From Vineibacter terrae (GTDB lineage Bacteria; Pseudomonadota; Alphaproteobacteria; Reyranellales; Reyranellaceae), in the NCBI RefSeq assembly GCF_008039615.1, contig NZ_VDUZ01000013.1, forward strand, positions 1-64,000: a stretch of DNA of 64,000 bases. Direction: 5' to 3'. Under the pieces are notes generated by a model that worked only from the letters and a program-made list of their open reading frames with translations, was not told the DNA's origin and did not search any database. The position numbers and the translations under genes were made by a program. Positions 1-64,000 of this stretch are shown piece after piece. Numbering within the stretch: the first letter of the stretch is position 1; each line of letters begins with the position of its first letter.

Positions 1-141
1 GCGGCGAGTCCGCCGGCGGCGACCTGGCGCGGCCAGCAGCGTCGGTTTGCCGCCTTTGTCCGCCAATTCAACGAAGAGCGGCCGCATGAAGCGCTCGGCC
101 AGGTGCCACCGGCGCGGTGCTACCAGCGATGTATCCGGTCG
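1..141 (+). pseudogene. 3' remnant of a DDE/integrase-type transposase
   Basis: Frame 1 reads QFNEERPHEALGQVPPA at about codons 22-38. This matches the C-terminal end of integrase-core transposases of the IS481-like kind, where an FNxERPHxALGxxPP motif lies close to the end of the protein. The reading frame has no stop and runs straight through a GC-rich palindrome into quiC, so the original C-terminus is lost. The 5' part lies outside the window. I infer a truncated insertion sequence. The exact IS family cannot be fixed from about 45 residues. Confidence 0.6.
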
Positions 142-150
142 TACACCCTC

Positions 151-180
151 CCTCTCCCCGCTCCCGCGGGGCGAGGGGAG
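151..180. repeat. GC-rich palindrome between transposase remnant and quiC
   Basis: CCCCGC (156-161) pairs with GCGGGG (166-171) around a TCCC loop, and the flanking CCTCTC and GAGGGGAG extend it imperfectly. Dispersed palindromic repeats of this composition are common between genes in GC-rich proteobacteria. It has no U-run, so it is not an obvious intrinsic terminator. Confidence 0.45.
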
Positions 181-222
181 AACGGCTGCATATGTGATCG
201 CCCCAGGGCAGGAGGCAAGACC

Positions 223-2109
223 ATGCAGACAGCCATCGCGACCGTGTCGCTCAGCGGCGCGCTCAACGAGAAGCTCGAGGCCATCGCCGCCGCGCGCTTC
301 AAAGGCGTGGAGATCTTCGAGAACGACCTGCTGTCGTTCAACGGCACGCCCACCGACGTCCGCGAGATCATCGCCGGGCTCGGCCTGCAACCCATCACCT
401 TCCAGCCATTCCGCGACTTCGAGGGCATGCCGGCGGATCGGCGGGAGCGGGTGTTCGCGCGCGCCGAGCGCAAGTTCGACGTCATGCAGGCGCTGGGCTG
501 CGATCTGCTGCTTGTCTGCTCCAACGTGTCTCCGGACAGCCTCGGCGCCATCGACCGCGCCGCTGCCGACCTGCATGCGCTGGGCGAGCGTGCGGCACGG
601 CGGGGCCTGCGGATCGGCTTCGAGGCGCTGGCCTGGGGCCGGCACATCAACGACTACCGCGATGCCTGGGAAGCCGTGCGGCGCGCCGACCATCCGGCGG
701 TCGGCCTGGTGCTGGACACGTTCCACATCCTGGCACGCAAGACGGATTTGGCTGCCATCGCGTCGATCCCGCGCGACCGCATCTTCCTCGTCCAGGTCGC
801 CGATGCGCCTGTCCTCGACATGGACTACTTGTCCTGGAGCCGGCATTTCCGCAACTTCCCCGGCCAGGGTGACCTGCCGCTGCTGGACTTCATGGCCGCC
901 CTGCAGGCCACCGGCTTCGATGGCCTGCTGTCGCTGGAGATCTTCAACGATCAGTTCCGGGCCGGCTCGGCGCGCAGCGTGGCGGTCGATGGCCACCGCG
1001 CGCTGATCTATCTGCTGGACCAGCTGCGGGCGCGGACCGGGGTTGCGACGGCGGGCGTGCCGGGCCTGCCGCCGCGGGCCCGCTGCCGGGGCACGGCGTT
1101 CATCGAGTTCGCGATCGACGAGGGCGACGCCCCGTCGTTCAGGCGGGTGCTGGGCGGGCTTGGCTTCCGCCTGGGCGGCATTCACAAGTCGAAAGCCGTG
1201 GAGCGCTGGTGCCAGGGCGGCATCAATCTGGTGGTGAACACCGAGAAGGAGGGCTTCGCCCATTCCTACAACATCACGCACGGAACCTCGGTCTGCGCCA
1301 TCGGCCTGGAGGTCGATGACGCCGCGGCGACGCTCGACCGTGCCCGCAAGCTGCTGGACATGCCGTTCCGGCAGGCCGTCGGGCCGGGCGAGCTGGAGGT
1401 GCCGGCGGTGCGCGGGCTGGGCGGCAGCCTGGTCTATTTCGTCGATCCCAAGAGCGAGCTTGCCCGGGTATGGGACATCGAGTTCGCTGCCCCGGACAGC
1501 GGGCCGGCGCCAGGGGCGGACGCCGGGCTGACCCGGGTCGACCACATATCCCAGTCGATGCACTACGAGGAGATGCTGGCGTGGCTTCTGTTCTACACGT
1601 CGCTGCTGGATGTCACCAAGACCTCGGAGCAGGACGTCGTCGACCCCGGCGGGCTGGTCAAGAGCCAGGTCGTGCAGGCGCCCGACGGCAGCGTGCGCAT
1701 CGTGCTCAACGCCTCGCAGTCCAATCGCACGCTGTCGTCGCGCTTCCTGTCGGAGATGTTCGGCTCGGGCGTGCAGCACATCGCCTTTGCGACCGATGAC
1801 ATCCTGCAGACCGTGGCGCGCCTTTCGGCCAACGGTGTCGACCTGCTGCCGATCCCCGAGAACTACTACGACGATCTGGAGGCCAAGACGGACCTGCCGC
1901 CGGCCATGATCGACAGGCTCAGGGCCCACAACATCCTCTATGACCGCGAGGACGGGGCGGAATATCTCCAGGCCTATGTGCAGAGCCGGGAGGACCGGTT
2001 CTTCTTCGAGATCGTCGAGCGGCGCGGCTATGGCGGCTTCGGCGCCGCGAACGCCGCCATCAGGCTTGCCGCGCAGACCCGGTTTGTCCGACAGTCGCAG
2101 CACATGTGA
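223..2109 (+). CDS. quiC: 3-dehydroshikimate dehydratase, two-domain QuiC type
   Basis: Converts 3-dehydroshikimate to protocatechuate, feeding quinate/shikimate carbon into the beta-ketoadipate pathway in the cytoplasm. The 628-residue protein has an N-terminal xylose-isomerase-like TIM barrel (about 1-280) with the expected metal ligands E134, D165, Q191 and E239. Its C-terminal half is VOC/4-hydroxyphenylpyruvate-dioxygenase-like, with a candidate facial triad H441, H519, E596. Length and both ligand sets fit QuiC1-type enzymes rather than the short AsbF type. The ATG at 223 follows GGAGG at 211-215. The longer in-frame reading upstream is the transposase remnant. The following methyltransferase starts 13 bp after the stop, so the two are probably co-transcribed. 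Confidence 0.88.
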   Translation: MQTAIATVSLSGALNEKLEAIAAARFKGVEIFENDLLSFNGTPTDVREIIAGLGLQPITFQPFRDFEGMPADRRERVFARAERKFDVMQALGCDLLLVCSNVSPDSLGAIDRAAADLHALGERAARRGLRIGFEALAWGRHINDYRDAWEAVRRADHPAVGLVLDTFHILARKTDLAAIASIPRDRIFLVQVADAPVLDMDYLSWSRHFRNFPGQGDLPLLDFMAALQATGFDGLLSLEIFNDQFRAGSARSVAVDGHRALIYLLDQLRARTGVATAGVPGLPPRARCRGTAFIEFAIDEGDAPSFRRVLGGLGFRLGGIHKSKAVERWCQGGINLVVNTEKEGFAHSYNITHGTSVCAIGLEVDDAAATLDRARKLLDMPFRQAVGPGELEVPAVRGLGGSLVYFVDPKSELARVWDIEFAAPDSGPAPGADAGLTRVDHISQSMHYEEMLAWLLFYTSLLDVTKTSEQDVVDPGGLVKSQVVQAPDGSVRIVLNASQSNRTLSSRFLSEMFGSGVQHIAFATDDILQTVARLSANGVDLLPIPENYYDDLEAKTDLPPAMIDRLRAHNILYDREDGAEYLQAYVQSREDRFFFEIVERRGYGGFGAANAAIRLAAQTRFVRQSQHM

Positions 2110-2122
2110 CGAAGGACCGACC

Positions 2123-3124
2123 ATGACTCAGGCAGACAGGCTCGACACCACCCGGCTTCAGGCCCTGGCGCTGGCCTACCAGCAGAGCGCGGCGCTGATG
2201 GCGGCCGTCGAGCTGGATGTGTTCACCGCGATTTCGCGGGGTGCGACGACGATCCCCGCCGTTGCCAAGGCCATTGCCGTCACGCCGCGCAATGCCGAGC
2301 GGCTGATGACGGCGCTGACGGCCATGACGCTGCTGGCCAAGACCGGCGACACCTACGCCAATGCGCCCGACGTCGAGCGTTTCCTGGTGAAAGGCAGCCC
2401 ACGCTATGCCGGGCCATGGATCACCTTCACCAAGCCGCGCTGGGATCGCTGGGGCAAGCTGTCCGAGGCCCTGAAGGCCACCGCCGAGAAGGTGCTGGGC
2501 GACTACGAAGGCTTCACCGTCGAGGACGCGCGCCGCTACCACGCCGCCACCAACTCGATCGGCATGGGCGCCGGCCGGCGGTTCTGCCGCCAGGTCGACC
2601 TGTCGAGCCGCCGCAAGCTCCTGGACCTGGGCGGCGGCTCGGGCGCCTACAGCATCGTGGCGGCCCAGACCTGGCCCCGGCTCGAGGCGATCGTGCTCGA
2701 CCTGCCGCCGGTCGTGGTCGTGGCGCGCGAGTACATCGCGCAGCATGGCGTCGGCGACCGCGTGTCGGCGATGGCCGGCGATTTTACCAAGAGCGACTTC
2801 CCCGCCGGGGTCGACGTGGTGGTGATGGCCAGCAACCTGCCGCAATACAGCCCGGACCTGATCCAGCTCGTCGTCAGCAAGGCGTTCGCCGCGCTGGTGC
2901 CGGGCGGCGAGATGCATCTGGTGGGGGAGATGCTGAACGACGACCGCAGCGGCCCGCTGAACCCGGCGCTGTGGGGGCTCAACGAGGCGGTGTTCGGCAG
3001 CACGGGCGTGGCGCACAGCGAAGCCGATGTGCGCCGCTACTTCGCGACGGCCGGCTTTGTCGGCGTGACGGTCAACGAGTTCATCCCCGGCATCCTCAGC
3101 CGCGTCACCGGCCGCAAGCCGTAA
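2123..3124 (+). CDS. SAM-dependent O-methyltransferase (caffeate/acetylserotonin OMT-like)
   Basis: A 333-residue protein with an N-terminal winged-helix dimerisation region (about 10-100) and a C-terminal Rossmann methyltransferase domain. The SAM-binding glycine loop LDLGGGSGAY lies near residues 167-176. Bacterial members of this OMT family methylate hydroxyls on aromatic small molecules. It follows quiC by 13 bp with GAAGGA just upstream of the ATG, so it may act on a protocatechuate-related catechol. That substrate is an inference from context only. Confidence 0.75.
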   Translation: MTQADRLDTTRLQALALAYQQSAALMAAVELDVFTAISRGATTIPAVAKAIAVTPRNAERLMTALTAMTLLAKTGDTYANAPDVERFLVKGSPRYAGPWITFTKPRWDRWGKLSEALKATAEKVLGDYEGFTVEDARRYHAATNSIGMGAGRRFCRQVDLSSRRKLLDLGGGSGAYSIVAAQTWPRLEAIVLDLPPVVVVAREYIAQHGVGDRVSAMAGDFTKSDFPAGVDVVVMASNLPQYSPDLIQLVVSKAFAALVPGGEMHLVGEMLNDDRSGPLNPALWGLNEAVFGSTGVAHSEADVRRYFATAGFVGVTVNEFIPGILSRVTGRKP

Positions 3125-3177
3125 CGTCGCGCCCCGACGGGCTGTCACGATGCGCCGACATCCCCACCGGTGAGGGG

Positions 3178-3206
3178 TTGCCTCGGGCCGCGCAATGGAC
3201 TACAAG
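3178..3206 (+). promoter_or_regulatory. Putative sigma-70 promoter of tRNA-Glu
   Basis: TTGCCT at 3178-3183 and TACAAG at 3201-3206 are separated by 17 bp, and the tRNA begins 17 bp after the -10. Each hexamer matches consensus at 4 of 6 positions. The position supports it more than the sequence does. Confidence 0.4.
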
Positions 3207-3222
3207 CCGCCCGTCAGGCCTC

Positions 3223-3298
3223 GCCCCCTTCGTCTAGAGGCCTAGGACGCGGCCCTCTCACGGCTGAAACAGGGGTTCGAATCCCCTAGGGGGCGCCA
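3223..3298 (+). tRNA. tRNA-Glu (anticodon CTC)
   Basis: A full cloverleaf is readable. The acceptor GCCCCCT pairs with AGGGGGC (3288-3294), followed by G and an encoded CCA. The D arm is GTCTAGAGGCCTAGGAC, the anticodon loop CTCTCAC has CTC at 3257-3259, and the T arm is GGGGTTCGAATCCCC. Sequence and structure resemble bacterial tRNA-Glu. Its last 47 bases are the crossover core of the integrated element that follows. The copy reconstituted here is intact, so the tRNA should still be functional. Confidence 0.95.
3252..3298 (+). repeat. attL: 47-bp direct repeat within tRNA-Glu 3' end
   Basis: Identical over 47 bp to 21651-21697, covering the anticodon arm, variable region, T arm, acceptor 3' strand and CCA. 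Identity ends abruptly on both sides (3251 G versus 21650 A; 3299 A versus 21698 G). This is the classic outcome of site-specific insertion into a tRNA gene. Confidence 0.95.
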
Positions 3299-3493
3299 AT
3301 GATATCAAGCACTTAGCTTGATCCTCGGCCCGGATGTCCAACAAATGGCCAATATCGCTTCTGGGATGGAGCGCCAGTTCGACCGGATGACTGTGGTAGG
3401 GCGACCCGCGTCGCGGCCGAACGAATAGTCACGCGAATCGCTGTTCGCGAAGGGGCAGCGCGCGCGGCTCAGTCTCCATCCCAGGGACGACCA
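3299..3493. other. Non-coding left end of the element
   Basis: This stretch holds no supported gene. It contains a perfect inverted repeat, ATCAAGC (3304-3310) and GCTTGAT (3316-3322), directly beside the core repeat. It also has one TGTCCAA motif at 3335-3341 that resembles the repeated GTGTCCAA at the opposite end. These may be integrase or excisionase binding sites. The remainder probably holds the promoter of the next gene. Confidence 0.5.
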
Positions 3494-4141
3494 ATGGTCC
3501 AGCCAATCACAAAGATTGAAGTTGCCAGCCGACAGGTAGCCACCGCGATCGAGCTGGTCCTATCCCGATCCGACATTGTTTCCGCCCACACCTTGGCCTT
3601 TGCTGCCCGCGACATCCTCGCGAACCTATGTCAGCACCGGCGCATTCGGGTGACGTTCGACGACATCTTTCTGGCTTGCGGCCCTGCCCTGGAGCGCGAC
3701 CTTCGCTTTCATCTGCGGAAACACTACACGTTCTTCAAGCACGCGGATCGCGACCCGGATGCGACGCTGGACTTGCACGACGATCGGTACACCGACTTCG
3801 TGCTTATCGAATGCCTTGAGCGGCTGAAGGCGCTTGGCGCGTATCCGCCTCAGTGCGCGTTTTTTCCGATCTGGGTGCAATTCTGCACGCCAGGCATGTT
3901 TATGGGCGGACCGGCGCGTGTGCTCTTCGAGCCGATGCAGCAGTTGATCCACCTCTGGCGGCGTGACGAACAGTGCGTCCTGGGCCTGATGTTTTCCAGA
4001 CTGATGCAGGATCGCAAGAGCGAAGCTATGGCGTTGGCGGCGAGTCTCGACAAGACCCGGCGAAACGATATGCGGGTTCTGGAGGCAATGTTTCCGGCTG
4101 CCATGCTCATGGTTCAGCAGATGACGCAGCAGGCAAAATAA
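3494..4141 (+). CDS. Uncharacterised helical protein, likely satellite cargo
   Basis: A 215-residue protein with no signal peptide or membrane segment and predominantly helical composition. It carries the motif FFKHADRDPDA near residue 80. From memory this motif marks a widespread family of unnamed alphaproteobacterial proteins starting with a KIExARRQLxTAI-like helix, as here. It is the first gene inside attL and stands alone on the + strand. End-of-element positions in satellites and prophages often hold accessory genes that benefit the host or exclude other phages. No function can be assigned, and a HEPN-like fold is only a guess. The ATG at 3494 is preceded by a weak purine stretch (CAGGGACG). 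Confidence 0.7.
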   Translation: MVQPITKIEVASRQVATAIELVLSRSDIVSAHTLAFAARDILANLCQHRRIRVTFDDIFLACGPALERDLRFHLRKHYTFFKHADRDPDATLDLHDDRYTDFVLIECLERLKALGAYPPQCAFFPIWVQFCTPGMFMGGPARVLFEPMQQLIHLWRRDEQCVLGLMFSRLMQDRKSEAMALAASLDKTRRNDMRVLEAMFPAAMLMVQQMTQQAK

Positions 4142-4210
4142 GAGGCCCGGCGCGCGGCCGGGCCCGTGCGAGAGGCCCGGCAGCCGAAGCCGCCGGACCG
4201 GACTGAGATC

Positions 4211-4930
4211 TCAGTCGCTGCCGTATGGCTGCGGCACCGGGCCGAACTCATCCAAGGCCGCCTGGGGCACCAAGGCCACCGCGCCGGCGAACACCGGAAC
4301 ATGGTCCGGGCAACCGTAGCGGATCCCCTCCACGTAGATGCGAGCCGCCAGCGCGACGCCGAGTGCTGAGGTCGGAATCGCTTTCCTCATCCGCTCCTCC
4401 GCGGCGTGCATGTCGGCGCACGCCTTCTCCTCGGCATCGGACAAGGCGTCGAGGTTGTGCTTCCTCCGCAGCTCCGCGATCATGCGGCCCTTGCGTCGCA
4501 ACTCCCGTTGCAGATAGCGCCGGATGCGCGCCGCGCCCTCAGGATCGTCTGATGCCAAGATATCCCAGCGGCCATCGAAGCCGCGCCCGCGGCCGTCCAA
4601 CGACCAGATCTGGTAATGGTGCTCTTCCCCGCGCGGGGCGTTGTAGTGGACCAGCGTGATTTTCGGATCGCCGTGGTGCACACAGGCGGGCAATCCCTTG
4701 CTGGCGCTGAGGTGCGCCTTATTGGCCGCCTTATATGCCTCGCAGGAGGCGACCCATTCGCGGTATGCCGTGATGAAGGGGTCAGGCTCGGCAGGCGCAG
4801 AAACCGGCGCAACCTGCGCCTGCTTCTCGGCCGGTAGCGCGGCAAGCGCAGGGACGGTGGCGGCAGCAGCGCCACCGGAGAACGCGGCCAGGAAGCCGCG
4901 GCGGGTTGCGTTGGCCGTATCACGCGACAT
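4211..4930 (-). CDS. Tat-signal protein of unknown function (239 aa)
   Basis: Residues 9-35 form a twin-arginine signal: ATRRGFLAAF, then an Ala/Gly-rich hydrophobic stretch ending ALAALPA. This predicts folded export across the inner membrane. The mature part has a helical, charged region (about 120-200) and two Cys (near 82 and 162), with no motif I can name. Its ATG overlaps the stop of the upstream Tat protein by 11 bp, so the two are translationally coupled. Similar short Tat-tagged proteins appear in alphaproteobacterial prophages, but their role is unknown to me. Confidence 0.7.
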   Translation of the reverse strand: MSRDTANATRRGFLAAFSGGAAAATVPALAALPAEKQAQVAPVSAPAEPDPFITAYREWVASCEAYKAANKAHLSASKGLPACVHHGDPKITLVHYNAPRGEEHHYQIWSLDGRGRGFDGRWDILASDDPEGAARIRRYLQRELRRKGRMIAELRRKHNLDALSDAEEKACADMHAAEERMRKAIPTSALGVALAARIYVEGIRYGCPDHVPVFAGAVALVPQAALDEFGPVPQPYGSD

Positions 4931-5561
4931 GGTCGCCTCCCGCGATGGCTTCCATGTCGTCGATCACGCTGAAAACGACAGGATTGGCGTAGTGGAAGCC
5001 AGTGTCCTCAAGGCACTCCCGACCAAGTTCTATCGCGACGGCGGCGCGCAGCTTGAGCAGGACGCCGCGGGGCGTGCGAGCCGGCGTTTCGGCGAGTTCA
5101 TCACGTAGCTGGGTGAGTTGACCCTCGGCAGGGTCAGTGGCGGTGTCTACGTAGCCGTGCTCGGCCTTGGTGCGATCGCATTTGGCGCGCCACGCCTCCC
5201 AGAGGCGGTACCACGCCTCGAAATCAGCCTTCTGCTGCTCGGTCAGTGGATCGCCGATCTTGATCTGCTTCGCCTCCTGTTCAGTCATGCCAGTGACGCG
5301 AAGGACAGGTTCAGCCGGCTGGTGTGCGACGGCGAGCTCGTATCTCGCCTCGTTCTCGGCGCTGATGCGATCAATCTCTGCCTGCTGCGCAACGATGGCG
5401 TCGTGCAACCGCTGGATCTCAGCATCGGGGTCTGTGGCTGCGATTTGGTCTCTCGGCATAGTGTCCTCACGCTGGGCTGATGCCGCCGCGGATGCGACGG
5501 TGCCGAACGATACCGCTGTCGCGGCTGCCAGCACGCGCCGGCGGGTCGATGTCGCGCTCAT
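4920..5561 (-). CDS. Tat-like signal protein with coiled-coil region (213 aa)
   Basis: It begins MSATSTRRRVLAAATAVSFG, a twin-arginine-type leader followed by an Ala-rich hydrophobic segment ending near ASAQ. A predicted coiled coil (about 45-80, rich in Glu/Gln/Ala) follows, then a helical domain. The ATG overlaps the stop of the S24-like gene (ATGA), and its own stop overlaps the next Tat gene. All three therefore form one leftward operon. A second in-frame Met at residue 35 would give a cytoplasmic version. I prefer the longer start because of the ATGA coupling. Confidence 0.7.
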   Translation of the reverse strand: MSATSTRRRVLAAATAVSFGTVASAAASAQREDTMPRDQIAATDPDAEIQRLHDAIVAQQAEIDRISAENEARYELAVAHQPAEPVLRVTGMTEQEAKQIKIGDPLTEQQKADFEAWYRLWEAWRAKCDRTKAEHGYVDTATDPAEGQLTQLRDELAETPARTPRGVLLKLRAAVAIELGRECLEDTGFHYANPVVFSVIDDMEAIAGGDHVA

Positions 5562-5917
5562 GACCGCACCTCCCCCTTGCCCCAGAGGACGAACGCGCCG
5601 ACGACGCGGCCGCGGACGTCGAGATCCTCGAGAAGCGCCATCCGGTTCGGGGCGGTGCCGCCGTCACACGTGATCCGGACGTAGGCCGGCATGGGGCCGC
5701 AGACCTCAAGCCGGCGGACCAGCAGGCGCTCCGTGCCGCCCCTGCGCTCAGCGAGGACGAAGACGCCCGGCGGCGATGGCCGGCGGTCAAGGGCGTCGAC
5801 TTCGACGAAGTCGCCCGGGCGCAGCGCCGGCGCCATGTCGGCGTCGGCGATCTCCAGTATCCACCGGCCCGGTGCGGGTCCAGCAGGCGCGACGGCGCGC
5901 GTTTCCTCGATGTGCAT
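5558..5917 (-). CDS. S24/LexA-like domain protein with degenerate catalytic dyad
   Basis: A 119-residue protein that is essentially a lone S24 (LexA/UmuD/CI C-terminal) fold. DADMAPALRPGDFVEVD near residues 27-43 replaces the usual GDSMEPTLRPGDLVxVD, and LLVRRLEV replaces LxVKRL. The nucleophile Ser is Asp and the general-base Lys is Arg, so self-cleavage is not expected. There is no N-terminal helix-turn-helix. I start it at the ATG at 5917 (GAGAG 5' of it) because residues encoded upstream are Arg/Pro-rich frame filler. It heads an operon with two Tat-signal proteins and faces a divergent + strand cluster. It could be an oligomerisation partner or antagonist of a repressor, but this is inference. 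Confidence 0.7.
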   Translation of the reverse strand: MHIEETRAVAPAGPAPGRWILEIADADMAPALRPGDFVEVDALDRRPSPPGVFVLAERRGGTERLLVRRLEVCGPMPAYVRITCDGGTAPNRMALLEDLDVRGRVVGAFVLWGKGEVRS

Positions 5918-5939
5918 GGTTGGTGCTCTCGCGTTTGGC

Positions 5940-6168
5940 TTATCAGGCCATTGCCAACGAACAGCGCTGGCGCCGGGGGCTGATAACCGACGCGAGTCGG
6001 CGGACTTCTTGGGCCGTTTCCGGCTTATCCGTCGCACCCCCGGCAAGGGGCGCCGTGCCCCAGGATCAAGGCACAGCAAAGGCCGCCTCCGGGCGACCAT
6101 CGGCTCGCGTTTAAATGGGTGTTATCAGCACCCGACAAAATGGTGCACGTGGGCAGCGCAGGTGTCAA
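5940..6168. promoter_or_regulatory. Divergent control region with repeated TTATCAG sites
   Basis: This gap between the leftward S24 operon and the rightward small-gene cluster has TTATCAG at 5940-5946 and 6122-6128 and its inverse CTGATAA at 5980-5986, consistent with operators. On the minus strand TTGACA (complement of 6163-6168) could be a -35 for the S24 operon, with a weak -10 (CACCAT) 17 bp on and a TTATCAG copy just downstream. The binding protein is unknown; the nearby RHH protein is one candidate. Confidence 0.4.
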
Positions 6169-6202
6169 CATCCCATGCCAGAAAGAGGGGAGGGGGGATC
6201 CC

Positions 6203-6535
6203 ATGTACAGGTTCGACCACGGATGGAAGCGATGGCATGAAGCGTTGAAGGCACGCGGGCAAGAAATCCGGATGGGAGATGGCGACGTCCCTCGCCACCT
6301 ACAAAGAGCGAGGGACGCTCTATTTCTTGTCGCTGACATGGCCATCATGTCAGGCGTGCATCCAGGGAAGGTAGCAGATCTTTGTATCGGTTTCGGCGTC
6401 GAAATCCTGCGCCAGGACGGCATGACGGACCTTGAGATTGCGAAACTGTTGCCAGCCTATGCGGACAGTCAAGATCGTGGCGACGACCTGTCTCTTGACG
6501 ACGATGATGGTCGAGATCCGTTTCCCGTGTGGTGA
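6203..6535 (+). CDS. Small hypothetical protein (110 aa)
   Basis: Starts at the ATG at 6203, preceded by a strong purine tract (GAGGGGAGGGGG). The sequence is helical, with an acidic C-terminal tail (residues 94-105 mostly Asp). The segment LFLVADMAIMSGVHPGKVAD suggests a helical core but matches no family I know. It is the first gene of a rightward cluster of small genes inside the satellite, and the next gene overlaps its end by 32 bp. Confidence 0.6.
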   Translation: MYRFDHGWKRWHEALKARGQEIRMGDGDVPRHLQRARDALFLVADMAIMSGVHPGKVADLCIGFGVEILRQDGMTDLEIAKLLPAYADSQDRGDDLSLDDDDGRDPFPVW

Positions 6536-6680
6536 GGCTCGGCCGTTGGCCCACCGTTATGCCGGCGTAGCGCTTGGCATCGACGAATGGTGCCGGCAGC
6601 AACCGGACCTGCCGTCGCGCGCAGAAGCGATCCGCCGGCTGGTCGAGCTGGGGTTGAAGCGCGTCCCGAAACGTACGTAG
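6504..6680 (+). CDS. Ribbon-helix-helix (CopG/Arc-like) DNA-binding protein
   Basis: The 58-residue product has a beta strand (VEIRFP), then GIDEWCRQQPDLPSRAEAIR followed by RLVELGLKRV. The spacing and PSRAEAIRRLVE segment are typical of short RHH regulators. A start at 6504 or 6507 is needed to include the DNA-contacting strand. Either start lies within the end of the upstream gene, so translational coupling is likely. It is a plausible regulator of the satellite's divergent control region 400 bp upstream. Confidence 0.65.
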   Translation: MMVEIRFPCGEARPLAHRYAGVALGIDEWCRQQPDLPSRAEAIRRLVELGLKRVPKRT

Positions 6681-6688
6681 GTATCATC

Positions 6689-7084
6689 ATGCGACCACTG
6701 CTTAAGACCGCCGTTGCCTCACTCGTCTCATTCGGAGTCGCCGGATGGGATGCCGCGGCACAGCCGCTCGGCGACGCGTTGGAAAGCTGTATTAAAAACG
6801 CAACGATCAACATAACCGTCAAGCTCGACGGCAAGCTGGATGCGACCCAGCTGGTGCTTTTTTGTGAAGGCGCCGATGCACGCCGTCTCTATCTCTCCAG
6901 TGAGAAGGTGACGAAGAAGGAAACCGGAGAGAACGGCGACACTCGGCGGTTCTTCGGTCCGTCCAACAAACCCGAAATCGCCGGATGTTACAAACAGGGA
7001 GGGGTGAGCGACCCCTCTTATCTGTGCCACATAACAATCAATCTAGCTGAACAATTCATTCGGGAATACGCACGCCAACCGTGA
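6689..7084 (+). CDS. Secreted small protein of unknown function
   Basis: A 131-residue protein with an N-terminal signal peptide (MRPLLKTAVASLVSFGVAGW, then AAAQP as the likely cleavage region) and four Cys in the mature part (near residues 34, 59, 104 and 112), suggesting disulphides in the periplasm. The start at 6689 is chosen because it places the signal at the N-terminus; the longer in-frame reading adds a low-complexity leader. It follows the RHH gene by 8 bp. No family is recognised. It looks less GC-rich than the head genes, judged by eye. Confidence 0.6.
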   Translation: MRPLLKTAVASLVSFGVAGWDAAAQPLGDALESCIKNATINITVKLDGKLDATQLVLFCEGADARRLYLSSEKVTKKETGENGDTRRFFGPSNKPEIAGCYKQGGVSDPSYLCHITINLAEQFIREYARQP

Positions 7085-7306
7085 CCGCTGACCTGACAAC
7101 GGTCCCCTAGCTAGGCCGACAGCACCAGCGGCCGGTTGAAGTCGCACTCCGTCGATACATGCCAGGCGCGAACGGGAGTTGGAGGCCGCGGCGCCAAGCC
7201 GTTCAGGCGGCGCCTGCTCAAGGGCTGATCTAAACTGGACTGGAAATCGCCAGCAAGGGCTCGGCGGTTGTGTCATGATCGCACGCAGCAACCGAAGGAT
7301 CGCTCA
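7085..7306. other. Non-coding gap in the small-gene cluster
   Basis: About 220 bp with no supported reading frame and no clear hairpin with a U-run. It presumably contains a promoter for the next two small genes, but I cannot point to convincing hexamers. Confidence 0.4.
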
Positions 7307-7516
7307 ATGGCCAGGCCACCGGAAGCGGATATCGATGACATGGAAGGCTTTCTGGGCCTTCTGGAGCATGCTCGCCTGGAACTCGTCGAGGCCGTCATGG
7401 CCAACAACACCGAGCGTTACGATGAGGCAGACCTACAAAAGCTGGCGCTTCACGGGGCCGCGGTGCAATCCGTGAAGGATGCCATCGCATTTCGTAAGAA
7501 ATTCGATTCGATGTAG
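7307..7516 (+). CDS. Small acidic hypothetical protein (69 aa)
   Basis: The ATG at 7307 has GAAGGA 9 bp upstream. The product is helical and acidic (IDDMEGFLGLLEHARLELVE), without membrane or signal segments. The next small gene follows 15 bp downstream with its own ribosome site, so the two are probably one transcript. Function unknown; its size and helicity would suit a phage regulatory or inhibitor protein. Confidence 0.55.
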   Translation: MARPPEADIDDMEGFLGLLEHARLELVEAVMANNTERYDEADLQKLALHGAAVQSVKDAIAFRKKFDSM

Positions 7517-7531
7517 CGCTGGAGGGGGAAG

Positions 7532-7768
7532 GTGACGGCAAGCATGCTGGGGGAAACCCGACTTCTGGAGTACTTCAAGTCGGAGCGAGATCGACTGCTG
7601 TGGCACTTCGCGAGCGGCAACCTGCCGCCCGAACGTGAGGAAGTCGAGTATCTCGCCACGATCCAGGTAGCCATTCAGGCGGTTGAAGGCCTCATTGCAG
7701 ATGGCGGCTTGCGCGAGATTGGCGGCGAGAAGCCTACCGCGCCGTTCATGAGCACAGGGAAAGATTGA
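7532..7768 (+). CDS. Small hypothetical protein (78 aa)
   Basis: The GTG start at 7532 follows a strong GGAGGGGGAAG site; an ATG five codons in is the alternative. The product is helical, ending in a short Gly-rich tail, with no recognised motif. It is the last + strand gene before the leftward head/packaging block, with which it converges (next gene ends at 7833). Confidence 0.55.
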   Translation: MTASMLGETRLLEYFKSERDRLLWHFASGNLPPEREEVEYLATIQVAIQAVEGLIADGGLREIGGEKPTAPFMSTGKD

Positions 7769-7832
7769 GCAGGGGCGCGCGGGCGAGCCGGCAGAGGTCA
7801 ACGTTCTGGGCTGACGACGAAGGTTGGGGCGT

Positions 7833-8123
7833 TCACTCGCCGTGTGCGCCGCCGAGAGCCCGATAGGCCGCCAGCGCCTTGACGACGAGCGTCGCCGGCA
7901 GCTCCCTGTTGCAGAAGTTGACGCCGCGGCGGGCGCCCGAATCGACCGCGTCCAGCTTCGGCGCCCAGACCTTGAGCCTACCGCCCGGCTGCCGCACCAG
8001 CGCGCAGCCATACAGCTCCACCTCAGACGTCTTGCAGTCGAACCATGCCAAGACGCTGTCGCCGCTCTTGTTGGGCTTCGGCGTCAGCACGAGGGACAGA
8101 CCCGTCACCGCGATGTCGTCCAT
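7833..8123 (-). CDS. Small conserved phage-type protein (96 aa)
   Basis: It opens MDDIAVTGLSLVLTPKP, then alternates strands (VLAWFDCKTSEVELYGCALV) before a C-terminal helix. This beta-then-helix layout is reminiscent of SpoVG-like single-domain proteins seen in alphaproteobacterial phages, but the match is weak. A good GGAGACGATCA site precedes the ATG. It lies 12 bp after terL and is the last gene of the leftward operon. Confidence 0.55.
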   Translation of the reverse strand: MDDIAVTGLSLVLTPKPNKSGDSVLAWFDCKTSEVELYGCALVRQPGGRLKVWAPKLDAVDSGARRGVNFCNRELPATLVVKALAAYRALGGAHGE

Positions 8124-8135
8124 TGATCGTCTCCT

Positions 8136-9836
8136 TCAAACAATGAGCAGCCCTTCGGGTCGCTCGTCGCTGTCATAGACCGAACGGCTGTTGCCGCCGG
8201 CCGTCGCGCCCCCGATCGCCATGATCGTGGCGTCGATTCCGTCGATCTTCTTCGGTGAGTCCTTGTGTTCCTTCTTCGGCAAAATGGTGCCGTTGACGCG
8301 CCGGTCGACGACGCAGTTCGATGCCATCCACGTCAGGACGGGATTGCCGTCGTGGCGGAACTTCCGGATCTCGACCAGCGCCTCCAGCATCTTGGCCGGC
8401 TCCGAATACGTGTCGGGCTTCTTGTGGATGATCTCGACCGGGAGGCCGTCGCCGAGCAGGCTGGCCGCGATCTGGGCGGAGCCGTAGTGCTCGATCCTGA
8501 TCTTCTCGACCTGGTGCTGGTCGCACAGGGCCCGGATTTCCTCCTCGATCCTGCCGTGGTCGATGAAGTCGCCTTCGGTCGTCGTGATGAAGCCCTCGTC
8601 GGCCCAAACCCGGTAGTGCGTGGTGGTCCGGTGGGCACAGACGTCGACCAGCAGCTCCGGCAGGAAGAATTTCGAGAAGGCGTGGAAGATGCCGTCGCGC
8701 TCGAAGACGATGACCACCGCGGCGACGTCGTTGGTGTCGGCGAGATCGACGCCGATCCATGCCGGCTCCGTCGTGAAGTCCTCGATCCGCAGCTCGGCGT
8801 CGCCGCAGGCCTTCCATTGCTCCATCGACAGCCAGGCCGCCGCGGCGTTCTGCCAGACATTGACGCGCTTCGTCTTGAACTCGCCCGCGCTGGCCGGCGA
8901 GTTGCGCGCCTGCTTGGCGTAGCTCCGCATCTTGTCGATGGCGACGCTGACGCCGAGGTTCGGATTCGCCTTCGGCCACACCCGCTCATCGAAGGGATCG
9001 TCGCCCTCGTCGAGGGTGTAGATGACACCGAAATAGGTATCGTCCTCGAGTACCTGCTCCAGGATCTTGGTGACGTAACTGCGCTGCTCATAGCAAACGC
9101 CCTGGGTGTTGTAGCCCGCCGTCGTAATGTACCAGCCCAGCGGGTTGCGCCGCGCGCCGGTCGCCGAGCGCAGGACATCGTAGAGGGAGCGGTCCTTGTG
9201 GGCGTGGAGCTCGTCGATCACGGTCAGGTGCGGGTTGAGACCGTCCTGCGTCGATGACTTCGCGTTGATGGGCTGGATGCTGCCGCCGCTGGCGCCGCAG
9301 ACGATGGAGTTGGCCATCACCTCCAGGGCGAACGTCTCGCAGAGGTCCGGTGTCAGCTTCGCCATCTTCGATGCGACGTCGAAGACGATGCGGGCCTGGC
9401 TGCCGCTGGTCGCCGCGGTTTTCACCTGCGGGCCGACCTCGCCCTCACAGGTCAGGCAGTACAGGGCGACGCCGCTGGTCAGCGCGCTCTTGGCGTTCTT
9501 GCGCGCGACCTCTGTATAGGCTTGCTCGAACCGCCGGCCGCCGTCGCTACGGCGGCGCCAGCCGAACACCGTGGCGAGCAACCAGACCTGCCATGGTTCC
9601 AACGTGATCGTCGGCGTCGACCACCGGCCCTCGACATGCGGCAGCTTCTCGATGAAGTCACAGACGTTGCCGGCGTGCCATGGATCGAACCGATAGGGCC
9701 ATGCCGGATCGGTCCGGGCCCGGTCGAGGTCGCGCAGGTGGCGAGCACAGGCCAGCTTGACCCATCGGCAGGCCGCCACCTTGCCGCTGCCGACGTCCCG
9801 GCAGTACCGCAGCGCGATGGCCGCATAGTCACGCAT
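8136..9836 (-). CDS. terL: Terminase large subunit (HK97/Terminase_1 type)
   Basis: The 566-residue packaging motor cuts and pumps DNA into the prohead at the portal. The N-terminal ATPase has a Walker A-like VARKNAKSALTS (about 110-121) and Walker B LTVIDELHAH (about 204-213). The C-terminal nuclease half contains WIGVDLADTND and a final Asp in IDGIDATIM. The start at 9836 is preferred because ATGCGTGA overlaps the terS stop by 8 bp. The protein is full length and undamaged. With its own TerS, portal and capsid, the element should package its own DNA rather than redirect a helper's terminase. Confidence 0.93.
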   Translation of the reverse strand: MRDYAAIALRYCRDVGSGKVAACRWVKLACARHLRDLDRARTDPAWPYRFDPWHAGNVCDFIEKLPHVEGRWSTPTITLEPWQVWLLATVFGWRRRSDGGRRFEQAYTEVARKNAKSALTSGVALYCLTCEGEVGPQVKTAATSGSQARIVFDVASKMAKLTPDLCETFALEVMANSIVCGASGGSIQPINAKSSTQDGLNPHLTVIDELHAHKDRSLYDVLRSATGARRNPLGWYITTAGYNTQGVCYEQRSYVTKILEQVLEDDTYFGVIYTLDEGDDPFDERVWPKANPNLGVSVAIDKMRSYAKQARNSPASAGEFKTKRVNVWQNAAAAWLSMEQWKACGDAELRIEDFTTEPAWIGVDLADTNDVAAVVIVFERDGIFHAFSKFFLPELLVDVCAHRTTTHYRVWADEGFITTTEGDFIDHGRIEEEIRALCDQHQVEKIRIEHYGSAQIAASLLGDGLPVEIIHKKPDTYSEPAKMLEALVEIRKFRHDGNPVLTWMASNCVVDRRVNGTILPKKEHKDSPKKIDGIDATIMAIGGATAGGNSRSVYDSDERPEGLLIV

Positions 9837-10254
9837 CCCGGCCCCCGGTTGCTGGCGGCTTCGGCGCATTCGCAGCGAACCGGCTCACCTTGCCACCGGC
9901 CGGCGTGCGGCCGATCTGGCTGGCTGGGGTGTCGAAGAACTCCGCGGCGAGGATCCGGAAAGCGGTGATCTGCGCCACCGGCGGCGTGTTCTTCTTGCGG
10001 TACTGCTCGATGAGCGCCGCCTCGATGGAACAGTACTGCGCCAGCGCGGCCTCACACCCGACGATGCTCTGGCCGCGCGCCGCGTAGATCGCGACCTTCT
10101 CGGCCCACAGCTTGGCCGCCCGGCCGCGCAGCCAGGCCGGCTTCACGACATCCCCGGCGACGGGCGCCACGATCGCCTCCCGCCGGCGGCCCGGCTCATC
10201 GGTTCCGGAGATCAGCTTCAGGGCGGGCGGTTTGCCTTTGGGGCCTGGTCGCAT
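9829..10254 (-). CDS. terS: Terminase small subunit (P27 family-like)
   Basis: The 141-residue protein begins MRPGPKGKPPALKLISGTDE, the G-x-K-x-x-P leader typical of P27-type small terminases. A helical DNA-binding and oligomerisation region ends in a basic, Pro-rich tail. TerS recognises the pac/cos site and loads TerL. It is immediately upstream of terL with an 8-bp overlap and 2 bp after the HNH stop, the usual HNH-terS-terL order of HK97-like phages. Confidence 0.85.
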   Translation of the reverse strand: MRPGPKGKPPALKLISGTDEPGRRREAIVAPVAGDVVKPAWLRGRAAKLWAEKVAIYAARGQSIVGCEAALAQYCSIEAALIEQYRKKNTPPVAQITAFRILAAEFFDTPASQIGRTPAGGKVSRFAANAPKPPATGGRDA

Positions 10255-10256
10255 CG

Positions 10257-10691
10257 TCAGGACTTCCCTGGAATTTTAATGTGCGTCGCCAAAAATTCGA
10301 CGCCCCCGCCGGTCCCGCCCCCAGGCTGGAAAGTCTGCGAGGCCCCCGGGGTCGCGCGCCGCTCGGCCGACTGCTTGCGGCTGGCGTGGCAGGGCGACGA
10401 CGCCATCGGCTGCCAATTGGCGCGGTTCCAGAAAAGCCGCTGGTCGCCGCGGTGCGGGATGATGTGGTCGACCATGTCGGCCAGCCGCCCGCAGCCGCAG
10501 ACGCAATGCCTGTTCTCCGGGCGGGCAAGGAACGCCTTGCTCTCCCGCTGCCACTTCGAGTCGTAGCCACGGGCCCGCGCGCCGGGACGACGGCGGTCGG
10601 CTGCCGCCTTCCTGGCACGCTGGCACGGACACATCTCGCCCGCGGCGATGGTGTAGCCACAGCCGCAGGCACGGGGCGGGCGCATCGGCAT
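10257..10691 (-). CDS. HNH endonuclease (packaging-associated)
   Basis: A 144-residue protein with HCVCGCGRLADMVDHIIPH followed by NWQPM and CHASRK, the HNH core with extra metal-binding Cys pairs. Two further Cys clusters (CGCG and CPC near residues 10-23) precede a basic stretch. HNH proteins encoded next to terS/terL in HK97-type phages assist terminase cleavage at cos sites. The position directly upstream of terS fits that role. Confidence 0.88.
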   Translation of the reverse strand: MPMRPPRACGCGYTIAAGEMCPCQRARKAAADRRRPGARARGYDSKWQRESKAFLARPENRHCVCGCGRLADMVDHIIPHRGDQRLFWNRANWQPMASSPCHASRKQSAERRATPGASQTFQPGGGTGGGVEFLATHIKIPGKS

Positions 10692-10701
10692 CGCGGGCGC
10701 C

Positions 10702-10902
10702 TTACGGGCCGCTGGCGATCTTCAGGACGCCGGCGTCATTCCACAGCGTGACGCCGTCGCCAGGATCGGAGGTCGGCAGGGCGCCGAGGTCGGCACCGCC
10801 GACGATCAAGCTGCCGCCGGCCTCGACCGTGATCTTGCCGCCGTCGGCGACAACGACCTCGTCGCCGTCCTGCTTGTGATAGACCTTGGTGTTGTAGGAC
10901 AT
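10702..10902 (-). CDS. Small head-associated or fibre-like protein
   Basis: The product (66 aa) is a strand-rich repeat-like sequence (GDEVVVADGGKITVEAGGSL, then IVGG), reminiscent of short beta-repeat stems of phage head fibres. The start is set at the ATG at 10902 because GGAGGG lies 7 bp upstream. A longer reading would use an ATG before that ribosome site. It sits between the capsid-proximal gene and HNH, so a virion-surface role is likely but not proven. Confidence 0.55.
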   Translation of the reverse strand: MSYNTKVYHKQDGDEVVVADGGKITVEAGGSLIVGGADLGALPTSDPGDGVTLWNDAGVLKIASGP

Positions 10903-10913
10903 GTCGCCCTCCA

Positions 10914-11345
10914 TCACGCTGGCGGGTTCGGCGTCGGCACGCTCGCGGGATGGCCGAGCAGCCAGCAGCCGGCGAGGAAGATGTTGCCGCTGTTGTTGCC
11001 GCTGGGCGTGATCGTGACGCGGCAGTAGCGCTTCGGCCCGACGTACCCGATCTTTCGGACCTCGTTGTCGTCGTCGGCCGCCGTGAAGCCGGCCTGCGCC
11101 TCGGTGCCCAGCAGGTAGGCGTCATCGACCGCAGCGTGGTCGGAGAGGTTGGCCGCATCGCCATCCTCGAATAGCACCGCGAACGTCGCATCGGCGTCGG
11201 TGTTGGCACCGATGAGGATGACGAACTCGCAGGAACCATGGCCCAGCGTGTCGACGATCTGCGACACGTACGGCGTGTTGTCGGTGCCGGCGGCGACGGG
11301 CGACAGCCCGCGCTTGATGTTGATGTTGTTGTGCAGGTCACGCAT
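10914..11345 (-). CDS. Probable head decoration or head-associated protein
   Basis: A 143-residue, beta-rich protein without cysteine motifs or signal sequence. It contains NTPYVSQIVDTLGHGSCEFV and a C-terminal ITPSGNNSGNIFLAGCWLLGHP. From memory, proteins of this appearance follow the capsid gene in HK97-like alphaproteobacterial prophages. It starts 12 bp after the capsid stop, with GGAGATCACCCC upstream. Decoration of the capsid lattice is the natural guess. A head-completion role cannot be excluded. Confidence 0.55.
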   Translation of the reverse strand: MRDLHNNINIKRGLSPVAAGTDNTPYVSQIVDTLGHGSCEFVILIGANTDADATFAVLFEDGDAANLSDHAAVDDAYLLGTEAQAGFTAADDDNEVRKIGYVGPKRYCRVTITPSGNNSGNIFLAGCWLLGHPASVPTPNPPA

Positions 11346-11357
11346 GGGGTGATCTCC

Positions 11358-12515
11358 TCAGGAGGTTCCGACCTTGAGCTTGCGCAGCGCCTCGGCCTTG
11401 CCGACGCCGGCACCGACACGACGACGACCGTGGAAGCGGGTCATGCCGTTCGTGGCCTGGCTGTAGGGGTCGCGCAGGATCGACATGCTGATCCGGTCGA
11501 AGATGCGGTATCCACGGGCGAAGTCGCCGAACACGATCGGGAAGGCGCCGCCGCTGACGTCGGGCATGTCCGGCGCCTCCAGCACCGGGCGGCCCAGGAT
11601 CGTGGTCGTCACCTGGCCCGCCAGGCCCGCGGTCAGGACGAGGTAGTTGCCGTTGCCATCCTTCAGCTTGCGGATGGTGCCGAGCGTGGTGCTGTTCATC
11701 ATCCACACCGCCTGCGCCCGGTACGGCGTCGGCAGGGCATGGAAGACATCGATGAGGCCGTCGGCCGTGATCTTCGATGCGTCGCCGCTGGCCGTGTAGC
11801 TGAGGTCAGCATTCTGCATGAAGCCGGGCGGGATCAGCGGCCCGGCGCCGTTGACGAACGCCGTGCCCTCGGCGACGCCGAACTCCTCGGCAAACTCGAA
11901 GGCGAGCAGGCCCGGGATATCGAAGGCCGAGTCCTCGAGCATCGAGTTGCTGACGTCGACATACGCCGCGAACTCGCACACCGCGTATCGGGACTGCCCG
12001 AACGTCACGGTCGTCTGCGGCCGTGCCGCCGGTCCTTCGCCAACCCACTGACCGGTCATGCCGCCGGTGCGCTTCGGCCACAGGACGGCCGGCGCGCTGG
12101 TCGGGCGCACGGTGGCGACCTGGCGCACCGGCGACCACAGGACAACGTTGCGGTCCAGCTCGGTGACGAACTGATCGGGGGCGAGATAGCCGCCGGCGGT
12201 GTCATCCGACACCCGCAGCGACTTCGCCTCGTCCGGCGTCAGCACCTCACGGCCGCGACGGAGGAAGGCGTCGAAAGCCTTCGTCTCGATGGCGGTCTCC
12301 TCGTCGGACTTCTTGTCCGTGTTGGGCCGATTACGCTTCGCGATCTCCTCGTCGAGACGATCGCCGAGCTTCTTCATCTCGCTCTCGACGCCCGTGAACT
12401 TCTCGTTCAGCGTGGTCGTCAGCGACTCGATGGCCTTCACGGGATCCGGGTCGTCATCGGCCGCCTTGGTCTCCAGGACCGGCCAACCCGTCCAGGTGGA
12501 ACGCTCATGCTTCAT
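11358..12515 (-). CDS. HK97-type major capsid protein
   Basis: The 385-residue protein has an N-terminal helical scaffold-like delta domain (about 25-85, rich in Glu/Lys). The HK97 fold then starts near GGYLAPDQFVTELDRNVV and includes MTGQWVGEG, SMLEDSAFDI and the C-terminal FGDFARGYRIFDR, all family hallmarks. The delta domain is presumably removed by the adjacent protease during maturation. The ATG overlaps the protease stop (ATGA). It is intact, so the element should build its own shell. Confidence 0.92.
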   Translation of the reverse strand: MKHERSTWTGWPVLETKAADDDPDPVKAIESLTTTLNEKFTGVESEMKKLGDRLDEEIAKRNRPNTDKKSDEETAIETKAFDAFLRRGREVLTPDEAKSLRVSDDTAGGYLAPDQFVTELDRNVVLWSPVRQVATVRPTSAPAVLWPKRTGGMTGQWVGEGPAARPQTTVTFGQSRYAVCEFAAYVDVSNSMLEDSAFDIPGLLAFEFAEEFGVAEGTAFVNGAGPLIPPGFMQNADLSYTASGDASKITADGLIDVFHALPTPYRAQAVWMMNSTTLGTIRKLKDGNGNYLVLTAGLAGQVTTTILGRPVLEAPDMPDVSGGAFPIVFGDFARGYRIFDRISMSILRDPYSQATNGMTRFHGRRRVGAGVGKAEALRKLKVGTS

Positions 12516-13045
12516 GCTTTCAGCGCCTCCTCAGCGCGCTTGATGGCCGCAACGAGCGCCCGCGCGCGCTCGGGATCGTGGCCTTTGACGTTGGAGACGG
12601 TGGCGCGCGGGTGCATCGGAAAGGTCACGATCGAAATCTCGGGAAGGTCGACCTCCTCGAGGAAGCGGATGCCCTTGGGGCGATCGAACTTGTCCTTGAT
12701 GGTGCGGAAGCCGATCGACAGCCCGTCGAGGGCGCCGCGCTTCATCAGCACATGCGTCTCGCGGCCCTTCTCGGTCTCGAGGATGATCTGGCCTGTCGCG
12801 CGCAGCCCCTTGCGATCCTCGACCAGTTCCGTCCAGACCCCGATGGGCTGGCGGCTGTCGTGATCGCGCAGCATCTTCACTTTTCCGGCGGGGCGGCGCT
12901 GCAGGGATTTCGCGAAGGCGCCGGCGACGACGACGTCGCGGCCGAGATCCTCGGTGCCGAAGATGCTGGCGTAGCCGCTGAAGACGCCTTCATCGCTGAC
13001 ACCCTTCGTGTCGATCTCGAAGGCGAATCCATGGTCCGTCGTCAT
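12512..13045 (-). CDS. HK97-family prohead protease
   Basis: The 177-residue serine protease of the herpes/HK97 assemblin fold cleaves the capsid delta domain during head maturation. The sequence shows GVFSGYASIFGTEDLGRDVV, the catalytic-His region MLRDHDSRQPIG, and the catalytic-Ser region LDGLSIGFR. It lies between portal and capsid with ATGA-type overlaps at both ends, the canonical order. Confidence 0.92.
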   Translation of the reverse strand: MTTDHGFAFEIDTKGVSDEGVFSGYASIFGTEDLGRDVVVAGAFAKSLQRRPAGKVKMLRDHDSRQPIGVWTELVEDRKGLRATGQIILETEKGRETHVLMKRGALDGLSIGFRTIKDKFDRPKGIRFLEEVDLPEISIVTFPMHPRATVSNVKGHDPERARALVAAIKRAEEALKA

Positions 13046-14250
13046 GCTGCGATCCTCGGCTTGGCCTGCTGCGCCGGCGGCTTCTCGTTGCCCGGCGTCT
13101 CGGTGTTCATCGGCACGCGGTACTCGTCGCCGCCTTCGTATGGCGGCCGGTTCTCCAGCGCCCGGACCTCGTTGGGGTTCAAGATGCCGTTGGTGATCGC
13201 CTTCGCGTAGGCTTCGAAGCGCGCCGCGATCTCGGCCTTCACGAGCTCGTCGACAAGAAACTCAGGCACGTACTGTGCCTGGTCCTCGGCGGACAGCAGC
13301 CGCGACACCGCGCCCTGCCAGAGCTTCAACCGCGGCAGCAGCGTGAAGGACAGGAAGGCCTGCGCCATCTGCTCGCTGTTGCCCCAGGTCGCGCGGCCGA
13401 AATCCATCAGCAGCATCGGCGGGACGCCGAGGGCCCGGGCGATCTCGATGACCTGGAACGAGCGCAGCTCCATGAACTGGAGATCGACCGAGGTGAAGGT
13501 CAGCGGTTTGAAGTCGATGTCTTCCTCGAGGATGGCGGTGCCGCCGGCGTTGGAGCCGCCGTGCACCGCATGCCAGGAGTCCCGGAGACGATCGGCGGTT
13601 ACCTGCGACAGCCGATGCTTGACCTTCAGCACGCCCGATGGCCGACCGCCGTTACCAAACAGCCGGCCGGCGTGACGCTCCATGGCGATGCCGAGACCGA
13701 TGGCCTCGCGGGCCTGCCTTGCCGGCGACAGCTCGCCGAGGGTTGGCACGTGCAAGATATCGCGCCACGGATAAGTGCGCTGCGCGCCACCCTGGAGCGT
13801 GACCTCGTACTTCGGTTCGAGCGTTGCGTCGTCCTGCTTCACCACGACGGACTGTGGCGGCAACCGGATCAGCTCGATGATCTTTGCGCCGGCGCGGTTC
13901 GCCAAGGCATACGCCCCTTCGTGCGTGACGCAGTCCAGCTCCATCTGCATGAGGAAGTCGGCCGCCGAGGTCCAGGCGTTCGGGCGGTCGTGGATCAACC
14001 GGTAGAGCGGGTGATCGGTGGCGCGGTCCTTGCCGCCGTCGTCCCGGCGCCGATAGAGCAGGAAGGGAAGCGACCCCAGCACCTCGGAGCGGACCGCGGC
14101 GCCGCGGTAGAACGGCATGTGCCGCATCGCCACCGTGGGCGACACGGCGATATCCGCCGCCGTCCGGGACGCGACGTCGATCAGCGCTTCCCACGTCGAG
14201 TCGGACTTCCGCTCCGGGGCGCCGAACAGGCTTTTGATGCGCTTAAGCAC
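13042..14250 (-). CDS. HK97-family phage portal protein
   Basis: The 402-residue protein forms the dodecameric vertex channel through which TerL packages DNA and to which a tail attaches. Recognisable segments are LPFLLYRRRDDGGKDRATDH followed by PLYRLI, VLKVKHRLS, GGTAILEEDIDFKPL and GVPPMLLMDFGRATWGNSEQ. The length is normal for the family. It overlaps the upstream small gene by 8 bp and the protease by 4 bp. No head-tail connector of the usual gp6/gp7 types follows the capsid, so the tail-joining part is either unrecognised or borrowed. Confidence 0.93.
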   Translation of the reverse strand: MLKRIKSLFGAPERKSDSTWEALIDVASRTAADIAVSPTVAMRHMPFYRGAAVRSEVLGSLPFLLYRRRDDGGKDRATDHPLYRLIHDRPNAWTSAADFLMQMELDCVTHEGAYALANRAGAKIIELIRLPPQSVVVKQDDATLEPKYEVTLQGGAQRTYPWRDILHVPTLGELSPARQAREAIGLGIAMERHAGRLFGNGGRPSGVLKVKHRLSQVTADRLRDSWHAVHGGSNAGGTAILEEDIDFKPLTFTSVDLQFMELRSFQVIEIARALGVPPMLLMDFGRATWGNSEQMAQAFLSFTLLPRLKLWQGAVSRLLSAEDQAQYVPEFLVDELVKAEIAARFEAYAKAITNGILNPNEVRALENRPPYEGGDEYRVPMNTETPGNEKPPAQQAKPRIAA

Positions 14251-14545
14251 GCTGATCCACTCGTTCTGGAGACGACATCATCGCTGATTCGCCGCCGTCT
14301 GTATGTTCACGCGTGACAGAAGCGCGAAGAGTGTCGATGGCATAAGCCTCAAACGCGCGTCGGACGCTCTCGAAATCGGTCGACTCGGCAAGCGTGATAT
14401 AGCCCTCGGCGACTAGAAGCGCGGCAACATCGTCCTCGGGGAGCACCAGATCGAAGGTGCGCAGGCCCAGAAGGGCGCGGGCACGACACCGCCGCTGCCT
14501 GTCCGCCGCCTGCCGCCGCTGGCGTTGTCGGGCGGCGCGGCTCAT
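14243..14545 (-). CDS. Hypothetical protein upstream of portal (100 aa)
   Basis: The N-terminal 28 residues are strongly basic (many Arg, e.g. RQRRQAADRQRRCR). A helical body follows, ending in a polar tail. The stop overlaps the portal start by 8 bp and its own start overlaps the preceding gene by 4 bp, so it is part of the same translationally coupled operon. No family is recognised. A nucleic-acid contact through the Arg-rich end is possible. Confidence 0.6.
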   Translation of the reverse strand: MSRAARQRQRRQAADRQRRCRARALLGLRTFDLVLPEDDVAALLVAEGYITLAESTDFESVRRAFEAYAIDTLRASVTREHTDGGESAMMSSPERVDQRA

Positions 14546-14979
14546 GACGAACCCTCACGCCGGCGACGCAGGCGGGCTGCGTGTCGCGCGGCACGCTCTG
14601 TCTCGCCGAGGTCGGGAATGGGAATCCACGGCTGCAGGACCGGCAGACCGTGGCGGCGGCAAAAATCCGCGATGGCCCGTAGCGCGGCAGCACCAGCCTG
14701 GATGCGCTCGACGCCGCCCACGATGCCGGCGGCAGCCTCCGCGCGCAGCGGGGTCAACACGTCGATCAGGTCGACCGACCACGCCTCCCGGGCGTTCTTC
14801 AGGGTCCGCTGTGCCTCGGCCGCCCTCCGAGCCAGCCCGGCATCGTGTGGAGCAACGCGGGCGGCAGCTTCGGCCCGGGCCAAGGCAGCCTCGGCCACAC
14901 GCACGGCGGCGGGTGGTTCGAGGCCGGTCAGGCTGGCATCGACGACAGCCGTGCGGCGGTAGTGGGCAGGGCCGGTCAT
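14542..14979 (-). CDS. Hypothetical coiled-coil protein (145 aa)
   Basis: An Ala/Arg/Glu-rich helical protein with a probable coiled coil over residues 25-70, then LPVLQPWIPIPDLGETERAA and a basic tail. It opens the head operon just after the inverted-repeat region downstream of the helicase gene. It could be a scaffold-like or regulatory factor. I recognise no family. Confidence 0.55.
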   Translation of the reverse strand: MTGPAHYRRTAVVDASLTGLEPPAAVRVAEAALARAEAAARVAPHDAGLARRAAEAQRTLKNAREAWSVDLIDVLTPLRAEAAAGIVGGVERIQAGAAALRAIADFCRRHGLPVLQPWIPIPDLGETERAARHAARLRRRREGSS

Positions 14980-15010
14980 CGGGCGCGCCTCCAGAGCGCC
15001 GCCGTCGGGT

Positions 15011-15106
15011 CTGACACTTCTGACACGTCATCCGGTTGAACCGTACGTACGCGCATCACGCGCGCGCGCGGGACGTTGATAAAGGCGGAAGTGTCAGAAG
15101 TGTCAG
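15011..15106. repeat. Inverted repeat next to helicase gene; possible replication origin
   Basis: CTGACACTTCTGACAC (15011-15026) and its exact complement GTGTCAGAAGTGTCAG (15091-15106) form 16-bp arms around 64 bp. Each arm is itself a tandem of TGACAC half-sites. The spacer contains the palindrome CGTACGTACG (15042-15051) and a CG-alternating run. The right arm overlaps the helicase stop codon. In P4-like elements the origin and its iterons lie near the primase/helicase gene, so an origin is plausible. A structured transcript end is the alternative. Confidence 0.5.
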
Positions 15107-16506
15107 AGCCCGTCATTTGACCACCTATTCAGGCGCAAGCCGGCGAAGCCGCGGGCACCTCTGCTGTCCCGCTTGGGGGCGAATCCACGGGCCTCAAGGG
15201 TATGGACGAACCGCTTTTGGCTGCCGGTCGGCTCCCCGGTGCGCTCGGTCCAGCCCTTCCAGGAAGCAAACATCTCGGACGACTGCGCCCAACCGTTCGG
15301 GTCGATGGTGCACGCCTCGTCCAGCCACAAGGCGATGGAGTCCTCGGCCGCGAGGTATTCCTCCGTGGCCGCGACGACGGTGGCGGGTGCCTTCAGACCA
15401 TCGCGCTGCCAGGTGCGGCAGCCGTCGACCATCCACCGCATGATGGCGGGCCATTCCGCCTTCAACTTCTCTGGCAGCTCAGGATCCCGGCTTTCGGGCG
15501 GGATGGTTACGGTGAATGGCAGCAGGTGCAGTCGTCGGCGCATCGCCTCGTCTACACCCCGCAGGCTGGGGCGATGGTTGCCGACAATGAGCAGCTTGAA
15601 CTGTGGCACGTACTCGAAGAAGTCCTGCCGCATGTACCGCGCCTTGATGCGATCGCCCCCCGTCAGGGATTTGATGCGGGCCTCGTTCCAGCGGCGGCCG
15701 TCGTCGATTTCGGAGGCCACGACCAGGCGGGCGCCGCGCAGGTCGGCCAGCTCGGTCGGGTGCCGCTCGATACGCGAGGCGAGGAAGACGTCGGCCGGTG
15801 CCGTCGTGGCGTAGTCGCCCAGGATGCCGGCAACTGTGTTGACCAGGACGGATTTCCCGTTGGCACCGGTACCCCAGCCGAAGAACAGCGCGTGGGCGGA
15901 CGTATCGCCCGTCAGGGCATAGCCGAGCATGCATTGCAGGAAGCCGATCAGAGCCGGGTCGTTGCTGGTGATCTCGGCAAGGAAGCGCAGCCATCGTGCG
16001 GGGCTGGTGCCCTCGGTGAGGGGCGTGGTAGCCGCAACCTTGGTGCAGTAGGCGAGCGGATCACTGGGCCGTAGGCGGCCGGTGCGCAGATCGACCAGCC
16101 CGCCAGGGGTATTGATCGTCCAAAGATCGGAATCCCATTGGTCGGCGCTGGCGACGAGACGCCTGTCCGATCGCGCCATGCGCTCGACGCCGGCCACCGT
16201 GGCAGCTGAGGCCATCTTTCTCGCTCGGGACGACTCGCTGTCCTGCTTGGGCGCGAATTCCCGACAGACGCCGCGCACGAGGTCATAGACCTCGGTCGTT
16301 CGGTCCTGCTGCCAGCGGCAGCCATCCCAACGCAGCCAACCCATCTGACCGTCGTGGCGCAATTCGCCTGCATGGCGTCCTGCGAACTCGAGCGCCAACC
16401 AGTCTTCGGAACCGGTTGGCGATCGACGCTGCTGCTCGGCGAAGACTGCTTGGGTCGCGGCATTCGCCCATGCCTCATCGGCCATGCTGGAGGCATCAGG
16501 CGGCAT
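15103..16506 (-). CDS. SF3 (D5/P4-type) replicative helicase
   Basis: The 467-residue protein has a D5_N-like middle region (about 125-205). An SF3 AAA+ core follows, with Walker A WGTGANGKSV (about 211-220), Walker B LVVASEID (about 261-268) and the sensor-like LLIVGNHRP (about 305-313). Its C-terminus resembles phage/plasmid primase P4 family proteins. It unwinds origin DNA for autonomous replication. The ATG overlaps the primase stop by 11 bp. A start at codon 8 is also possible. Confidence 0.9.
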   Translation of the reverse strand: MPPDASSMADEAWANAATQAVFAEQQRRSPTGSEDWLALEFAGRHAGELRHDGQMGWLRWDGCRWQQDRTTEVYDLVRGVCREFAPKQDSESSRARKMASAATVAGVERMARSDRRLVASADQWDSDLWTINTPGGLVDLRTGRLRPSDPLAYCTKVAATTPLTEGTSPARWLRFLAEITSNDPALIGFLQCMLGYALTGDTSAHALFFGWGTGANGKSVLVNTVAGILGDYATTAPADVFLASRIERHPTELADLRGARLVVASEIDDGRRWNEARIKSLTGGDRIKARYMRQDFFEYVPQFKLLIVGNHRPSLRGVDEAMRRRLHLLPFTVTIPPESRDPELPEKLKAEWPAIMRWMVDGCRTWQRDGLKAPATVVAATEEYLAAEDSIALWLDEACTIDPNGWAQSSEMFASWKGWTERTGEPTGSQKRFVHTLEARGFAPKRDSRGARGFAGLRLNRWSNDGL

Positions 16507-17365
16507 GACTCACCGCCTCGGCCATCGCCGCGAAGTCTTTGACGCCTGCCGGCGCGACAATGGCGGCGGCCCGCCCAGCATCACGCCATCTCGCCGCTGC
16601 GGCCTCGGCAGCATCGCGGCCCGGCGCATCAGCGTCTCGGAACAGCGTCAGCGCTTCAATGCCGCCCAGGACCGGGAACGTGCGCATGCTGCCGGTCGAC
16701 ATGCACGCCCATATCGGCCGCCAGCCGCTGTTGATGATGGCGAGGCCGTCCTCGATGCCCTCGGACAACCCCAGACCGAGCGTCACGTCTTCGTCTGGCG
16801 TCAGCTTCACAACGGCACCGGCGGACCGGCCCAGCATCATCTTCGCGGGCTGGACGTCGGCCTTGCCGCTGCCATCGGGGCGCAGGTAGGTGCGATGCAC
16901 CCCAGTCGGCTCGTTCGTGATGGCGTCTCGCATCAGGGCGACCATCGCCGGCAGACGGTCGCGCCCGCGCGGGCATTGCGTGTGGAACCGAATGTCTACG
17001 CAGTCGGGCGGTAGCCTGCCGAGGCCTCGGCTCCGTAGGTAGGCTTGGACGACGTGCAGGGGCCCGTGCGCCTCGCCGAAGATTTGGACACCGCGGGCGA
17101 TGGCCTCGCTGCGATCATCCCATAGCGTGGACCGTTGTGCGTCGGCCGTGCGTTGCTCTGCCTCGTCGAGCTGATTGCGGCGTCGCAGCTCGGCGAGGAT
17201 GTCGATTGGGTCGCAACCGGCGAAGCAGCGCACCAACAGAGCGGACTCGCCGTCCGATAGCATCAGGGACGGACTGCGGTCGTCGTGCGAGACGCAGCGG
17301 ACCATGCCGTATCGGCCATGCCAGCGGCCACCAAGCGCGGCGGTGATCGTATGGGCGGTGCTCAT
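16496..17365 (-). CDS. Toprim-domain primase with CHC2-like zinc site
   Basis: The 289-residue protein has a zinc ribbon with C24-x2-H27 and C47-x3-C51. A linker follows, then a Toprim domain (about 190-270) with SEGIEDGLA and LTLFRDADAPGRDAA, the Glu and DxD metal sites. This is the primase partner of the adjacent SF3 helicase, splitting into two genes what P4 alpha fuses in one. The start at 17365 is chosen because ATGA overlaps the upstream stop at 17362. Confidence 0.87.
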   Translation of the reverse strand: MSTAHTITAALGGRWHGRYGMVRCVSHDDRSPSLMLSDGESALLVRCFAGCDPIDILAELRRRNQLDEAEQRTADAQRSTLWDDRSEAIARGVQIFGEAHGPLHVVQAYLRSRGLGRLPPDCVDIRFHTQCPRGRDRLPAMVALMRDAITNEPTGVHRTYLRPDGSGKADVQPAKMMLGRSAGAVVKLTPDEDVTLGLGLSEGIEDGLAIINSGWRPIWACMSTGSMRTFPVLGGIEALTLFRDADAPGRDAAEAAAARWRDAGRAAAIVAPAGVKDFAAMAEAVSHAA

Positions 17366-18300
17366 GCGCCGCCCTCCAGCCACTCGCGGTGGTGCGCGGC
17401 TCGCAGCCTCTCCTCTAGGTCGGGTTCGCCGGCGTGCGTGAACTGATGGAGGCCCAGGTGACTCGCCTCATCTTCGCGTCCATCGATCAAGCAGTTGAGC
17501 TCGCGCCGAGTCAGCTCGGGCCACGGGTCGCTCAACCCCAGCGCGGCGGCGATAATCGGCACGACCGCCTCGACGGCGTGGTGCTTCCGGTTTATCAGGT
17601 CGACGATGAAGCCGAGCCGATCGTAGGCTTCGTCGGGATCATTTTCGGCGGCGATGTGATCATCGACGGCGCGCTCCAGGCTGGCCTTGGTGGAGTCGGG
17701 TCTGGCGTGGTCGTCGCCGCTGCCGAACCGGCGTTCGAATGCCTGCCGTAGGTGCGTTGTCGTCATCTGGTCGTCGAGACGCAGTACATCATCTAATTGG
17801 GCGACGAGATCCTCGGCGCGCTGAGCGGGCGTGCTCGGTTCGCTTGGTGTGGGTGGCGGTGATGGCGTTGCGGTCGCCGGGTCGAAGATCGGACAGGGCG
17901 GCCCGGTCCACGGTCCGCGCTTCGCCGCCTGGTCGTCGGGTGTCAGTAGACCATACGTCTTGCTCAGGGCGCGCAGCGCCTCCCTGACGGTCGAATGCGA
18001 AACACGTTTCGCTTTTTCGGCGTCGAGGCCGGCCAACGCCATGTAGTTCTGCGCGGTCCTGGGCGTGAAGGCGCAGTTGGCCTTAATCCAGCTGAGCCAC
18101 TTGCCGTGTGGCACCTGTGCCTTGGCTTGGCGCAGCAGCGCGCCGGCGCGAAAGGCGTGGTCGATGCCGGTCTGGATTGCCCGCTCACTCTCGGCGTGCG
18201 CTTCGTTGATCAGGTCGGGGAGATCGTCGAGCAGGACGGCCTCGGCCCGGGCCTGCACGACGGGTAGGCGGGCCGCCTCGATGATCCCGGTATTGGACAT
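17362..18300 (-). CDS. DUF3102-like protein
   Basis: Residues 40-95 (HAFRAGALLRQAKAQVPHGK, then WLSWIKANCAFTPRTAQNYM) match the DUF3102 pattern found in phage and plasmid proteins, where TAQxYM lies in a helix-turn-helix-like segment. A Pro/Ser/Thr-rich linker (about 130-160) separates a helical C-terminal domain. It sits directly before the primase with an ATGA overlap, so a role in replication initiation or its control is likely. Length is 312 residues. Confidence 0.7.
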   Translation of the reverse strand: MSNTGIIEAARLPVVQARAEAVLLDDLPDLINEAHAESERAIQTGIDHAFRAGALLRQAKAQVPHGKWLSWIKANCAFTPRTAQNYMALAGLDAEKAKRVSHSTVREALRALSKTYGLLTPDDQAAKRGPWTGPPCPIFDPATATPSPPPTPSEPSTPAQRAEDLVAQLDDVLRLDDQMTTTHLRQAFERRFGSGDDHARPDSTKASLERAVDDHIAAENDPDEAYDRLGFIVDLINRKHHAVEAVVPIIAAALGLSDPWPELTRRELNCLIDGREDEASHLGLHQFTHAGEPDLEERLRAAHHREWLEGGA

Positions 18301-18310
18301 CGAGGTAGCC

Positions 18311-18589
18311 CTACTTCGCCAGCCTATCGACGAGGTCCATGGCGTCCTGCAGGCCTTCGATCACCTCAGCCAGCAGCGCCGGCGGGACGGTGACGCCCTT
18401 GGACGTCGGCACGATCTCGCCGGCCGCGGTCGTGATGTGGAGCCTGATGTCGATGAACTCGCGACCCTTGTAGCTGCGCTGCGCGATGCGGATGCGCTCG
18501 CCGCGCCTCTCGTTCTTGACGATATCGGCCAGGACGACGTCGGCAGGGTCAGTCGGTTGCGTCTCGCGACGCTGAGAGGTAGAAGGCAT
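18311..18589 (-). CDS. PC4/p15-like ssDNA-binding coactivator domain protein
   Basis: The 92-residue protein contains IRIAQRSYKGREFIDIRLHI and PTSKGVTVPPALLAEVIEGL, the beta-sheet and helix of the PC4 fold that binds single-stranded DNA. Bacterial and phage members are thought to act in replication or transcription. It lies 10 bp before the DUF3102-like gene in the replication operon. Its first 13 codons overlap the end of the upstream small gene. Confidence 0.75.
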   Translation of the reverse strand: MPSTSQRRETQPTDPADVVLADIVKNERRGERIRIAQRSYKGREFIDIRLHITTAAGEIVPTSKGVTVPPALLAEVIEGLQDAMDLVDRLAK

Positions 18590-18797
18590 CGTTATTTTCC
18601 GTTGCTGAGATGACTTCGCCCGCTCCGGGGTTTTCCTCGGGCGGGCGTTTCTTTGAGGGGATGCTTTGCGCCGGCATCGCGCGAGAAGAGGTCAGGATCG
18701 GCGCGCCGGCCATGCCCTCCCGGGACAGCAGGAGAGGTGCGTAGAGCCTGTTGCCGGCCCGGATCTGGGCGGGGGTCGGACGGCGAGTCCGCGGCAT
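18549..18797 (-). CDS. Small hypothetical protein coupled to AlpA-type gene
   Basis: The start is at 18797, where the AlpA stop and this ATG share TGATG. The first 35 residues (MPRTRRPTPAQIRAGNRLYA, then PLLL) look like a genuine basic small protein. The last 40 run across a GC hairpin and overlap the PC4 gene by 41 bp, so the true end is uncertain. A frameshift, or a short protein with a read-through tail, is possible. Function unknown. Confidence 0.45.
   Translation of the reverse strand: MPRTRRPTPAQIRAGNRLYAPLLLSREGMAGAPILTSSRAMPAQSIPSKKRPPEENPGAGEVISATENNDAFYLSASRDATD
18617..18654 (+). terminator. Terminator-like hairpin (reads on + strand)
   Basis: CGCCCGC (18617-18623) and GCGGGCG (18641-18647) form a GC-rich stem, and TTTCTTT follows on the + strand. 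It lies inside a minus-strand gene, so it would stop antisense transcripts or act as structure in the leftward mRNA. Its position inside coding sequence lowers confidence. Confidence 0.35.
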
Positions 18798-19006
18798 CAG
18801 GCGGCCCGTTTGCTGGCCAACCACGTCAGGAGGTCATCGCGCATGATGAGGCGACGCTTACCCAGTTTCAGGCTGGCGAGCTCGCCATGCTTCAGCGCGA
18901 GATAGATGTAGGAGCGACCAATGCCCGTCGCCTCGACCGCTTCCTCAACGGAATAGCTGATCTTGACGGGGAGGGCAGGGGCCGCGGCGGTGGCGGTGTT
19001 CTGCAT
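18797..19006 (-). CDS. AlpA/excisionase-type helix-turn-helix protein
   Basis: The 69-residue protein has YSVEEAVEATGIGRSYIYLA followed by LKHGELASLKLGKRRLIMRD, the HTH_17/excisionase signature (winged HTH with the GKRR.I wing). AlpA-type proteins switch on integrase or excision functions in P4-like satellites and PICIs. The start at 19006 gives a compact protein; an ATG at 19018 is equally open. It sits between the replication genes and the integrase pair, the usual regulatory position. Confidence 0.82.
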   Translation of the reverse strand: MQNTATAAAPALPVKISYSVEEAVEATGIGRSYIYLALKHGELASLKLGKRRLIMRDDLLTWLASKRAA

Positions 19007-19110
19007 TCTGTCGTCCATGAGTTCGTGGTGGACGACAGACCATCTATGCCAGTCGATGCCCGGCAAACAGACCCAAAATTTCGGAGCGGGCCTTTACACC
19101 GGTGCAAGAC

Positions 19111-20064
19111 TCACGTGCTGGTTTTTACCCCGGTCAGTCGGCCGGGTCGTCCTTTGCGCTTCGGCGGTTTCACCTTCTTCGCCTTGCCCCTGTCCGCCTC
19201 GCCCCTCTCGCCGACGATCCGGTTCCGAATGTCGTGTGCGTTCAGATCGTCGATCCAAGCACCCGTGAAGCCGAGGTCGTGTTCCTGGCCGTCCTCGGTT
19301 CTGACCAGAAGGCGTTGGGCGAACGCAGGCGGAACCTGCCAAGCCTCATCAATCGAGAGAAGGGCCTCTCCCGCGCGCCGGCGCTTCGGCACGATGGTAG
19401 ACGCCTGGTGTAGCAGGTAGTACGCGGTGGCGAAAAACTCCGAGAGGCCGGCTGGCGTAAGGAGTTCCACGCCGACATCCTCGAGGATGTACCAAGCTGC
19501 CCACAGGTGGCTGACAGATTTGTACCTGGGCCAAAGGTGCTTCTTGATGTTCTGCTTTCCACCCCCCACTACCCGGTTTCTACGGCACCATTCTGCGATG
19601 CCGTCGATGGCTCGTGTGAGAGACGCCTCTGGCTGCGTCTCCGGCTGCTGCCAGCGCGAGACGACCCATCGGAGGATGTAGCCGCTCGCGATATGAGCAA
19701 GCCAGTCGCGGTCTAGCATGCGGCGGACGATCAGCCGCCAGTCCTCTCGGCCGTCGAAGCTGAGTGCCACGTCGGGATCTACCGTCAGTGGGACGCCGGC
19801 TTCGCGGAGGCCCTGCACGATGCTGAGCGACTGATCGGCAAAGATGGCATGGTTGAGCCGGATGATGTCTTCGTATTGCTCGACGCCGGGGGAGCACATG
19901 ACGGACAGCGTGTAGATGAAATCTCGCTGGGCCAGGACGTTGTTTGCGATCGCGGACAGCTTGTCCAGATCCTCCTCGCCGTTCAGCTCAGCGATGGCGA
20001 CTTCGGGGATCTCGAGCAGCGCATCATTGTCGAAGTGAGCTGACGGAAGATCGAGCAGCGGCAT
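19111..20064 (-). CDS. Unknown protein translationally coupled to the integrase
   Basis: A 317-residue protein whose ATG shares TGATG with the integrase stop. It has no signal or membrane segment. The N-terminal third is acidic, the middle is aromatic-rich and helical (WLAHIASGYILRWVVSRWQQ; WAAWYILEDVGVELL), and the C-terminus is a Lys/Arg-rich tail (KAKKVKPPKRKGRPGRLTG). The basic tail suggests nucleic acid binding. I recognise no family. Coupling to int suggests a role in integration/excision or in satellite establishment. Confidence 0.7.
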   Translation of the reverse strand: MPLLDLPSAHFDNDALLEIPEVAIAELNGEEDLDKLSAIANNVLAQRDFIYTLSVMCSPGVEQYEDIIRLNHAIFADQSLSIVQGLREAGVPLTVDPDVALSFDGREDWRLIVRRMLDRDWLAHIASGYILRWVVSRWQQPETQPEASLTRAIDGIAEWCRRNRVVGGGKQNIKKHLWPRYKSVSHLWAAWYILEDVGVELLTPAGLSEFFATAYYLLHQASTIVPKRRRAGEALLSIDEAWQVPPAFAQRLLVRTEDGQEHDLGFTGAWIDDLNAHDIRNRIVGERGEADRGKAKKVKPPKRKGRPGRLTGVKTST

Positions 20065-21452
20065 CAGCTGACCTCCTGCGGCGAGCGACCGTCGGCAATA
20101 TCTCGTACCTTGCGATCGACTTTCAGCCCAAACCGCGGCGCACCCTTGCGGATGGCATCGCGGATGTAAGAGGGGGCGAGGTGGCCATAGTGCTTCTCGA
20201 CCATGCGGGTGTCGCTGTGACCGAGGTTCTTGGCGACGACGAGCAACGGGACGCCGTTCATCACGGCGTGCGATGCCCAGGTGTGACGCAGGCCATGGAA
20301 CGAAATCCGTGGCGTGATTTTCGCGGCCTTGCATGCCGCACGCATCGGTCGGGCCTGATGCGCCGTGCGCCAAGCCGTGCCGTCGGCGTGCGCGAACAGC
20401 AGCACCGGATCATCATCGTCAAGGGGTGGTCCTTGGTTATGCCCGCGCCGGTCGGCTTGCTCGGCTTCCCGCTTCGCCAGCTCGGCCGCCCTGACCATTG
20501 CCGTCCGTTTGAAGAACGCCGCGCCTTCCGCGGTGAGTTCGATGTGGCGGGCCTTCCCGCTCTTGCTCTCTCGGATCAGCAGCGTCTCAGAGTCGGGGTT
20601 GAAGTCCTCGACCAACAACCGGCCCAGCTCGCCGTAGCGCGCGCCGCTCAACAGCGCCGCCGTGATTAGTGAGCGGAAATCCGGCGCGGCCGCGTTGATG
20701 AGACGCTGGGATTCCGCGAGCGACAGGTATCGGACCCGGGCGGCGTCAACGCTTTCGAAGGGCTTCACCCGACGCCATTCGACGTCCGAGGTGACGTGCC
20801 CCTCCTTGAACTGGTGGTTCAAGGCCGCCTTCAGCACGGTTAGCACGCGGTTCGCGGTTGATCGGCGCCGGCGTTTGGCCTCGTCGCTGTCATCGGCCGC
20901 GCGGTGCCGCTGGTCCTGGCCCGGCTTCGTGCGGAGGCGGGCAGAGGCCTTCGCGAGATCCCGATGCCACTTTCGGATCGCCTTCGTCGTGAGCGCGGCG
21001 ATCTCGGTGTCGCCCAGCGCCGGCAGGATGAATGCCTCCGCCTTGTAGCGGGTATCCCGCGCCGATTTTCGGTTGTCCTCGAGGAAAGCAAGATATTCCT
21101 CGACCGCCGCGCGCACCGTGAGGGGCCCGGCTGGCGTCTGTGTCGCCTTGGCTGCCTCGGTGTGCCGGCGCCGCGCCTCATCCTGGGCCTGCTTGAACGA
21201 CAGTACCGCTGCACCGTCGGCGTTGGCGAAATCGTCGGCCACGCCGATGCGCTCGACGGTATAGGCCTGCTGGCCGGCGTACCGACGGACCACCCAGGCG
21301 CCGGCGACCTGCTGGCCGCGCCTGCCCTTGGCCTTGCGGTAGCCGAGGTGCAGGCCAGGCTCGATGGCGCGGTAGTAGGGCTTGCCCCGAGGTTTCAGCC
21401 GCTCCCGCGCCGCCCTGCTATCCAACGAGGCATCCTTGATCGTGCGTGCCAT
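20064..21452 (-). CDS. int: Tyrosine recombinase (element integrase)
   Basis: The 462-residue protein catalyses site-specific recombination at the tRNA-Glu att core. It has an N-terminal arm-binding region with GLHLGYRK, a SAM-like core-binding domain (about 110-170), and a C-terminal catalytic domain with R272 (LLSGARYGEL), H386-x2-R389 (HGLRHTWAS), H412 (LGHSD) and the nucleophile Y422. Residues 430-462 form a basic tail. The start at 21452 gives the usual MARTIKDASL-type N-terminus; a longer in-frame reading exists but overlaps likely arm sites. It is adjacent to attR and transcribed inward. Confidence 0.92.
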   Translation of the reverse strand: MARTIKDASLDSRAARERLKPRGKPYYRAIEPGLHLGYRKAKGRRGQQVAGAWVVRRYAGQQAYTVERIGVADDFANADGAAVLSFKQAQDEARRRHTEAAKATQTPAGPLTVRAAVEEYLAFLEDNRKSARDTRYKAEAFILPALGDTEIAALTTKAIRKWHRDLAKASARLRTKPGQDQRHRAADDSDEAKRRRRSTANRVLTVLKAALNHQFKEGHVTSDVEWRRVKPFESVDAARVRYLSLAESQRLINAAAPDFRSLITAALLSGARYGELGRLLVEDFNPDSETLLIRESKSGKARHIELTAEGAAFFKRTAMVRAAELAKREAEQADRRGHNQGPPLDDDDPVLLFAHADGTAWRTAHQARPMRAACKAAKITPRISFHGLRHTWASHAVMNGVPLLVVAKNLGHSDTRMVEKHYGHLAPSYIRDAIRKGAPRFGLKVDRKVRDIADGRSPQEVS

Positions 21453-21473
21453 TGGCCGTTCTTCCCGGGGGCG

Positions 21474-21554
21474 GTGTCCAATCGTGTCGAACAGGGACCG
21501 CGCGCCGATGCGCTGTGCAGGGCTGCAACTGTCCGTGTCCAACACCGTGTCCAA
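21474..21554. promoter_or_regulatory. Repeated GTGTCCAA sites between int and attR
   Basis: GTGTCCAA occurs at 21474-21481, 21535-21542 and 21547-21554, with a one-mismatch copy GTGTCGAA at 21484-21491. A related ATGTCCAA sits near attL (3334-3341). Clustered direct repeats flanking a tyrosine-recombinase core are typical arm-type integrase or excisionase sites. The region also holds the int promoter, so autoregulation is possible. Confidence 0.5.
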
Positions 21555-21650
21555 TATACGCACCCGGATTGCCCCGGACAAGGACGGATGAAAAGCGGCG
21601 TAAATGCTGGATTTATGGGACGTTCGCGGATGCCAGCGGACGGCAGATTA

Positions 21651-21697
21651 GCCCTCTCACGGCTGAAACAGGGGTTCGAATCCCCTAGGGGGCGCCA
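21651..21697 (+). repeat. attR: 47-bp copy of the tRNA-Glu 3' end
   Basis: Identical over 47 bp to 3252-3298 but lacking the tRNA 5' half, so it is not a functional tRNA. It marks the right boundary of the satellite. The next 40 bp contain the orphaned terminator of the tRNA gene. Confidence 0.95.
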
Positions 21698-22983
21698 GAC
21701 GCCAGGACCACCGCAGAACGTCGCGTTTCTGCGGTTTTTTCATGCCCGGCAGAAGCCGCGTTTGATGGCTGGGACGGGCTGGGCTGGGCGCAACGAGCCA
21801 GGCCCATTACAGCGGCATAGCTTCCCGGTGAGACGCGCCAGTAAAGCGCTGTGACGACAGCGATGCTCGACAAGTGCAGCACCCAGCCGGCCACGAAGCT
21901 TCCCGTCAGGTCGTGCAGGGCGGCGACGATCCACGGCGGCATCGCCGCGATCAGGAAACCGCCGCCCTGCATGAGGGCGGACAGCGCGCCCGCCTGGGCC
22001 GGATCGCGCAGGTGGTCGAGGGCGACGACCATGGAAAGGGAAAAGCAGCCCCCCAGCCCCGCACCGAGCAGAGCCATCCAGAGGATGGGCGCAGCCTCGG
22101 GCTTCAGCACGAGGGCGACGAAGCCTATCGCCTGCATGGCGAGCGTAAGCCACAGCCATAGCCGGCGATCCTGTCGCCTGCCGGCCAGCACCGGCAGCAA
22201 CAAGGCCGCGCCCGCCTGACACGCCGCCATGATCGCCAGCAGGCTGCCGCTCGCGGCGGCGCTCCAGCCGAGGTCCTGATAGTACGGCGCCAGCCAGGCA
22301 ACGACGGTCGAGTAGCCGCCATTGACGAGGCCGAAGCACGCCATCAGCAGCCACGTTCGCGGCCGCCCGAGGAAGGTGGTCGCGGTGTTTCCGTCTATCC
22401 GCGGCTCTACGTCCTGCGGCAGGCTGCGCGCGACCAGCCAAAGGGCGAGCACGGCTGGCAACGCCATCCAGGCGAGACCGGCATGCCAATCGTCGGCGGC
22501 CGCGGCAATCAGCGGCGCTGCCTGCGCGCCAAGCGCGCCGCCGCCCATCAGCATGGCCGAATAGAGCCCCATGACCGCGCCGACATGGAGGGGAAAATGC
22601 CGCTTGATGATGCCCGGAAGGACGGCCTGCACGATCGCCGCACCGAGCCCGAGCAGTGCCGCCGTGCCCACCATCTGCAAGCCGGACGTGGCGAACAGGC
22701 GCAGGAATGACGCAAGGCCGAGGACGGCAACCGCCGTCACGACCGACCGACGCGCGCCGATGCGGACCTGCAATGACGGGCCGGCGAAGGCAAGGACGCC
22801 CGTCAACAGCATCGGCACGAGAGTCAGCAGTGCGATGCCTTGCAGGTCGAGGCCGGTCTGTGCGCCGATATCCGCTGCGAGCGGCCCGACACCCGTGATG
22901 AAGGGCCTCAGATTGAGCCCCACAAGGGCGATGGCCAGGAGCAGCAGGCCGCGACCGGTTGTCGTTGTCGCCTCGCGTTCCAT
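21685..22983 (-). CDS. CynX/NimT-type MFS transporter
   Basis: A 432-residue inner-membrane protein with about 12 predicted helices. GLNLRPFITGVGPLAADI near the N-terminus is characteristic of the cyanate/2-nitroimidazole transporter branch of the MFS. The last ~35 residues form a polar tail encoded across the tRNA terminator, and its TAG stop (21685-21687) lies inside the attR core. The true pre-insertion C-terminus is probably the same, because that core belongs to the tRNA. It begins 3 bp after the deaminase stop, so the two are co-transcribed. The substrate is unknown; no cyanase gene is present. Confidence 0.8.
   Translation of the reverse strand: MEREATTTTGRGLLLLAIALVGLNLRPFITGVGPLAADIGAQTGLDLQGIALLTLVPMLLTGVLAFAGPSLQVRIGARRSVVTAVAVLGLASFLRLFATSGLQMVGTAALLGLGAAIVQAVLPGIIKRHFPLHVGAVMGLYSAMLMGGGALGAQAAPLIAAAADDWHAGLAWMALPAVLALWLVARSLPQDVEPRIDGNTATTFLGRPRTWLLMACFGLVNGGYSTVVAWLAPYYQDLGWSAAASGSLLAIMAACQAGAALLLPVLAGRRQDRRLWLWLTLAMQAIGFVALVLKPEAAPILWMALLGAGLGGCFSLSMVVALDHLRDPAQAGALSALMQGGGFLIAAMPPWIVAALHDLTGSFVAGWVLHLSSIAVVTALYWRVSPGSYAAVMGLARCAQPSPSQPSNAASAGHEKTAETRRSAVVLASGAP
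21711..21740 (+). terminator. Intrinsic terminator, originally of tRNA-Glu
   Basis: CCGCAGAA (21711-21718) pairs with TTCTGCGG (21727-21734) and is followed by six T. It lies 13 bp after the CCA of the attR copy, where the terminator of the uninterrupted tRNA-Glu gene would be. The insertion has moved it 18.4 kb from the tRNA. Confidence 0.85.
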
Positions 22984-22986
22984 TGC

Positions 22987-23460
22987 CTATCGCCGCCCGC
23001 CGCGGTTCTTGGCCCACTGCTCATAGAGATCCGCACGACCTTCCGGCCGCACGGGCACATAGCTGATGGCCATGGATTGGTCGGCAAAGGGCTTGGCAAG
23101 GTCTTCATAGATTGCGGCCGATGACAGCCCGAAGGGAGCGCCATCGTCATTGGAATAGGCGTAGGCGACCCTCGTCACACCGGACAGCCGCATCGCCGCC
23201 AGGCACATCGGGCAGGGATGGCCGCTGGCATAGACGGCGCAACCGCTGAGGTCGGGCGATCCGAGCTTGCGGCTGGCGGCGCGGATCGCCGTCATTTCAG
23301 CATGGGCGGTCGGGTCGTGGGTGGCGTGAATCTCGTTCACGCCTGTTGCGACCACCTCGCCATTCCTGACCACCACCGCGCCGAACGGGCGGCCACCGTC
23401 GCCGATATTGGCGCGCGCCAGCTCGATGGCTTCGTTCAGGAATCTCGTCGTGTCATGCAT
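22987..23460 (-). CDS. Nucleoside/guanine deaminase-family enzyme
   Basis: The 157-residue protein has the zinc cytidine-deaminase-superfamily signature: H53-A-E55 (TAHAEM) and PCPMC with C83 and C86. GGRPFGAVVV and the size match bacterial guanine deaminase or related nucleobase/nucleoside deaminases rather than TadA. It hydrolytically removes an exocyclic amine in the cytoplasm, releasing ammonia. It shares a leftward operon with a transporter and a secreted ankyrin protein. Confidence 0.82.
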   Translation of the reverse strand: MHDTTRFLNEAIELARANIGDGGRPFGAVVVRNGEVVATGVNEIHATHDPTAHAEMTAIRAASRKLGSPDLSGCAVYASGHPCPMCLAAMRLSGVTRVAYAYSNDDGAPFGLSSAAIYEDLAKPFADQSMAISYVPVRPEGRADLYEQWAKNRGGRR

Positions 23461-23493
23461 AGGCTTTCCTTTCGATCGCTGCCGACGACCCCT

Positions 23494-24165
23494 TCAGCGC
23501 GCATCGGCGGCGGTGAGCAGCTTTTCAATCGCCCTGTAGCCGCGCATGCGAGCGTGCTGGAGCGGCGTTGCGCCCTTGCCATCCGCCAGGTTGACATCGG
23601 CCCCGGCCTTGACGAGCAGATCGACGATCCGCTGGTGCGGCTCACCGCCATTGCCGAGGATGATCGCCTCCAGAAGGGCCGTCCAACCGAGCTTGTTGAC
23701 ATGGTCGACGTCGACGCCTGCCTCGATGAGCGTGCGCACGGTCTCGACATGGCCGCGCTCCGAAGCGGGTATGAGAGCCGTGCCGCCATAGCGGTTGGTG
23801 CTCTTGAGATCGGCACCGCGCGCCAGGGTCATCTTCAGGATTTCGAGGTGCCCGCGTGCCCCGGCATGGAGGTAGGGGCTGTCCTCGATCTTGTCCTTGG
23901 CGTTGACGTCGGCGCCGGCGTCGATCAGCGCCTTGGCCGCTTCGATCCTGTTGCCGTGGATCGCGACCAGAAGCGCAGTCGCTCCATTCCGATCGCGGGC
24001 ATCAATCTCCACGTCCTCCGCCAGAAGCTTCTTGATGGTGGCGACATCATTGTCTCCTGCCGCCGCATGCAATGGGGATCCACTCATGATTTCTCCTGCT
24101 GCAACGAGAGGGGCAGCCGCCAGTGGCAGGGAAGCGACACTTGCAAGGACCCAACGGCGAAGCAT
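23494..24165 (-). CDS. Exported ankyrin-repeat protein
   Basis: A 223-residue protein with a signal peptide (MLRRWVLASVASLPLAAAPL, then VAAGE). Five to six ankyrin repeats follow, with TALLVAIHGNRIEAAKALID, GADVNAKD, GHVETVRTLIEAGVDVDHVN and GATPLQHARM. Periplasmic ankyrin proteins scaffold other proteins. It is the first gene of the operon divergent from the LysR regulator, so it is a likely LysR target. Confidence 0.82.
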   Translation of the reverse strand: MLRRWVLASVASLPLAAAPLVAAGEIMSGSPLHAAAGDNDVATIKKLLAEDVEIDARDRNGATALLVAIHGNRIEAAKALIDAGADVNAKDKIEDSPYLHAGARGHLEILKMTLARGADLKSTNRYGGTALIPASERGHVETVRTLIEAGVDVDHVNKLGWTALLEAIILGNGGEPHQRIVDLLVKAGADVNLADGKGATPLQHARMRGYRAIEKLLTAADAR

Positions 24166-24318
24166 TTGCTGTTTCCTGTCATGACGTTTGCCGGAGGCAG
24201 GATGGCCACGGCGTTCAGATAGGGATGGGAAGTCTCATTTTGAAATTAAATAATATGATAAAATACATTATGAATCTGAATGACTATCGAGTCCGTTCCG
24301 ATCCCGGGCGGGAAAAAC
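24166..24318. promoter_or_regulatory. AT-rich divergent promoter region of the LysR gene
   Basis: The stretch 24236-24290 is conspicuously AT-rich for this genome (for example AAATTAAATAATATGATAAA). It separates a LysR gene from its divergent target operon, the standard arrangement for LysR T-N11-A sites and both promoters. Individual sites cannot be fixed. Confidence 0.55.
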
Positions 24319-25173
24319 ATGTTCGACCCACGCCTGCTTCGTGCCTTCACGGCGATCGTCGATGCGGGGAGCTTCACGCTCGCGGCGGAACGTCTGAACA
24401 TGACGCAGTCCACCATCAGCCAGCAGCTCGCCCGGCTCGAAGAGGCGGCTGGATCGACGTTGGTCGACCGCGCTGCGCGGCCGGTCGAGCCGACGACGGC
24501 CGGCGAGCGGTTTCTGGGCTACGCCCGACGGATCCTGACCCTTCAGCAGGAGGCGAAATCCGCCCTTGGTGACCCGGCTGGAACGGCCTCCATCCGTATC
24601 GGCATTCCCGAGGATATCGTCAGCGCCGCGATGGCGAAGGTGTTCGGCGATTTCGCGCAGCGTCACCGCGAGATCAGGCTGGACGTCACGGCGGGGCTAA
24701 GCCGTGATCTGACCAGACGCTATCGCGCCGGCGAATTCGACATCGCGATCGTCAAGGAGCCGGAGGCCGGCCCCGATTGCCGGGCAACGTTCCCTGAAGC
24801 CATGGCGTGGTTCGGCAGCGCCGGCGCGCGAGGCGAGTGGCCCAATCCGATTCCGCTGGTCGCGTTTCCGCCGGGAGGCCTTTACCGCGAAGCGATGTTC
24901 GAGCGCATCGAGCGCGAGCAGCTTCGCTGGTATATCGCCTTCGCGGGCAGCAGCCTTCACAACGTGCTGGTCGCGGTGGAGGCCGGGCTCGGCCTGTCCC
25001 TTCTGCCCAGGAGCGCGACGGCCGGATACCGCGTTCGCCAATATATGCCTTTCGGCACGGAGCCTCCGATGGCCGTCTCCATCTACGCCTGGGAAAGCGT
25101 CGGGCCTGCCTCAGAACTGGTCGAGCGGATGGGGACGATCCTTGCCGCAAGATGCGCTCGTACAGGTAAGTAA
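24319..25173 (+). CDS. LysR-family transcriptional regulator
   Basis: The 284-residue protein has an N-terminal winged HTH (residues 1-60; LRAFTAIVDAGSFTLAAERL then NMTQSTISQQ) and a type-2 periplasmic-binding-like effector domain (about 85-280). The start at 24319 gives the canonical MFDPRLLRAF beginning; an upstream in-frame start adds 13 unneeded residues. It is divergent from ankyrin-deaminase-transporter, which it probably controls. Confidence 0.88.
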   Translation: MFDPRLLRAFTAIVDAGSFTLAAERLNMTQSTISQQLARLEEAAGSTLVDRAARPVEPTTAGERFLGYARRILTLQQEAKSALGDPAGTASIRIGIPEDIVSAAMAKVFGDFAQRHREIRLDVTAGLSRDLTRRYRAGEFDIAIVKEPEAGPDCRATFPEAMAWFGSAGARGEWPNPIPLVAFPPGGLYREAMFERIEREQLRWYIAFAGSSLHNVLVAVEAGLGLSLLPRSATAGYRVRQYMPFGTEPPMAVSIYAWESVGPASELVERMGTILAARCARTGK

Positions 25174-25331
25174 CAAGGGTTACCGCATGCGTTTCGATTG
25201 TGTTTGGACGCTGCCGATGGCTGGTTGAGCTTCCGTTGACCGGTTTGGGCGTGTTTGTCAGAGTTCCCTGGGGAGCGATGCAGGGAACGGCAGACGACCG
25301 TATCCCCTCGCATCCCAGGGGGAACCAGCTG

Positions 25332-26063
25332 ATGTGCCAGCAATGCGAACTGCAGGGTCTTCGTTTCTCTCGGCGTCGGATGCTTGGAGGCAGTGCGGCT
25401 CTCGGCGGGGCAATGGGGATCGCGGCGATCTCGTCGGTCGCTGCCTGGGGCAAGGACGTCGGCGCTGCCCCCAATGCAATTGCGCCTGACGAGGCCTGGA
25501 AGCGTCTTCTCGACGGCAATACCCGTTACGTGGCCAACAATCCCACCAACAAGGATTTTTCCGCCGGACGCGCGGCAAGGGCACAGGCGCAGTTCCCGAT
25601 CGCCGGCATCGTGAGCTGCGCCGATTCTCGCGTCGCACCTGAGCTCGTGTTCGATCAAGGCCCCGGTGAGGTGTTCATCGTTCGTGTGGCCGGCAACTTC
25701 GTCAACGACGACGGGCTTGCGAGCCTCGAATATGGCGTCAAGTTTCTTGGTATTCCTCTGCTGGTCGTGCTTGGGCATTCCGGCTGCGGCGCCGTCGACG
25801 CCACGATAAAGGTCATCAAGGACAAGGCGGCATTGCCCGGCCATCTGCCCGCGCTTGTCGCGGCGCTGAAGCCGGGGGTCGAGGCCGCCATCGCGAAGAA
25901 GCCGGGCGATCTCCTTCCAGAAGCGATTGCGGAGAATGTCCGCCACAACGTCAAGCGCCTCATGACGGCGCGGCCGGTCATCTCTGCTCTGGTCGCGTCG
26001 GGAAAGGTCAAGGTTGTCGGCGGCGTTTACGACATCGCCACCGGCAAGGTGAACCTCATCTGA
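25332..26063 (+). CDS. Tat-exported beta-carbonic anhydrase
   Basis: Interconverts CO2 and bicarbonate, here probably in the periplasm. The 243-residue protein begins with a Tat signal (FSRRRMLGGSAALGGAMGIA). The beta-class zinc site is complete: C96, D98, R100 (SCADSRVAPE), H149 and C152 (GHSGCGAV). The ATG at 25332 follows AGGGGGAACCAGCTG. Most bacterial beta-CAs are cytoplasmic, so export is notable. It lies 158 bp after the LysR gene. Confidence 0.9.
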   Translation: MCQQCELQGLRFSRRRMLGGSAALGGAMGIAAISSVAAWGKDVGAAPNAIAPDEAWKRLLDGNTRYVANNPTNKDFSAGRAARAQAQFPIAGIVSCADSRVAPELVFDQGPGEVFIVRVAGNFVNDDGLASLEYGVKFLGIPLLVVLGHSGCGAVDATIKVIKDKAALPGHLPALVAALKPGVEAAIAKKPGDLLPEAIAENVRHNVKRLMTARPVISALVASGKVKVVGGVYDIATGKVNLI

Positions 26064-26186
26064 GGAATCGTCGATGCGGTCCGGCATGCGGACCGCGGTC
26101 GCGAATGCCGGGTGCACCGGATGCGGCGGGCCGACTACTGTTCGGCGATCCGTGAACGGGATTGCGCGGAACAGTGGGAGGTTGCG

Positions 26187-26957
26187 ATGACAGGAGTTCT
26201 TTTCGAACAGGTCGGCGGTGTTGCCGTGCTCACCCTCAATGAGCCGGAATCGTCGAACGCCTTGAGCAAGACCATCAAGGACGGCCTGGTGCGGCATCTG
26301 GAGCAGGCCGCGTCGACGCCCGATATCCGCAGCATCCTGATCACCGGCACCGGCCGGGCATTCTGTGCCGGCGGCGATATCCGCAGCTTTGACGACCGCA
26401 CGCCCGTGGCCGTGCGCGGCCGGCTGCTCGATACCCAGAGCCTTGTGGGCTATCTCACCGGCGAGAAGCCGGTGGTGATGGCCGTGAACGGCGCTGCCGC
26501 CGGTGCCGGCTTCGGGCTGGCGATGCTGGGCGATGTCATTCTCGTCGCCGCCGAGGCACGCTTCGTGCCGGCGTTTCCGCGCATCGGCGCCGTGCCCGAC
26601 CTCGGCCTCGCCTACACCTTGCCCCGCGCCGTCGGTCTGTCGCGGGCCAAGGATATCCTGCTGCGCAACCGCGAGGTGTCATCGACCGAGGCGGTCGCGA
26701 TCGGCCTGGCGCACGAGCGCATCGAAGGCGGTCGGCTGATGGAGGAGGCGCTCGCCGTTGCCAAAGGCCTGGCCGAGGGGGCGACCGTGGCGCTGGGCAT
26801 GAGCAAGGCGCTGATGCAGGGCTCCTTCGACATGTCGGCCAAGCAGTTCTTCCAGGCCGAGGCCGCAGCACAGGCGCTGGCGTTCTCGAGCCAGGATTTC
26901 GGCGAGGGCGTGGCGGCTTTCCGCGGCAAGCGGCGGCCGAACTTCGCCGGCCGATAG
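26187..26957 (+). CDS. Enoyl-CoA hydratase/isomerase family protein
   Basis: The 256-residue crotonase-fold protein has the oxyanion-hole segments GRAFCAGGDIRSF and NGAAAGAGFGLAML. The second catalytic-Glu region reads PRIGAVPDLGLAYTLPRAVG, where many hydratases have GxxPDxG. Asp-Leu-Gly is retained, so an isomerase or other crotonase reaction is as likely as hydration. GGGAGG lies 8 bp before the ATG. It converges with a small gene on the other strand. Confidence 0.82.
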   Translation: MTGVLFEQVGGVAVLTLNEPESSNALSKTIKDGLVRHLEQAASTPDIRSILITGTGRAFCAGGDIRSFDDRTPVAVRGRLLDTQSLVGYLTGEKPVVMAVNGAAAGAGFGLAMLGDVILVAAEARFVPAFPRIGAVPDLGLAYTLPRAVGLSRAKDILLRNREVSSTEAVAIGLAHERIEGGRLMEEALAVAKGLAEGATVALGMSKALMQGSFDMSAKQFFQAEAAAQALAFSSQDFGEGVAAFRGKRRPNFAGR

Positions 26958-27008
26958 GGCCGTTGAGCCGCCGGCGCGGCTGGTCGCCGCGCCGCGCCGG
27001 GCGTGTCT

Positions 27009-27200
27009 TCAATGCGTGGTGGTGGCTTGCGCGTGCGGCGGATGCCGCGCGTCGCCGCGGCGATTCTGTGGCCGGACATACATGATCAGCGCTTCCGGGT
27101 GCTCCGTCTTGGCCTTCAAGGCGGCGATGAGGGCGTCCTCGGCATCGACCAAGAAATGGTCCGCCTTGCCTTTGCGCTTGAGCCCCACGGTGAACTTCAT
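27009..27200 (-). CDS. Small hypothetical protein (63 aa)
   Basis: It starts at the ATG at 27200, preceded by AGGGATCACGGCC. MKFTVGLKRKGKADHFLVDA followed by EDALIAALKAK is a plausible compact alpha-beta protein with a His/Arg-rich tail. The longer reading includes improbable Cys/Met-rich sequence and is rejected. Function unknown. Confidence 0.5.
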   Translation of the reverse strand: MKFTVGLKRKGKADHFLVDAEDALIAALKAKTEHPEALIMYVRPQNRRGDARHPPHAQATTTH

Positions 27201-27312
27201 GGCCGTGATCCCTGCAATAGGGGGCATGGGAGCAGCGCATTGCGATCGCATGGCGACCCGGTCCAGCCCAGGTTGACGGCATACGCAGCATAGCATCTCC
27301 GGTGGCGGCGCG

Positions 27313-28179
27313 CTAAGCCAGTTCGGCCCCGATATGCTCGGCCAGGTGGCGCACCGCATGGACATTGCGGCGTGTGGCATTGCGTCGGTCGTCCGGCACA
27401 TGCGTCTCGATCGAGGCCATCACCTCGCGGGATCGTGTGCCCGCCAGCAGCACCGGCAGAAGGCGCGCGAAGTCGACATCGCCGTGCCCGATGGTCACGA
27501 TCTTGCCGGTCGCTGCGCTGCGGTCCTTCAGATGGACATGATCGGTGCGCGGGGCCACGGCGCGCAGGTCGTCGACGGTCGGCGGGGCGCCGTGGGCATA
27601 GGCGTTGCAGATGTCCACCAGCGGCCGCACCCGGCGGTGCGAGAAGGTGCGCAGCACGGCGTCGAGGTCCGCGACGGTGGCGACGTTGCACACTGGCTCG
27701 TTCTCCATCTGCAGGTCGACACCATATTCGTCGGCCAGGGCGCAGAGCTTGCCCAGCGGCGGCGCGAGATCCGCCGGCGCGTAGTGCGGATAGGCCAGCC
27801 AGCTGAAGATGCGCAGCCGCGTCGCGCCCAGCATCAGGGCGATATCGAAGGCATGCTGGATCGGGTCCGGCGCGGGGCAGGATGCAGGGTCGAAGGCGAA
27901 ATCGACCTTCGCGGTTGTCGCCGCCTTGCCCGGGGCCGGCCATTTCAGCACCGGCGAGACGAAGGTCGGCACCGTGATCCGGGCCTTGTGGATCCGCGTC
28001 GCGATCGCGGCGACCTCGTCCAGCGTCATGCCCAGCAGGTTGCGGCCGTCCAGCGTGCGCATCTCGAGGCGCCTCACACCTGTTTCGGCGCAGAACGACA
28101 GCATCTCGTCCAGCGTCGGTCCGATCTCGTCACCGATAACCGACAGCAGCAGGCGCGGCATGATCGTGGGCGTGGTCAT
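27313..28179 (-). CDS. Sugar phosphate isomerase/epimerase (AP endonuclease 2 family)
   Basis: The 288-residue TIM-barrel protein has metal-site segments DLQMENEPVCN, PLVDICNAYAHG, DHVHLKD and the C-terminal SIETHV. This matches the xylose-isomerase-like superfamily, the same fold as the N-terminal half of quiC, and suggests epimerase, isomerase or lyase chemistry on a small polyol or keto-sugar. The start at 28179 precedes the conserved MPRLLLSVIGDEI. It is divergent from the acyl-CoA ligase gene. Confidence 0.78.
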   Translation of the reverse strand: MTTPTIMPRLLLSVIGDEIGPTLDEMLSFCAETGVRRLEMRTLDGRNLLGMTLDEVAAIATRIHKARITVPTFVSPVLKWPAPGKAATTAKVDFAFDPASCPAPDPIQHAFDIALMLGATRLRIFSWLAYPHYAPADLAPPLGKLCALADEYGVDLQMENEPVCNVATVADLDAVLRTFSHRRVRPLVDICNAYAHGAPPTVDDLRAVAPRTDHVHLKDRSAATGKIVTIGHGDVDFARLLPVLLAGTRSREVMASIETHVPDDRRNATRRNVHAVRHLAEHIGAELA

Positions 28180-28340
28180 GGGGCATAGCCCTCGTGCGGC
28201 CAGATGCGCGAACGCCAACTCTAGACGGTAATCTTCGCCGCTGTCACGCATGCCAGCTAGGCAGAGGACGGGGTGGAGGCGCTGCGGCCGTGCGTGTGTA
28301 CTTGCGGCCAAATTGGCGTCGCGCGGGAGGACAGCAGGCG

Positions 28341-29981
28341 ATGACGTGGTATCCCAAACGTCGGTTCGGCGACTTGCCGGAGCAGATCGCGGCGCGCTTT
28401 CCGGACGCCGAAGCGCTGGTGTTCAACGAAGCGCGCTACAGCTTCAGCGCGGTCGCCGCGCGGATCGATGACGCGGCCAAGCGGCTGATGGGGGCGGGTG
28501 TCGGCCCGGGCGACCACGTTGCGCTGTGGCTGAACAACTGCGCTGACTGGATCTTCATCGCCTTCGGCATCCTGAAGATCGGTGCCGTGCTGGTGCCGAT
28601 CAACACCCGGTTCCGGGCCCGCGACCTGGCCTATGTGCTGAAGCAATCGGACAGCAGCGTGCTCGTGACCCATGACCGCTCGGGGCCCATCGACTACCTG
28701 GCCATGGTCGGCGAGGCGGTCAGCCTGTCGCAAAGCGGCGATGAGGTCCGCGATGCTGCCTATCCGGCGCTGCGCCGGGTGATCGTGCTGGGGCAGGCGC
28801 CACATGCCGGGACGACGGACTGGGCGTCGCTCGCCGCGGCGGCGGCACGTATCTCCGATGGCAATCTCGCGGCCCGGGCGCAGGCCGTCGATCCCGATGC
28901 GACGGCGTTCATCATGTACACGTCGGGAACCACAGGCTTCCCCAAGGGGGTGGTGCATACGCACCGGCTGATCCGCAACGTCGAGGAACGCGCCTTCCGG
29001 ATGGCGATCACCCATAACGACGTGATCCTGAACTACCTGCCGCTGTTCCATGCCTTCAGCTTGTCGGAGGGGCCCTGGATGTCGATGATCACCGGCGCCC
29101 GGCAGATCGTCACGCGCACCTTCGATCCCGACGAGAGCCTCGATCTGATCGAACGCGAGCGCGTGAGCATCATCCATGGCTTCGAAGCGCACATGAAGGG
29201 GCTGACCGAAGCGCAGGAGGCGCGGCCGCGCAACCTGTCGACCCTGCGCACCGGGATATTCGCGGCCGGCTCGTTGGGCGCCACGCCCGTCACCCGCCGC
29301 GGCGCCCGGGTGCTGGCGCCGCTCAAGAACCTGCCCGGCTTCGGCATGACCGAGACATGGCTGGGCGCCGCCCTCGGCGCCCTCGACGACGACGAGGCAC
29401 ATCGCTGCGAGACGTCCGGCTTCCCCGCGCTGGGCTATGAGCTGCGCGTGGTCGACGGCTTCACCGGCGCCACGATGCCCGTTGGGGTGCCCGGCGAGCT
29501 GCAGATCCGTGGCTACAGCGTGATGCGGGAATACTACAAGAAACCGGCGGAGACCGCGGCCGCCTTTGCCGAGGACGGCTGGCTGCGCACCGGCGATACG
29601 GCGGTGTGGCTCGCCGACGGCTATATCCGGTTCCTGGGCCGCTACAAGGACATGCTGAAGGTGGGCGGCGAGAACGTCGATCCGATGGAAACCGAGGCCC
29701 TGCTGCTCGAGCACCCGGCCATTCACCAGGTCGCCGTTGTCGGCCTGCCTGACGAGCGGCTGAGCGAGGTGCCGGTGGCCTATGTCCAGTGCGCGCCCGA
29801 AAGCGCGATCGATGCGGACGGCGTGATCGCCTTCTGCCGCGGCAAGCTGGCGAGCTTCAAGGTGCCGCGGCATGTGGTCTTCCTCGACGCTTTCCCGATG
29901 ACTGAATCGGGCAAGATACGGAAGACCGAGCTGCGCGAGGATGCGAAACGGCGTTTGGCAACAAGGGAGACAGCATCATGA
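28341..29981 (+). CDS. AMP-dependent acyl-CoA synthetase/ligase
   Basis: The 546-residue adenylating enzyme activates a carboxylic acid with ATP and joins it to CoA. The P-loop-like motif IMYTSGTTGFPKGVVHTH is present, along with GFGMTETW and DGWLRTGDTAVW. The C-terminal lysine motif is GKIRKTELR. GGAGGACAGCAGGCG precedes the ATG at 28341. It overlaps the following LLM oxidoreductase by ATGA, so the two act in one pathway, probably degradation of an uncommon acid. Confidence 0.9.
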   Translation: MTWYPKRRFGDLPEQIAARFPDAEALVFNEARYSFSAVAARIDDAAKRLMGAGVGPGDHVALWLNNCADWIFIAFGILKIGAVLVPINTRFRARDLAYVLKQSDSSVLVTHDRSGPIDYLAMVGEAVSLSQSGDEVRDAAYPALRRVIVLGQAPHAGTTDWASLAAAAARISDGNLAARAQAVDPDATAFIMYTSGTTGFPKGVVHTHRLIRNVEERAFRMAITHNDVILNYLPLFHAFSLSEGPWMSMITGARQIVTRTFDPDESLDLIERERVSIIHGFEAHMKGLTEAQEARPRNLSTLRTGIFAAGSLGATPVTRRGARVLAPLKNLPGFGMTETWLGAALGALDDDEAHRCETSGFPALGYELRVVDGFTGATMPVGVPGELQIRGYSVMREYYKKPAETAAAFAEDGWLRTGDTAVWLADGYIRFLGRYKDMLKVGGENVDPMETEALLLEHPAIHQVAVVGLPDERLSEVPVAYVQCAPESAIDADGVIAFCRGKLASFKVPRHVVFLDAFPMTESGKIRKTELREDAKRRLATRETAS

Positions 29982-31060
29982 AGTTCGGGGTCACGATCGC
30001 ACCGCGGGTATCGGATTGGCGTCTGTTCGTCGACCTCGAGGAGATGGGCTATGACTGCGCCTGGGCAGCCGACTCGCAGATGATCTATTCGGATGCCTAT
30101 GCCGTGCTGGCGCTGGCGGCGGCGAACACGTCCCGCATCCGGCTGGGGACGGGCGTGTCCGTCGCGCCGACCCGCCTGGCGCCGGTGACCGCGCATTCGA
30201 TCGCCACCATCAACCAGCTGGCGCCCGGGCGCACGTTCCTCGGGATCGGGACCGGCCACACCGCGATGCGCGTGATGGGCAAGGACCCGATGAAGGCGGG
30301 CGCGTTCCGGGACTATCTCCGGGTTCTGCGCGCCCTGCTGCACGGCGAGGAGGTCGACTACCCGCTCGGCGGCGAAAGCCATGACATCCGGTTCCTGCAT
30401 CCCAAGGACGGTTTCATCAACGTCGCCGAGCCGGTGCCGATCTATGTCGCGGCCGACGGGCCGCTGGCGCTGAAGGCGGCCGGCGCGTACGGCGATGGCC
30501 GGGTCTGCTCGCATAACCAGACCCGCGCCCGCCTGCAGAAGAGCATGGAAACGATGCAGGCCGGCGCGGCGGCGGTCGGACGCACCCTGCCGGCCGATTT
30601 CTACACCGCATCCCTGGGCTATGCCTGCGTGCTCGAGCCCGGCGAGAAGATCACGTCGGACCGCGTCATCGATGAGATCGGCCCGATGGCCGCGGCATCA
30701 CTCCACTACTGGTGGGAACTCTATCAGATGACCGGGGACACCAGCACTGTCGCTGGGCGCTGCCGCAATCTCTGGGCGGAGTATCTCGACTTCACCGAGA
30801 AGATGGAGCTGCCGCCGAACAAGCGTTTCCAACAGGTCCATCTCGGCCACTGCGCCTTCCTGCCGCCCGAGGAGCGCCGCTTCATCACCGAAGACCTCAT
30901 CCGTTCCACCGGCGGCCTGGTCGGCACGCCCGATGAGATCATCGACATGCTGCGCGAAAGGGAGGCGATGGGCCTGAGCGAGATCACGCTTCTGCCGGCG
31001 ATGGCCACGGCGCGGCGCAATCTGAAGGACTTCGCCGACAAGGTGATCGCCCGGTACTGA
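29978..31060 (+). CDS. LLM-class flavin/F420-dependent oxidoreductase
   Basis: The 360-residue luciferase-like TIM barrel begins KFGVTIAPRVSDWRLFVDLE. Family segments include SRIRLGTGVSVAPTRLAPVT, FLGIGTGHTA and GLVGTPDEIIDML near the C-terminus. Such enzymes are FMN-monooxygenases or F420-dependent reductases. The ATGA overlap with the acyl-CoA ligase links it to the same catabolic operon. Confidence 0.85.
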   Translation: MKFGVTIAPRVSDWRLFVDLEEMGYDCAWAADSQMIYSDAYAVLALAAANTSRIRLGTGVSVAPTRLAPVTAHSIATINQLAPGRTFLGIGTGHTAMRVMGKDPMKAGAFRDYLRVLRALLHGEEVDYPLGGESHDIRFLHPKDGFINVAEPVPIYVAADGPLALKAAGAYGDGRVCSHNQTRARLQKSMETMQAGAAAVGRTLPADFYTASLGYACVLEPGEKITSDRVIDEIGPMAAASLHYWWELYQMTGDTSTVAGRCRNLWAEYLDFTEKMELPPNKRFQQVHLGHCAFLPPEERRFITEDLIRSTGGLVGTPDEIIDMLREREAMGLSEITLLPAMATARRNLKDFADKVIARY

Positions 31061-31106
31061 CCTGTGGCCTGCAGCTGTCCGGCACACCTGCACGTCGACG
31101 CATTCC

Positions 31107-32459
31107 CTAGGTGCGGAGCACGAGCCAGAGCCCAGCGACGTAGATCGCCGACACGGCGATCTGCGCGATGGCGATCGGTGCGCCGACCCTGAGGAAACGC
31201 CCGAAACTGATCGGTGTCCCATGTCGGGCGCTGATGCCGGAGGCCACGATGTTCGCCGTCGCGCCGATCAAGGTTGCATTGCCGCCCAGTGTGGCGCCGA
31301 ACATCATGGCTACGAAAACCGGCAGCGCCTGCGGCGGCCAATCCGAGAAGGCGCTGCCCATGGCTTCTTCCGGGACCATGTCGATGCCGACGAAGTAGCC
31401 CTTGGTGACGACGACCAGCGCGAGCACGACCGGCGTGTTGGCAAGCAGGCTCGACGCCAGTCCGACACCCGTCAGCAGTGCCAAGGCGGCAGCCAGCAGG
31501 TTGTCGCCGAAGATGCGCTCCATGGCAGCCGTTACCGCGGTGAGGGCCCCCGTTTTCACCAGCGACTGCACCATCAACAGCATGCAGAAGATGAAGATCA
31601 GCGTCCGCCAGTCGACATCGGAAAGCACCTTCTCGACCGGCTCGATGCGCCACCGGTAGAGGGCGAGAAGCGCCAGTGTCGCGGCGAGGATCGCGACGGC
31701 GGGTGCACCTTGGCGGACAGGAAGGGATTCACCGCACACGAACAGGATGACCATCAGCGCCAGGACAGCCACGGTGGCGGCAACGAAGCCGGGGTGGCGC
31801 AGTCGGACGCCTTCCGGTTCAGCCGAGGGACTGCGTTGCGTCGCCCAGACCTCGCGCAGCAGCCATGGCATCAGCAACACGACGCACAGAACCGCCAGCA
31901 GGCCGCCAAGGCTGACGTAGCGGAGGTAGCCGCCGAAGCTCAGGTGGATCGAGCTGCCGACGATATAGGTCGCAGGATCCCCGACGAGCGTCAGCAGCCC
32001 CGCGGCGTTGCTGATCGTCACGAACGCGATCAGCAGCGGCACAAAGTCGATATCGAGCGTCCGCGCTGCGCCGATCAGGACCGGCGCCATCAGAAGGACC
32101 ACCGTGGCATTGGGCAGAACGGCGCAGAGGGGCGTCACCAGGATCACAAGACCCAGCGCCAGACGTTTGCCGCTGCCGCGGGAAAAGCGCACGAGCCGGA
32201 TGCCGAGCAGCTCGAAGAGACCGGTGGGCACCAGGACCCGGGCCACCACCATGCCGCCGAACAGCAACGCGAGCGTGCCGCCTCCCGACTCCATTGCCTT
32301 GAGGATGTCAGGACCGGTGAGGACACCGATGCCGGCGAAAATGATCACGCCAAGCATCGCGGCGACGACAAGGTCGAGCAGATCGAGGGCGATGACCAGG
32401 ATCACGACGGCGAACACGACGACCACGACCGCAAGCTGCAGGTCGGCAGGCAATGTCAT
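31107..32459 (-). CDS. ArsB/NhaD-type ion transporter superfamily permease
   Basis: The 450-residue protein has about 11 hydrophobic helices. The duplicated IT-superfamily motifs are present: GLLTLVGDPATYIVGSS (about 155-170) and MFGATLGGNATLIGATANIV (about 395-415). This family includes ArsB, NhaD and citrate or anion carriers, so the substrate is unresolved. GGGGGACCCAT precedes the ATG. It converges with the LLM gene. Confidence 0.82.
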   Translation of the reverse strand: MTLPADLQLAVVVVVFAVVILVIALDLLDLVVAAMLGVIIFAGIGVLTGPDILKAMESGGGTLALLFGGMVVARVLVPTGLFELLGIRLVRFSRGSGKRLALGLVILVTPLCAVLPNATVVLLMAPVLIGAARTLDIDFVPLLIAFVTISNAAGLLTLVGDPATYIVGSSIHLSFGGYLRYVSLGGLLAVLCVVLLMPWLLREVWATQRSPSAEPEGVRLRHPGFVAATVAVLALMVILFVCGESLPVRQGAPAVAILAATLALLALYRWRIEPVEKVLSDVDWRTLIFIFCMLLMVQSLVKTGALTAVTAAMERIFGDNLLAAALALLTGVGLASSLLANTPVVLALVVVTKGYFVGIDMVPEEAMGSAFSDWPPQALPVFVAMMFGATLGGNATLIGATANIVASGISARHGTPISFGRFLRVGAPIAIAQIAVSAIYVAGLWLVLRT

Positions 32460-32488
32460 ATGGGTCCCCCCAAGGGCCGCGGCATGTC

Positions 32489-33730
32489 TTACGGCTCGGC
32501 TACGGGCCCGGAGGTCTCGAGCCCGGGCGGAACCTTGATCCAGCGGTAGCCGCGTGCGCCCAGATCATAGCCGATCTTGAAGAGCTCATTCATGTAGGCC
32601 TTGTCGAAAGGCTCTTTCAACGGAGTCTTGAACGTCGCGGGAATGAAGGCGAGATTGAAGTCCACCTTGTCCCGCCGTGATGTCACGTAGATCCGGTACA
32701 GATCGCCGACGCCCTGATTCTGGATCAGGGCGGCGATGGAGCGTCCTGCGATGCTCAACGCGCGGCGGTCGACCTGCTCCCAGTCTGCGTCGAGACGGGC
32801 GTTGCGAATGACGTAGATGCGCCGCCCACGGACCACGCCGCGGGCCTTCGCCTCGTCGCCCAGGCCGAACAGAGGTGGGTATGCGAAGACTTGGGCGCTG
32901 GCGCCACCATCGACGTGCATCTCCTGATACCGTCGTCCACCTGCCTCGACGTCAAACATGATCGGCGGGAACACACCGGGTATGGCAGCCGATGCGACCA
33001 GAATGTCTTGAATGAGGTTCAGGGCTCGCGGATGGCCGCTGGCCGCGATCTTCCCGATGTTCCAGATGACGCCGCGTCGTCCATCCAGATTCGTTGTCCC
33101 GATCAGCAGAAGTCTTCCCTTGGCATTTTCCGCCGCGATGTCCTGCATCATTTCGGCATTCATGAATTTCTGCACCAGCCGCTTCAGAGGCGTCGTATCG
33201 GAAAGCGCGTCGTCCAGCAGGGCCGCCAGCAACCATCGGCGTTCGAGGATGTCCTTGCTGGTGACCTCGGTGTAGATCCACCGCAACTTGTCGTCGTATC
33301 TGGGCCCCAGGAACGCGAACGGCGCGGTCAGCGCGCCTGTGCTCACGCCGGTGACGAGCTTGAATTCGGGGCGTGCGCCGCTGGCCGTCCATCCCAGCAG
33401 CAGCCCGGCGCCAAATGCACCATCTTCGCCGCCACCGGAAATCGCCAGGAACTGCGTCGGCGGCAGCTGCCCATGGCCTCCAGCAGATTTCAGCTGCGCC
33501 TTCTCTCGCTGAATGGACTCGAACGCATCGTGCAGCAGCAAGGCGCTGTGCTCGCGTGCAAAATACCGCACGCCCGGCATGCCCGGAACTTCAGCTTCAA
33601 TCTGGAGCTCCTTGGGAACCGCTGCCTGCCTCACCGGGGTCGAGCATGCCGACAGCAGCAGCATGCAAGCGACAAGCAGGAGGGAAGGGGGCCGAACCGT
33701 ACGATGCGTTCGCCGTGGTGTCTTCCCCAT
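32489..33730 (-). CDS. Patatin-like phospholipase lipoprotein
   Basis: A 413-residue predicted lipoprotein with lipobox LLLSAC, the lipidated Cys being at 29. The patatin fold shows FLAISGGGEDGAFGAGLLLGW (oxyanion loop), the nucleophile elbow GVSTG and the catalytic-Asp motif VDGGAS. It therefore has an intact Ser-Asp dyad and may hydrolyse lipid esters at the envelope. It is 29 bp from the following permease gene and could be co-transcribed. Confidence 0.86.
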   Translation of the reverse strand: MGKTPRRTHRTVRPPSLLLVACMLLLSACSTPVRQAAVPKELQIEAEVPGMPGVRYFAREHSALLLHDAFESIQREKAQLKSAGGHGQLPPTQFLAISGGGEDGAFGAGLLLGWTASGARPEFKLVTGVSTGALTAPFAFLGPRYDDKLRWIYTEVTSKDILERRWLLAALLDDALSDTTPLKRLVQKFMNAEMMQDIAAENAKGRLLLIGTTNLDGRRGVIWNIGKIAASGHPRALNLIQDILVASAAIPGVFPPIMFDVEAGGRRYQEMHVDGGASAQVFAYPPLFGLGDEAKARGVVRGRRIYVIRNARLDADWEQVDRRALSIAGRSIAALIQNQGVGDLYRIYVTSRRDKVDFNLAFIPATFKTPLKEPFDKAYMNELFKIGYDLGARGYRWIKVPPGLETSGPVAEP

Positions 33731-33807
33731 GACCTCGTTCTTTGTGCTTGATGCTACGATCGCTGCACTTGAAGCGGCCGTCCGCTAGTGCCGAGGTCCC
33801 CAACTGA

Positions 33808-34236
33808 TCACCAGCTCAGGTACAATCCGACGTCGCCCGGCACGCCGCCCGGGAAGTTGAGAATCTCCGCCCGTACCTTGTATCCGGCAGGACGCAGCTC
33901 CTTGACGAAGTACTCATAAGCGCGTTTGGCGAAGCCATCGAGCGACTCGGGCCAGTCTGCTTCCGAGTTGTTGATGCGACGGCCGCGATCGGTCGTCCAG
34001 CTTGACGGAAAGCTGACCACCAGGATCTCCCGTTGACCCGCCTCGGCGGCCCGGCGGACCGCGGCGGAAACACGCGCGTTTACTTCGGGGTGTATTTCGC
34101 GCTGGAAGAACGCATCGTGTAGCTTTTGCCTCTCCGTCTCTCTCTTCTGGTCGAGGTCGAACGCTTCACGAGCTTTTTTCGCCTCGATATCGTCCGCGAT
34201 CCGCTTGAGCTCGGCCGGTGATACCAGATCACTCAT
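33808..34236 (-). CDS. Hypothetical cytoplasmic protein (142 aa)
   Basis: The ATG at 34236 has GGAGG 8 bp upstream. The N-terminal half is a charged helix (about 8-70, probable coiled coil). The C-terminal half is mixed alpha/beta, with ILVVSFPSSWTTDRGRRIN and a short end GDVGLYLSW. I recognise no family, though small helix-plus-alpha/beta proteins of this kind occur in Bradyrhizobium-like genomes. Confidence 0.65.
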   Translation of the reverse strand: MSDLVSPAELKRIADDIEAKKAREAFDLDQKRETERQKLHDAFFQREIHPEVNARVSAAVRRAAEAGQREILVVSFPSSWTTDRGRRINNSEADWPESLDGFAKRAYEYFVKELRPAGYKVRAEILNFPGGVPGDVGLYLSW

Positions 34237-34818
34237 CAAGGTTCCTCCATGTCTCGAACGCCCGTCCGTGTGGGAACGTTCAAACTGGGAACAGCCATGC
34301 GCCTCATGAAATAAGCCCTGAAGTGCGAGTATAGCATGGCCGTCGGATACCGCTACGCCGGGGACGCCGATTCGGATAGCATCGCCAGGCGCTCACTACG
34401 GCATCAGGGTAGCGCCGAGCGAGCGATTTGAGGAGGCTCTCGTGCCCGCGACCAGGCGACTTCTTGGCCTGATCACGGACATCAGGGAACAAAGTGCAAG
34501 ATTCGGATACGATGTCGAACTGAGTTTAGTGACTTCCCGTCGATGGCACGGAATCTGTATTGGGTTGGCCGGTCGTTTTTGGGGAGCTATGGTGTTCCGA
34601 CGTTCGGACGGGGGCAGTCTGGAGCGATTGCGACGGGTGAGCCGCCCCAAGGCACCAGTCATCTTGATGTAATCGCGGTGTGTTGATTGGGGGCGTTTTC
34701 CATGCCGCACGAAGCGCAATTGCGCGGAGCGTGTCTGTTTGCTTTGAGCGGAGTTCCGGCTTCTACGGCAGATTGAGGCCCGCGCGTCTGTCATCGGACG
34801 CCGCGGCTGGAGGCCCGG
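34237..34818. other. Intergenic region without a supported gene
   Basis: 582 bp separate a minus-strand gene from the DUF3141 operon. Short open frames exist on both strands but lack ribosome sites and protein-like composition. GCGCAATTGCGC at 34714-34725 is a perfect 12-bp palindrome 94 bp before the DUF3141 start and may be a regulator site. This is the likely promoter region for the downstream operon. Confidence 0.45.
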
Positions 34819-37068
34819 ATGCAGGATTCATCACGTAAGAGCCGGGACGGCGCGCTGTCGGCTCCGGTCTTCGGGATTGTCGCCGATGCGGTGGCATACA
34901 TGATCGACGCCGGCCAACGGACCGTGCTGTTCATGGATGTGCTGCGTCAACGAGGAAACCAGTATGAGGAGCATCTCGCGGAGCTCGCCCCGCACGTGCT
35001 CCACTATTCGGCCGAGCTTGTTGTGGATGGGCGTCACCTTGATCGGCCCGTGAACTATGTTCTTGCGCGCATCGTTCCACCGGCGGGCGTCGTGATTGAG
35101 GCGAGGCGGCGGCCCTTCGTCGTCGTGGATCCGCGCGCGGGCCATGGTCCTGGGATTGGGGGCTTCAAGGCCGACAGCGAGATCGGCGTTGCTCTCAAGG
35201 CCGGCCATCCGTGCTATTTCATCGGCTTCTTGCCTGATCCGATGCCCGGCCAGACGATCGAGGACATTGCGCGCGCGGAGGCAGTGTTCCTCGAGAGGGT
35301 CATTGCGCTGCACCCTGACGCGGACGGCAAACCTTGTGTCATCGGCAACTGTCAGGCGGGCTGGGCGCTCATGATGCTGGCCGCCATGCGCCCGGAGCTG
35401 TTTGGTCCGCTGATCGTCGCGGGATCGCCCCTGTCCTACTGGGCGGGCGTGCGCGGGCGCAATCCGATGCGCTACTCCGGTGGCTTGCTCGGCGGCAGCT
35501 GGCTGACGGCGCTCACCAGCGATCTCGGGCACGGCAAGTTCGACGGCGCGTGGTTGGTTCAGAACTTCGAGAACCTCAATCCCGCCAACACCCTTTGGGG
35601 CAAGCAGTACAATCTCTACAGCAAGATCGATACGGAGGCGCCGCGATACCTCGAGTTCGAGCGGTGGTGGGGAGGCCACGTCAACCTGAACGCCGAAGAA
35701 ATCCAGTTCATCGTCGACGAGCTGTTCATCGGCAACAACCTCGCAGCCGGCCGGATCCAGACGTCGGACGGAACGGCTGTTGATCTGCGGAACATTCGCT
35801 CGCCCATCGTGGTTTTCTGCTCCAAGGGAGACAACATCACGCCGCCCCAGCAGGCGCTCGGGTGGATTCTCGATCTTTATGAGGATGTCGACGAGATCCG
35901 GGCCTATGGACAGACGATCGTGTACACTGTCCATGAGTCCGTCGGGCATCTGGGAATCTTTGTTTCCGGTGGCGTCGCCCGCAAGGAGCACGGCGAGTTC
36001 TCCAGCAATATCGACCTGATCGATGTTCTGCCGCCGGGTCTCTACGAGGCCGTGTTCATTCCCAAGACCGGGCAGACCACGGGCGTCGACCTCGTCTCTG
36101 GCGAATGGATCATGCGTTGCGAGGCGCGGACGCTCGACGACATCCGGGCACTGGGCGGAAACAGTGCTGACGACGAGCGCCGGTTCGCCACGGCTGCCCG
36201 TGTCTCGGAGATCAACCTGGCGCTGTACCGTGCCTTCGTTCAGCCTGCGGTGCAGGCCTTCTGGCCGCCACCCATGGCCAAATGGATGCACGAAATGCAT
36301 CCTCTCCGCCTGCAGTACAAGCTCTTCTCCGATGCCAATCCCTGGATGGCTCAGGTGCAAGACAAGGCTCGGGAAGTGAGAGAGAACCGCAAGCCGGTTA
36401 CGGCCGCCAATCCTTTCGCCGCCGTTCAGCAGAGCATGTCGGCTCAGATCGTTGGAGGCCTCAATGCTTGGCGTGACATGTGCGAGGCGGCCAGCGAGTC
36501 GATGTTCCTGTCGGTCTACGGGTCTCCCGCGCTGCAGGCGGCGGTAGGGATCGATTCCGATGACGCAGGGCCCCAGCGGCGTCCGCCGAAGAGCGCACTG
36601 CATCGCGAGCTGGTTGAATTGCGCATAGCGCAGCTGAAGACCCAGATCACTTGTGGCGGGTTGCGAGAGGCGTTGGTCCGGGCGCTGCTCTATGTCGGAC
36701 TGCCCAGGGGCGCGGTCGACGAGCGGGGCTTCGAGGCCATCCGTCGCGTGCGCAATGCCGTGGACGAGGGCACGCGGCAGACGCTGGCTGAATTCAAGGC
36801 CATGGTGCGTGAGCAATTCTTCATGCTCATCGTGGATCAGCAAGCTGCGCTCGCGGCGATACCGGCCCTTTTGCCAAATGACGCCGATCAACGTCGCAAG
36901 GCATTCGCTACGCTGTGCCAGGTGCTGGAGGCTGCCGGCCAGATCGCTGGCGAGCCGGCGCACAGGCTGATGCAGGTGGAGAAGCTGTTCGATCCGGATG
37001 CGGAACCAGCTGCGGACCATCAGAGCGGCCAGAGAATGACAAAGCTTGAAGGAACAAAGGCATCATAA
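34819..37068 (+). CDS. DUF3141 alpha/beta-hydrolase (PhaC-like) protein
   Basis: The 749-residue protein has an alpha/beta-hydrolase region (about 40-400) related to poly(3-hydroxyalkanoate) synthases. VDPRAGHGPGIGGFKADSEI is conserved, and the nucleophile elbow reads GNCQAGW, with Cys in the nucleophile position as in PHA synthases. VFCSKGDNITPPQQ and SVGHLGIFVSGG contain the expected acid and His. A helical C-terminal extension of about 300 residues follows. GGAGG precedes the ATG. It heads the pta-ackA-fabI operon, and this gene set recurs in alphaproteobacteria. Confidence 0.87.
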   Translation: MQDSSRKSRDGALSAPVFGIVADAVAYMIDAGQRTVLFMDVLRQRGNQYEEHLAELAPHVLHYSAELVVDGRHLDRPVNYVLARIVPPAGVVIEARRRPFVVVDPRAGHGPGIGGFKADSEIGVALKAGHPCYFIGFLPDPMPGQTIEDIARAEAVFLERVIALHPDADGKPCVIGNCQAGWALMMLAAMRPELFGPLIVAGSPLSYWAGVRGRNPMRYSGGLLGGSWLTALTSDLGHGKFDGAWLVQNFENLNPANTLWGKQYNLYSKIDTEAPRYLEFERWWGGHVNLNAEEIQFIVDELFIGNNLAAGRIQTSDGTAVDLRNIRSPIVVFCSKGDNITPPQQALGWILDLYEDVDEIRAYGQTIVYTVHESVGHLGIFVSGGVARKEHGEFSSNIDLIDVLPPGLYEAVFIPKTGQTTGVDLVSGEWIMRCEARTLDDIRALGGNSADDERRFATAARVSEINLALYRAFVQPAVQAFWPPPMAKWMHEMHPLRLQYKLFSDANPWMAQVQDKAREVRENRKPVTAANPFAAVQQSMSAQIVGGLNAWRDMCEAASESMFLSVYGSPALQAAVGIDSDDAGPQRRPPKSALHRELVELRIAQLKTQITCGGLREALVRALLYVGLPRGAVDERGFEAIRRVRNAVDEGTRQTLAEFKAMVREQFFMLIVDQQAALAAIPALLPNDADQRRKAFATLCQVLEAAGQIAGEPAHRLMQVEKLFDPDAEPAADHQSGQRMTKLEGTKAS

Positions 37069-37116
37069 GGACATGCCGGCGATTCGGCATGCCCGACTGA
37101 TCGCGGGGTCTTTGGA

Positions 37117-38082
37117 ATGACATCTCCTGACGTATCGGCTGGCGCAGTGCCGCACGCCAAGTATGAACGCCTGATCGCGCGCGCTCGGCAGGTCAAGGCG
37201 GTCACGACCATTGTGGCGCATCCCTGCGACGAGACTTCGCTGCGCGGGGCGGTAGAGGCCGCTGACGCCGGGATAATCGTGCCCATGCTCGTCGGCCCCG
37301 TGGCGAAGATCGCCGCCGTTTCGAAGCAGCATAAGCTTGATGCGTCGCGGTTCGAGATCGTCGACGTCCCGCATAGCGATGCGGCCGCGAACAAGGCGGT
37401 CGAGCTGATTCATCAGGGCAAAGGTGAGCTCTTGATGAAGGGCAGCCTGCACACCGATGAACTGATGCGGGCGGTCACGGCGTCGTCGACCGGCCTGCGC
37501 ACCGCGCGCCGCATCAGCCACGTGTTTGTGATGGACGTGCCGACATACGCCGAAACACTGTTCATCACTGACGCCGCTATCAACATCTTCCCCGACCTGG
37601 ACGTCAAGCGAGACATCATTCAAAACGCGATAGACCTGTTCACGCAGGTCGGTTTGGGGACGCCCCGGGTTGCCATCCTGTCGGCCGTCGAAACGGTGAC
37701 CACCAAGATTCCATCGACCATCGAGGCCGCTGCTTTGTGCAAAATGGCCGATCGCGGGCAGATCACCGGCGGATTGCTCGACGGTCCGCTTGCCTTCGAC
37801 AATGCGATCGACCCGGAAGCAGCAAGGATCAAGGGGATCCGATCGGAAGTCGCAGGGCGCGCCCAGATCTTGGTCGTGCCCGACCTCGAGGCCGGCAACA
37901 TGCTTGCGAAGAATTTGACCTTCCTGGCAAACGCGGATGCTGCCGGTATCGTGCTGGGCGCGCGCGTGCCGATCATCCTGACGTCGCGCGCCGACAGCGT
38001 GCGTGCACGCATGGCGTCGTGCGCTGTTGCGGTTCTCTATGCGGACGCCCGCCGGCGCACGGTGGCGGTGCCCGCCGCATGA
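37117..38082 (+). CDS. Phosphate acetyl/butyryltransferase
   Basis: The 321-residue protein transfers an acyl group between CoA and phosphate. PTA-family segments include [52 protein letters not shown] and [20 protein letters not shown]. An N-terminal MaoC/hydratase domain, present in the bifunctional relatives, is absent. Its stop overlaps the acetate kinase start (ATGA), so the two products probably run as an acyl-CoA to acyl-phosphate to ATP pathway. Confidence 0.9.
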
Positions 38083-39299
38083 GTTCCCGCGACGCAATTC
38101 TCATCGTCAACGCCGGCTCCTCGAGCGTCAAGTTCCAGGTCTTCGGCATTGGCACGGCCGGGGAGCCAGTGCGCCTGATCAAGGGCCAGGTCGATGGCAT
38201 CGGGACGCGACCGAGGTTGCGGGCCAGCGACTCCGACGGGGCGGTTCTCATCGATCGCATGTCGACCGTTGCGGATATTCCGGATGTTCCGGCAGCGCTG
38301 CACGCGGCCGGCGATTGGCTGCGCCAACAGCACGGAATCAATCCGGTTGCCGTGGGTCACCGTGTCGTGCACGGCGGGCCAGAGTACGACAAGGCGGTGC
38401 TGATCGATGCGGATGTCATTGCACGGCTGGAGAAATACGTCCCCCTCGCGCCCCTGCATCAGCCCAACAATCTTGCACCGATCCGGACGATCGGCGAGCG
38501 CTTTCCCGGGTTGGCCCAGGTTGCGTGCTTCGATACCGCCTTCCATCGTGCTCACGACGCGCTTGCAGATCACTTCGCGCTCCCCGAGCACCTGCACGAC
38601 GAGGGTGTGCGACGCTACGGGTTCCATGGTCTGTCCTACGAATTTATCGCGAGCCGCCTTCCGGCTGTGGCACCCGATATCGCGACCGGCCGGGTCATCG
38701 TCGCGCACCTCGGCAGCGGTGCCTCGATGTGTGCGCTCAGCAATGGCAGGAGTATCGAAAGCACGATGGGGTTTACCGCGCTGGACGGCTTGCCGATGGG
38801 CACACGTCCGGGGCATCTCGATCCCGGCGTGATTCTGTACCTGATCGGACAACAGGGCATGAGCGTCGCCGGGGTACAGGAGATGCTCTACCACGATTGC
38901 GGTTTGAAGGGGCTGTCGGGCATCAGCAACGACGTGCGTGAGCTCGAGGCGAGCACCGACCCAAGGGCGCAGTTCGCGCTCGAGTACTTCGCGTATCGGA
39001 TAAGTCTATGCGCAGGCATGCTGTGTGCAGCACTCGGCGGCCTCGATGCATTCGTGTTCACGGCCGGCATTGGCGAGAACTCCGCCGGCGTTCGCGCGAG
39101 GACCGTTGCCAGGTTGAAGTGGCTGGGCGTCGAGCTGGATTCGGCTGCCAATGCCAGCCATGCGCTCAGGATCTCGAGACCTGAAAGCAGGTGCCCTGTC
39201 TACGTGATCCCAACGGACGAGGAGCTCATGATCGCTCGCCATACGATGACATTGATCGCCGATCGCGACGTGTCCGATCCTGCTCTCGCGAGGTCGTGA
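38079..39299 (+). CDS. ackA: Acetate/propionate kinase
   Basis: The 406-residue ASKHA-fold kinase makes ATP from acyl phosphate. Signature [13 protein letters not shown] is at residues 10-22, and the second signature [13 protein letters not shown] near 180, followed by [30 protein letters not shown] near the C-terminus is the adenine-binding segment. The start at 38079 overlaps the pta stop, and its own stop overlaps the fabI ATG (TGATG). The protein is intact. Confidence 0.93.
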
Positions 39300-40081
39300 T
39301 GGCTATCGAGCGCGTACGCGCCTCCCTTGAAGGCCGCAAGGCGCTCGTTGTCGGCATCGCCAACGAGCAGTCCATAGCATGGGGATGCGCCAAGTGGCTG
39401 CGCGCCCTGGGTGCCGATATCGCCGTTACCTACCTTAACGAGAAGGCGAAGCCGTACGTCGAGCCGTTGGCACAGGAGCTCGAGGCGCCGATATTGATGC
39501 CGCTTGACGTGCGCCAGCAGGGGCAAATGGAGACGGTGTTCGAGCGGATCGAACGGGAGTGGGGGCAGCTGGATATCCTCGTCCACTCCATCGCCTTCTC
39601 GCCGAGGGAAGCACTACAGGGGCGCGTGGTCGATGTGCCACGTGATGGCTTCCTGACCACGCTGGACGTCTCTTGCTGGTCCTTCTTGCGCATGGCCCAT
39701 CTGGCTGAACCGCTGATGACGAAGGGCGGGACGCTCTTCACGATGACGTACTATGGCAGCCAGATGGTCGTCGAGAACTACAACATCATGGGCGTCGCAA
39801 AGGCAGCCCTGGAAAGCGCCGTGCGCTATGTAGCTGCCGAGCTGGGCCCCAAAGGCATTCGCGTTCATGCGGTTTCACCGGGACCCCTGGCGACGCGGGC
39901 GGCCTCGGGTATTCCCGAATTCGACGACTTGCTGGAAAAAGCCCGGGAAAAGGCGCCGGCTCGGCACCTGGTCAGCATCGACGATGTCGGGGCGGCGACG
40001 GCATTTCTGGCGCTCGACCAGGCACGTCTCATCACGGGCGAGACACTCTACATCGACGGGGGATATCACATTATAGATTAG
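39299..40081 (+). CDS. fabI: Enoyl-[acyl-carrier-protein] reductase, FabI type
   Basis: The 260-residue atypical SDR reduces enoyl-ACP with NAD(P)H. It has the nucleotide-binding VVGIANEQSIAWG and the substrate-Tyr pair TYYGSQMVVENYNIMGVAKA, with the catalytic Tyr-x6-Lys spacing. GETLYIDGGYHI closes the domain. Housekeeping fabI is usually elsewhere in the genome, so this is probably a paralogue dedicated to this operon, whose DUF3141 and acyl-phosphate partners suggest short-chain acyl or PHA-like metabolism. Confidence 0.9.
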   Translation: MAIERVRASLEGRKALVVGIANEQSIAWGCAKWLRALGADIAVTYLNEKAKPYVEPLAQELEAPILMPLDVRQQGQMETVFERIEREWGQLDILVHSIAFSPREALQGRVVDVPRDGFLTTLDVSCWSFLRMAHLAEPLMTKGGTLFTMTYYGSQMVVENYNIMGVAKAALESAVRYVAAELGPKGIRVHAVSPGPLATRAASGIPEFDDLLEKAREKAPARHLVSIDDVGAATAFLALDQARLITGETLYIDGGYHIID

Positions 40082-40284
40082 GAGCAGCCGCAAGGCGGCC
40101 TGGCGCCTGCCTTGCCGTGGGCGAGGTGGATTGCTTGTCATGCGCGTCCGCACGCAGCGTCAGCAATCTAACCGGACGTTCAGCAGAACAGCAGAAATTG
40201 CAAGAACAGGATACATGCCCTGCGCCGGCGTAGGTTAGTCATGCGTGCAAGCGCGTACGCATATCGGCGAGAGCGGAGGGAGCG

Positions 40285-41523
40285 ATGCTGGTCCGCGTGC
40301 TCCGAAAGGGCAGAGTCAGCGCCCGGCCACCGGATGAACCGGCCGCCACGGCGGTGCCAATCAACGGCGCAGCGTTATCCACCTATCAGGACGCTGACGG
40401 GAGCAGGTGCGCCGAGCCAGTGCTGCGTGACGCGGCCGGCTCCGACAACACAATGGCGCCGGAGGCCGGAGGAGAGGAGGGATCGCTGCTGCGTACGCCG
40501 GAATTGCGCCTGTCGCCGGCCGACGGCTGCGAGCCCGCAGCAGGCAATGGCGTAGATCAGCGACTTGGCAGGGCGGGCGGCATCGATGAGCTGCTTCTCG
40601 AAGCATTGGCGCGCGAGACGTTGGCAACCTGTCGCGCCGACATTCTGGCGGCCCGTCAGATCGTGCTGGCCTCGCGCAAACCCGAAGGCATCCATCGCAC
40701 GCGGGTAGCCCTGCGCCGTCTGCGCGCAGCGGCCAAACTTTTCGGGCGTGCCTTGCAGAACGAACGGGTGTTGGCGCTTGCCAGTGAGGCCAAGCGCTTT
40801 GCCTGTGCGTGCGGTGCCGCGCGCGATCTGGATGTTTTCCTGGCCAGCGCCTTGAAGGAGGCCCAAGAGCATTTCGTGAGGCAAGCGGACACGGCCGAAG
40901 CGCTGCGATCATTCCGCGCGACCGTGCTCCGCCGGCGCCGTGGACAGCATGAGGCGGCTCGATTGGCGCTGAGCAGCACCTTGTTCGAAGCACTCGATGA
41001 CCGTTTGAAGGAGTTGCTCGCTGAACCACTGCGGACGACGCTGGATTCGTGCGTCTGTGAACATCCGCAGGACGGTATGCCGCCGGGCGGGGCGCTGGGA
41101 TTGGCGGGCGATGCCAGGGTCTTTGCTCGCGAGGCGCTGCAGCGACGTGACCGGCGGCTGCGCAAGAAGCTCAAGCGGTTCGATAAGCTCGACGCGGCGC
41201 AGCGCCACCAATTGCGCCTGCGCGTCAAGAAGCAGCGGTATGCCGCTACGTTCGTCACGTCGCTCTTCGATCACAGGGACGCTTCGGCCTACATCCAGGC
41301 GACTGCCGCGCTCCAGGACGCGCTCGGATTTGCCAACGACCGGGCCACGGCCGTCTATGTTGTGGCCGACGTGCGGTCATTCGCTCATCCACGGGGGCGG
41401 GTTGACTGGGGCGCGGGCGTGCTCAAGGGTTGGCTGGAAGCGCTAGCGTTGGCGGGCCAGGCTGACCAAGCCGTGCTTTCGGCGATCAAGCACTTTGCGA
41501 GGGCGCCACGATTCTGGCGCTGA
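40285..41523 (+). CDS. CHAD-domain protein
   Basis: A 412-residue protein. The first ~110 residues are low-complexity and polar. Residues about 115-405 are a CHAD domain, with conserved RKPEGIHRTRVALRRLRAAA and the second-half LRLRVKKQRYAATFV, rich in His/Arg/Lys for binding polyphosphate. No CYTH triphosphatase domain is present. GGAGGGAGCG precedes the ATG. CHAD proteins associate with polyphosphate granules, which fits the PPK2 gene 1.8 kb away. Confidence 0.85.
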   Translation: MLVRVLRKGRVSARPPDEPAATAVPINGAALSTYQDADGSRCAEPVLRDAAGSDNTMAPEAGGEEGSLLRTPELRLSPADGCEPAAGNGVDQRLGRAGGIDELLLEALARETLATCRADILAARQIVLASRKPEGIHRTRVALRRLRAAAKLFGRALQNERVLALASEAKRFACACGAARDLDVFLASALKEAQEHFVRQADTAEALRSFRATVLRRRRGQHEAARLALSSTLFEALDDRLKELLAEPLRTTLDSCVCEHPQDGMPPGGALGLAGDARVFAREALQRRDRRLRKKLKRFDKLDAAQRHQLRLRVKKQRYAATFVTSLFDHRDASAYIQATAALQDALGFANDRATAVYVVADVRSFAHPRGRVDWGAGVLKGWLEALALAGQADQAVLSAIKHFARAPRFWR

Positions 41524-41550
41524 TCATCGCCGTCGATCTTGGAGCTGGCC

Positions 41551-43260
41551 ATGCGGATTGCTCCCGGCGCGTTTGCTCTGAAGGTCTTTCCAATCCTCGC
41601 CCAGCTCGCCTCCTACAGGCGCGGATGGCTGAGATTCGACGTCCTGGCCGGCCTTTCGGTTGCGGCTGTGGCGCTGCCGACGGCTATTGCCTATCCGGCT
41701 ATTGCCAACTTGCCGGTCGAAGTGGGGCTGTACGCGGCCATCGTGCCTGCGGTCGGTTACGCACTCTTCGGTCCGTCCCGGCAGCTGATGATAGGGCCGG
41801 ACACAGGAACGACGATCGTGCTCGCAGCGGCCCTTGTTCAGCTCGGTATTGCCGGCCCGGACGAGCGGGTAGCAGCGGCGGCGGCGCTTGCCACACTGAC
41901 CGGCCTGTTCTGCCTGCTTGCAGGCCTCGTGCGCTTCGGCTTCGTCGCGAACTTTCTTTCCCGGCCTGTTCTCCTGGGCTTCCTGGCCGGCGTCGCCCTG
42001 AGCCTGCTGATCGGCCAGATTGGGCGGCTGACAAGCATCCGGATCGAGTCTGAGGGCTTGTTGCGGCCGATCCTCGAACTGGTGTCGAAGGTGGGGCAGG
42101 CGCATCTGCCCACGGTGCTCACCGGTTTCGGGCTGCTTCTTCTCCTGCGCATCCTGCGTGCTGTCGCGCCACGGTTTCCCGGTCCTCTTGTGGCGATTGT
42201 CGTGGGCCTGCTCGTGGCGTGGGCTGCCGACCTTCCGCGCCATGGCGTGGCTGTCGTTGGGACCATCCCGACGGTACTGCCGACGCCGGGCTTACGCTGG
42301 CCGGCGGGAGTCGGGTTGGATGAGCTTGCCCTTGCGGCGCTGGGTGTTCTGCTCGTGAGCTTCGGCAGCGGCATAATCACGGCCCGCAGCTTCGGCGCGA
42401 AAAATCACTCTTACGTCGACAGCAACCGCGAGCTGCTTGGCTTTGGCGCTGCGAATCTCGCGTCGGGTCTTTTCGGCGGCTTCCCTGTGACCGCCTCCGA
42501 CTCGCGCACGGCGGTGAATGATGCGGTCGGCGGGAAGACCCAGGTAGCGGCGTTGGTGTCGGCGGCCGCTCTGCTGGGCTCGGTGCTCTTCCTGGGCAAC
42601 GTGCTCGCCTGGTTGCCGATCGCGGCCCTGGGGGCGGTGCTGGCATCCGCAGCGATCGACCTGATCGACGTGCGTTCGCTCGCCTCGCTCTGGCGGATGA
42701 GCCGGATCGAGTTCATGGTCGCGATCGGCACTATCCTCGGTGTCGTCGTGTTCGGCGTGTTGAAAGGCGTGATCCTGGCGGCAGGGGCGACGCTCGCCCA
42801 TTTGCTGTGGCTTGCCTCGCAACCACGTGACGCGCAGCTCGGCACCATTCCAGGTCGCGACGGGCTCTATAAGCTCCACATCCACGCCGACGCGCGAGCG
42901 CTGCCCGGGCTCGTCCTCTACCTCGTCCAGGCCGGCCTCGTATTCTTCAACGCGGAGTACGTCAAAGCCCGCATTCTTGCGATCGCGGACTCGCAAGAAA
43001 CGCCTCCCGCGTGGTTCCTGCTCGACGGCAGCGCCATCAATCACCTGGATAGCACGGCAGTGGAGATGCTGGAGGAGGTGCGGATCGAGCTTGGTCGGCG
43101 CGGGATCGCATTCGGCATCGCGGGGCTGCACAGCGGTCCGCGAGTGATGATCGACCAGTCTGGCCTGAGCGATCGCATGGGTCGCAGCATGCTGTTCGAA
43201 TCCGCCGAGGCTGGCGCGGCCGCATTCCAGGCACGATCTTCGCGCCAGTCAATGGCCTGA
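41551..43260 (+). CDS. SulP-family anion transporter with STAS domain
   Basis: The 569-residue protein has about 11-14 membrane helices. The family motif region FDVLAGLSVAAVALPTAIAY is at residues 25-45, and FGGFPVTASDSRTAVND is in the core. A C-terminal STAS domain (about 440-550) contains WFLLDGSAINHLDSTAVEML. SulP proteins carry sulphate, bicarbonate or dicarboxylates. GGAG lies 6 bp before the chosen ATG; an upstream TTG is possible. It follows the CHAD gene by 27 bp. Confidence 0.9.
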   Translation: MRIAPGAFALKVFPILAQLASYRRGWLRFDVLAGLSVAAVALPTAIAYPAIANLPVEVGLYAAIVPAVGYALFGPSRQLMIGPDTGTTIVLAAALVQLGIAGPDERVAAAAALATLTGLFCLLAGLVRFGFVANFLSRPVLLGFLAGVALSLLIGQIGRLTSIRIESEGLLRPILELVSKVGQAHLPTVLTGFGLLLLLRILRAVAPRFPGPLVAIVVGLLVAWAADLPRHGVAVVGTIPTVLPTPGLRWPAGVGLDELALAALGVLLVSFGSGIITARSFGAKNHSYVDSNRELLGFGAANLASGLFGGFPVTASDSRTAVNDAVGGKTQVAALVSAAALLGSVLFLGNVLAWLPIAALGAVLASAAIDLIDVRSLASLWRMSRIEFMVAIGTILGVVVFGVLKGVILAAGATLAHLLWLASQPRDAQLGTIPGRDGLYKLHIHADARALPGLVLYLVQAGLVFFNAEYVKARILAIADSQETPPAWFLLDGSAINHLDSTAVEMLEEVRIELGRRGIAFGIAGLHSGPRVMIDQSGLSDRMGRSMLFESAEAGAAAFQARSSRQSMA

Positions 43261-43279
43261 CGATGCGGCCCCGGCGGAA

Positions 43280-44101
43280 TCAGAACTTCGGCGGTACCAT
43301 CCTGTAGGGGTACTCGGGTTCCTCATAGCCGTGGCGCTTCTGCCGGTCCGGCAGCTTGATCTTCTCGCGCGGCACCTCTTCGTAGGGAACCTTGCTGAGA
43401 AGGTGGGTGATGATATTCAGGCGCGCGCGCCTCTTGTCATCGGAATGCGCGACGTACCACGGCGCCCAGGCCGTGTCGGTTGCGTTGAACATGTCGTCAC
43501 GTGCGCGCGAGTAGTCGTACCAGCGGCTGTACGACTTGAGGTCCATGGGTGACAGTTTCCAGATCTTGCGCTCGTCATCGATACGGGCTTCCAGGCGTCG
43601 CGTCTGCTCCTCCGGACTGACCTCCAGCCAGTACTTGATGAGGATCACGCCCGACTCGACGATCGTTCTTTCCACAGCTGGCACCGCAGACAGGAATTTC
43701 CTGGCCTGTTCCTCAGTGCAGAATCCCATGACGCGCTCGACACCCGCTCGATTGTACCAGCTGCGGTCGAAGATCACGATTTCTCCCGCCGCCGGCAGAT
43801 GGGATATATAGCGCTGGACGTACATCTGCGATCTTTCACGCTCGGTCGGCGCAGGAAGAGCGATGACGCGAAACACGCGGGGACTGACGCGCTCCATGAT
43901 CGCCTTGATCGTGCCGCCCTTGCCGGCGCCGTCGCGTCCCTCGAAAACGATGCAGATCTTGGCGCCGGTGGCCTTGACCCATTCCTGAAGCTTGACGAGC
44001 TCGACGTGCAGCTTGGCGAGCTCCTTGCGGTACTGCTTGTTTGTCAGCTTGTCCGGAGCGTCGGCCTCCAGGGCGTCATCCTTTCGCTGGTTCTTTGCCA
44101 T
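43280..44101 (-). CDS. ppk2: Polyphosphate kinase 2
   Basis: The 273-residue PPK2 transfers phosphate between polyphosphate and nucleotides. The P-loop is FEGRDGAGKGGTI (about 53-65), the Walker B/lid region is IVIFDRSWYNRAGVERVMGF, and the C-terminus is KRHGYEEPEYPYR. The start at 44101 follows AGGGAG by 7 bp; an in-frame ATG 10 codons earlier is less well placed. It converges with sulP, and with the CHAD gene it forms a polyphosphate neighbourhood. Confidence 0.92.
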   Translation of the reverse strand: MAKNQRKDDALEADAPDKLTNKQYRKELAKLHVELVKLQEWVKATGAKICIVFEGRDGAGKGGTIKAIMERVSPRVFRVIALPAPTERERSQMYVQRYISHLPAAGEIVIFDRSWYNRAGVERVMGFCTEEQARKFLSAVPAVERTIVESGVILIKYWLEVSPEEQTRRLEARIDDERKIWKLSPMDLKSYSRWYDYSRARDDMFNATDTAWAPWYVAHSDDKRRARLNIITHLLSKVPYEEVPREKIKLPDRQKRHGYEEPEYPYRMVPPKF

Positions 44102-44322
44102 CGCGTCACTCCCTGGTAGGGCTTTCGCCATCCGCGATCATAGGGCCGACGCAACCCAGCTGACATGCAGCCTGCTATCCCGAACTTGCACAAATGTGCT
44201 GGGGTGCTCGACGAACTTGGCGCCAGCAAAATGCGATATGCGATACGCGCGAGTGGTTGAACGGTAGTCGCCATCGGCCCTAAAGCGTGTACAATGAACT
44301 GGTTGGTCTGGGGAGAACAACA

Positions 44323-44769
44323 ATGGCTAAGCAGTGGGGGACAGCCGCGGGCGCGGTGCTGGCCTCGTTCGTTTGCGGCGCGGGCATGCTGGCGCCGGCG
44401 ATCGCCCAAGCGCCATCCGGCACGGTGGAAATCAACCAGGTGCAGATAGCCTTCCTGGTGAGCGGCAACCTTGGCAGCGGCAAGATCCAGTTCCAAGGCC
44501 GGACCTACAGCTTCTCCATTGGCGGCCTGGGTATAGGTGGCATCGGGATCAACAGGCTCGACGCTGTCGGCACGGTATACGGCCTCACCCGCATCGAACA
44601 ATTTCCCGGCCTGTACGGCGGCGCCCGGACAGGCATAGCAGCCGGCGACACCGGCCGCGGCCAGCTATGGCTGGAGAACACCAACGGTGTGAGGATGAAC
44701 CTGAGAGCCAGACGCGAGGGCTTGGCGCTGACGGTCGGCGCTGACGGCATCGTCGTCCAGATGAAATAG
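44323..44769 (+). CDS. Secreted protein of unknown function (148 aa)
   Basis: The signal peptide ends near AIAQAPSG. The mature part is Gly-rich and predicted all-beta, with SIGGLGIGGIGINRLDAVGT, YGLTRIEQFPGLYGGARTGI and LRARREGLALTVGADGIV. GGGGAG precedes the ATG. It is the first of two secreted proteins ahead of the RND pump genes, 19 bp from the next start. It may act in the envelope together with the pump. Confidence 0.72.
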   Translation: MAKQWGTAAGAVLASFVCGAGMLAPAIAQAPSGTVEINQVQIAFLVSGNLGSGKIQFQGRTYSFSIGGLGIGGIGINRLDAVGTVYGLTRIEQFPGLYGGARTGIAAGDTGRGQLWLENTNGVRMNLRARREGLALTVGADGIVVQMK

Positions 44770-44788
44770 GCGGACTGTGGAGGCGAGG

Positions 44789-45325
44789 ATGATTACACGG
44801 GTCATCGCGCGGACCATCCTGTCCGCCTTGCTCGGCCTTGCCATGGTCGGCGCGGCGCAGGCGCAGTCCGAGGAGACCGAGATCGCGGCATTTTCGGTGG
44901 TGCGGGGCAAGGGCAGCGGATTCAAGGTCGCCGAGAAGCTCGGCACGTTTGTGGGCACGCTCGAGGGCCCCTTCTTCGTCGATGGCGGGGAAGGGCCGGT
45001 GAAGGCGGGTAGTCTCGTCTGCTCGGCAACGCTGGAGATCAAGACCGAGGATCGCGCGTACAAAGGCAGTGGCCGCTGCCTCATTGCGGGAGAGGAAGGC
45101 GGCGAGGTCTACGGCCAGTGGACGTGCGAAGGCCATTTCCTTGTCGGCTGCAGCGGCGTGTTCACCCTGACCGGGGGGACCAACCGGTTCGCCGGCATAA
45201 CAGGCGGCGGGCCGATGACCATGCGCACCAGCGTCGGCAAGCTCGGCGCTGGAACGGCCGTGAGCCAGAATGTCGAAGTAGAGGGCATCTTGTTTTGGCG
45301 GGAGTTGAAATACAAGCTGCCATGA
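44789..45325 (+). CDS. Secreted beta-barrel-like protein of unknown function (178 aa)
   Basis: A signal peptide (MITRVIARTILSALLGLAMV, then GAAQAQ) is followed by a beta-rich body with four Cys and the segment CSGVFTLTGGTNRFAGITGG. This resembles a family of exported proteins with lipocalin/allene-oxide-cyclase-like features, but I cannot name it with confidence. GGAGGCGAGG precedes the ATG. Its stop overlaps the RND adaptor start, so it is in the efflux operon. Confidence 0.68.
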   Translation: MITRVIARTILSALLGLAMVGAAQAQSEETEIAAFSVVRGKGSGFKVAEKLGTFVGTLEGPFFVDGGEGPVKAGSLVCSATLEIKTEDRAYKGSGRCLIAGEEGGEVYGQWTCEGHFLVGCSGVFTLTGGTNRFAGITGGGPMTMRTSVGKLGAGTAVSQNVEVEGILFWRELKYKLP

Positions 45326-46578
45326 CCCGCCTTGACGCCCGTTCTGCAAAGAGTCTGCCTGCGTGCGAAGGGGAGGGTGTGTTGCACGGTTCTTCGAAGC
45401 GAGGACAGAGGCACGAGCGCCGGCCCGTGCTGTTTGCCGCGTTGCTGGCCCTGGGCCTCGTCGCTGCCGGGATACCGGCCGATGCCTTTGCGCAGCAGGC
45501 AGGGGCACCCGCGGTCGGTGTGGTGAAGGCGGAGCGACGGCCGATTACCACGACGTTCGACTTCGTCGGCCGCGTCGAGGCGATCGGCAAGGTGGATCTG
45601 CGCGCTCGGGTCACCGGCTTCCTGCAGGAGCGGGCCTTCGAGGAAGGCACGGAGGTGACCGAAAACGAGCTGCTGTTCAAGATCGAGCCGTCGCAGTTTC
45701 AGGCCGAGGTTGAGCAGCGCAAGGCGGACCTGGCGTCGGCGCAGGCCGAACTGGTCAACAAGAAGCTTGATCTGACGCGCGCGCAGGAGTTGGAGCGAAC
45801 CCAGGTCGGGACCCGAGTGCGCCTCGAGAACGCCACAGCGGCGCAGCAAAAGGCCGATGCCGCGGTAATGGGAGCTGAGGCGGCTCTCAAGCTTGCCGAA
45901 ATCAATCTTGGATACACCGAGATCCGTGCCCCTCTTGCGGGCAAGATCGGCCGGTCCACCTACACGGTCGGTGCGCTGGTTGGCTCCGATGCGGGCACCC
46001 TGGCGACGATCGTGAGCCAGGACCCGATGCGGGTGTCGTTCCCGATCTCGGTGCGCGAGGGCTTCGCGATCCGGGAGCGGCTGGGTGGCGGCAACGGGGC
46101 CGCCGCCAATGTCCGCGTCCGGATCAAGCTGCCGGATGGATCGGACTACCCGCATCTGGGCAAGATTGACTTTGTCGACAGTCAGGTTGACCGCAGCACG
46201 GATACCGTCCTGATACGTGCGACCCTTGCCAATCCGGTGATACGCAAAGGCAGCGGCAACGCGCGTGATCTGATCGACGGTGCCGTCGTCACCGTCAAGA
46301 TCGAGGGTTCCGAACCGCAGATGGCGGTCACTGTGCCGCGCAGCGCCATGCTGGTGGATCAGCAGGGGCCGTACGTCATCGTGGTCGACAAGGAGTCGCT
46401 TGCCCAGGTTCGCCGGGTGCGCATTGGGCAGGGAACGGCCGAGATCGCAGCTATCGATTCGGGCCTCGAGGCCGGCGAGATGGTTGTCGTCGAAGGCGTG
46501 CAGCGCGTGCGGCCCGGCCAGCCGGTGACGCCAACGCCTGTAGTGCCCGCGACCCGCCAAGATCGGATGCCCAAATGA
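45322..46578 (+). CDS. RND efflux periplasmic adaptor (MFP)
   Basis: The 418-residue adaptor links an inner-membrane RND pump to an outer-membrane channel. After a signal region (about 35-55), segments include the barrel-sandwich half-motif [20 protein letters not shown] (continuing ERAFEEGT), a coiled-coil hairpin (about 125-185) and [17 protein letters not shown]. The ATG overlaps the preceding stop (ATGA), and its own stop overlaps the pump start. Confidence 0.9.
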
Positions 46579-49500
46579 TCTCGTCCGTCTTTGTCGATCG
46601 GCCCAGGATGGCGATCGTGATCGCGATCGTCATGACGATCGCCGGCCTGCTCGCGATGAGCCGCATCCCGGTCGCACAGCTTCCCGACATCGTGCCCCCC
46701 CAGGTGCAGGTCTCGACCAACTATCCTGGCGCCTCTGCCGCTGTCGTCGAGTCGACCGTCGCTCAGGTGATCGAGCAGGAGGTCGTCGGCGTCGACAAGA
46801 TGATCTATATGAAGTCGACGAGCGCAGATGACGGCTCCTACACGCTGAACATCAGCTTCGAGCTCGGCACCAACCCCGACATCAACACGGTCAACGCCAA
46901 CAATCGCGTCCAGTCGGCACTGTCGAAGCTGCCCAGTGATGTCCAGCGCAACGGCGTGACGGTCAAGAAGAAATCAACCGCCATCCTGCAGTTCCTCACC
47001 GTCTACTCCCCAGGCGCCAAGCTCGATTCGCTGTTCGTCAGCAACTACGCCGTCATCAACGTTGTCGACGAGCTGAAGCGCGTACCCGGCATCGGTGACG
47101 TCTTCGTGTTCGGCCAGACGGACTACTCGATGCGGATCTGGTTCCAGACCGATCGCCTGACCGGACTGCAGGTCACCCCGGGTGACGTCATCGCCGCCAT
47201 CCAGAGCCAGAACGTGCAGGCGCCGGCCGGACGCATCGGTGCCCGGCCGATCTCCGAGGATCAACAGTTCCAGCTGAACATTCAGACCAAGGGGCGGCTC
47301 GTCACGGCGGAGGAGTTTGGCGAGATCATCATTCGCGCCAATTCGGACGGCTCGTTGCTGCGTGTGCGCGACGTTGCGCGCATCGAGCTGGGGGCCAAGA
47401 CGGAAGACATTGCGACGCGGCTGGACGGTGCCCCGGCGCTGGGCATCGTCACGTATCTGGCGCCGGGCGCCAACGCCGTGCAGACCGCCGATCGTGTGCG
47501 CGAGACCATGGAGCGTCTGGCCAAGCGCTTTCCCGATGGTCTGGCCTGGAAGCCGATCTATGACGCGACCCAGTTCGTGAAGGACACGGTCGAGGTCGTC
47601 ATTCACACGCTGTTCGAAGCCTTCATCCTGGTCGTGCTGGTGGTCTTCATCTTCCTGGGCAATCTGCGCGCGACGCTGATTCCCGCGATCGCGGTGCCCG
47701 TAAGCCTGATCGCGACCTTCGTGGTGCTGAACGCGATGGGCTATTCGGCCAACACCGTGTCGCTTCTGGCGATGGTGCTGGCGATCGGCATCGTTGTCGA
47801 TGACGCCATCGTGGTCGTCGAGAACGTCGAGCGCGTGATGGAGGAAGACCATTCGCTCTCGCCCGCTGATGCGACCAAGAAGGCGATGGGCGAGATCACG
47901 GCTCCCATCATCGCCATCACGCTGGTTTTGCTGTCGGTATTCGTGCCGATCGGCTTCATTCCCGGCATCAGCGGGGAGCTGTTCAAGCAGTTCGCGGTGA
48001 CCATCAGCGTCTCGATGGTCTTCTCGGCGATCAACGCGCTCACGCTTTCGCCGGCGCTGTGCGCGATCCTGCTGCGGCATACGGAACGCCGGCCGAGAGT
48101 CATCGAGTACATGCAGGGCTGCATTGATCGTGTGCGCGACGGCTATGGCATGATTGTCGGACGTCTGGTGCGCGTGGCGGCGCTCAGCCTGGTGGCGACG
48201 GCAGTGTTCGGGGTCGCGACATGGTTTGCCATGCAGGCGACGCCCAGCGGGTTCCTGCCGGAGGAGGATCAGGGGGCCTTTTTCATCCACGTTCAGCTGC
48301 CGGATGGTGTGAGCACGTGGCGCACCGAAGCTGCCGTCAAGCAGATCGAGGAGATCGTCGCACCCCTTCCGGGAAAGAAGGATGCGCTCGCCGTCGTCGG
48401 CTACAATTTCATCGATGGGGTAGCCCAGGCGAATTCAGCCTTCCTGCTGGTATCGCTCAAGCCCTTCGCCGACCGCACGGAAGCCGCCGAGAGCGCCCAG
48501 GCGTTGATTCGGAAGACGGCGGCCGGGTTGCAGGATGTGCGGGTCGCCGTCGCGTTTCCCTTCAACCTGCCTCCCATCATCGGCCTTGGGACCGGGGGCG
48601 GCTTCGAGTACCAGCTGCAGAACCTCGAGGGGCGGGACCCGGCCGACATGGCGGCCGTGATGAGAGCCTTCATCGTCGCGGCCAATCAGGACCCGAAGCT
48701 GGCGCGCGTCAGCTCGACCTTCTCGGCGACTGCGCCCAGCCTGTTTCTCGATATCGATCGAGCCAAGGCGCAGACTCTCGGCGTGAAGATCAGCGACATC
48801 TTCAACGCCCTGCAGGCGACGCTTGGGGGCTACTACGTCAACGACTTCAACCTGTTCGGCCGCACCTGGCAGGTCAAGCTCCAGGCGCTGGCGGAGGATC
48901 GGGGGGCTGTGCCGGACATCTTCCGCATCCAGGTCCGCAGCTCGAGCGGGCAGATGGTGCCGATGCACAGCCTGGCACAACTTCGTATCGTGCAGGGCCC
49001 GCAGACGATCGTCCGCTACAACAACTCCCGCAGCGTCAACGTGCAGGGCGCGCCGCGGCCAGGGGTCAGCTCAGGCGACGCGCTGCTGGCCATGGAACAA
49101 TTGTCGGATCAATACCTGCCGGCAGGGTACAGCTACGAATGGACCACCACGGCCTTCCAGGAGCGCCGCGCTTCCGGGCAGATCGGGGCCATCCTGGCAA
49201 TGGCCGTTCTGTTCGCCTACCTGTTCCTGGTGGCGTTATATGAGAGCTGGACGATTCCCGTGCCGGTCCTGCTGTCCGTGGCGGTCGGCGTGCTGGGCGC
49301 CTTCGGTGGCATCATCGCCGGTGGTCTGGCGCTGGACCTGTACGCCCAAATCGGCATCGTCGTGCTGATCGCGCTCGCCGCCAAGAACGGCATCCTCATC
49401 GTCGAGTTCGCCAAGGAGCAGCGCGAGAGGGGGGTGCACCTGCTGCATGCGGCAACCGAGGGGTCGCGGTTGCGGTTCCGGCCCGTGATGATGACCTCGT

Positions 49501-49766
49501 TTGCGTTCATCCTCGGCCTGGTGCCCCTGGTCTGGGGCACCGGCGCTTCGCAGATCGCGCGTCGCTCTGTTTCGACGCCGGTCTTTACCGGCATGCTGGC
49601 GGCATCGATCGTCGGCATCTTTGTGATCCCGATGCTGTATGTCACCTTCCAGGCTGGACGCGAGTACGCCAAGGCGCGGCTGGCGGCTGGCTTGTTCACC
49701 AAGCTGCGTCCGGCGCCGCCGCCGCCCCACGCCGCCCAAGAGGGGCACACGGGCGCCGACGGCTGA
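46575..49766 (+). CDS. RND multidrug efflux permease (AcrB/HAE1 type)
   Basis: The 1063-residue inner-membrane proton antiporter has the 12-helix HAE1 layout. Recognisable are [16 protein letters not shown] with its proton-relay Asp residues, [11 protein letters not shown]-like [16 protein letters not shown], and the mirrored [20 protein letters not shown]. It forms a tripartite pump with the adaptor directly upstream (ATGA overlap). No TolC gene is nearby, so it probably uses a shared outer-membrane channel. Confidence 0.93.
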
Positions 49767-49863
49767 GCCTGGATATTCAAACGTCGATGCATCGGGCGAG
49801 CGCATCAGGGTGTGATCATCTTGGCGCACGAAGCTGCCTGCCAGGCAGCAAGAGGACCGTGAC

Positions 49864-51093
49864 ATGCCGCCCCTGGAGTACGTCGTCACCATAGCGGGCG
49901 CGGCTTCCTTGCTATGCGGTGTGCTCACCTTCGTCGCGGCGCTCGATCAACGCCGCCGCGTGGGGCGGCCGCGGGAACAGTGCGCGGTGCCGGTGACGGT
50001 CATCATCCCTGTCACGGGCGCGGCACCGTCGCTGGACGATCTGTACCGCCGGCTCCGACACCAGACCTGTCCGCCGACGCGGCTGCTCCTGGCGGTCGAA
50101 TCGGAGAGCGACCCGGCCTACCGCCGAGCCATCGGCCTGGCCGGTGCCAGCGCGTTTCCAATCGATGTCGTCGTGGCCGGATTGGCATGCCACGGCACCC
50201 AGAAATGCCACAACCTTGCCGTCGCGTTGCGGCGTGAAGACCTGCTCGAAGAATACGTCGTCCTGGCCGACGCGGACATAGCGCCGGAGCCGACCTGGTT
50301 GAGCGATCTGCTGATCCGGGTGCAGCGCCGCACGGCCGATATCGTGACCGGCTACCGCTGGCCGATGCCGACGGCGGTGAACCTGCCGACGATGCTCTAT
50401 GCATGGCTCGACAGGGCGGTGGCGACCTTGCCGAAATGGGACTTCCTGGGGCTTTGCTGGGGCGGGTCGCTCGCCGCACGCCGCGACACCTTGCGCGCGA
50501 TGGCAGCCGCCGATGTCCTCGGGCACGCCGTCACCGACGACCTCGCGCTGGCGGACGCGGCGCGGGCGCAATCGATGCGCGTGACGTTTCGCAGCACCGT
50601 GCTACTGCCGACGCCGGCGGCCCATACCTGGGAGTCGCTGCTGGCCTTCGGCATACGGCAGTATCAGTTCGTCCGCTTGTACCGGCCGTCCGCATGGTGG
50701 CTTGCCGTTGTGATCGTGGCGGTCAATCTGCTATGCAGCGACGCGCTGGTCGTCCTGGCGTTCTCGAGCGGCGCTGCGGCATTGCTGCTGCTGGCCAATG
50801 GGCTGGTGATGCTGTTGATATGCCTCGTACGCTTCGATATCAGCATGCGATGTGCCGCCACCGCACCGGGACCGCGCCACGAATGGTTGTTCCTTCTGAT
50901 GCCGTTTGCCGGCGTGCTCCTGCACAATCTGCATGCCTTCGTGCTGCTGCGCAGCTGGTCCTGCCGTCAGGTCGTGTGGGGCCGCTGGACCTATCGGCTT
51001 GAGGGATTGCAGGTGGTGGGGATCCGGCGGAGTGGTTGGGGCGCCCGCGATGCGGCGGCGCCGGGGGAGGTCGATGCGGTCATTGGCCAATAA
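49864..51093 (+). CDS. Membrane GT2-type glycosyltransferase (ceramide glucosyltransferase-like)
   Basis: The 409-residue protein has an N-terminal membrane helix, a GT-A domain with VPVTVIIPVTG and LADADIAPEPTWL (DxD), and LGHAVTDDLALAD as the acceptor-site Asp region. Hydrophobic helices follow (about 275-360), and GIRQYQFVRLY resembles the QxxRW position. The pattern matches GT21/HpnI-like enzymes that glycosylate membrane lipids. It overlaps the P450 start by 20 bp, so the two are coupled. Confidence 0.78.
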   Translation: MPPLEYVVTIAGAASLLCGVLTFVAALDQRRRVGRPREQCAVPVTVIIPVTGAAPSLDDLYRRLRHQTCPPTRLLLAVESESDPAYRRAIGLAGASAFPIDVVVAGLACHGTQKCHNLAVALRREDLLEEYVVLADADIAPEPTWLSDLLIRVQRRTADIVTGYRWPMPTAVNLPTMLYAWLDRAVATLPKWDFLGLCWGGSLAARRDTLRAMAAADVLGHAVTDDLALADAARAQSMRVTFRSTVLLPTPAAHTWESLLAFGIRQYQFVRLYRPSAWWLAVVIVAVNLLCSDALVVLAFSSGAAALLLLANGLVMLLICLVRFDISMRCAATAPGPRHEWLFLLMPFAGVLLHNLHAFVLLRSWSCRQVVWGRWTYRLEGLQVVGIRRSGWGARDAAAPGEVDAVIGQ

Positions 51094-52423
51094 GGTCGCC
51101 CTGTCATGCGTGACCTGGCTCACGGTGCGCTTCGCCCGGCGGCCGTTGCGGCTGTTCTGGGCCAGCCATTTCCGGCGCGATCTGCTGTGCTACGACCTGC
51201 CGTCCTTCCAGCTGGTGATCGGCAACTCGCGCGACGCGGTTCAGCGGGTCCTGGTCAGGGGGGCTGCCCAGTACCCCAAAAGCCGGGTGATGAAGCCGCT
51301 GCTGTCGCCGGTCATCGGCCGGGGGCTGTTCGCATCCGAGGATCCGGACGTCGCCACGATCCGCCGCATGTTCGTGCGCGCGATCGCCCAGGTCGATGAC
51401 GAGGCGGTCGTGGCAGCCAGCTTCCGCCTGCTGGAGGAGTACAAGGCACGCTGGCGCCGTGACGGGCTTCTGAAGCGGCTGCCCGTGTCGGCCGAGATGT
51501 CGCGCCTGACGGTGGACGTCGTGTCCGAATGCCTGTTCCGCATGCGCTTCACCGAGGCCGAGAGCGCCGCGTTCACGCGGCTGTTCTTCAGCTATCAGAA
51601 GCTGTCGAGCCCGCTGCGCCTGTTTCCCTGGGTGGGCAAGAGCGTGTTCGCGCCCATCCGCCGGTTCCGGCAGAAGCGGGTGGCGGAGCGCATGCGCGCG
51701 CTCATACGGAACCGGTTCGTGCACGCCCTGCGCGACGACTCGTCGCCGGCCGCTTCGGCGCCGTTCGCGCGGGCCGTCGCCGAGCGCGAGCGCACCGGCG
51801 AGGCACCGCTGTCGGACGAACGCCTGCTGGACGAGGTCGCGGTCATGCTGCTGGCCGGGCACGAGACCAGCGCCTCGGCCATGTCCTGGCTGCTGCGCGA
51901 GCTGGCCGGGAATGAGGCGCTGCAGCAGCGCCTGCGCCAGGACATGCAGGCATCCGGGGCGCCCGACACCCGGGCGGCGTCGGAGGCGTCGCTGCTGAAG
52001 TCGCTGATCAACGAGGTGCTGCGGCTCTATCCGCCGATCCCGATCTATCCCCGGGACGCGACGCAGGCGGACACGATCGAGGGCCGCCAGATCAAGGCCG
52101 GGGCCTTCGTGCTGGTCTCGCCCTGGCTCATCCACCGGCATGCGGAGCTGTGGGGCGACCCGCTGTCGTTCAACCCCGACCGCTTCCGCACGCCCTCGTC
52201 GGCAGACGCGGTGAACCGGTTCATGCCTTTCGGCTCGGGGCCACGGGCCTGCCCCGGCAGCCGATTCGCCATGGCCGAGATGCAGGCCCTGGTGAGCGGC
52301 ATCGTGCAGGCCTTCGACCTGCGCCCGGTGAAGGAGCCCGTGGCCCAGCCGCTGGGCAATCTGACGACACGGCCGGACCGCGAGATCCACGTGACGCTCG
52401 AGCCGTTGCCGGGCGCTGGTTGA
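51074..52423 (+). CDS. Cytochrome P450
   Basis: The 449-residue haem monooxygenase has I-helix AGHETSASAM, the K-helix ExxR in INEVLRLYPP, and the haem loop FMPFGSGPRACPGSRFAM with Cys 393 as haem ligand. The ATG at 51074 follows GGGGGAGG. Its location between a lipid-type glycosyltransferase and a PhyH dioxygenase suggests oxidative tailoring of a lipid or glycolipid. The substrate is unknown. Confidence 0.92.
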   Translation: MRSLANKVALSCVTWLTVRFARRPLRLFWASHFRRDLLCYDLPSFQLVIGNSRDAVQRVLVRGAAQYPKSRVMKPLLSPVIGRGLFASEDPDVATIRRMFVRAIAQVDDEAVVAASFRLLEEYKARWRRDGLLKRLPVSAEMSRLTVDVVSECLFRMRFTEAESAAFTRLFFSYQKLSSPLRLFPWVGKSVFAPIRRFRQKRVAERMRALIRNRFVHALRDDSSPAASAPFARAVAERERTGEAPLSDERLLDEVAVMLLAGHETSASAMSWLLRELAGNEALQQRLRQDMQASGAPDTRAASEASLLKSLINEVLRLYPPIPIYPRDATQADTIEGRQIKAGAFVLVSPWLIHRHAELWGDPLSFNPDRFRTPSSADAVNRFMPFGSGPRACPGSRFAMAEMQALVSGIVQAFDLRPVKEPVAQPLGNLTTRPDREIHVTLEPLPGAG

Positions 52424-52424
52424 C

Positions 52425-53513
52425 ATGGCGGCGGGTGGGCGGCTTGATGGCCGGCAGGCTTCTGGGACGTTCGGCATGCGCCTGGGGACATTCCTGATCT
52501 CGGCGCTCAAGGCGCCGTTGTGGGTCGCGGCGATCCCGACCGGCGCCAAGTCGTTCGTGGGCAATCCGGTGATTGGCAGCCCGCGCCTGAACCGCTGGGG
52601 CCTGCATGTCGTGCGGCTGCGGGCGGCGGCCTCGATGACCCGCCTGCGCCGCGGCTGGCTGGCGCGCCGCGTCACCGCGGAGCGTCGCGCTGCTTTCGCC
52701 CGCGACGGCTTCGTGGTGATGCCGGACTTCCTGCCCGCGGCCGCGTTCGAGCGCCTGCGGGCCGAGGTGCTCGATGCGCCCTGGGATGCCCATGAGATGC
52801 GCCAGGGCTCGACCGTCACCCGGCGCATCCTGCTCGATGTCGCCGCGCTGCGGCAGGACCGGCCGACCCTGGCCGCCTTCCTGGAGAACCCCGACCTGCT
52901 GGCGCTGGTCCGCTACATCGCCTCGACCGGCGGCGCGCCGGCGTTCTCCATCCAGTGCATCCTGGCCAACCAGGCCGGCGCCGCCGACGACCCGCAATGC
53001 GCGGTCCATGCCGACACGTTCCACTCGACGGCCAAGGCGTGGTTCTTCCTGCACGATGTCGGCCCCGAGGAGGGACCGTTCCTCTACGTCCCGGGCTCGC
53101 ACATCGTGACCCCGCAGCGCCTGGCCTGGGAGCGCGAGCAAAGCCTCTCGGCCCGTGCCAGCGCGCGGCGCGACCATGCCGAGGGCTCGTTCCGCATCTC
53201 GGCCGACGATCTGGGCCGGCTCGGCCTGCCGGCGCCGCGCTCGATCGCGGTGCGTGCCAACACCCTGATCGTGGCCGACACGTTCGGCTTCCACGGCCGC
53301 ACGCCCAGCCCCGTGGCCACACGGCGCATCGAGGTCTACGGCTCGCTGCGGCGCAACCCGTTCATGCCGTGGACCGGGCTCGACCCGCTGTCGCTGCCCG
53401 GCGTCAAGTCCCGGGTCGGCTCGGCGCTGGTCGTGCTGGACAGGCTGGGCATCGCGCGCATGCCGTGGCGGCCGGTCGGCCGCATCCGGCTGGACGCGCC
53501 GCCGCGGATCTGA
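52425..53513 (+). CDS. Phytanoyl-CoA dioxygenase (PhyH) family protein
   Basis: The 362-residue Fe(II)/2-oxoglutarate oxygenase has the iron-ligand segment CAVHADTFHS (H-x-D) and FGFHGRTPSP supplying the distal His and 2-oxoglutarate Arg. An N-terminal hydrophobic stretch (about 18-40) may anchor it. The start at 52425 lies 1 bp after the P450 stop; an ATG at 52476 is an alternative. It probably hydroxylates the same product as the P450. Confidence 0.8.
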   Translation: MAAGGRLDGRQASGTFGMRLGTFLISALKAPLWVAAIPTGAKSFVGNPVIGSPRLNRWGLHVVRLRAAASMTRLRRGWLARRVTAERRAAFARDGFVVMPDFLPAAAFERLRAEVLDAPWDAHEMRQGSTVTRRILLDVAALRQDRPTLAAFLENPDLLALVRYIASTGGAPAFSIQCILANQAGAADDPQCAVHADTFHSTAKAWFFLHDVGPEEGPFLYVPGSHIVTPQRLAWEREQSLSARASARRDHAEGSFRISADDLGRLGLPAPRSIAVRANTLIVADTFGFHGRTPSPVATRRIEVYGSLRRNPFMPWTGLDPLSLPGVKSRVGSALVVLDRLGIARMPWRPVGRIRLDAPPRI

Positions 53514-53531
53514 GGAGGGAGCGGTCCGCGG

Positions 53532-54836
53532 GTGGTGGCACGGCTGATCGACATTTCGCGCCTGGTCGAGAATCGGCATCTCAGGACGCCCACGGGCATC
53601 GACCGGGTCGAGATGGCCTATGTCCAGCACCTGCTGGCGCAGGCCAGGCGCGGCGCGACGCTGCGCTTCGTCGTGACCTGGCCGCACTTCACGGGTGTCC
53701 TGAGCGAGGACCTTGTCCGGCCCCTGATCGAGGCCATGGCCGCGCGCTGGTCGGAAGGCGCCCGGGACGCCGAGGGTGATCCCGCCTTCGTGGCCCTGCG
53801 CGCGGCGCTGGGCCGCCCCTGCCAGCCGGCGAACGGCCCCGGCGTGCCGCGCATCGGCCGGCCGGACGGCAAGGCCACGGCCACCGACCTGGCGCGCATG
53901 GCGGCGCTCTGCCTGCGCTCGGCGGCGGGTCGGCTTCCCGGCCGCGAGGAGGGGGCCTGCTACTTCCATACCTCGCAGTTCCGCCTGCACCGGCCGCAGC
54001 GCTTCGCCTGGCTGGAGGGGGCCAAGACGCGCGGCGTGTTCGTCCTGCATGATCTCATCCCCATCACCCATCCCGAGTACTGCCGGCCGGGCGAGGCGGT
54101 GCGGCACGCCAGGCGGGTCGCGACGATGGCGCGGCATGCGTCGCTGGTCATCGCCAACTCGGCCTTCACCCGCGCCTCGCTGCAGGCCCACCTGGCCGGC
54201 CTGGATATCCCGGCGCCGCCCTGCGAGGTGGTGCCGCTGGGGCTGGCCGACATCTTCCTGCGGCCGCCGCCGGTCGCGCCGGTCCAGGCGGCGCTGCCGT
54301 ATTTCGTGGCCATCGGCACCATCGAGCCGCGCAAGAATCTTGCGTTCCTGCTGCAGGCCTGGCAGCGCTGGACCGAGGATGGCCGCGCGCCGCGCGGCCG
54401 GCTGGTGATCGTGGGCCGGCGGGGCTGGGAGAACGAGAACGTGGTCGACCTGCTGGAGCGCAGCCCGGGGCTGGCGTCCACGGTCATCGAGGTCGCCTCG
54501 CTGAGCGACGCCGGCATGGTGTCCCTGCTGCGCGGCGCCCAGGCCCTGCTGGCACCGTCCTTCGTCGAGGGCTTCGGCCTGCCGGTGGCCGAGGCCCTGG
54601 CGCTGGGCGTGCCGGTCATCGCCTCGGCCATCGACGCCCATCGCGAGGTGGCCGGGGAGTTCGCCGACTATGTCAGCCCGCTGGACGGCCCGGGCTGGGT
54701 GGCGGCGCTGGACGCCTACGCCCGGCCGGACGCCGACCACCGCCGGCAGCGCCTGGCAGCGCTGCCGCGATACAGGCCGGCGGCCTGGAGCGACCACATG
54801 GCCCGGGTCGAGGAGCTAGTGGAAGATATCCAATAA
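53532..54836 (+). CDS. GT4-family glycosyltransferase
   Basis: The 434-residue GT-B enzyme begins RLIDISRLVENRHLRTPTGI then DRVEMAY, as in several polysaccharide-cluster transferases. FVLHDLIPITHPEY is the N-domain acceptor region. The donor-binding half has AIGTIEPRKNLAFLLQAW and the E-x7-E motif EGFGLPVAEALALGVPVIAS. The GTG start at 53532 follows GGAGGGAGCGG. It is the last gene before a bidirectional terminator and completes the GT2-P450-PhyH-GT4 operon. Confidence 0.87.
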   Translation: MVARLIDISRLVENRHLRTPTGIDRVEMAYVQHLLAQARRGATLRFVVTWPHFTGVLSEDLVRPLIEAMAARWSEGARDAEGDPAFVALRAALGRPCQPANGPGVPRIGRPDGKATATDLARMAALCLRSAAGRLPGREEGACYFHTSQFRLHRPQRFAWLEGAKTRGVFVLHDLIPITHPEYCRPGEAVRHARRVATMARHASLVIANSAFTRASLQAHLAGLDIPAPPCEVVPLGLADIFLRPPPVAPVQAALPYFVAIGTIEPRKNLAFLLQAWQRWTEDGRAPRGRLVIVGRRGWENENVVDLLERSPGLASTVIEVASLSDAGMVSLLRGAQALLAPSFVEGFGLPVAEALALGVPVIASAIDAHREVAGEFADYVSPLDGPGWVAALDAYARPDADHRRQRLAALPRYRPAAWSDHMARVEELVEDIQ

Positions 54837-54907
54837 AAACAAGGACTTGCCGTTTTTCATCTCGCCAGACCCGTGACGCAAACGTCGGAAAATACGAAAA
54901 AACTGCC

Positions 54908-54930
54908 GGGAGCGTCGGATCGACGCTCCC
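54908..54930. terminator. Bidirectional intrinsic terminator
   Basis: GGGAGCGTCG and CGACGCTCCC form a 10-bp stem around GAT. On the minus strand a TTTTTT tract lies 6 bp downstream of the stem; on the plus strand TTATAGTC follows. It lies between convergent genes (GT4 on plus, Wza-like on minus) and should end both. Confidence 0.85.
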
Positions 54931-54987
54931 TTATAGTCTGTCTGCGGTCCGAGAACAAGACAAAGAAACAAACCTGGAACACGTATC

Positions 54988-56151
54988 CTATTTGACCGTG
55001 CTGCGGATCACGGCGCCGCTGGTGACCAGGCCGGTGACGCTGCCGATCATGGTCAGGATCTTCTGCAGCTCGTTGAGCGGGGCGCTCGAGACGTAGAGGA
55101 TGTCCTTGTTCTGCATGGGGAATTGCCGGGCGTTGAAGTATGACCGGGCGTCCCGCATGCTCATCTTGTAGACCACCGGCACGACCGTGGCGCCGGGCTG
55201 CGCCACGCGGGTCGGGTCGAGCTGCCGCGCCAGGGCCACCGGCTCGAAGCGGAAGATGAAGACGCCGTCCGGGTCGGCCTGGTAGTCGAGCATGCCGCCG
55301 GCCTTGGCGATGGCCTCCTCCATCGAGACCTCGATCTGGTCGAAGGGGATCACGGCATTGCGCCCGGTGGCGCCGAAGGCGGTGTAGGTCAGCGGCTGGC
55401 GGATGGCGGTGATGACGTCGCCGGGCAGGACGAAGATGTTCTCCGCCGGGTTGTTGATGATGGCCTGCATGGGCACGGTGACCGAGCGGCCGGCGCGCAG
55501 CAGGGTGATCGAGGTCTCGTAGACCGGCGCGCGGATGCCGCCGGCCGAGGAGAGCACGTCGAGGATGCGGTCGCCCTTGACCGTGAGCGGGATGCGGGCG
55601 CCGGCCGTGACCTCGCCGGTGACCGTGGCGGTGTTGCTGATGTTGCGCGAGACCGTGACCAGCGCCTGCGGCTCGATCGCCTTGCCGGTGAGCTGGGCCA
55701 CGATCTGGGCCTCGATATCGGGCGGGGTCAGCCCCAGCACCCGGACGCGGCCGGCATAGGGAACGGTGATGGAGCCGTCCTGGGCCACGGTCTGGTCGGG
55801 GATGGTGATCGAGCGCGAGCCGGTGCTGGCGCGATCGACGATGGGCGACGAAAAAAGGCCGCCTGCGGCGGCTTCCCAGACCGTGACGGTGATGCCGTCA
55901 CCGACCCCGACCCGCTGGTAGGGGGCGGGCCGGCTGTCGCCGAAGCGGCCCTTGAACGAATCGCCGCGGCGCTGGCGCACGATATCGGCGATGCGCTCGT
56001 CGACATTGACGATGAGGTACCGGGACAGCTCGTCCTGGGAGACCTGGGCCACGACCTCGCGGGCCAGCGGCCCTTGCGTGGGGAGGTTGCTGCAGCCCGC
56101 CAGGCCGAGGGAGAGGCCGGCGGCGGCCAGGATCGTTAGTTTGCGATACAT
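54988..56151 (-). CDS. Polysaccharide export lipoprotein (Wza/KpsD-like)
   Basis: The 387-residue outer-membrane export protein has a lipobox LGLAGC, with the lipidated Cys near residue 18. A poly_export domain follows (about 70-180; YQRVGVGDGITVTVWEAAAG), then two SLBB-type domains (TVTGEVTAGARIPLTVKGDR; YTAFGATGRNAVIPF). The start at 56151 is the only one giving a signal peptide. It is divergent from the rfbCDA genes, as expected for the export part of a surface polysaccharide locus. Confidence 0.9.
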   Translation of the reverse strand: MYRKLTILAAAGLSLGLAGCSNLPTQGPLAREVVAQVSQDELSRYLIVNVDERIADIVRQRRGDSFKGRFGDSRPAPYQRVGVGDGITVTVWEAAAGGLFSSPIVDRASTGSRSITIPDQTVAQDGSITVPYAGRVRVLGLTPPDIEAQIVAQLTGKAIEPQALVTVSRNISNTATVTGEVTAGARIPLTVKGDRILDVLSSAGGIRAPVYETSITLLRAGRSVTVPMQAIINNPAENIFVLPGDVITAIRQPLTYTAFGATGRNAVIPFDQIEVSMEEAIAKAGGMLDYQADPDGVFIFRFEPVALARQLDPTRVAQPGATVVPVVYKMSMRDARSYFNARQFPMQNKDILYVSSAPLNELQKILTMIGSVTGLVTSGAVIRSTVK

Positions 56152-56446
56152 TATGAACCCGTTTTCGTTCCCCAAGGCGGCGCAATGTAATGAGCGCAGG
56201 GGCCGATTGACAAGAAAAGGCGACATTGGGGTGAAAGGGGTAATCCCCGGGGCCAGGATGGCGGTCAGTCCGGGCGTAGCGTACGATCCGGGAAACGGCC
56301 TGGATTCCCCGCTGCGCTCGGAGTGGCAGGTCGGGCGACCCGTCAAGCGTCTACAATCATTGATTGCATGCGCTCCGGCGACCGCTTGACATGAGTCGCC
56401 TGCAATGCTGCATCTGCGGCGGTCGGCTTGCGGAAGGGGACAATCC
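56152..56446. promoter_or_regulatory. Divergent promoter region with a dispersed-repeat-like segment
   Basis: 295 bp separate the Wza-type gene from rfbC. No gene is supported. Bases 56301-56328 read, on the minus strand, as a CCGAGCGCAGCGGGGAATCC motif that I recall as a common dispersed intergenic repeat (translated as HSERSGESR). Promoters for both sides must lie here, but I cannot fix the hexamers. Confidence 0.4.
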
Positions 56447-57037
56447 ATGAATTTTGCAATCGAGCGACTGAAACTCGAAGGCCTCTTGCTTGTCCGTACA
56501 AGGCGTTTCGAGGATCCGCGCGGCTACTTCATGGAGACCTGGTCGCAGGACGCCTTCCGGCAGCTCGGTATCGACGTCGATTTTGTTCAGGACAACCAAT
56601 CGCTCTCGGTGCCGCAAGGCACGGTGCGTGGCCTGCACTTCCAGGTGCCACCCTATGCCCAGGCCAAGCTGGTCAGGGTGCTGCAAGGATCGATCTTCGA
56701 TGTCGCCGTGGACCTGCGGGCCGGCTCACCTGACTACGGCAGGTGGTGCGGTGTCACCCTGTCGGGGGTGAAGCCAGAGCAGCTCTACGTGCCGGCAGGC
56801 TTTGCGCATGGCTTCGTGACCCTCGAGCCGGACACGGTGGTGGCCTATCGGGTCGATGCGCCCTACGCGCCGGCATGCGATGCCGGGATTCTGTGGAACG
56901 ACCCGGCGCTGGGCATCGACTGGCCGGTCGACCCGACGCAGGCCGTGCTTTCGGCGAAGGATGCGGCGCTGCCGCGACTGGCCGCATTCTCGACTCCTTT
57001 CCGTTGGAAGAAGGCGGTGGCCGCGGAGCTGGTCTGA
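56447..57037 (+). CDS. rfbC: dTDP-4-dehydrorhamnose 3,5-epimerase
   Basis: The 196-residue cupin-fold epimerase of dTDP-L-rhamnose synthesis has EDPRGYFMETW, QDNQSLSVPQGTVRGLHFQV and PAGFAHGFVTLEPDTVVAYR, including the catalytic His and Tyr regions. GGAAGGGGAC precedes the ATG. It is the first gene of rfbC-rfbD-rfbA, which supply a nucleotide sugar to the polysaccharide locus. Confidence 0.93.
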   Translation: MNFAIERLKLEGLLLVRTRRFEDPRGYFMETWSQDAFRQLGIDVDFVQDNQSLSVPQGTVRGLHFQVPPYAQAKLVRVLQGSIFDVAVDLRAGSPDYGRWCGVTLSGVKPEQLYVPAGFAHGFVTLEPDTVVAYRVDAPYAPACDAGILWNDPALGIDWPVDPTQAVLSAKDAALPRLAAFSTPFRWKKAVAAELV

Positions 57038-57069
57038 GGCTTCAGCCTAAGGGGCGAGACGGGGTCAGC

Positions 57070-57960
57070 ATGTCCCTCCTGGTTTTTGGTGCCGCCGGCC
57101 AGCTTGGCCGGGAACTGGCCGGCATGACGTCGGGCCGGAAGCTGCCGGCGGTGCTGCTGGCCCGGGCGGAGGCGGATATCGGCGATCGCCGAGCCGTCAT
57201 GGCGGCGGTCGAGAAGGCTCGGCCGGCGGTGGTCGTGAATGCGGCGGCCTATACCAAGGTCGACAAGGCCGAGGACGAGCCGGCGCAGGCGTTTCGCGAG
57301 AACCGCGACGGGCCGGCGCTGCTGGCCGAGATCTGCGCCGCGCATGGCCTGCCGCTGATCCATGTCTCGACCGACTACGTGTTCGACGGCACCAAGCCGG
57401 CTCCCTACGTGGAGACCGATCCCGTCGCGCCGCTGGGCGTCTACGGCGCCTCGAAGGAGGCGGGCGAGCAGGCGGTGCGGGCGCGGCTCGACCGGCACGT
57501 GATCCTGCGCACGGCCTGGGTGTACGGCATCCACGGCAACAATTTCCTGAAGACGATGATCAACCTGGCCCGCAGTCGGGAGAGCTGGGGCGTTGTCGCG
57601 GACCAGCGCGGCAATCCCACCGCGACCGAGGATCTTGCCGCGGCGATCCTGGCGGTGGCGGCGCGTGCCGCGGAGGGGACAGCCGGCTGGGGCACGTATC
57701 ATTTCGCCGGGACGGGCATGGCGACGTGGCACGATTTCGCGTGCGAGATCGTGGCGGCGCAGGCGCCGGTCACCGGGCGGACTCCCGACGTGCGGGCCAT
57801 CACCACGGCCGAGTACCCGACCAAGGCGCAGCGGCCGGCGAATTCCTGCCTCGACAGTGGGCATTTCGAATCGGTTTTTGGTATGAAGGCGCGGCCGTGG
57901 CGGGAGCGCACCCGGGACGTGGTGGCGGCGCTGCTGGCAGCGGCGAAGCGAGAGGCTTGA
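57070..57960 (+). CDS. rfbD: dTDP-4-dehydrorhamnose reductase
   Basis: The 296-residue SDR makes dTDP-L-rhamnose. The nucleotide site is VFGAAGQLGREL, with NAAAYTKVDKAEDEP, HVSTDYVFDG and the catalytic YGASKEAGE (Tyr-x3-Lys). It follows rfbC by 32 bp and abuts rfbA without a gap. Length is normal. Confidence 0.93.
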   Translation: MSLLVFGAAGQLGRELAGMTSGRKLPAVLLARAEADIGDRRAVMAAVEKARPAVVVNAAAYTKVDKAEDEPAQAFRENRDGPALLAEICAAHGLPLIHVSTDYVFDGTKPAPYVETDPVAPLGVYGASKEAGEQAVRARLDRHVILRTAWVYGIHGNNFLKTMINLARSRESWGVVADQRGNPTATEDLAAAILAVAARAAEGTAGWGTYHFAGTGMATWHDFACEIVAAQAPVTGRTPDVRAITTAEYPTKAQRPANSCLDSGHFESVFGMKARPWRERTRDVVAALLAAAKREA

Positions 57961-58833
57961 ATGAAGGGCATCATCCTGGCGGGCGGTTCGGGCACGCGCC
58001 TGGCGCCTATGACGACCGTGCTGTCGAAGCAGCTGCTGCCCGTCTACGACAAGCCGATGATCTACTACCCGCTGTCGACGCTGATGCTGGCGGGCATCAC
58101 CGAGATCCTGATCATCACCACCCCGCGCGACCAGCCGCTGTTCCGGGAGCTGCTGGGGGACGGGTCGAAGATCGGCCTGTCGCTGTCTTACGCGGTGCAG
58201 GCTGAACCACGCGGCCTTGCGGACGCCTTCATCGTCGGGCGCAAGTTCGTCGGTGACGAGGGCGTGGCCCTGATCCTCGGTGACAACCTCTTCTACGGCG
58301 ACGGCCTGACCGACCTAATGCGCGGGGCAGCGGCCCGCCCAAAGGGCGCGACGGTGTTCGCCTATCGCGTGGCGGACCCCGAACGCTATGGCGTGGTCGA
58401 ACTGGGCGAGGGCGGCCGAGCGCTTTCGATCGAGGAGAAGCCAGCGCAGCCGAAATCGAACTATGCGGTGACGGGACTCTATTTCTATGACAACCGGGTG
58501 CTGGACATCGCTGCGTCGCTGAAGCCCTCCGCGCGCGGCGAGATCGAAATCACTGACGTGAACCGGGCGTACATCGAGTCAGGTGATCTCTACGTCGAGA
58601 TGATGGGCCGTGGCTTCGCCTGGCTGGACACCGGTACCTGCGACTCGCTACTCGATGCCGCGCAGTTCGTGCAGCTCTTCGAGCGCCGACAAGGCATGCG
58701 CGTAGGCTGCATCGAAGAGGTGGCGTTCCGATGTGGGCTGATCGGCGCCGAGGAACTGCGTGTGCTGGCGCAAGGGTGCGGGAAATCTGGCTATGGACAG
58801 TACCTCCTGAGTATCGCCGACGACGTTGAGTAA
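57961..58833 (+). CDS. rfbA: Glucose-1-phosphate thymidylyltransferase
   Basis: The 290-residue enzyme makes dTDP-glucose, the first step to dTDP-rhamnose. [20 protein letters not shown] with [20 protein letters not shown] is the pyrophosphorylase signature, and [20 protein letters not shown] is the C-terminal substrate region. The start immediately follows the rfbD stop. The remaining pathway gene, rfbB, is not in the window. Confidence 0.95.
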
Positions 58834-58874
58834 AGGCGGCGTTAAACGAGGCTGCACTACAGGCGACGACGGTA

Positions 58875-59915
58875 ATGCTGTTCAACATTGAAGTCGACCA
58901 TGGACACGTGGTGACCGGCTACTTCGTCCCGGACAGGTTTACCGGTACGTCTGTGATCAGGATTGAGGGGAGCGGTATCGAGCCCCTGACATTCGAGTGC
59001 AACGAGACTCGCCAATCGCTGGTGATGGCCGGCCGCCACGAGACAGGCTGGTGCGGGTTCCGTCTGGACCAGGACCTGATCCCGGGCCTGGCGGAAATGC
59101 AGGACCTGGAACTCTACGACCCCGAGACAGGAGTCGTGCTCTATCGCCGGCGGCCCGCCGAATCGATTATCAAGCAGAAGCTCTTCCGGCTGGAGACGCA
59201 TCTGGAGCCATTGTCACGGCTGGACGATGCGCTCGATGGGTCTTTCAGGTTCTTCTACAAGGGCATGGAGCAATTCGGCCGCGAGACGACGACGCAGATC
59301 TTCCTGCTGGACCACGCCGATTCGATCTACGCCAGCGGCCGACTTCTCTACAAGCAGTACGAGTACTTCCTCGAGGATCGCGGCTTTCGCCCCATCTGCC
59401 TGTTGCGCAATCCTTATGACGAGCTGGCTGAACGCCTCCTGATCCTGAGCCGGGCGGGCAACGGCGATGCCGACATGCTCGGGGCGCGCGACAGCATGTC
59501 CCTGGAGGCCGCGATCGAGTTCGCGGCATCGATCGATTTGTCTGACGAGAAGCAGCTGCGTCGTGCCTTTCGCACAATGTCTGCTGAGGACGCTTTCACT
59601 TTTGCCGACCCCCTGGTGCGCGCCCTGGGCGCGCGGACGCCAGACGAGACGCCACAAGACTCGACCATGGCTGGGGCGCTGGAGGTCCTGTCCAACTGCG
59701 CCGTGGTCGGTCTGCGGGAGTATCCTAACCTGTTCCTGGAGGGTCTGGGCGCGCAGCTGGGCCTGGAAGCGAAGAAGCTACCGCCCGTTCAGGAACCGCC
59801 GGAGGTGCTCCGGCTGGGGCAGATCCTGCGCGACATCAAGCCCGTCAAGAGCCTCATAGAGCACGACCTGGAATTGTACGATCACGTGAGGGCCGCAATG
59901 GAAAAAGCATTGTGA
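58875..59915 (+). CDS. Unknown polysaccharide-locus protein (346 aa)
   Basis: It has no signal or membrane segment. The N-terminal ~90 residues are beta-rich (TGTSVIRIEGSGIEPLTFEC). The C-terminal part is helical, with SIYASGRLLYKQYEYFLEDR and GFRPICLLRNPYDELAERLL, which faintly recall sulphotransferase-like RNPY loops. It lies between rfbA and the KpsE-type gene on the same strand, so a role in assembling or decorating the polysaccharide is likely. No family is recognised with confidence. Confidence 0.7.
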   Translation: MLFNIEVDHGHVVTGYFVPDRFTGTSVIRIEGSGIEPLTFECNETRQSLVMAGRHETGWCGFRLDQDLIPGLAEMQDLELYDPETGVVLYRRRPAESIIKQKLFRLETHLEPLSRLDDALDGSFRFFYKGMEQFGRETTTQIFLLDHADSIYASGRLLYKQYEYFLEDRGFRPICLLRNPYDELAERLLILSRAGNGDADMLGARDSMSLEAAIEFAASIDLSDEKQLRRAFRTMSAEDAFTFADPLVRALGARTPDETPQDSTMAGALEVLSNCAVVGLREYPNLFLEGLGAQLGLEAKKLPPVQEPPEVLRLGQILRDIKPVKSLIEHDLELYDHVRAAMEKAL

Positions 59916-59969
59916 TTCCAGTGAGTTTCGAGCAAGTTCCAGCAGCCTAGCAACCCGGAACGGATCGCA

Positions 59970-61283
59970 ATGGACGGTGACATCGGACAGAAGCCGCGCA
60001 CCCGGCGGCGCGACCCGCGTCTGGTGACCGACGTCACGCCGTCGCGGGGTATCGTGGCCCGCGCCGTGCGGACGGCGCGCAGCTTTGTGCCGTTGCGTCT
60101 TCGCCAGGTGGAGGTGGAGCCCGAGCCAGACCTGGCAACATTTCCCGCGACGCGCCGACGCCCTCCCTGGGTGCTGATCAGCTTCATCGCCTGCGTCGTG
60201 CTTCCGGCCATGGCCGCCCAGATCTATTTCATCTTCATCGCGACGGACCAGTTCATCGCCGAGGCGCGCGCCGTGGTGCGCTCGGCGGAGCAGGAGTCGG
60301 CAGTCCAGTCGGCGATGTCGAAATCGGGATCGTCGGGCGCGGGGTCGAACTCGACATCGGCGCTTTCCCTCTCGACGCTCGGACCCAACGCCTACGTCGT
60401 CACCAACTACATTCGCAGCCGTGCCGTGGTGGACGATCTCGCCAAGACGATGGATCTGCGCGCGATCTTCCGTCGGCCGGAGGCCGATTTCTGGGCCCGG
60501 CTGAAGAGCGACGCCACGGTCGAGGATCTGGTCGACTACTGGAAGGACATGGTCACCACCTATGTCGACGGTCCCTCCGGCATCGTGACGGTGAAAATCC
60601 GCGCCTTCCGGCCCGACGATGCGTTGGCGCTGACCCAGGCGGTCCTCAAGCTCAGCGAGCAACTCGTCAATGAAATGACGGAGCGGGCACGGCGCGACGC
60701 CATGCAGTTCGGCGAACGCGAGGTGCAGCGCGCCGACGGGCGGGTTCGTGCGGCGCTAGGGGAACTGCGACACTACCGTGATGACGAGGGTCTGATTGAC
60801 CCCGTCAAGACGGCCGACGAGACCGGGAAGTTGCTGCTGCAGCTTCTGGCGGAAAAGATCAGGCTGGAAAGCGACCTCTTCGTCGCGTCTCGATCGTTGA
60901 CCAAGAACGCCCCGTCCGTCCAGAACCTGACGGCGCGCCTCGAGATAACTGATGTGCAGATCACGAAGCTGAAGGAGAAGCTCACCGGCGAGACGCCTGA
61001 GATCCGTAACATTGCCGCCAAGCTTGCCAGGTTCGAGGAGCTCGAGGTCCAGCGGCAGTTCGCCGAGCGTCTTTACACCATGGCGCAGGACGGCTTAGAG
61101 CGTGCGCGCATGACAGCGGAGCGACAGGCCGTCTATCTCACGGTTTTTGTGCCACCGTCACTGCCTGAAGACTCGCTCTACCCACGCCGCGTAGCTTTCT
61201 CGATCCTTGCCCCGCTGGCGTTGCTCGTGTTGTGGAGCATCGTCGCATTGATCTGGGCGTCGATTGAGGACCACAGGATTTAA
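59970..61283 (+). CDS. Capsule export inner-membrane protein (KpsE/Wzz-like)
   Basis: A 437-residue polysaccharide co-polymerase-type protein. Residues 1-65 are cytoplasmic and basic, and a first membrane helix lies at about 67-90 (WVLISFIACVVLPAMAAQIY). A large periplasmic domain has long coiled coils (about 220-370; ALTQAVLKLSEQLVNEMTER), and a C-terminal helix (about 410-430) follows SLPEDSLYPRRVAFSIL, the Pro-rich motif of KpsE proteins. It works with the Wza-like protein and an ABC exporter not seen here. Confidence 0.87.
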   Translation: MDGDIGQKPRTRRRDPRLVTDVTPSRGIVARAVRTARSFVPLRLRQVEVEPEPDLATFPATRRRPPWVLISFIACVVLPAMAAQIYFIFIATDQFIAEARAVVRSAEQESAVQSAMSKSGSSGAGSNSTSALSLSTLGPNAYVVTNYIRSRAVVDDLAKTMDLRAIFRRPEADFWARLKSDATVEDLVDYWKDMVTTYVDGPSGIVTVKIRAFRPDDALALTQAVLKLSEQLVNEMTERARRDAMQFGEREVQRADGRVRAALGELRHYRDDEGLIDPVKTADETGKLLLQLLAEKIRLESDLFVASRSLTKNAPSVQNLTARLEITDVQITKLKEKLTGETPEIRNIAAKLARFEELEVQRQFAERLYTMAQDGLERARMTAERQAVYLTVFVPPSLPEDSLYPRRVAFSILAPLALLVLWSIVALIWASIEDHRI

Positions 61284-61425
61284 ACCTCCGGCGTTTTAGA
61301 GTTGGACCAGCAAAGTCACGGAGCGTAGCCAAAATGCAATTGCGTTCGGCTGCATGGTCGCGTGTAGGTCGTGGGCCCATGCGTTAGATGGCTAATCGCT
61401 GCCTAGGAGCGGGAAGGTGGAAGTA
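61284..61425. other. Short intergenic region
   Basis: 142 bp with no hairpin or gene I can support. From here to the window end the sequence looks less GC-rich than the preceding genes, judged by eye, which suggests a different origin for this end of the locus. Confidence 0.4.
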
Positions 61426-63192
61426 ATGGAGCAAAGAATGTCAGACGGGGATGTGATGGAGGAGAATCCATCGCACCTCTATCTGGACTTGTTGGTAAAG
61501 ATCCTGGCGAACACAATCTACGGAGATGCGCCGGTCGACCAGTGGTCCGGCGGGCACTACGATTCTGAGAAGCGTCGCTTGGGCCACGATTGGCCGGGTG
61601 TTGCCCACACGATGATCGGCCTCGAGAGGCTTCGACACCTACGCGGTCTGTGCGAACGCATTCTCGATGAGCAGATACCAGGAGACTTCATCGAGACGGG
61701 TGTTTGGCGTGGAGGAGCCTGCATTCTGATGCGGGCAGTCCTGAAGGCTTATGGCATTGAGGACAGAGACGTGATTCTGGCGGACTCCTTCCAAGGACTA
61801 CCTCCGCCTGATCCGGCGCACTATCCACGCGATGAAGGAGATCAGCATCACACGTTCCACCAGCTGGCCGTCTCGGTCGAACAAGTTCGTGAGAATTTCA
61901 GACGCTATGATCTCCTGGACGAAAAGTGTATCTTTCTCGAAGGGTTCTTCAAGGACACGCTGCACAGGGTCGCCGATCGCACGTTCGCGCTGCTAAGGCT
62001 CGATGGCGACATGTACGAGTCGACGATACAGGTCCTGAGCACGCTGTATCCGCGACTCTCACCTCTTGGTTTTGTTGTTGTCGACGACTACGGCAACATT
62101 GAAGCGTGCCGGGCGGCAGTCCATGATTACATCGATCAGAACAAGCTGAACGTCACTATTCAACCGATCGATGGATGTGGTGTCTGGTGGCGCAAGGAAG
62201 GTGACAAGTCTTCGCGAGCAGTTCATGCGTCGCCCCGGCGGTCTCGTTCCGAGGATCAGTATGCAATGTATGTTCTCCGTAGCAGCCTTGCGCAGGCTAG
62301 ACAGGACCTAAGCTCGGCGCAGCAGCGCCACGGGATCCTGGTGGACGAACTGGCTGGCGTGCGCGCTCAGCAGCAGTCAATCTCCGCTGCTCTACAAGCA
62401 AGCCAGCAGGAGAAAGAGCAGCTTCAAAAGGCAAGCCAGCAGGAGAGAGAGCAGCTCCAAAAGGCAAGCCAGCAGGAGAGAGAGCAGCTCCAAAAGGACC
62501 TTCAGTCGGAGCGGGAGTTGAGCCAACAACTCCGAAATGAATTTTCCCGTGAAGTGAAGTCTGCCGAGGCGTTGCTAGCTCGCTATGCGGCGCTTGAGCA
62601 GCGGACAGCCGCTCTCGATGCTCGAGCACAGATCCTCGACAGAACTCTTCGGGTCGTGTTTGTCAAACGGAACGACCTGCACAGCCGCTTCAAAAGTCTC
62701 CGGGATCGTTTTGTCGAAGCGGACGTACTTCACCAATTCGCGGAAGAGACATATGCCGTGGTGAACAGCATGTCTCGCACGGCGCCAGTTGGCGAAGTCG
62801 TGTCGATGTGGCGTGATGCTCTCGGGTTGCTCGGCCCAGGCTCGGAAGGCGGTGCAGTTGGTAACACACTTCGCTCGGTCCTCTCGCCACGTACCCGCGG
62901 GGTACGGCTAGGTCGTGAGGTGCTCAGCATCGCCGTTTCAGGTTTGTTCAGTCCTCGGTGGTATCTTGAACGCAACCCGGACGTAACCAAGAGCGACATT
63001 CCCGCAATCGTTCACTATTTGCGTCACGGCGGTTTCGAAAAAAGGGATCCAAGTCCATTGTTCTCGTCAGAACTTTACATGCAAAGGTATCGCGACGTGA
63101 GAGAGGCAAACGTAAACCCGCTCGTTCACTACATGCTTCACGGCCTCGCGGAGCAGCGCAAGATCGCTCCGTCGGTGGATCGGCGGACCTAG
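61426..63192 (+). CDS. TylF-family methyltransferase with coiled-coil and C-terminal repeats
   Basis: A 588-residue multidomain protein. Residues about 20-265 are a TylF/MycF SAM O-methyltransferase (FIETGVWRGGACILMRAVLK; ILADSFQGLPPPD; LLRLDGDMYEST; VVVDDYGN). Residues about 285-420 are a coiled coil containing three 11-residue units (KASQQEREQLQ). The last ~85 residues have two WYLERNPDV/HYLRHG-type repeats of the sort found at the ends of large surface-polysaccharide glycosyltransferases. GGGAAGG precedes the ATG at 61426. It probably methylates a polysaccharide sugar at the membrane. Confidence 0.82.
   Translation: MEQRMSDGDVMEENPSHLYLDLLVKILANTIYGDAPVDQWSGGHYDSEKRRLGHDWPGVAHTMIGLERLRHLRGLCERILDEQIPGDFIETGVWRGGACILMRAVLKAYGIEDRDVILADSFQGLPPPDPAHYPRDEGDQHHTFHQLAVSVEQVRENFRRYDLLDEKCIFLEGFFKDTLHRVADRTFALLRLDGDMYESTIQVLSTLYPRLSPLGFVVVDDYGNIEACRAAVHDYIDQNKLNVTIQPIDGCGVWWRKEGDKSSRAVHASPRRSRSEDQYAMYVLRSSLAQARQDLSSAQQRHGILVDELAGVRAQQQSISAALQASQQEKEQLQKASQQEREQLQKASQQEREQLQKDLQSERELSQQLRNEFSREVKSAEALLARYAALEQRTAALDARAQILDRTLRVVFVKRNDLHSRFKSLRDRFVEADVLHQFAEETYAVVNSMSRTAPVGEVVSMWRDALGLLGPGSEGGAVGNTLRSVLSPRTRGVRLGREVLSIAVSGLFSPRWYLERNPDVTKSDIPAIVHYLRHGGFEKRDPSPLFSSELYMQRYRDVREANVNPLVHYMLHGLAEQRKIAPSVDRRT
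62398..62496 (+). repeat. Three tandem 33-bp repeats in a coding region
   Basis: Units 62398-62430, 62431-62463 and 62464-62496 each encode 11 residues. Units 2 and 3 are identical, and unit 1 differs at two bases. This points to recent slippage or unequal exchange, varying coiled-coil length in-frame. Confidence 0.9.
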
Positions 63193-63231
63193 ACGCTCCT
63201 GTGACTCTGTCGCATTGGAACGGAGAGACGT

Positions 63232-64000
63232 ATGGAAGGGACGCGAATGTCGGCTTGGTCGTCGTTGAAGGAAGCCGAAGGTCCAATGATGGAGTCGCGC
63301 CAAAAAGCGGCGATGTCTGTCATTATTCCTACATACAACCGTGCGGATCTCTTGGCTGAGACGCTAAGGCGATGCGTCGATAACGCGGGGGGTGTCGAGC
63401 TGGAGTTCGTTGTTATTGACGACGGTTCATCCGATCACACGCCGCGCGTTCTGGAGCAGTTTGAGAAGGAGATTCGGTCGTTGGTGTGGCGTCGGACACC
63501 CAACGGAGGTCCTGGGCAGGCAAGAAACCTCGGCGCAAGCTTGGCTTCGCACAATCTCATTATGTTCATGGGAGATGATATCCAGCCCGTCTCTGATGAC
63601 TTCTTCCGCGTCCACTGGCGCCTTCATCAAGCATATCAGTCGGACCGGTTCGCGGTGCTGGGAAAATGCGTCTGGCCTCATAGCGCCGAAAAGGACGTCA
63701 ACTTCGTCATGGCTCACATCCAGGGATATGGAGGGGAGCAGTTCGGATATGCGGATCTAGCGCCATACTCCTGGATTGACTGGAGGTTCTTCTATACGGG
63801 GAACATCTCTTTGAAAAAGAGCGCCGTGTCAGACTGGATGGTAGACGGGTTTGACACGAGATTCACCATGGCGGCGTTCGAGGACATCGAGCTAGCGTAT
63901 CGGCTGAGCAAGGAGCCCGGAGGATACCGAATCTTTTACGATCCCGGTGCTCTCGGTGAGCATATCCATCCGTACTCTGTGGATTCGTTCGTCAATCGAC
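63232..64000 (+). CDS. GT2-family glycosyltransferase (3' end outside window)
   Basis: About 256 codons are visible and the frame is open to the window end. After a 28-residue lead, MSVIIPTYNRADLLAETLRR and FVVIDDGSSDHTPRVLEQF give the GT-A nucleotide site. FMGDDIQP is the DxD-like motif and FTMAAFEDIELAYRL the catalytic-base region. It has two possible starts, 63232 (GGAGAG upstream) and 63247 (GGAAGGG upstream). It follows the TylF gene by 39 bp and is presumably part of the polysaccharide operon. Confidence 0.88.
   Translation, partial: MEGTRMSAWSSLKEAEGPMMESRQKAAMSVIIPTYNRADLLAETLRRCVDNAGGVELEFVVIDDGSSDHTPRVLEQFEKEIRSLVWRRTPNGGPGQARNLGASLASHNLIMFMGDDIQPVSDDFFRVHWRLHQAYQSDRFAVLGKCVWPHSAEKDVNFVMAHIQGYGGEQFGYADLAPYSWIDWRFFYTGNISLKKSAVSDWMVDGFDTRFTMAAFEDIELAYRLSKEPGGYRIFYDPGALGEHIHPYSVDSFVNR

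Follow-up and report, generated by a model that had tools for sequence, protein, structure and literature searches.

Satellites able to make heads of their own form a recently recognised class. PICIs are integrated islands with an integrase, an AlpA-type regulator and a primase, and P4-like satellites carry an integrase, an AlpA-type regulator, a primase/helicase and repeats near the helicase. Gene transfer agents carry tail genes and are not known to excise themselves. The defining study of capsid-forming PICIs (cf-PICIs) is said to be that of Alqurainy et al. in 2023. In PMC10690885, cf-PICIs are described as encoding portal, capsid, head maturation protease, head-tail connectors, the small (TerS) and large (TerL) terminase subunits and HNH. 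The same paper covers the Streptomyces satellites MulchRoom and MiniFlayer, with capsids about half the size of those of the helper and, for MulchRoom, an inferred helper tail. Here we describe an 18.4-kb element from an alphaproteobacterial genome, located in a window of 64 kb (the whole stretch of DNA analysed), which judged from its sequence is probably an intact phage satellite that builds its own capsid. A literature search of titles and abstract beginnings gave no alphaproteobacterial capsid-forming satellite and none with a tape measure; an earlier description is possible.

The element occupies positions 3252-21697 and is inserted at the 3' end of a tRNA-Glu gene (Table 1). It is bounded by two copies of a perfect 47-bp direct repeat, as an earlier note on this DNA had seen, with a spacing of 18,399 bp. 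The hairpin behind attR is probably the terminator of the tRNA-Glu gene, pushed away by the insertion. An unoccupied integration site was found in congener G074, and the same tRNA-Glu occurs at the empty site L123. Gene calling gave 27 tightly packed genes between the repeats, close to the roughly 28 reading frames of the earlier note, and all genes it had listed from integrase through TerL were matched by Pfam or PHROGs profiles.

Table 1. Features of the element and its integration site, with positions in the window and the match or method behind each assignment.
Feature	Position	Strand	Evidence or remark
tRNA-Glu(ctc)	3223..3298	+	integration target, stays intact; ARAGORN
attL, 47 bp	3252..3298	+	3' part of tRNA-Glu(ctc); repeat search
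accessory block, 8 small genes without assigned function, up to 239 aa	3494..7768	both	
small protein 3' of TerL	7833..8123	-	relatives in same post-TerL place in L044 and G380
TerL	8136..9836	-	PF20441 9.6e-44; PF03354 6.7e-37
TerS	9829..10254	-	phrog_83 1.4e-6
HNH endonuclease	10257..10691	-	phrog_2323 3.7e-19
small protein	10702..10917	-	phrog_12102 3.7e-8
beta-sandwich (jelly-roll-like) protein, 143 aa, after capsid gene	10914..11345	-	phrog_5707 5.4e-27; AF2 pLDDT 82; Foldseek
HK97-fold major capsid protein	11358..12515	-	PF05065 2.1e-72; closest solved chain Rcc01687, 6tb9, 3.6e-42
S78 prohead protease	12512..13045	-	PF04586 3.3e-34
portal	13042..14250	-	PF04860 1e-89; closest solved chain 9lbn, 1.3e-31
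helical protein, 100 aa, overlaps portal gene	14243..14545	-	single-sequence AF2, pLDDT 73
protein without family in Pfam, PHROG or PADLOC	14542..14979	-	gene call
candidate replication origin	15010..15107	.	TCTGACAC, two direct and two inverted copies; adjoins helicase gene
D5-type helicase (D5_N/DUF5906)	15103..16506	-	PF08706 6.8e-27; phrog_6088 1.4e-130
Toprim primase	16496..17383	-	PF23639 1.6e-23; PF13362 (Toprim_3) 2.1e-12
DUF3102 protein	17362..18300	-	PF11300 5.6e-8
PC4-like, ssDNA-binding or transcription protein	18311..18589	-	PF02229 2.2e-10
small protein without family in Pfam, PHROG or PADLOC	18549..18824	-	called as 18549-18797
AlpA/HTH_17-type regulator	18797..19066	-	PF12728 7.2e-9; AlpA model PF05930 under cut-off
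protein of 317 aa without Pfam, PHROG or PADLOC family	19111..20064	-	gene call
tyrosine integrase	20064..21452	-	PF00589 1.4e-22; phrog_1 1.6e-56 (matches made on longer frame 20064-21581)
attR, 47 bp	21651..21697	+	identical to attL
terminator-like hairpin	21710..21735	+	similar stem directly after tRNA at empty site L123

As in cf-PICIs, integrase and att sites are both present, together with an own primase and replication module. The AlpA-type regulator, a probable excisionase, is assigned through PF12728 and not through the more specific AlpA model; the PICMI search of PMC10803314 counts either PF12728 or PF05930 as AlpA. The 8-mer TCTGACAC occurs five times in the 64 kb, counting both strands, and four of the copies lie within the candidate origin. 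The motif TTCTGACACG, with one mismatch allowed, is not enriched across the whole window (5 found against 3.4 expected), and the candidacy as an origin is based on the motif cluster, not on window-wide enrichment. In the accessory block gene 6459-6680 gave a single weak repressor match (0.0021, Pfam/PHROGs). PADLOC was negative for defence genes over 10 frames scanned in the element and empty for 5 accessory-block frames, one of which (6119-6535) is not a called gene.

The cf-PICI set of capsid, head maturation protease and portal, with TerS, TerL and HNH, is present. Stop and start codons overlap in six gene pairs: capsid/protease, protease/portal, portal/14243-14545, 14243-14545/14542-14979, primase/17362-18300 and TerL/TerS. 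Homologues of the 143-aa protein also sit 3' of the capsid gene in full phages, and its product is a probable head decoration protein; a role as tail tube is not supported, since the predicted structure is a beta-sandwich and the 50 PDB matches listed include no tail-tube chain. For the small protein at 10702..10917 a second capsid-surface protein is our guess. The 100-aa gene ahead of the portal gene was rejected as a connector (no PDB fold match at E <= 0.001). The closest solved capsid to that of the element is Rcc01687, which we take to be the capsid of the Rhodobacter gene transfer agent; in contrast to that agent the element carries an integrase, att sites, a primase and an HNH gene of its own, and no tail gene was found in it.

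Pfam and PHROGs assigned a tail or lysis family to none of the 27 called genes, in line with the earlier note; tail tube, tape measure, tip and lysis genes, which mark a full-size temperate siphophage, were not recognised. Relaxed HMMs for the neck proteins adaptor, closure, Ne1 and terminator gave no match, including in gene 6459-6680, and neither phmmer nor tblastn found connectors, although an unrecognised connector is possible. The description of the head module as complete was therefore not borne out; the cf-PICI-like character otherwise stood, the element being satellite-like, capsid-forming and tailless. When 56 neck, tail and head-surface proteins from phages, resident prophages and relatives served as queries, only the three post-capsid proteins matched the window (E up to 0.1).

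According to PMC10690885 and PMC10803314, cf-PICIs share with the element portal, protease, capsid, HNH, TerS, TerL and the lack of a tail, and differ by their connector genes, by an average size of 14 kb against 18.4 kb (PMC10803314) and by main host groups, as named in PMC10803314, that do not include the Alphaproteobacteria. MulchRoom and MiniFlayer likewise have their own head and packaging genes, but no primases, and they carry scaffold and head-tail adapter genes and have virulent phages as hosts, (PMC10690885), whereas the element has a primase and a helicase. P4 redirects the capsid assembly of its helper (PMC10690885), whereas the element encodes a capsid protein itself.

The element also resembles P4-like satellites in its integrase, AlpA-type regulator, primase/helicase and repeats by the helicase. 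Membership in the cf-PICI family and an independent analogue are both readings that stand, the likeness being one of gene content and description.

On the best reading of these genes the element would work like a cf-PICI, with tail and lysis from a helper. Because no adaptor or closure gene was found, the neck too would probably come from the helper, or else from a small protein of the satellite that went unrecognised. Against this reading, a head for which no neck gene was found might be unable to accept a tail. Once a helper phage is active, the integrase together with the HTH protein would excise the element, and primase and helicase would replicate it, with the repeat cluster at 15010-15107 as origin. 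A small head assembled by portal, protease and capsid would be loaded with satellite DNA by TerS, TerL and HNH, and a helper siphophage would contribute tail and lysis. Two prophage regions of the host genome, G000:C65 and C32, are candidate helpers, and G000:C65 encodes a major tail protein and a tape measure. A small gene next to the portal in the resident prophage regions looks by eye like one for a gpW-like adaptor. The host genome contains no second PF05065, PF04860 or PF03354 protein. The longest exact match between the element and the resident prophage regions, sought as a clue to cos or operator sites, is 20 bp and carries no information on this point.

For capsid, portal and TerL the closest relatives among the sequences fetched are other small elements, so close relatives that are full siphophages with the same flanks, the finding that the earlier note named as refuting, were not seen among them. 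Apart from the self match, TerL has five relatives at 75% or above among the best 80 of 285, and these are records of 9.6-19.6 kb. In the capsid tree one branch (support 92/72) separates 28 small rows, initially collected by likeness to the window, from 15 phage rows; the split recurred in 92% of 200 bootstrap trees, and none of 500 shuffles was as low. The label phage is an assumption from record layout for L081 (a record of 17.0 kb that shares its capsid with L111), L108, L109 and L111, some metagenome fragments are called small from incomplete records, and L002 entered through translation of its match. The portal tree separates 26 small from 16 phage rows (97*). In the TerL tree the small elements are not a single group (at least 4 changes), so there has been exchange of packaging genes with phages. 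The record of Salmonella phage As1 (16.5 kb) proved incomplete and includes a tail.

Ten capsid relatives fetched later served as a test: the full prophage G297 grouped with the phages, eight others grouped with the small rows and one lay outside both; row G366 could not be placed. Six of the eight, 14.8-18.0 kb long, have boundary repeats at tRNA genes, and L095 (16.3 kb) and L075 (17.3 kb) are further repeat-bounded members. Gene content was tabulated for 28 elements, with full records substituted for partial viral loci and with the omission of fragments below 11 kb, of L002 and L048 (gene caller on the wrong strand), of L004, L006, L051 and L052 (duplicates of L096/L098, L096 itself being near-identical to L098) and of the marine-type, integrase-less records L066, L069 and L070. 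Many sister elements carry some tail genes. Neck proteins (adaptor, closure) are present in 22 of the 28.

The element does not have the look of a single prophage in decay. That it is an inactive remnant of a siphophage which lost its tail and lysis module is improbable, even though neck genes detected in its TerL-near relatives L092, L137, L139 and L141 are missing from it and 15 of the 28 sister elements retain a tape-measure gene. The perfect att repeats and the dense overlapping genes, in which the earlier note already saw an argument against random decay, speak against a remnant, as does tblastn, which shows no relic of a neck gene (best E 0.066, inside the portal gene). NG86 dN/dS was below 1 in 18 of 18 comparisons, from 0.15 (TerL against L092) to 0.84, with dS near saturation. 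Decay is weakened further by the capsid and portal clade of equally small elements, with which the later-fetched relatives agree.

It is very unlikely that the element is an autonomous phage of small size whose short tail, built from unassigned small genes, went unrecognised. Several frames have no relative in the loci searched, and L100, L101 and L105 of the same capsid clade show that it can carry tail-tube and tape-measure genes, but the largest family-less proteins of the element have just 317 and 239 aa, no lysis gene or Pfam/PHROGs tail family was found, and the 56 queries drew only the post-capsid matches. The least credible alternative is a head-building satellite with no means of its own to join a tail, whose heads would serve for interference while the element spreads otherwise: 6 of the 28 elements have neither adaptor nor closure and L140 has capsid, HNH, TerS and TerL contiguous, but the integrase and terminase that the element has kept suggest that its own DNA is packaged and delivered.

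The element thus read as a capsid-building satellite may, as a tentative and not quite probable extension, belong to a satellite-dedicated capsid/portal lineage that spread through the Alphaproteobacteria and was rebuilt as head only (this element and L095), as head and neck, or as head, neck and own tape measure; in the head-only form the portal would dock directly on the helper neck. A separate capsid clade of putative head-building satellites is now placed in the Alphaproteobacteria, and its members form a graded series in what such elements make and what they borrow. This opens the questions of whether a satellite head may sit on a foreign neck and whether a satellite tape measure may set tail length. 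Elements of this kind are easily mistaken for defective prophages or for phage genomes with parts missing.

The best reading of the island is that it works like a capsid-forming PICI (cf-PICI). Codon-based gene calling placed 27 genes between the bounding repeats (see the table), and the minus-strand run from the integrase down to 7833 is tightly ordered with many gene overlaps. Pfam and PHROGs assigned integrase, an HTH_17/AlpA-type regulator, PC4, DUF3102, Toprim primase and D5 helicase on the early and replication side, and portal, S78 protease, HK97 capsid, HNH, TerS and TerL on the head and packaging side; the island genes left without assignment are all short, and none of them matched a tail or lysis family. 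PADLOC returned nothing for 10 island frames. Connectors, a defining cf-PICI feature as described in PMC10690885, were searched for in the island and not found; for that reason, and with cf-PICIs compared by description, the island is not filed as a member. The main cf-PICI host groups named in PMC10803314 do not include Alphaproteobacteria. One further frame (5558-6100), without a family match in profile searches, shows by eye a LexA/CI-type (S24-like) domain lacking the usual catalytic serine, judged by the motif of that type; its product is possibly a repressor.

The left repeat makes up the 3' part of a tRNA gene that is itself intact. In the congener G074, whose site is empty (L123), a match to the right flank (93%, 44 bp of it beyond the repeat) directly follows the same tRNA, and the counterpart of a terminator-like hairpin lies directly 3' of that tRNA, so insertion of the island probably parted the tRNA gene and its terminator. 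Past those 44 bp the G074 match does not pick up again until window position 27.3 kb, and the right flank has therefore changed too; in G073 the same tRNA is followed by different sequence. At a contig end of another congener (G075) the same 47-bp att adjoins an integrase N-terminus 43% identical to that of the island, perhaps another element at the same site.

Features of the island, its attachment site and related elements
Location	Feature	Direct repeats	Length
Window 3223-3298	Intact tRNA-Glu(ctc)		
Window 3252-3298 and 21651-21697	Identical repeats bounding island	47 bp	
Window 4920-5561	Frame with weak tail-family match		
Window 5558-6100	Possible repressor		
Window 10914-11345	Post-capsid protein		143 aa
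Window 15010-15107	Repeat cluster, candidate origin		
Window 21651-21741	Right-flank match to G074		
Window 21710-21735	Terminator-like hairpin		
L125 (G075) 7600-7646	att beside integrase N-terminus	47 bp	
G396	Element at tRNA gene	51 bp	18.0 kb
G380	Element at tRNA gene	48 bp	14.8 kb
G688:C1, joined stretch L228+L229, 4242-20828	Element at tRNA-Pro	47 bp	16.5 kb
G803	Element at tRNA gene	18 bp	17.1 kb
G805	Element at tRNA gene	17 bp	17.1 kb
G284	Element at tRNA gene	17 bp	16.0 kb
L095	Repeat-bounded element, tRNA-Ala	48 bp	16.3 kb
L075	Repeat-bounded element	45 bp	17.3 kb
L001:14263-16842	Tape measure near TerL		
L007:15868-18141	Tape measure near TerL		
L053:10955-13135	Tape measure near TerL		
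L058:8796-10685	Tape measure near TerL		
L100:3953-6682	Tape measure near TerL		
L023:4986-7520	Tape measure near TerL		
L025:2811-5408	Tape measure near TerL		
L029:2564-6208	Tape measure near TerL		
L106:8094-10256	Tape measure near TerL		

Scanning IMG/VR with the capsid yielded 52 loci, the island itself among them (L040, 17,959 bp); the other 51 records comprise 23 of 12-18 kb, one of 18.1 kb, 21 shorter and six above 23 kb. Integrase was present in 17 of 28 viral records tested from these loci. A TerL scan gave 285 loci, and among the best 80 kept, the five non-self relatives at 75% or more stand in records of 9.6, 16.2, 16.8, 17.3 and 19.6 kb, while many of those below 60% come from records of 25-45 kb. 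Within the order, 10 of 76 genomes carry a capsid match (E <= 1e-20); some of these matches belong to small elements, others to full, tailed prophages (L030-L038).

A single branch of the capsid tree (43 rows, support 92/72) parts 28 small elements from 15 phages; this split occurred in 92% of 200 bootstrap trees, and none of 500 label shuffles scored as low. The portal tree shows the same split (26 small, 16 phage, 97), but the TerL tree, with 26 small and 11 phage rows, requires at least four changes and groups the island with L092, L094 and the phages VW-6S and As1; head genes thus remained associated in the small elements, whereas the terminase was exchanged. Likeness to the window had been the basis for gathering the small rows, a bias favouring a single clade, and newly fetched capsid relatives were therefore used in a later test. 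With the window's genome counted in both draws, matches at E <= 1e-75 were found in 10 of 385 genomes of the class and 7 of 398 of the phylum (class members included), all seven in the window's class. Ten of the 13 non-self genomes with a match were fetched anew (G068 was already in the set, G250 and G376 were left out). In the enlarged tree eight of the ten joined the small rows (branch support 89), the full prophage G297 joined the phages and G366 lay outside both. For six of the eight, all but G210 and G844, the ends were resolved, as direct repeats at a tRNA gene. Repeats of 16-17 bp also arise by chance (G297 has one of 17 bp that is not near a tRNA); the three short ones (G803, G805, G284) therefore count only through their coincidence with a tRNA end. 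The G688 element has portal, protease and capsid, and tblastn found no TerL in it.

When TerL and four head genes were compared with those of L092, L093, L001 and L022, NG86 dN/dS was 0.15-0.84 (18 comparisons computed, two unavailable), a range that shows constraint only loosely because synonymous changes are close to saturated. The stretch between 14979 and the helicase gene holds a cluster of TCTGACAC, with two copies in direct and two in inverted orientation, which is a candidate replication origin. Clusters of 8-mers present at least 4 times within 200 bases occur in 10 of 14 elements scanned, compared with 0.0-0.1 per shuffle when two-base blocks were shuffled; L093, L137, G396 and L075 had none, and L092, L095 and L098 have one where the primase/helicase gene (phrog_1139) ends. 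In G380, G284, L098 and L095 the same or a related 8-mer clusters at two separate sites, like a paired origin.

No further protein of PF05065, PF04860 or PF03354 is encoded in the host genome. Its two other prophage regions, C65 (L126) and C32 (L127-L128), are of siphophage type and possible helpers; both have a TerL of phrog_15, the lambda type, and a tape measure, and C65 also has portal and major tail protein.

Relatives of the 143-aa post-capsid protein are encoded behind the capsid gene of both small elements and full phages. Its AlphaFold2 model (30 sequences, pLDDT 82) gave Foldseek matches of modest score to beta-sandwich and jelly-roll domains, and mostly to uncharacterised phage proteins; its probable role is head decoration, not that of a tail tube. 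In the 17-kb elements L100, L101 and L105 this slot holds a 158-aa relative of a phage tail-tube protein.

Even at relaxed settings, 27 frames of the window gave no convincing neck or tail match: TerS was the adaptor match with the lowest E (0.0099), the frame at 4920-5561 reached 0.018 with a full-prophage tail family and the post-capsid protein 0.02 with a tape measure, all weak. No neck-gene relic was found by tblastn with the nearest relatives' neck proteins (best E 0.066), and in L140 (TerL 75% identical) capsid, HNH, TerS and TerL likewise stand back to back. Among 28 tabulated small elements, the island's own record included and families named by PHROG, adaptor proteins turned up in 22 and neither adaptor nor closure in six (L040, L095, L001, L005, and L046 and L047, each of which lacks an end).

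A tape-measure gene is present in 15 of the 28. Ten large proteins of small elements proved on scanning to be nine tape measures and one tail fibre. Tail-tube relatives occur in 3 of 34 locus pieces searched (L100, L101, L105), with a minor-tail relative in L101; in the later set, tape measures occur in G803, G805 and G844, tube-type matches in G803 and G844, and a further tail-type match in G803. The capsid clade is thus not uniformly tailless, and the island lies at the barest end of its range. In the clade's tape-measure-bearing small elements mostly no tail tube or tip was recognised, and these may, as satellites, set tail length themselves.
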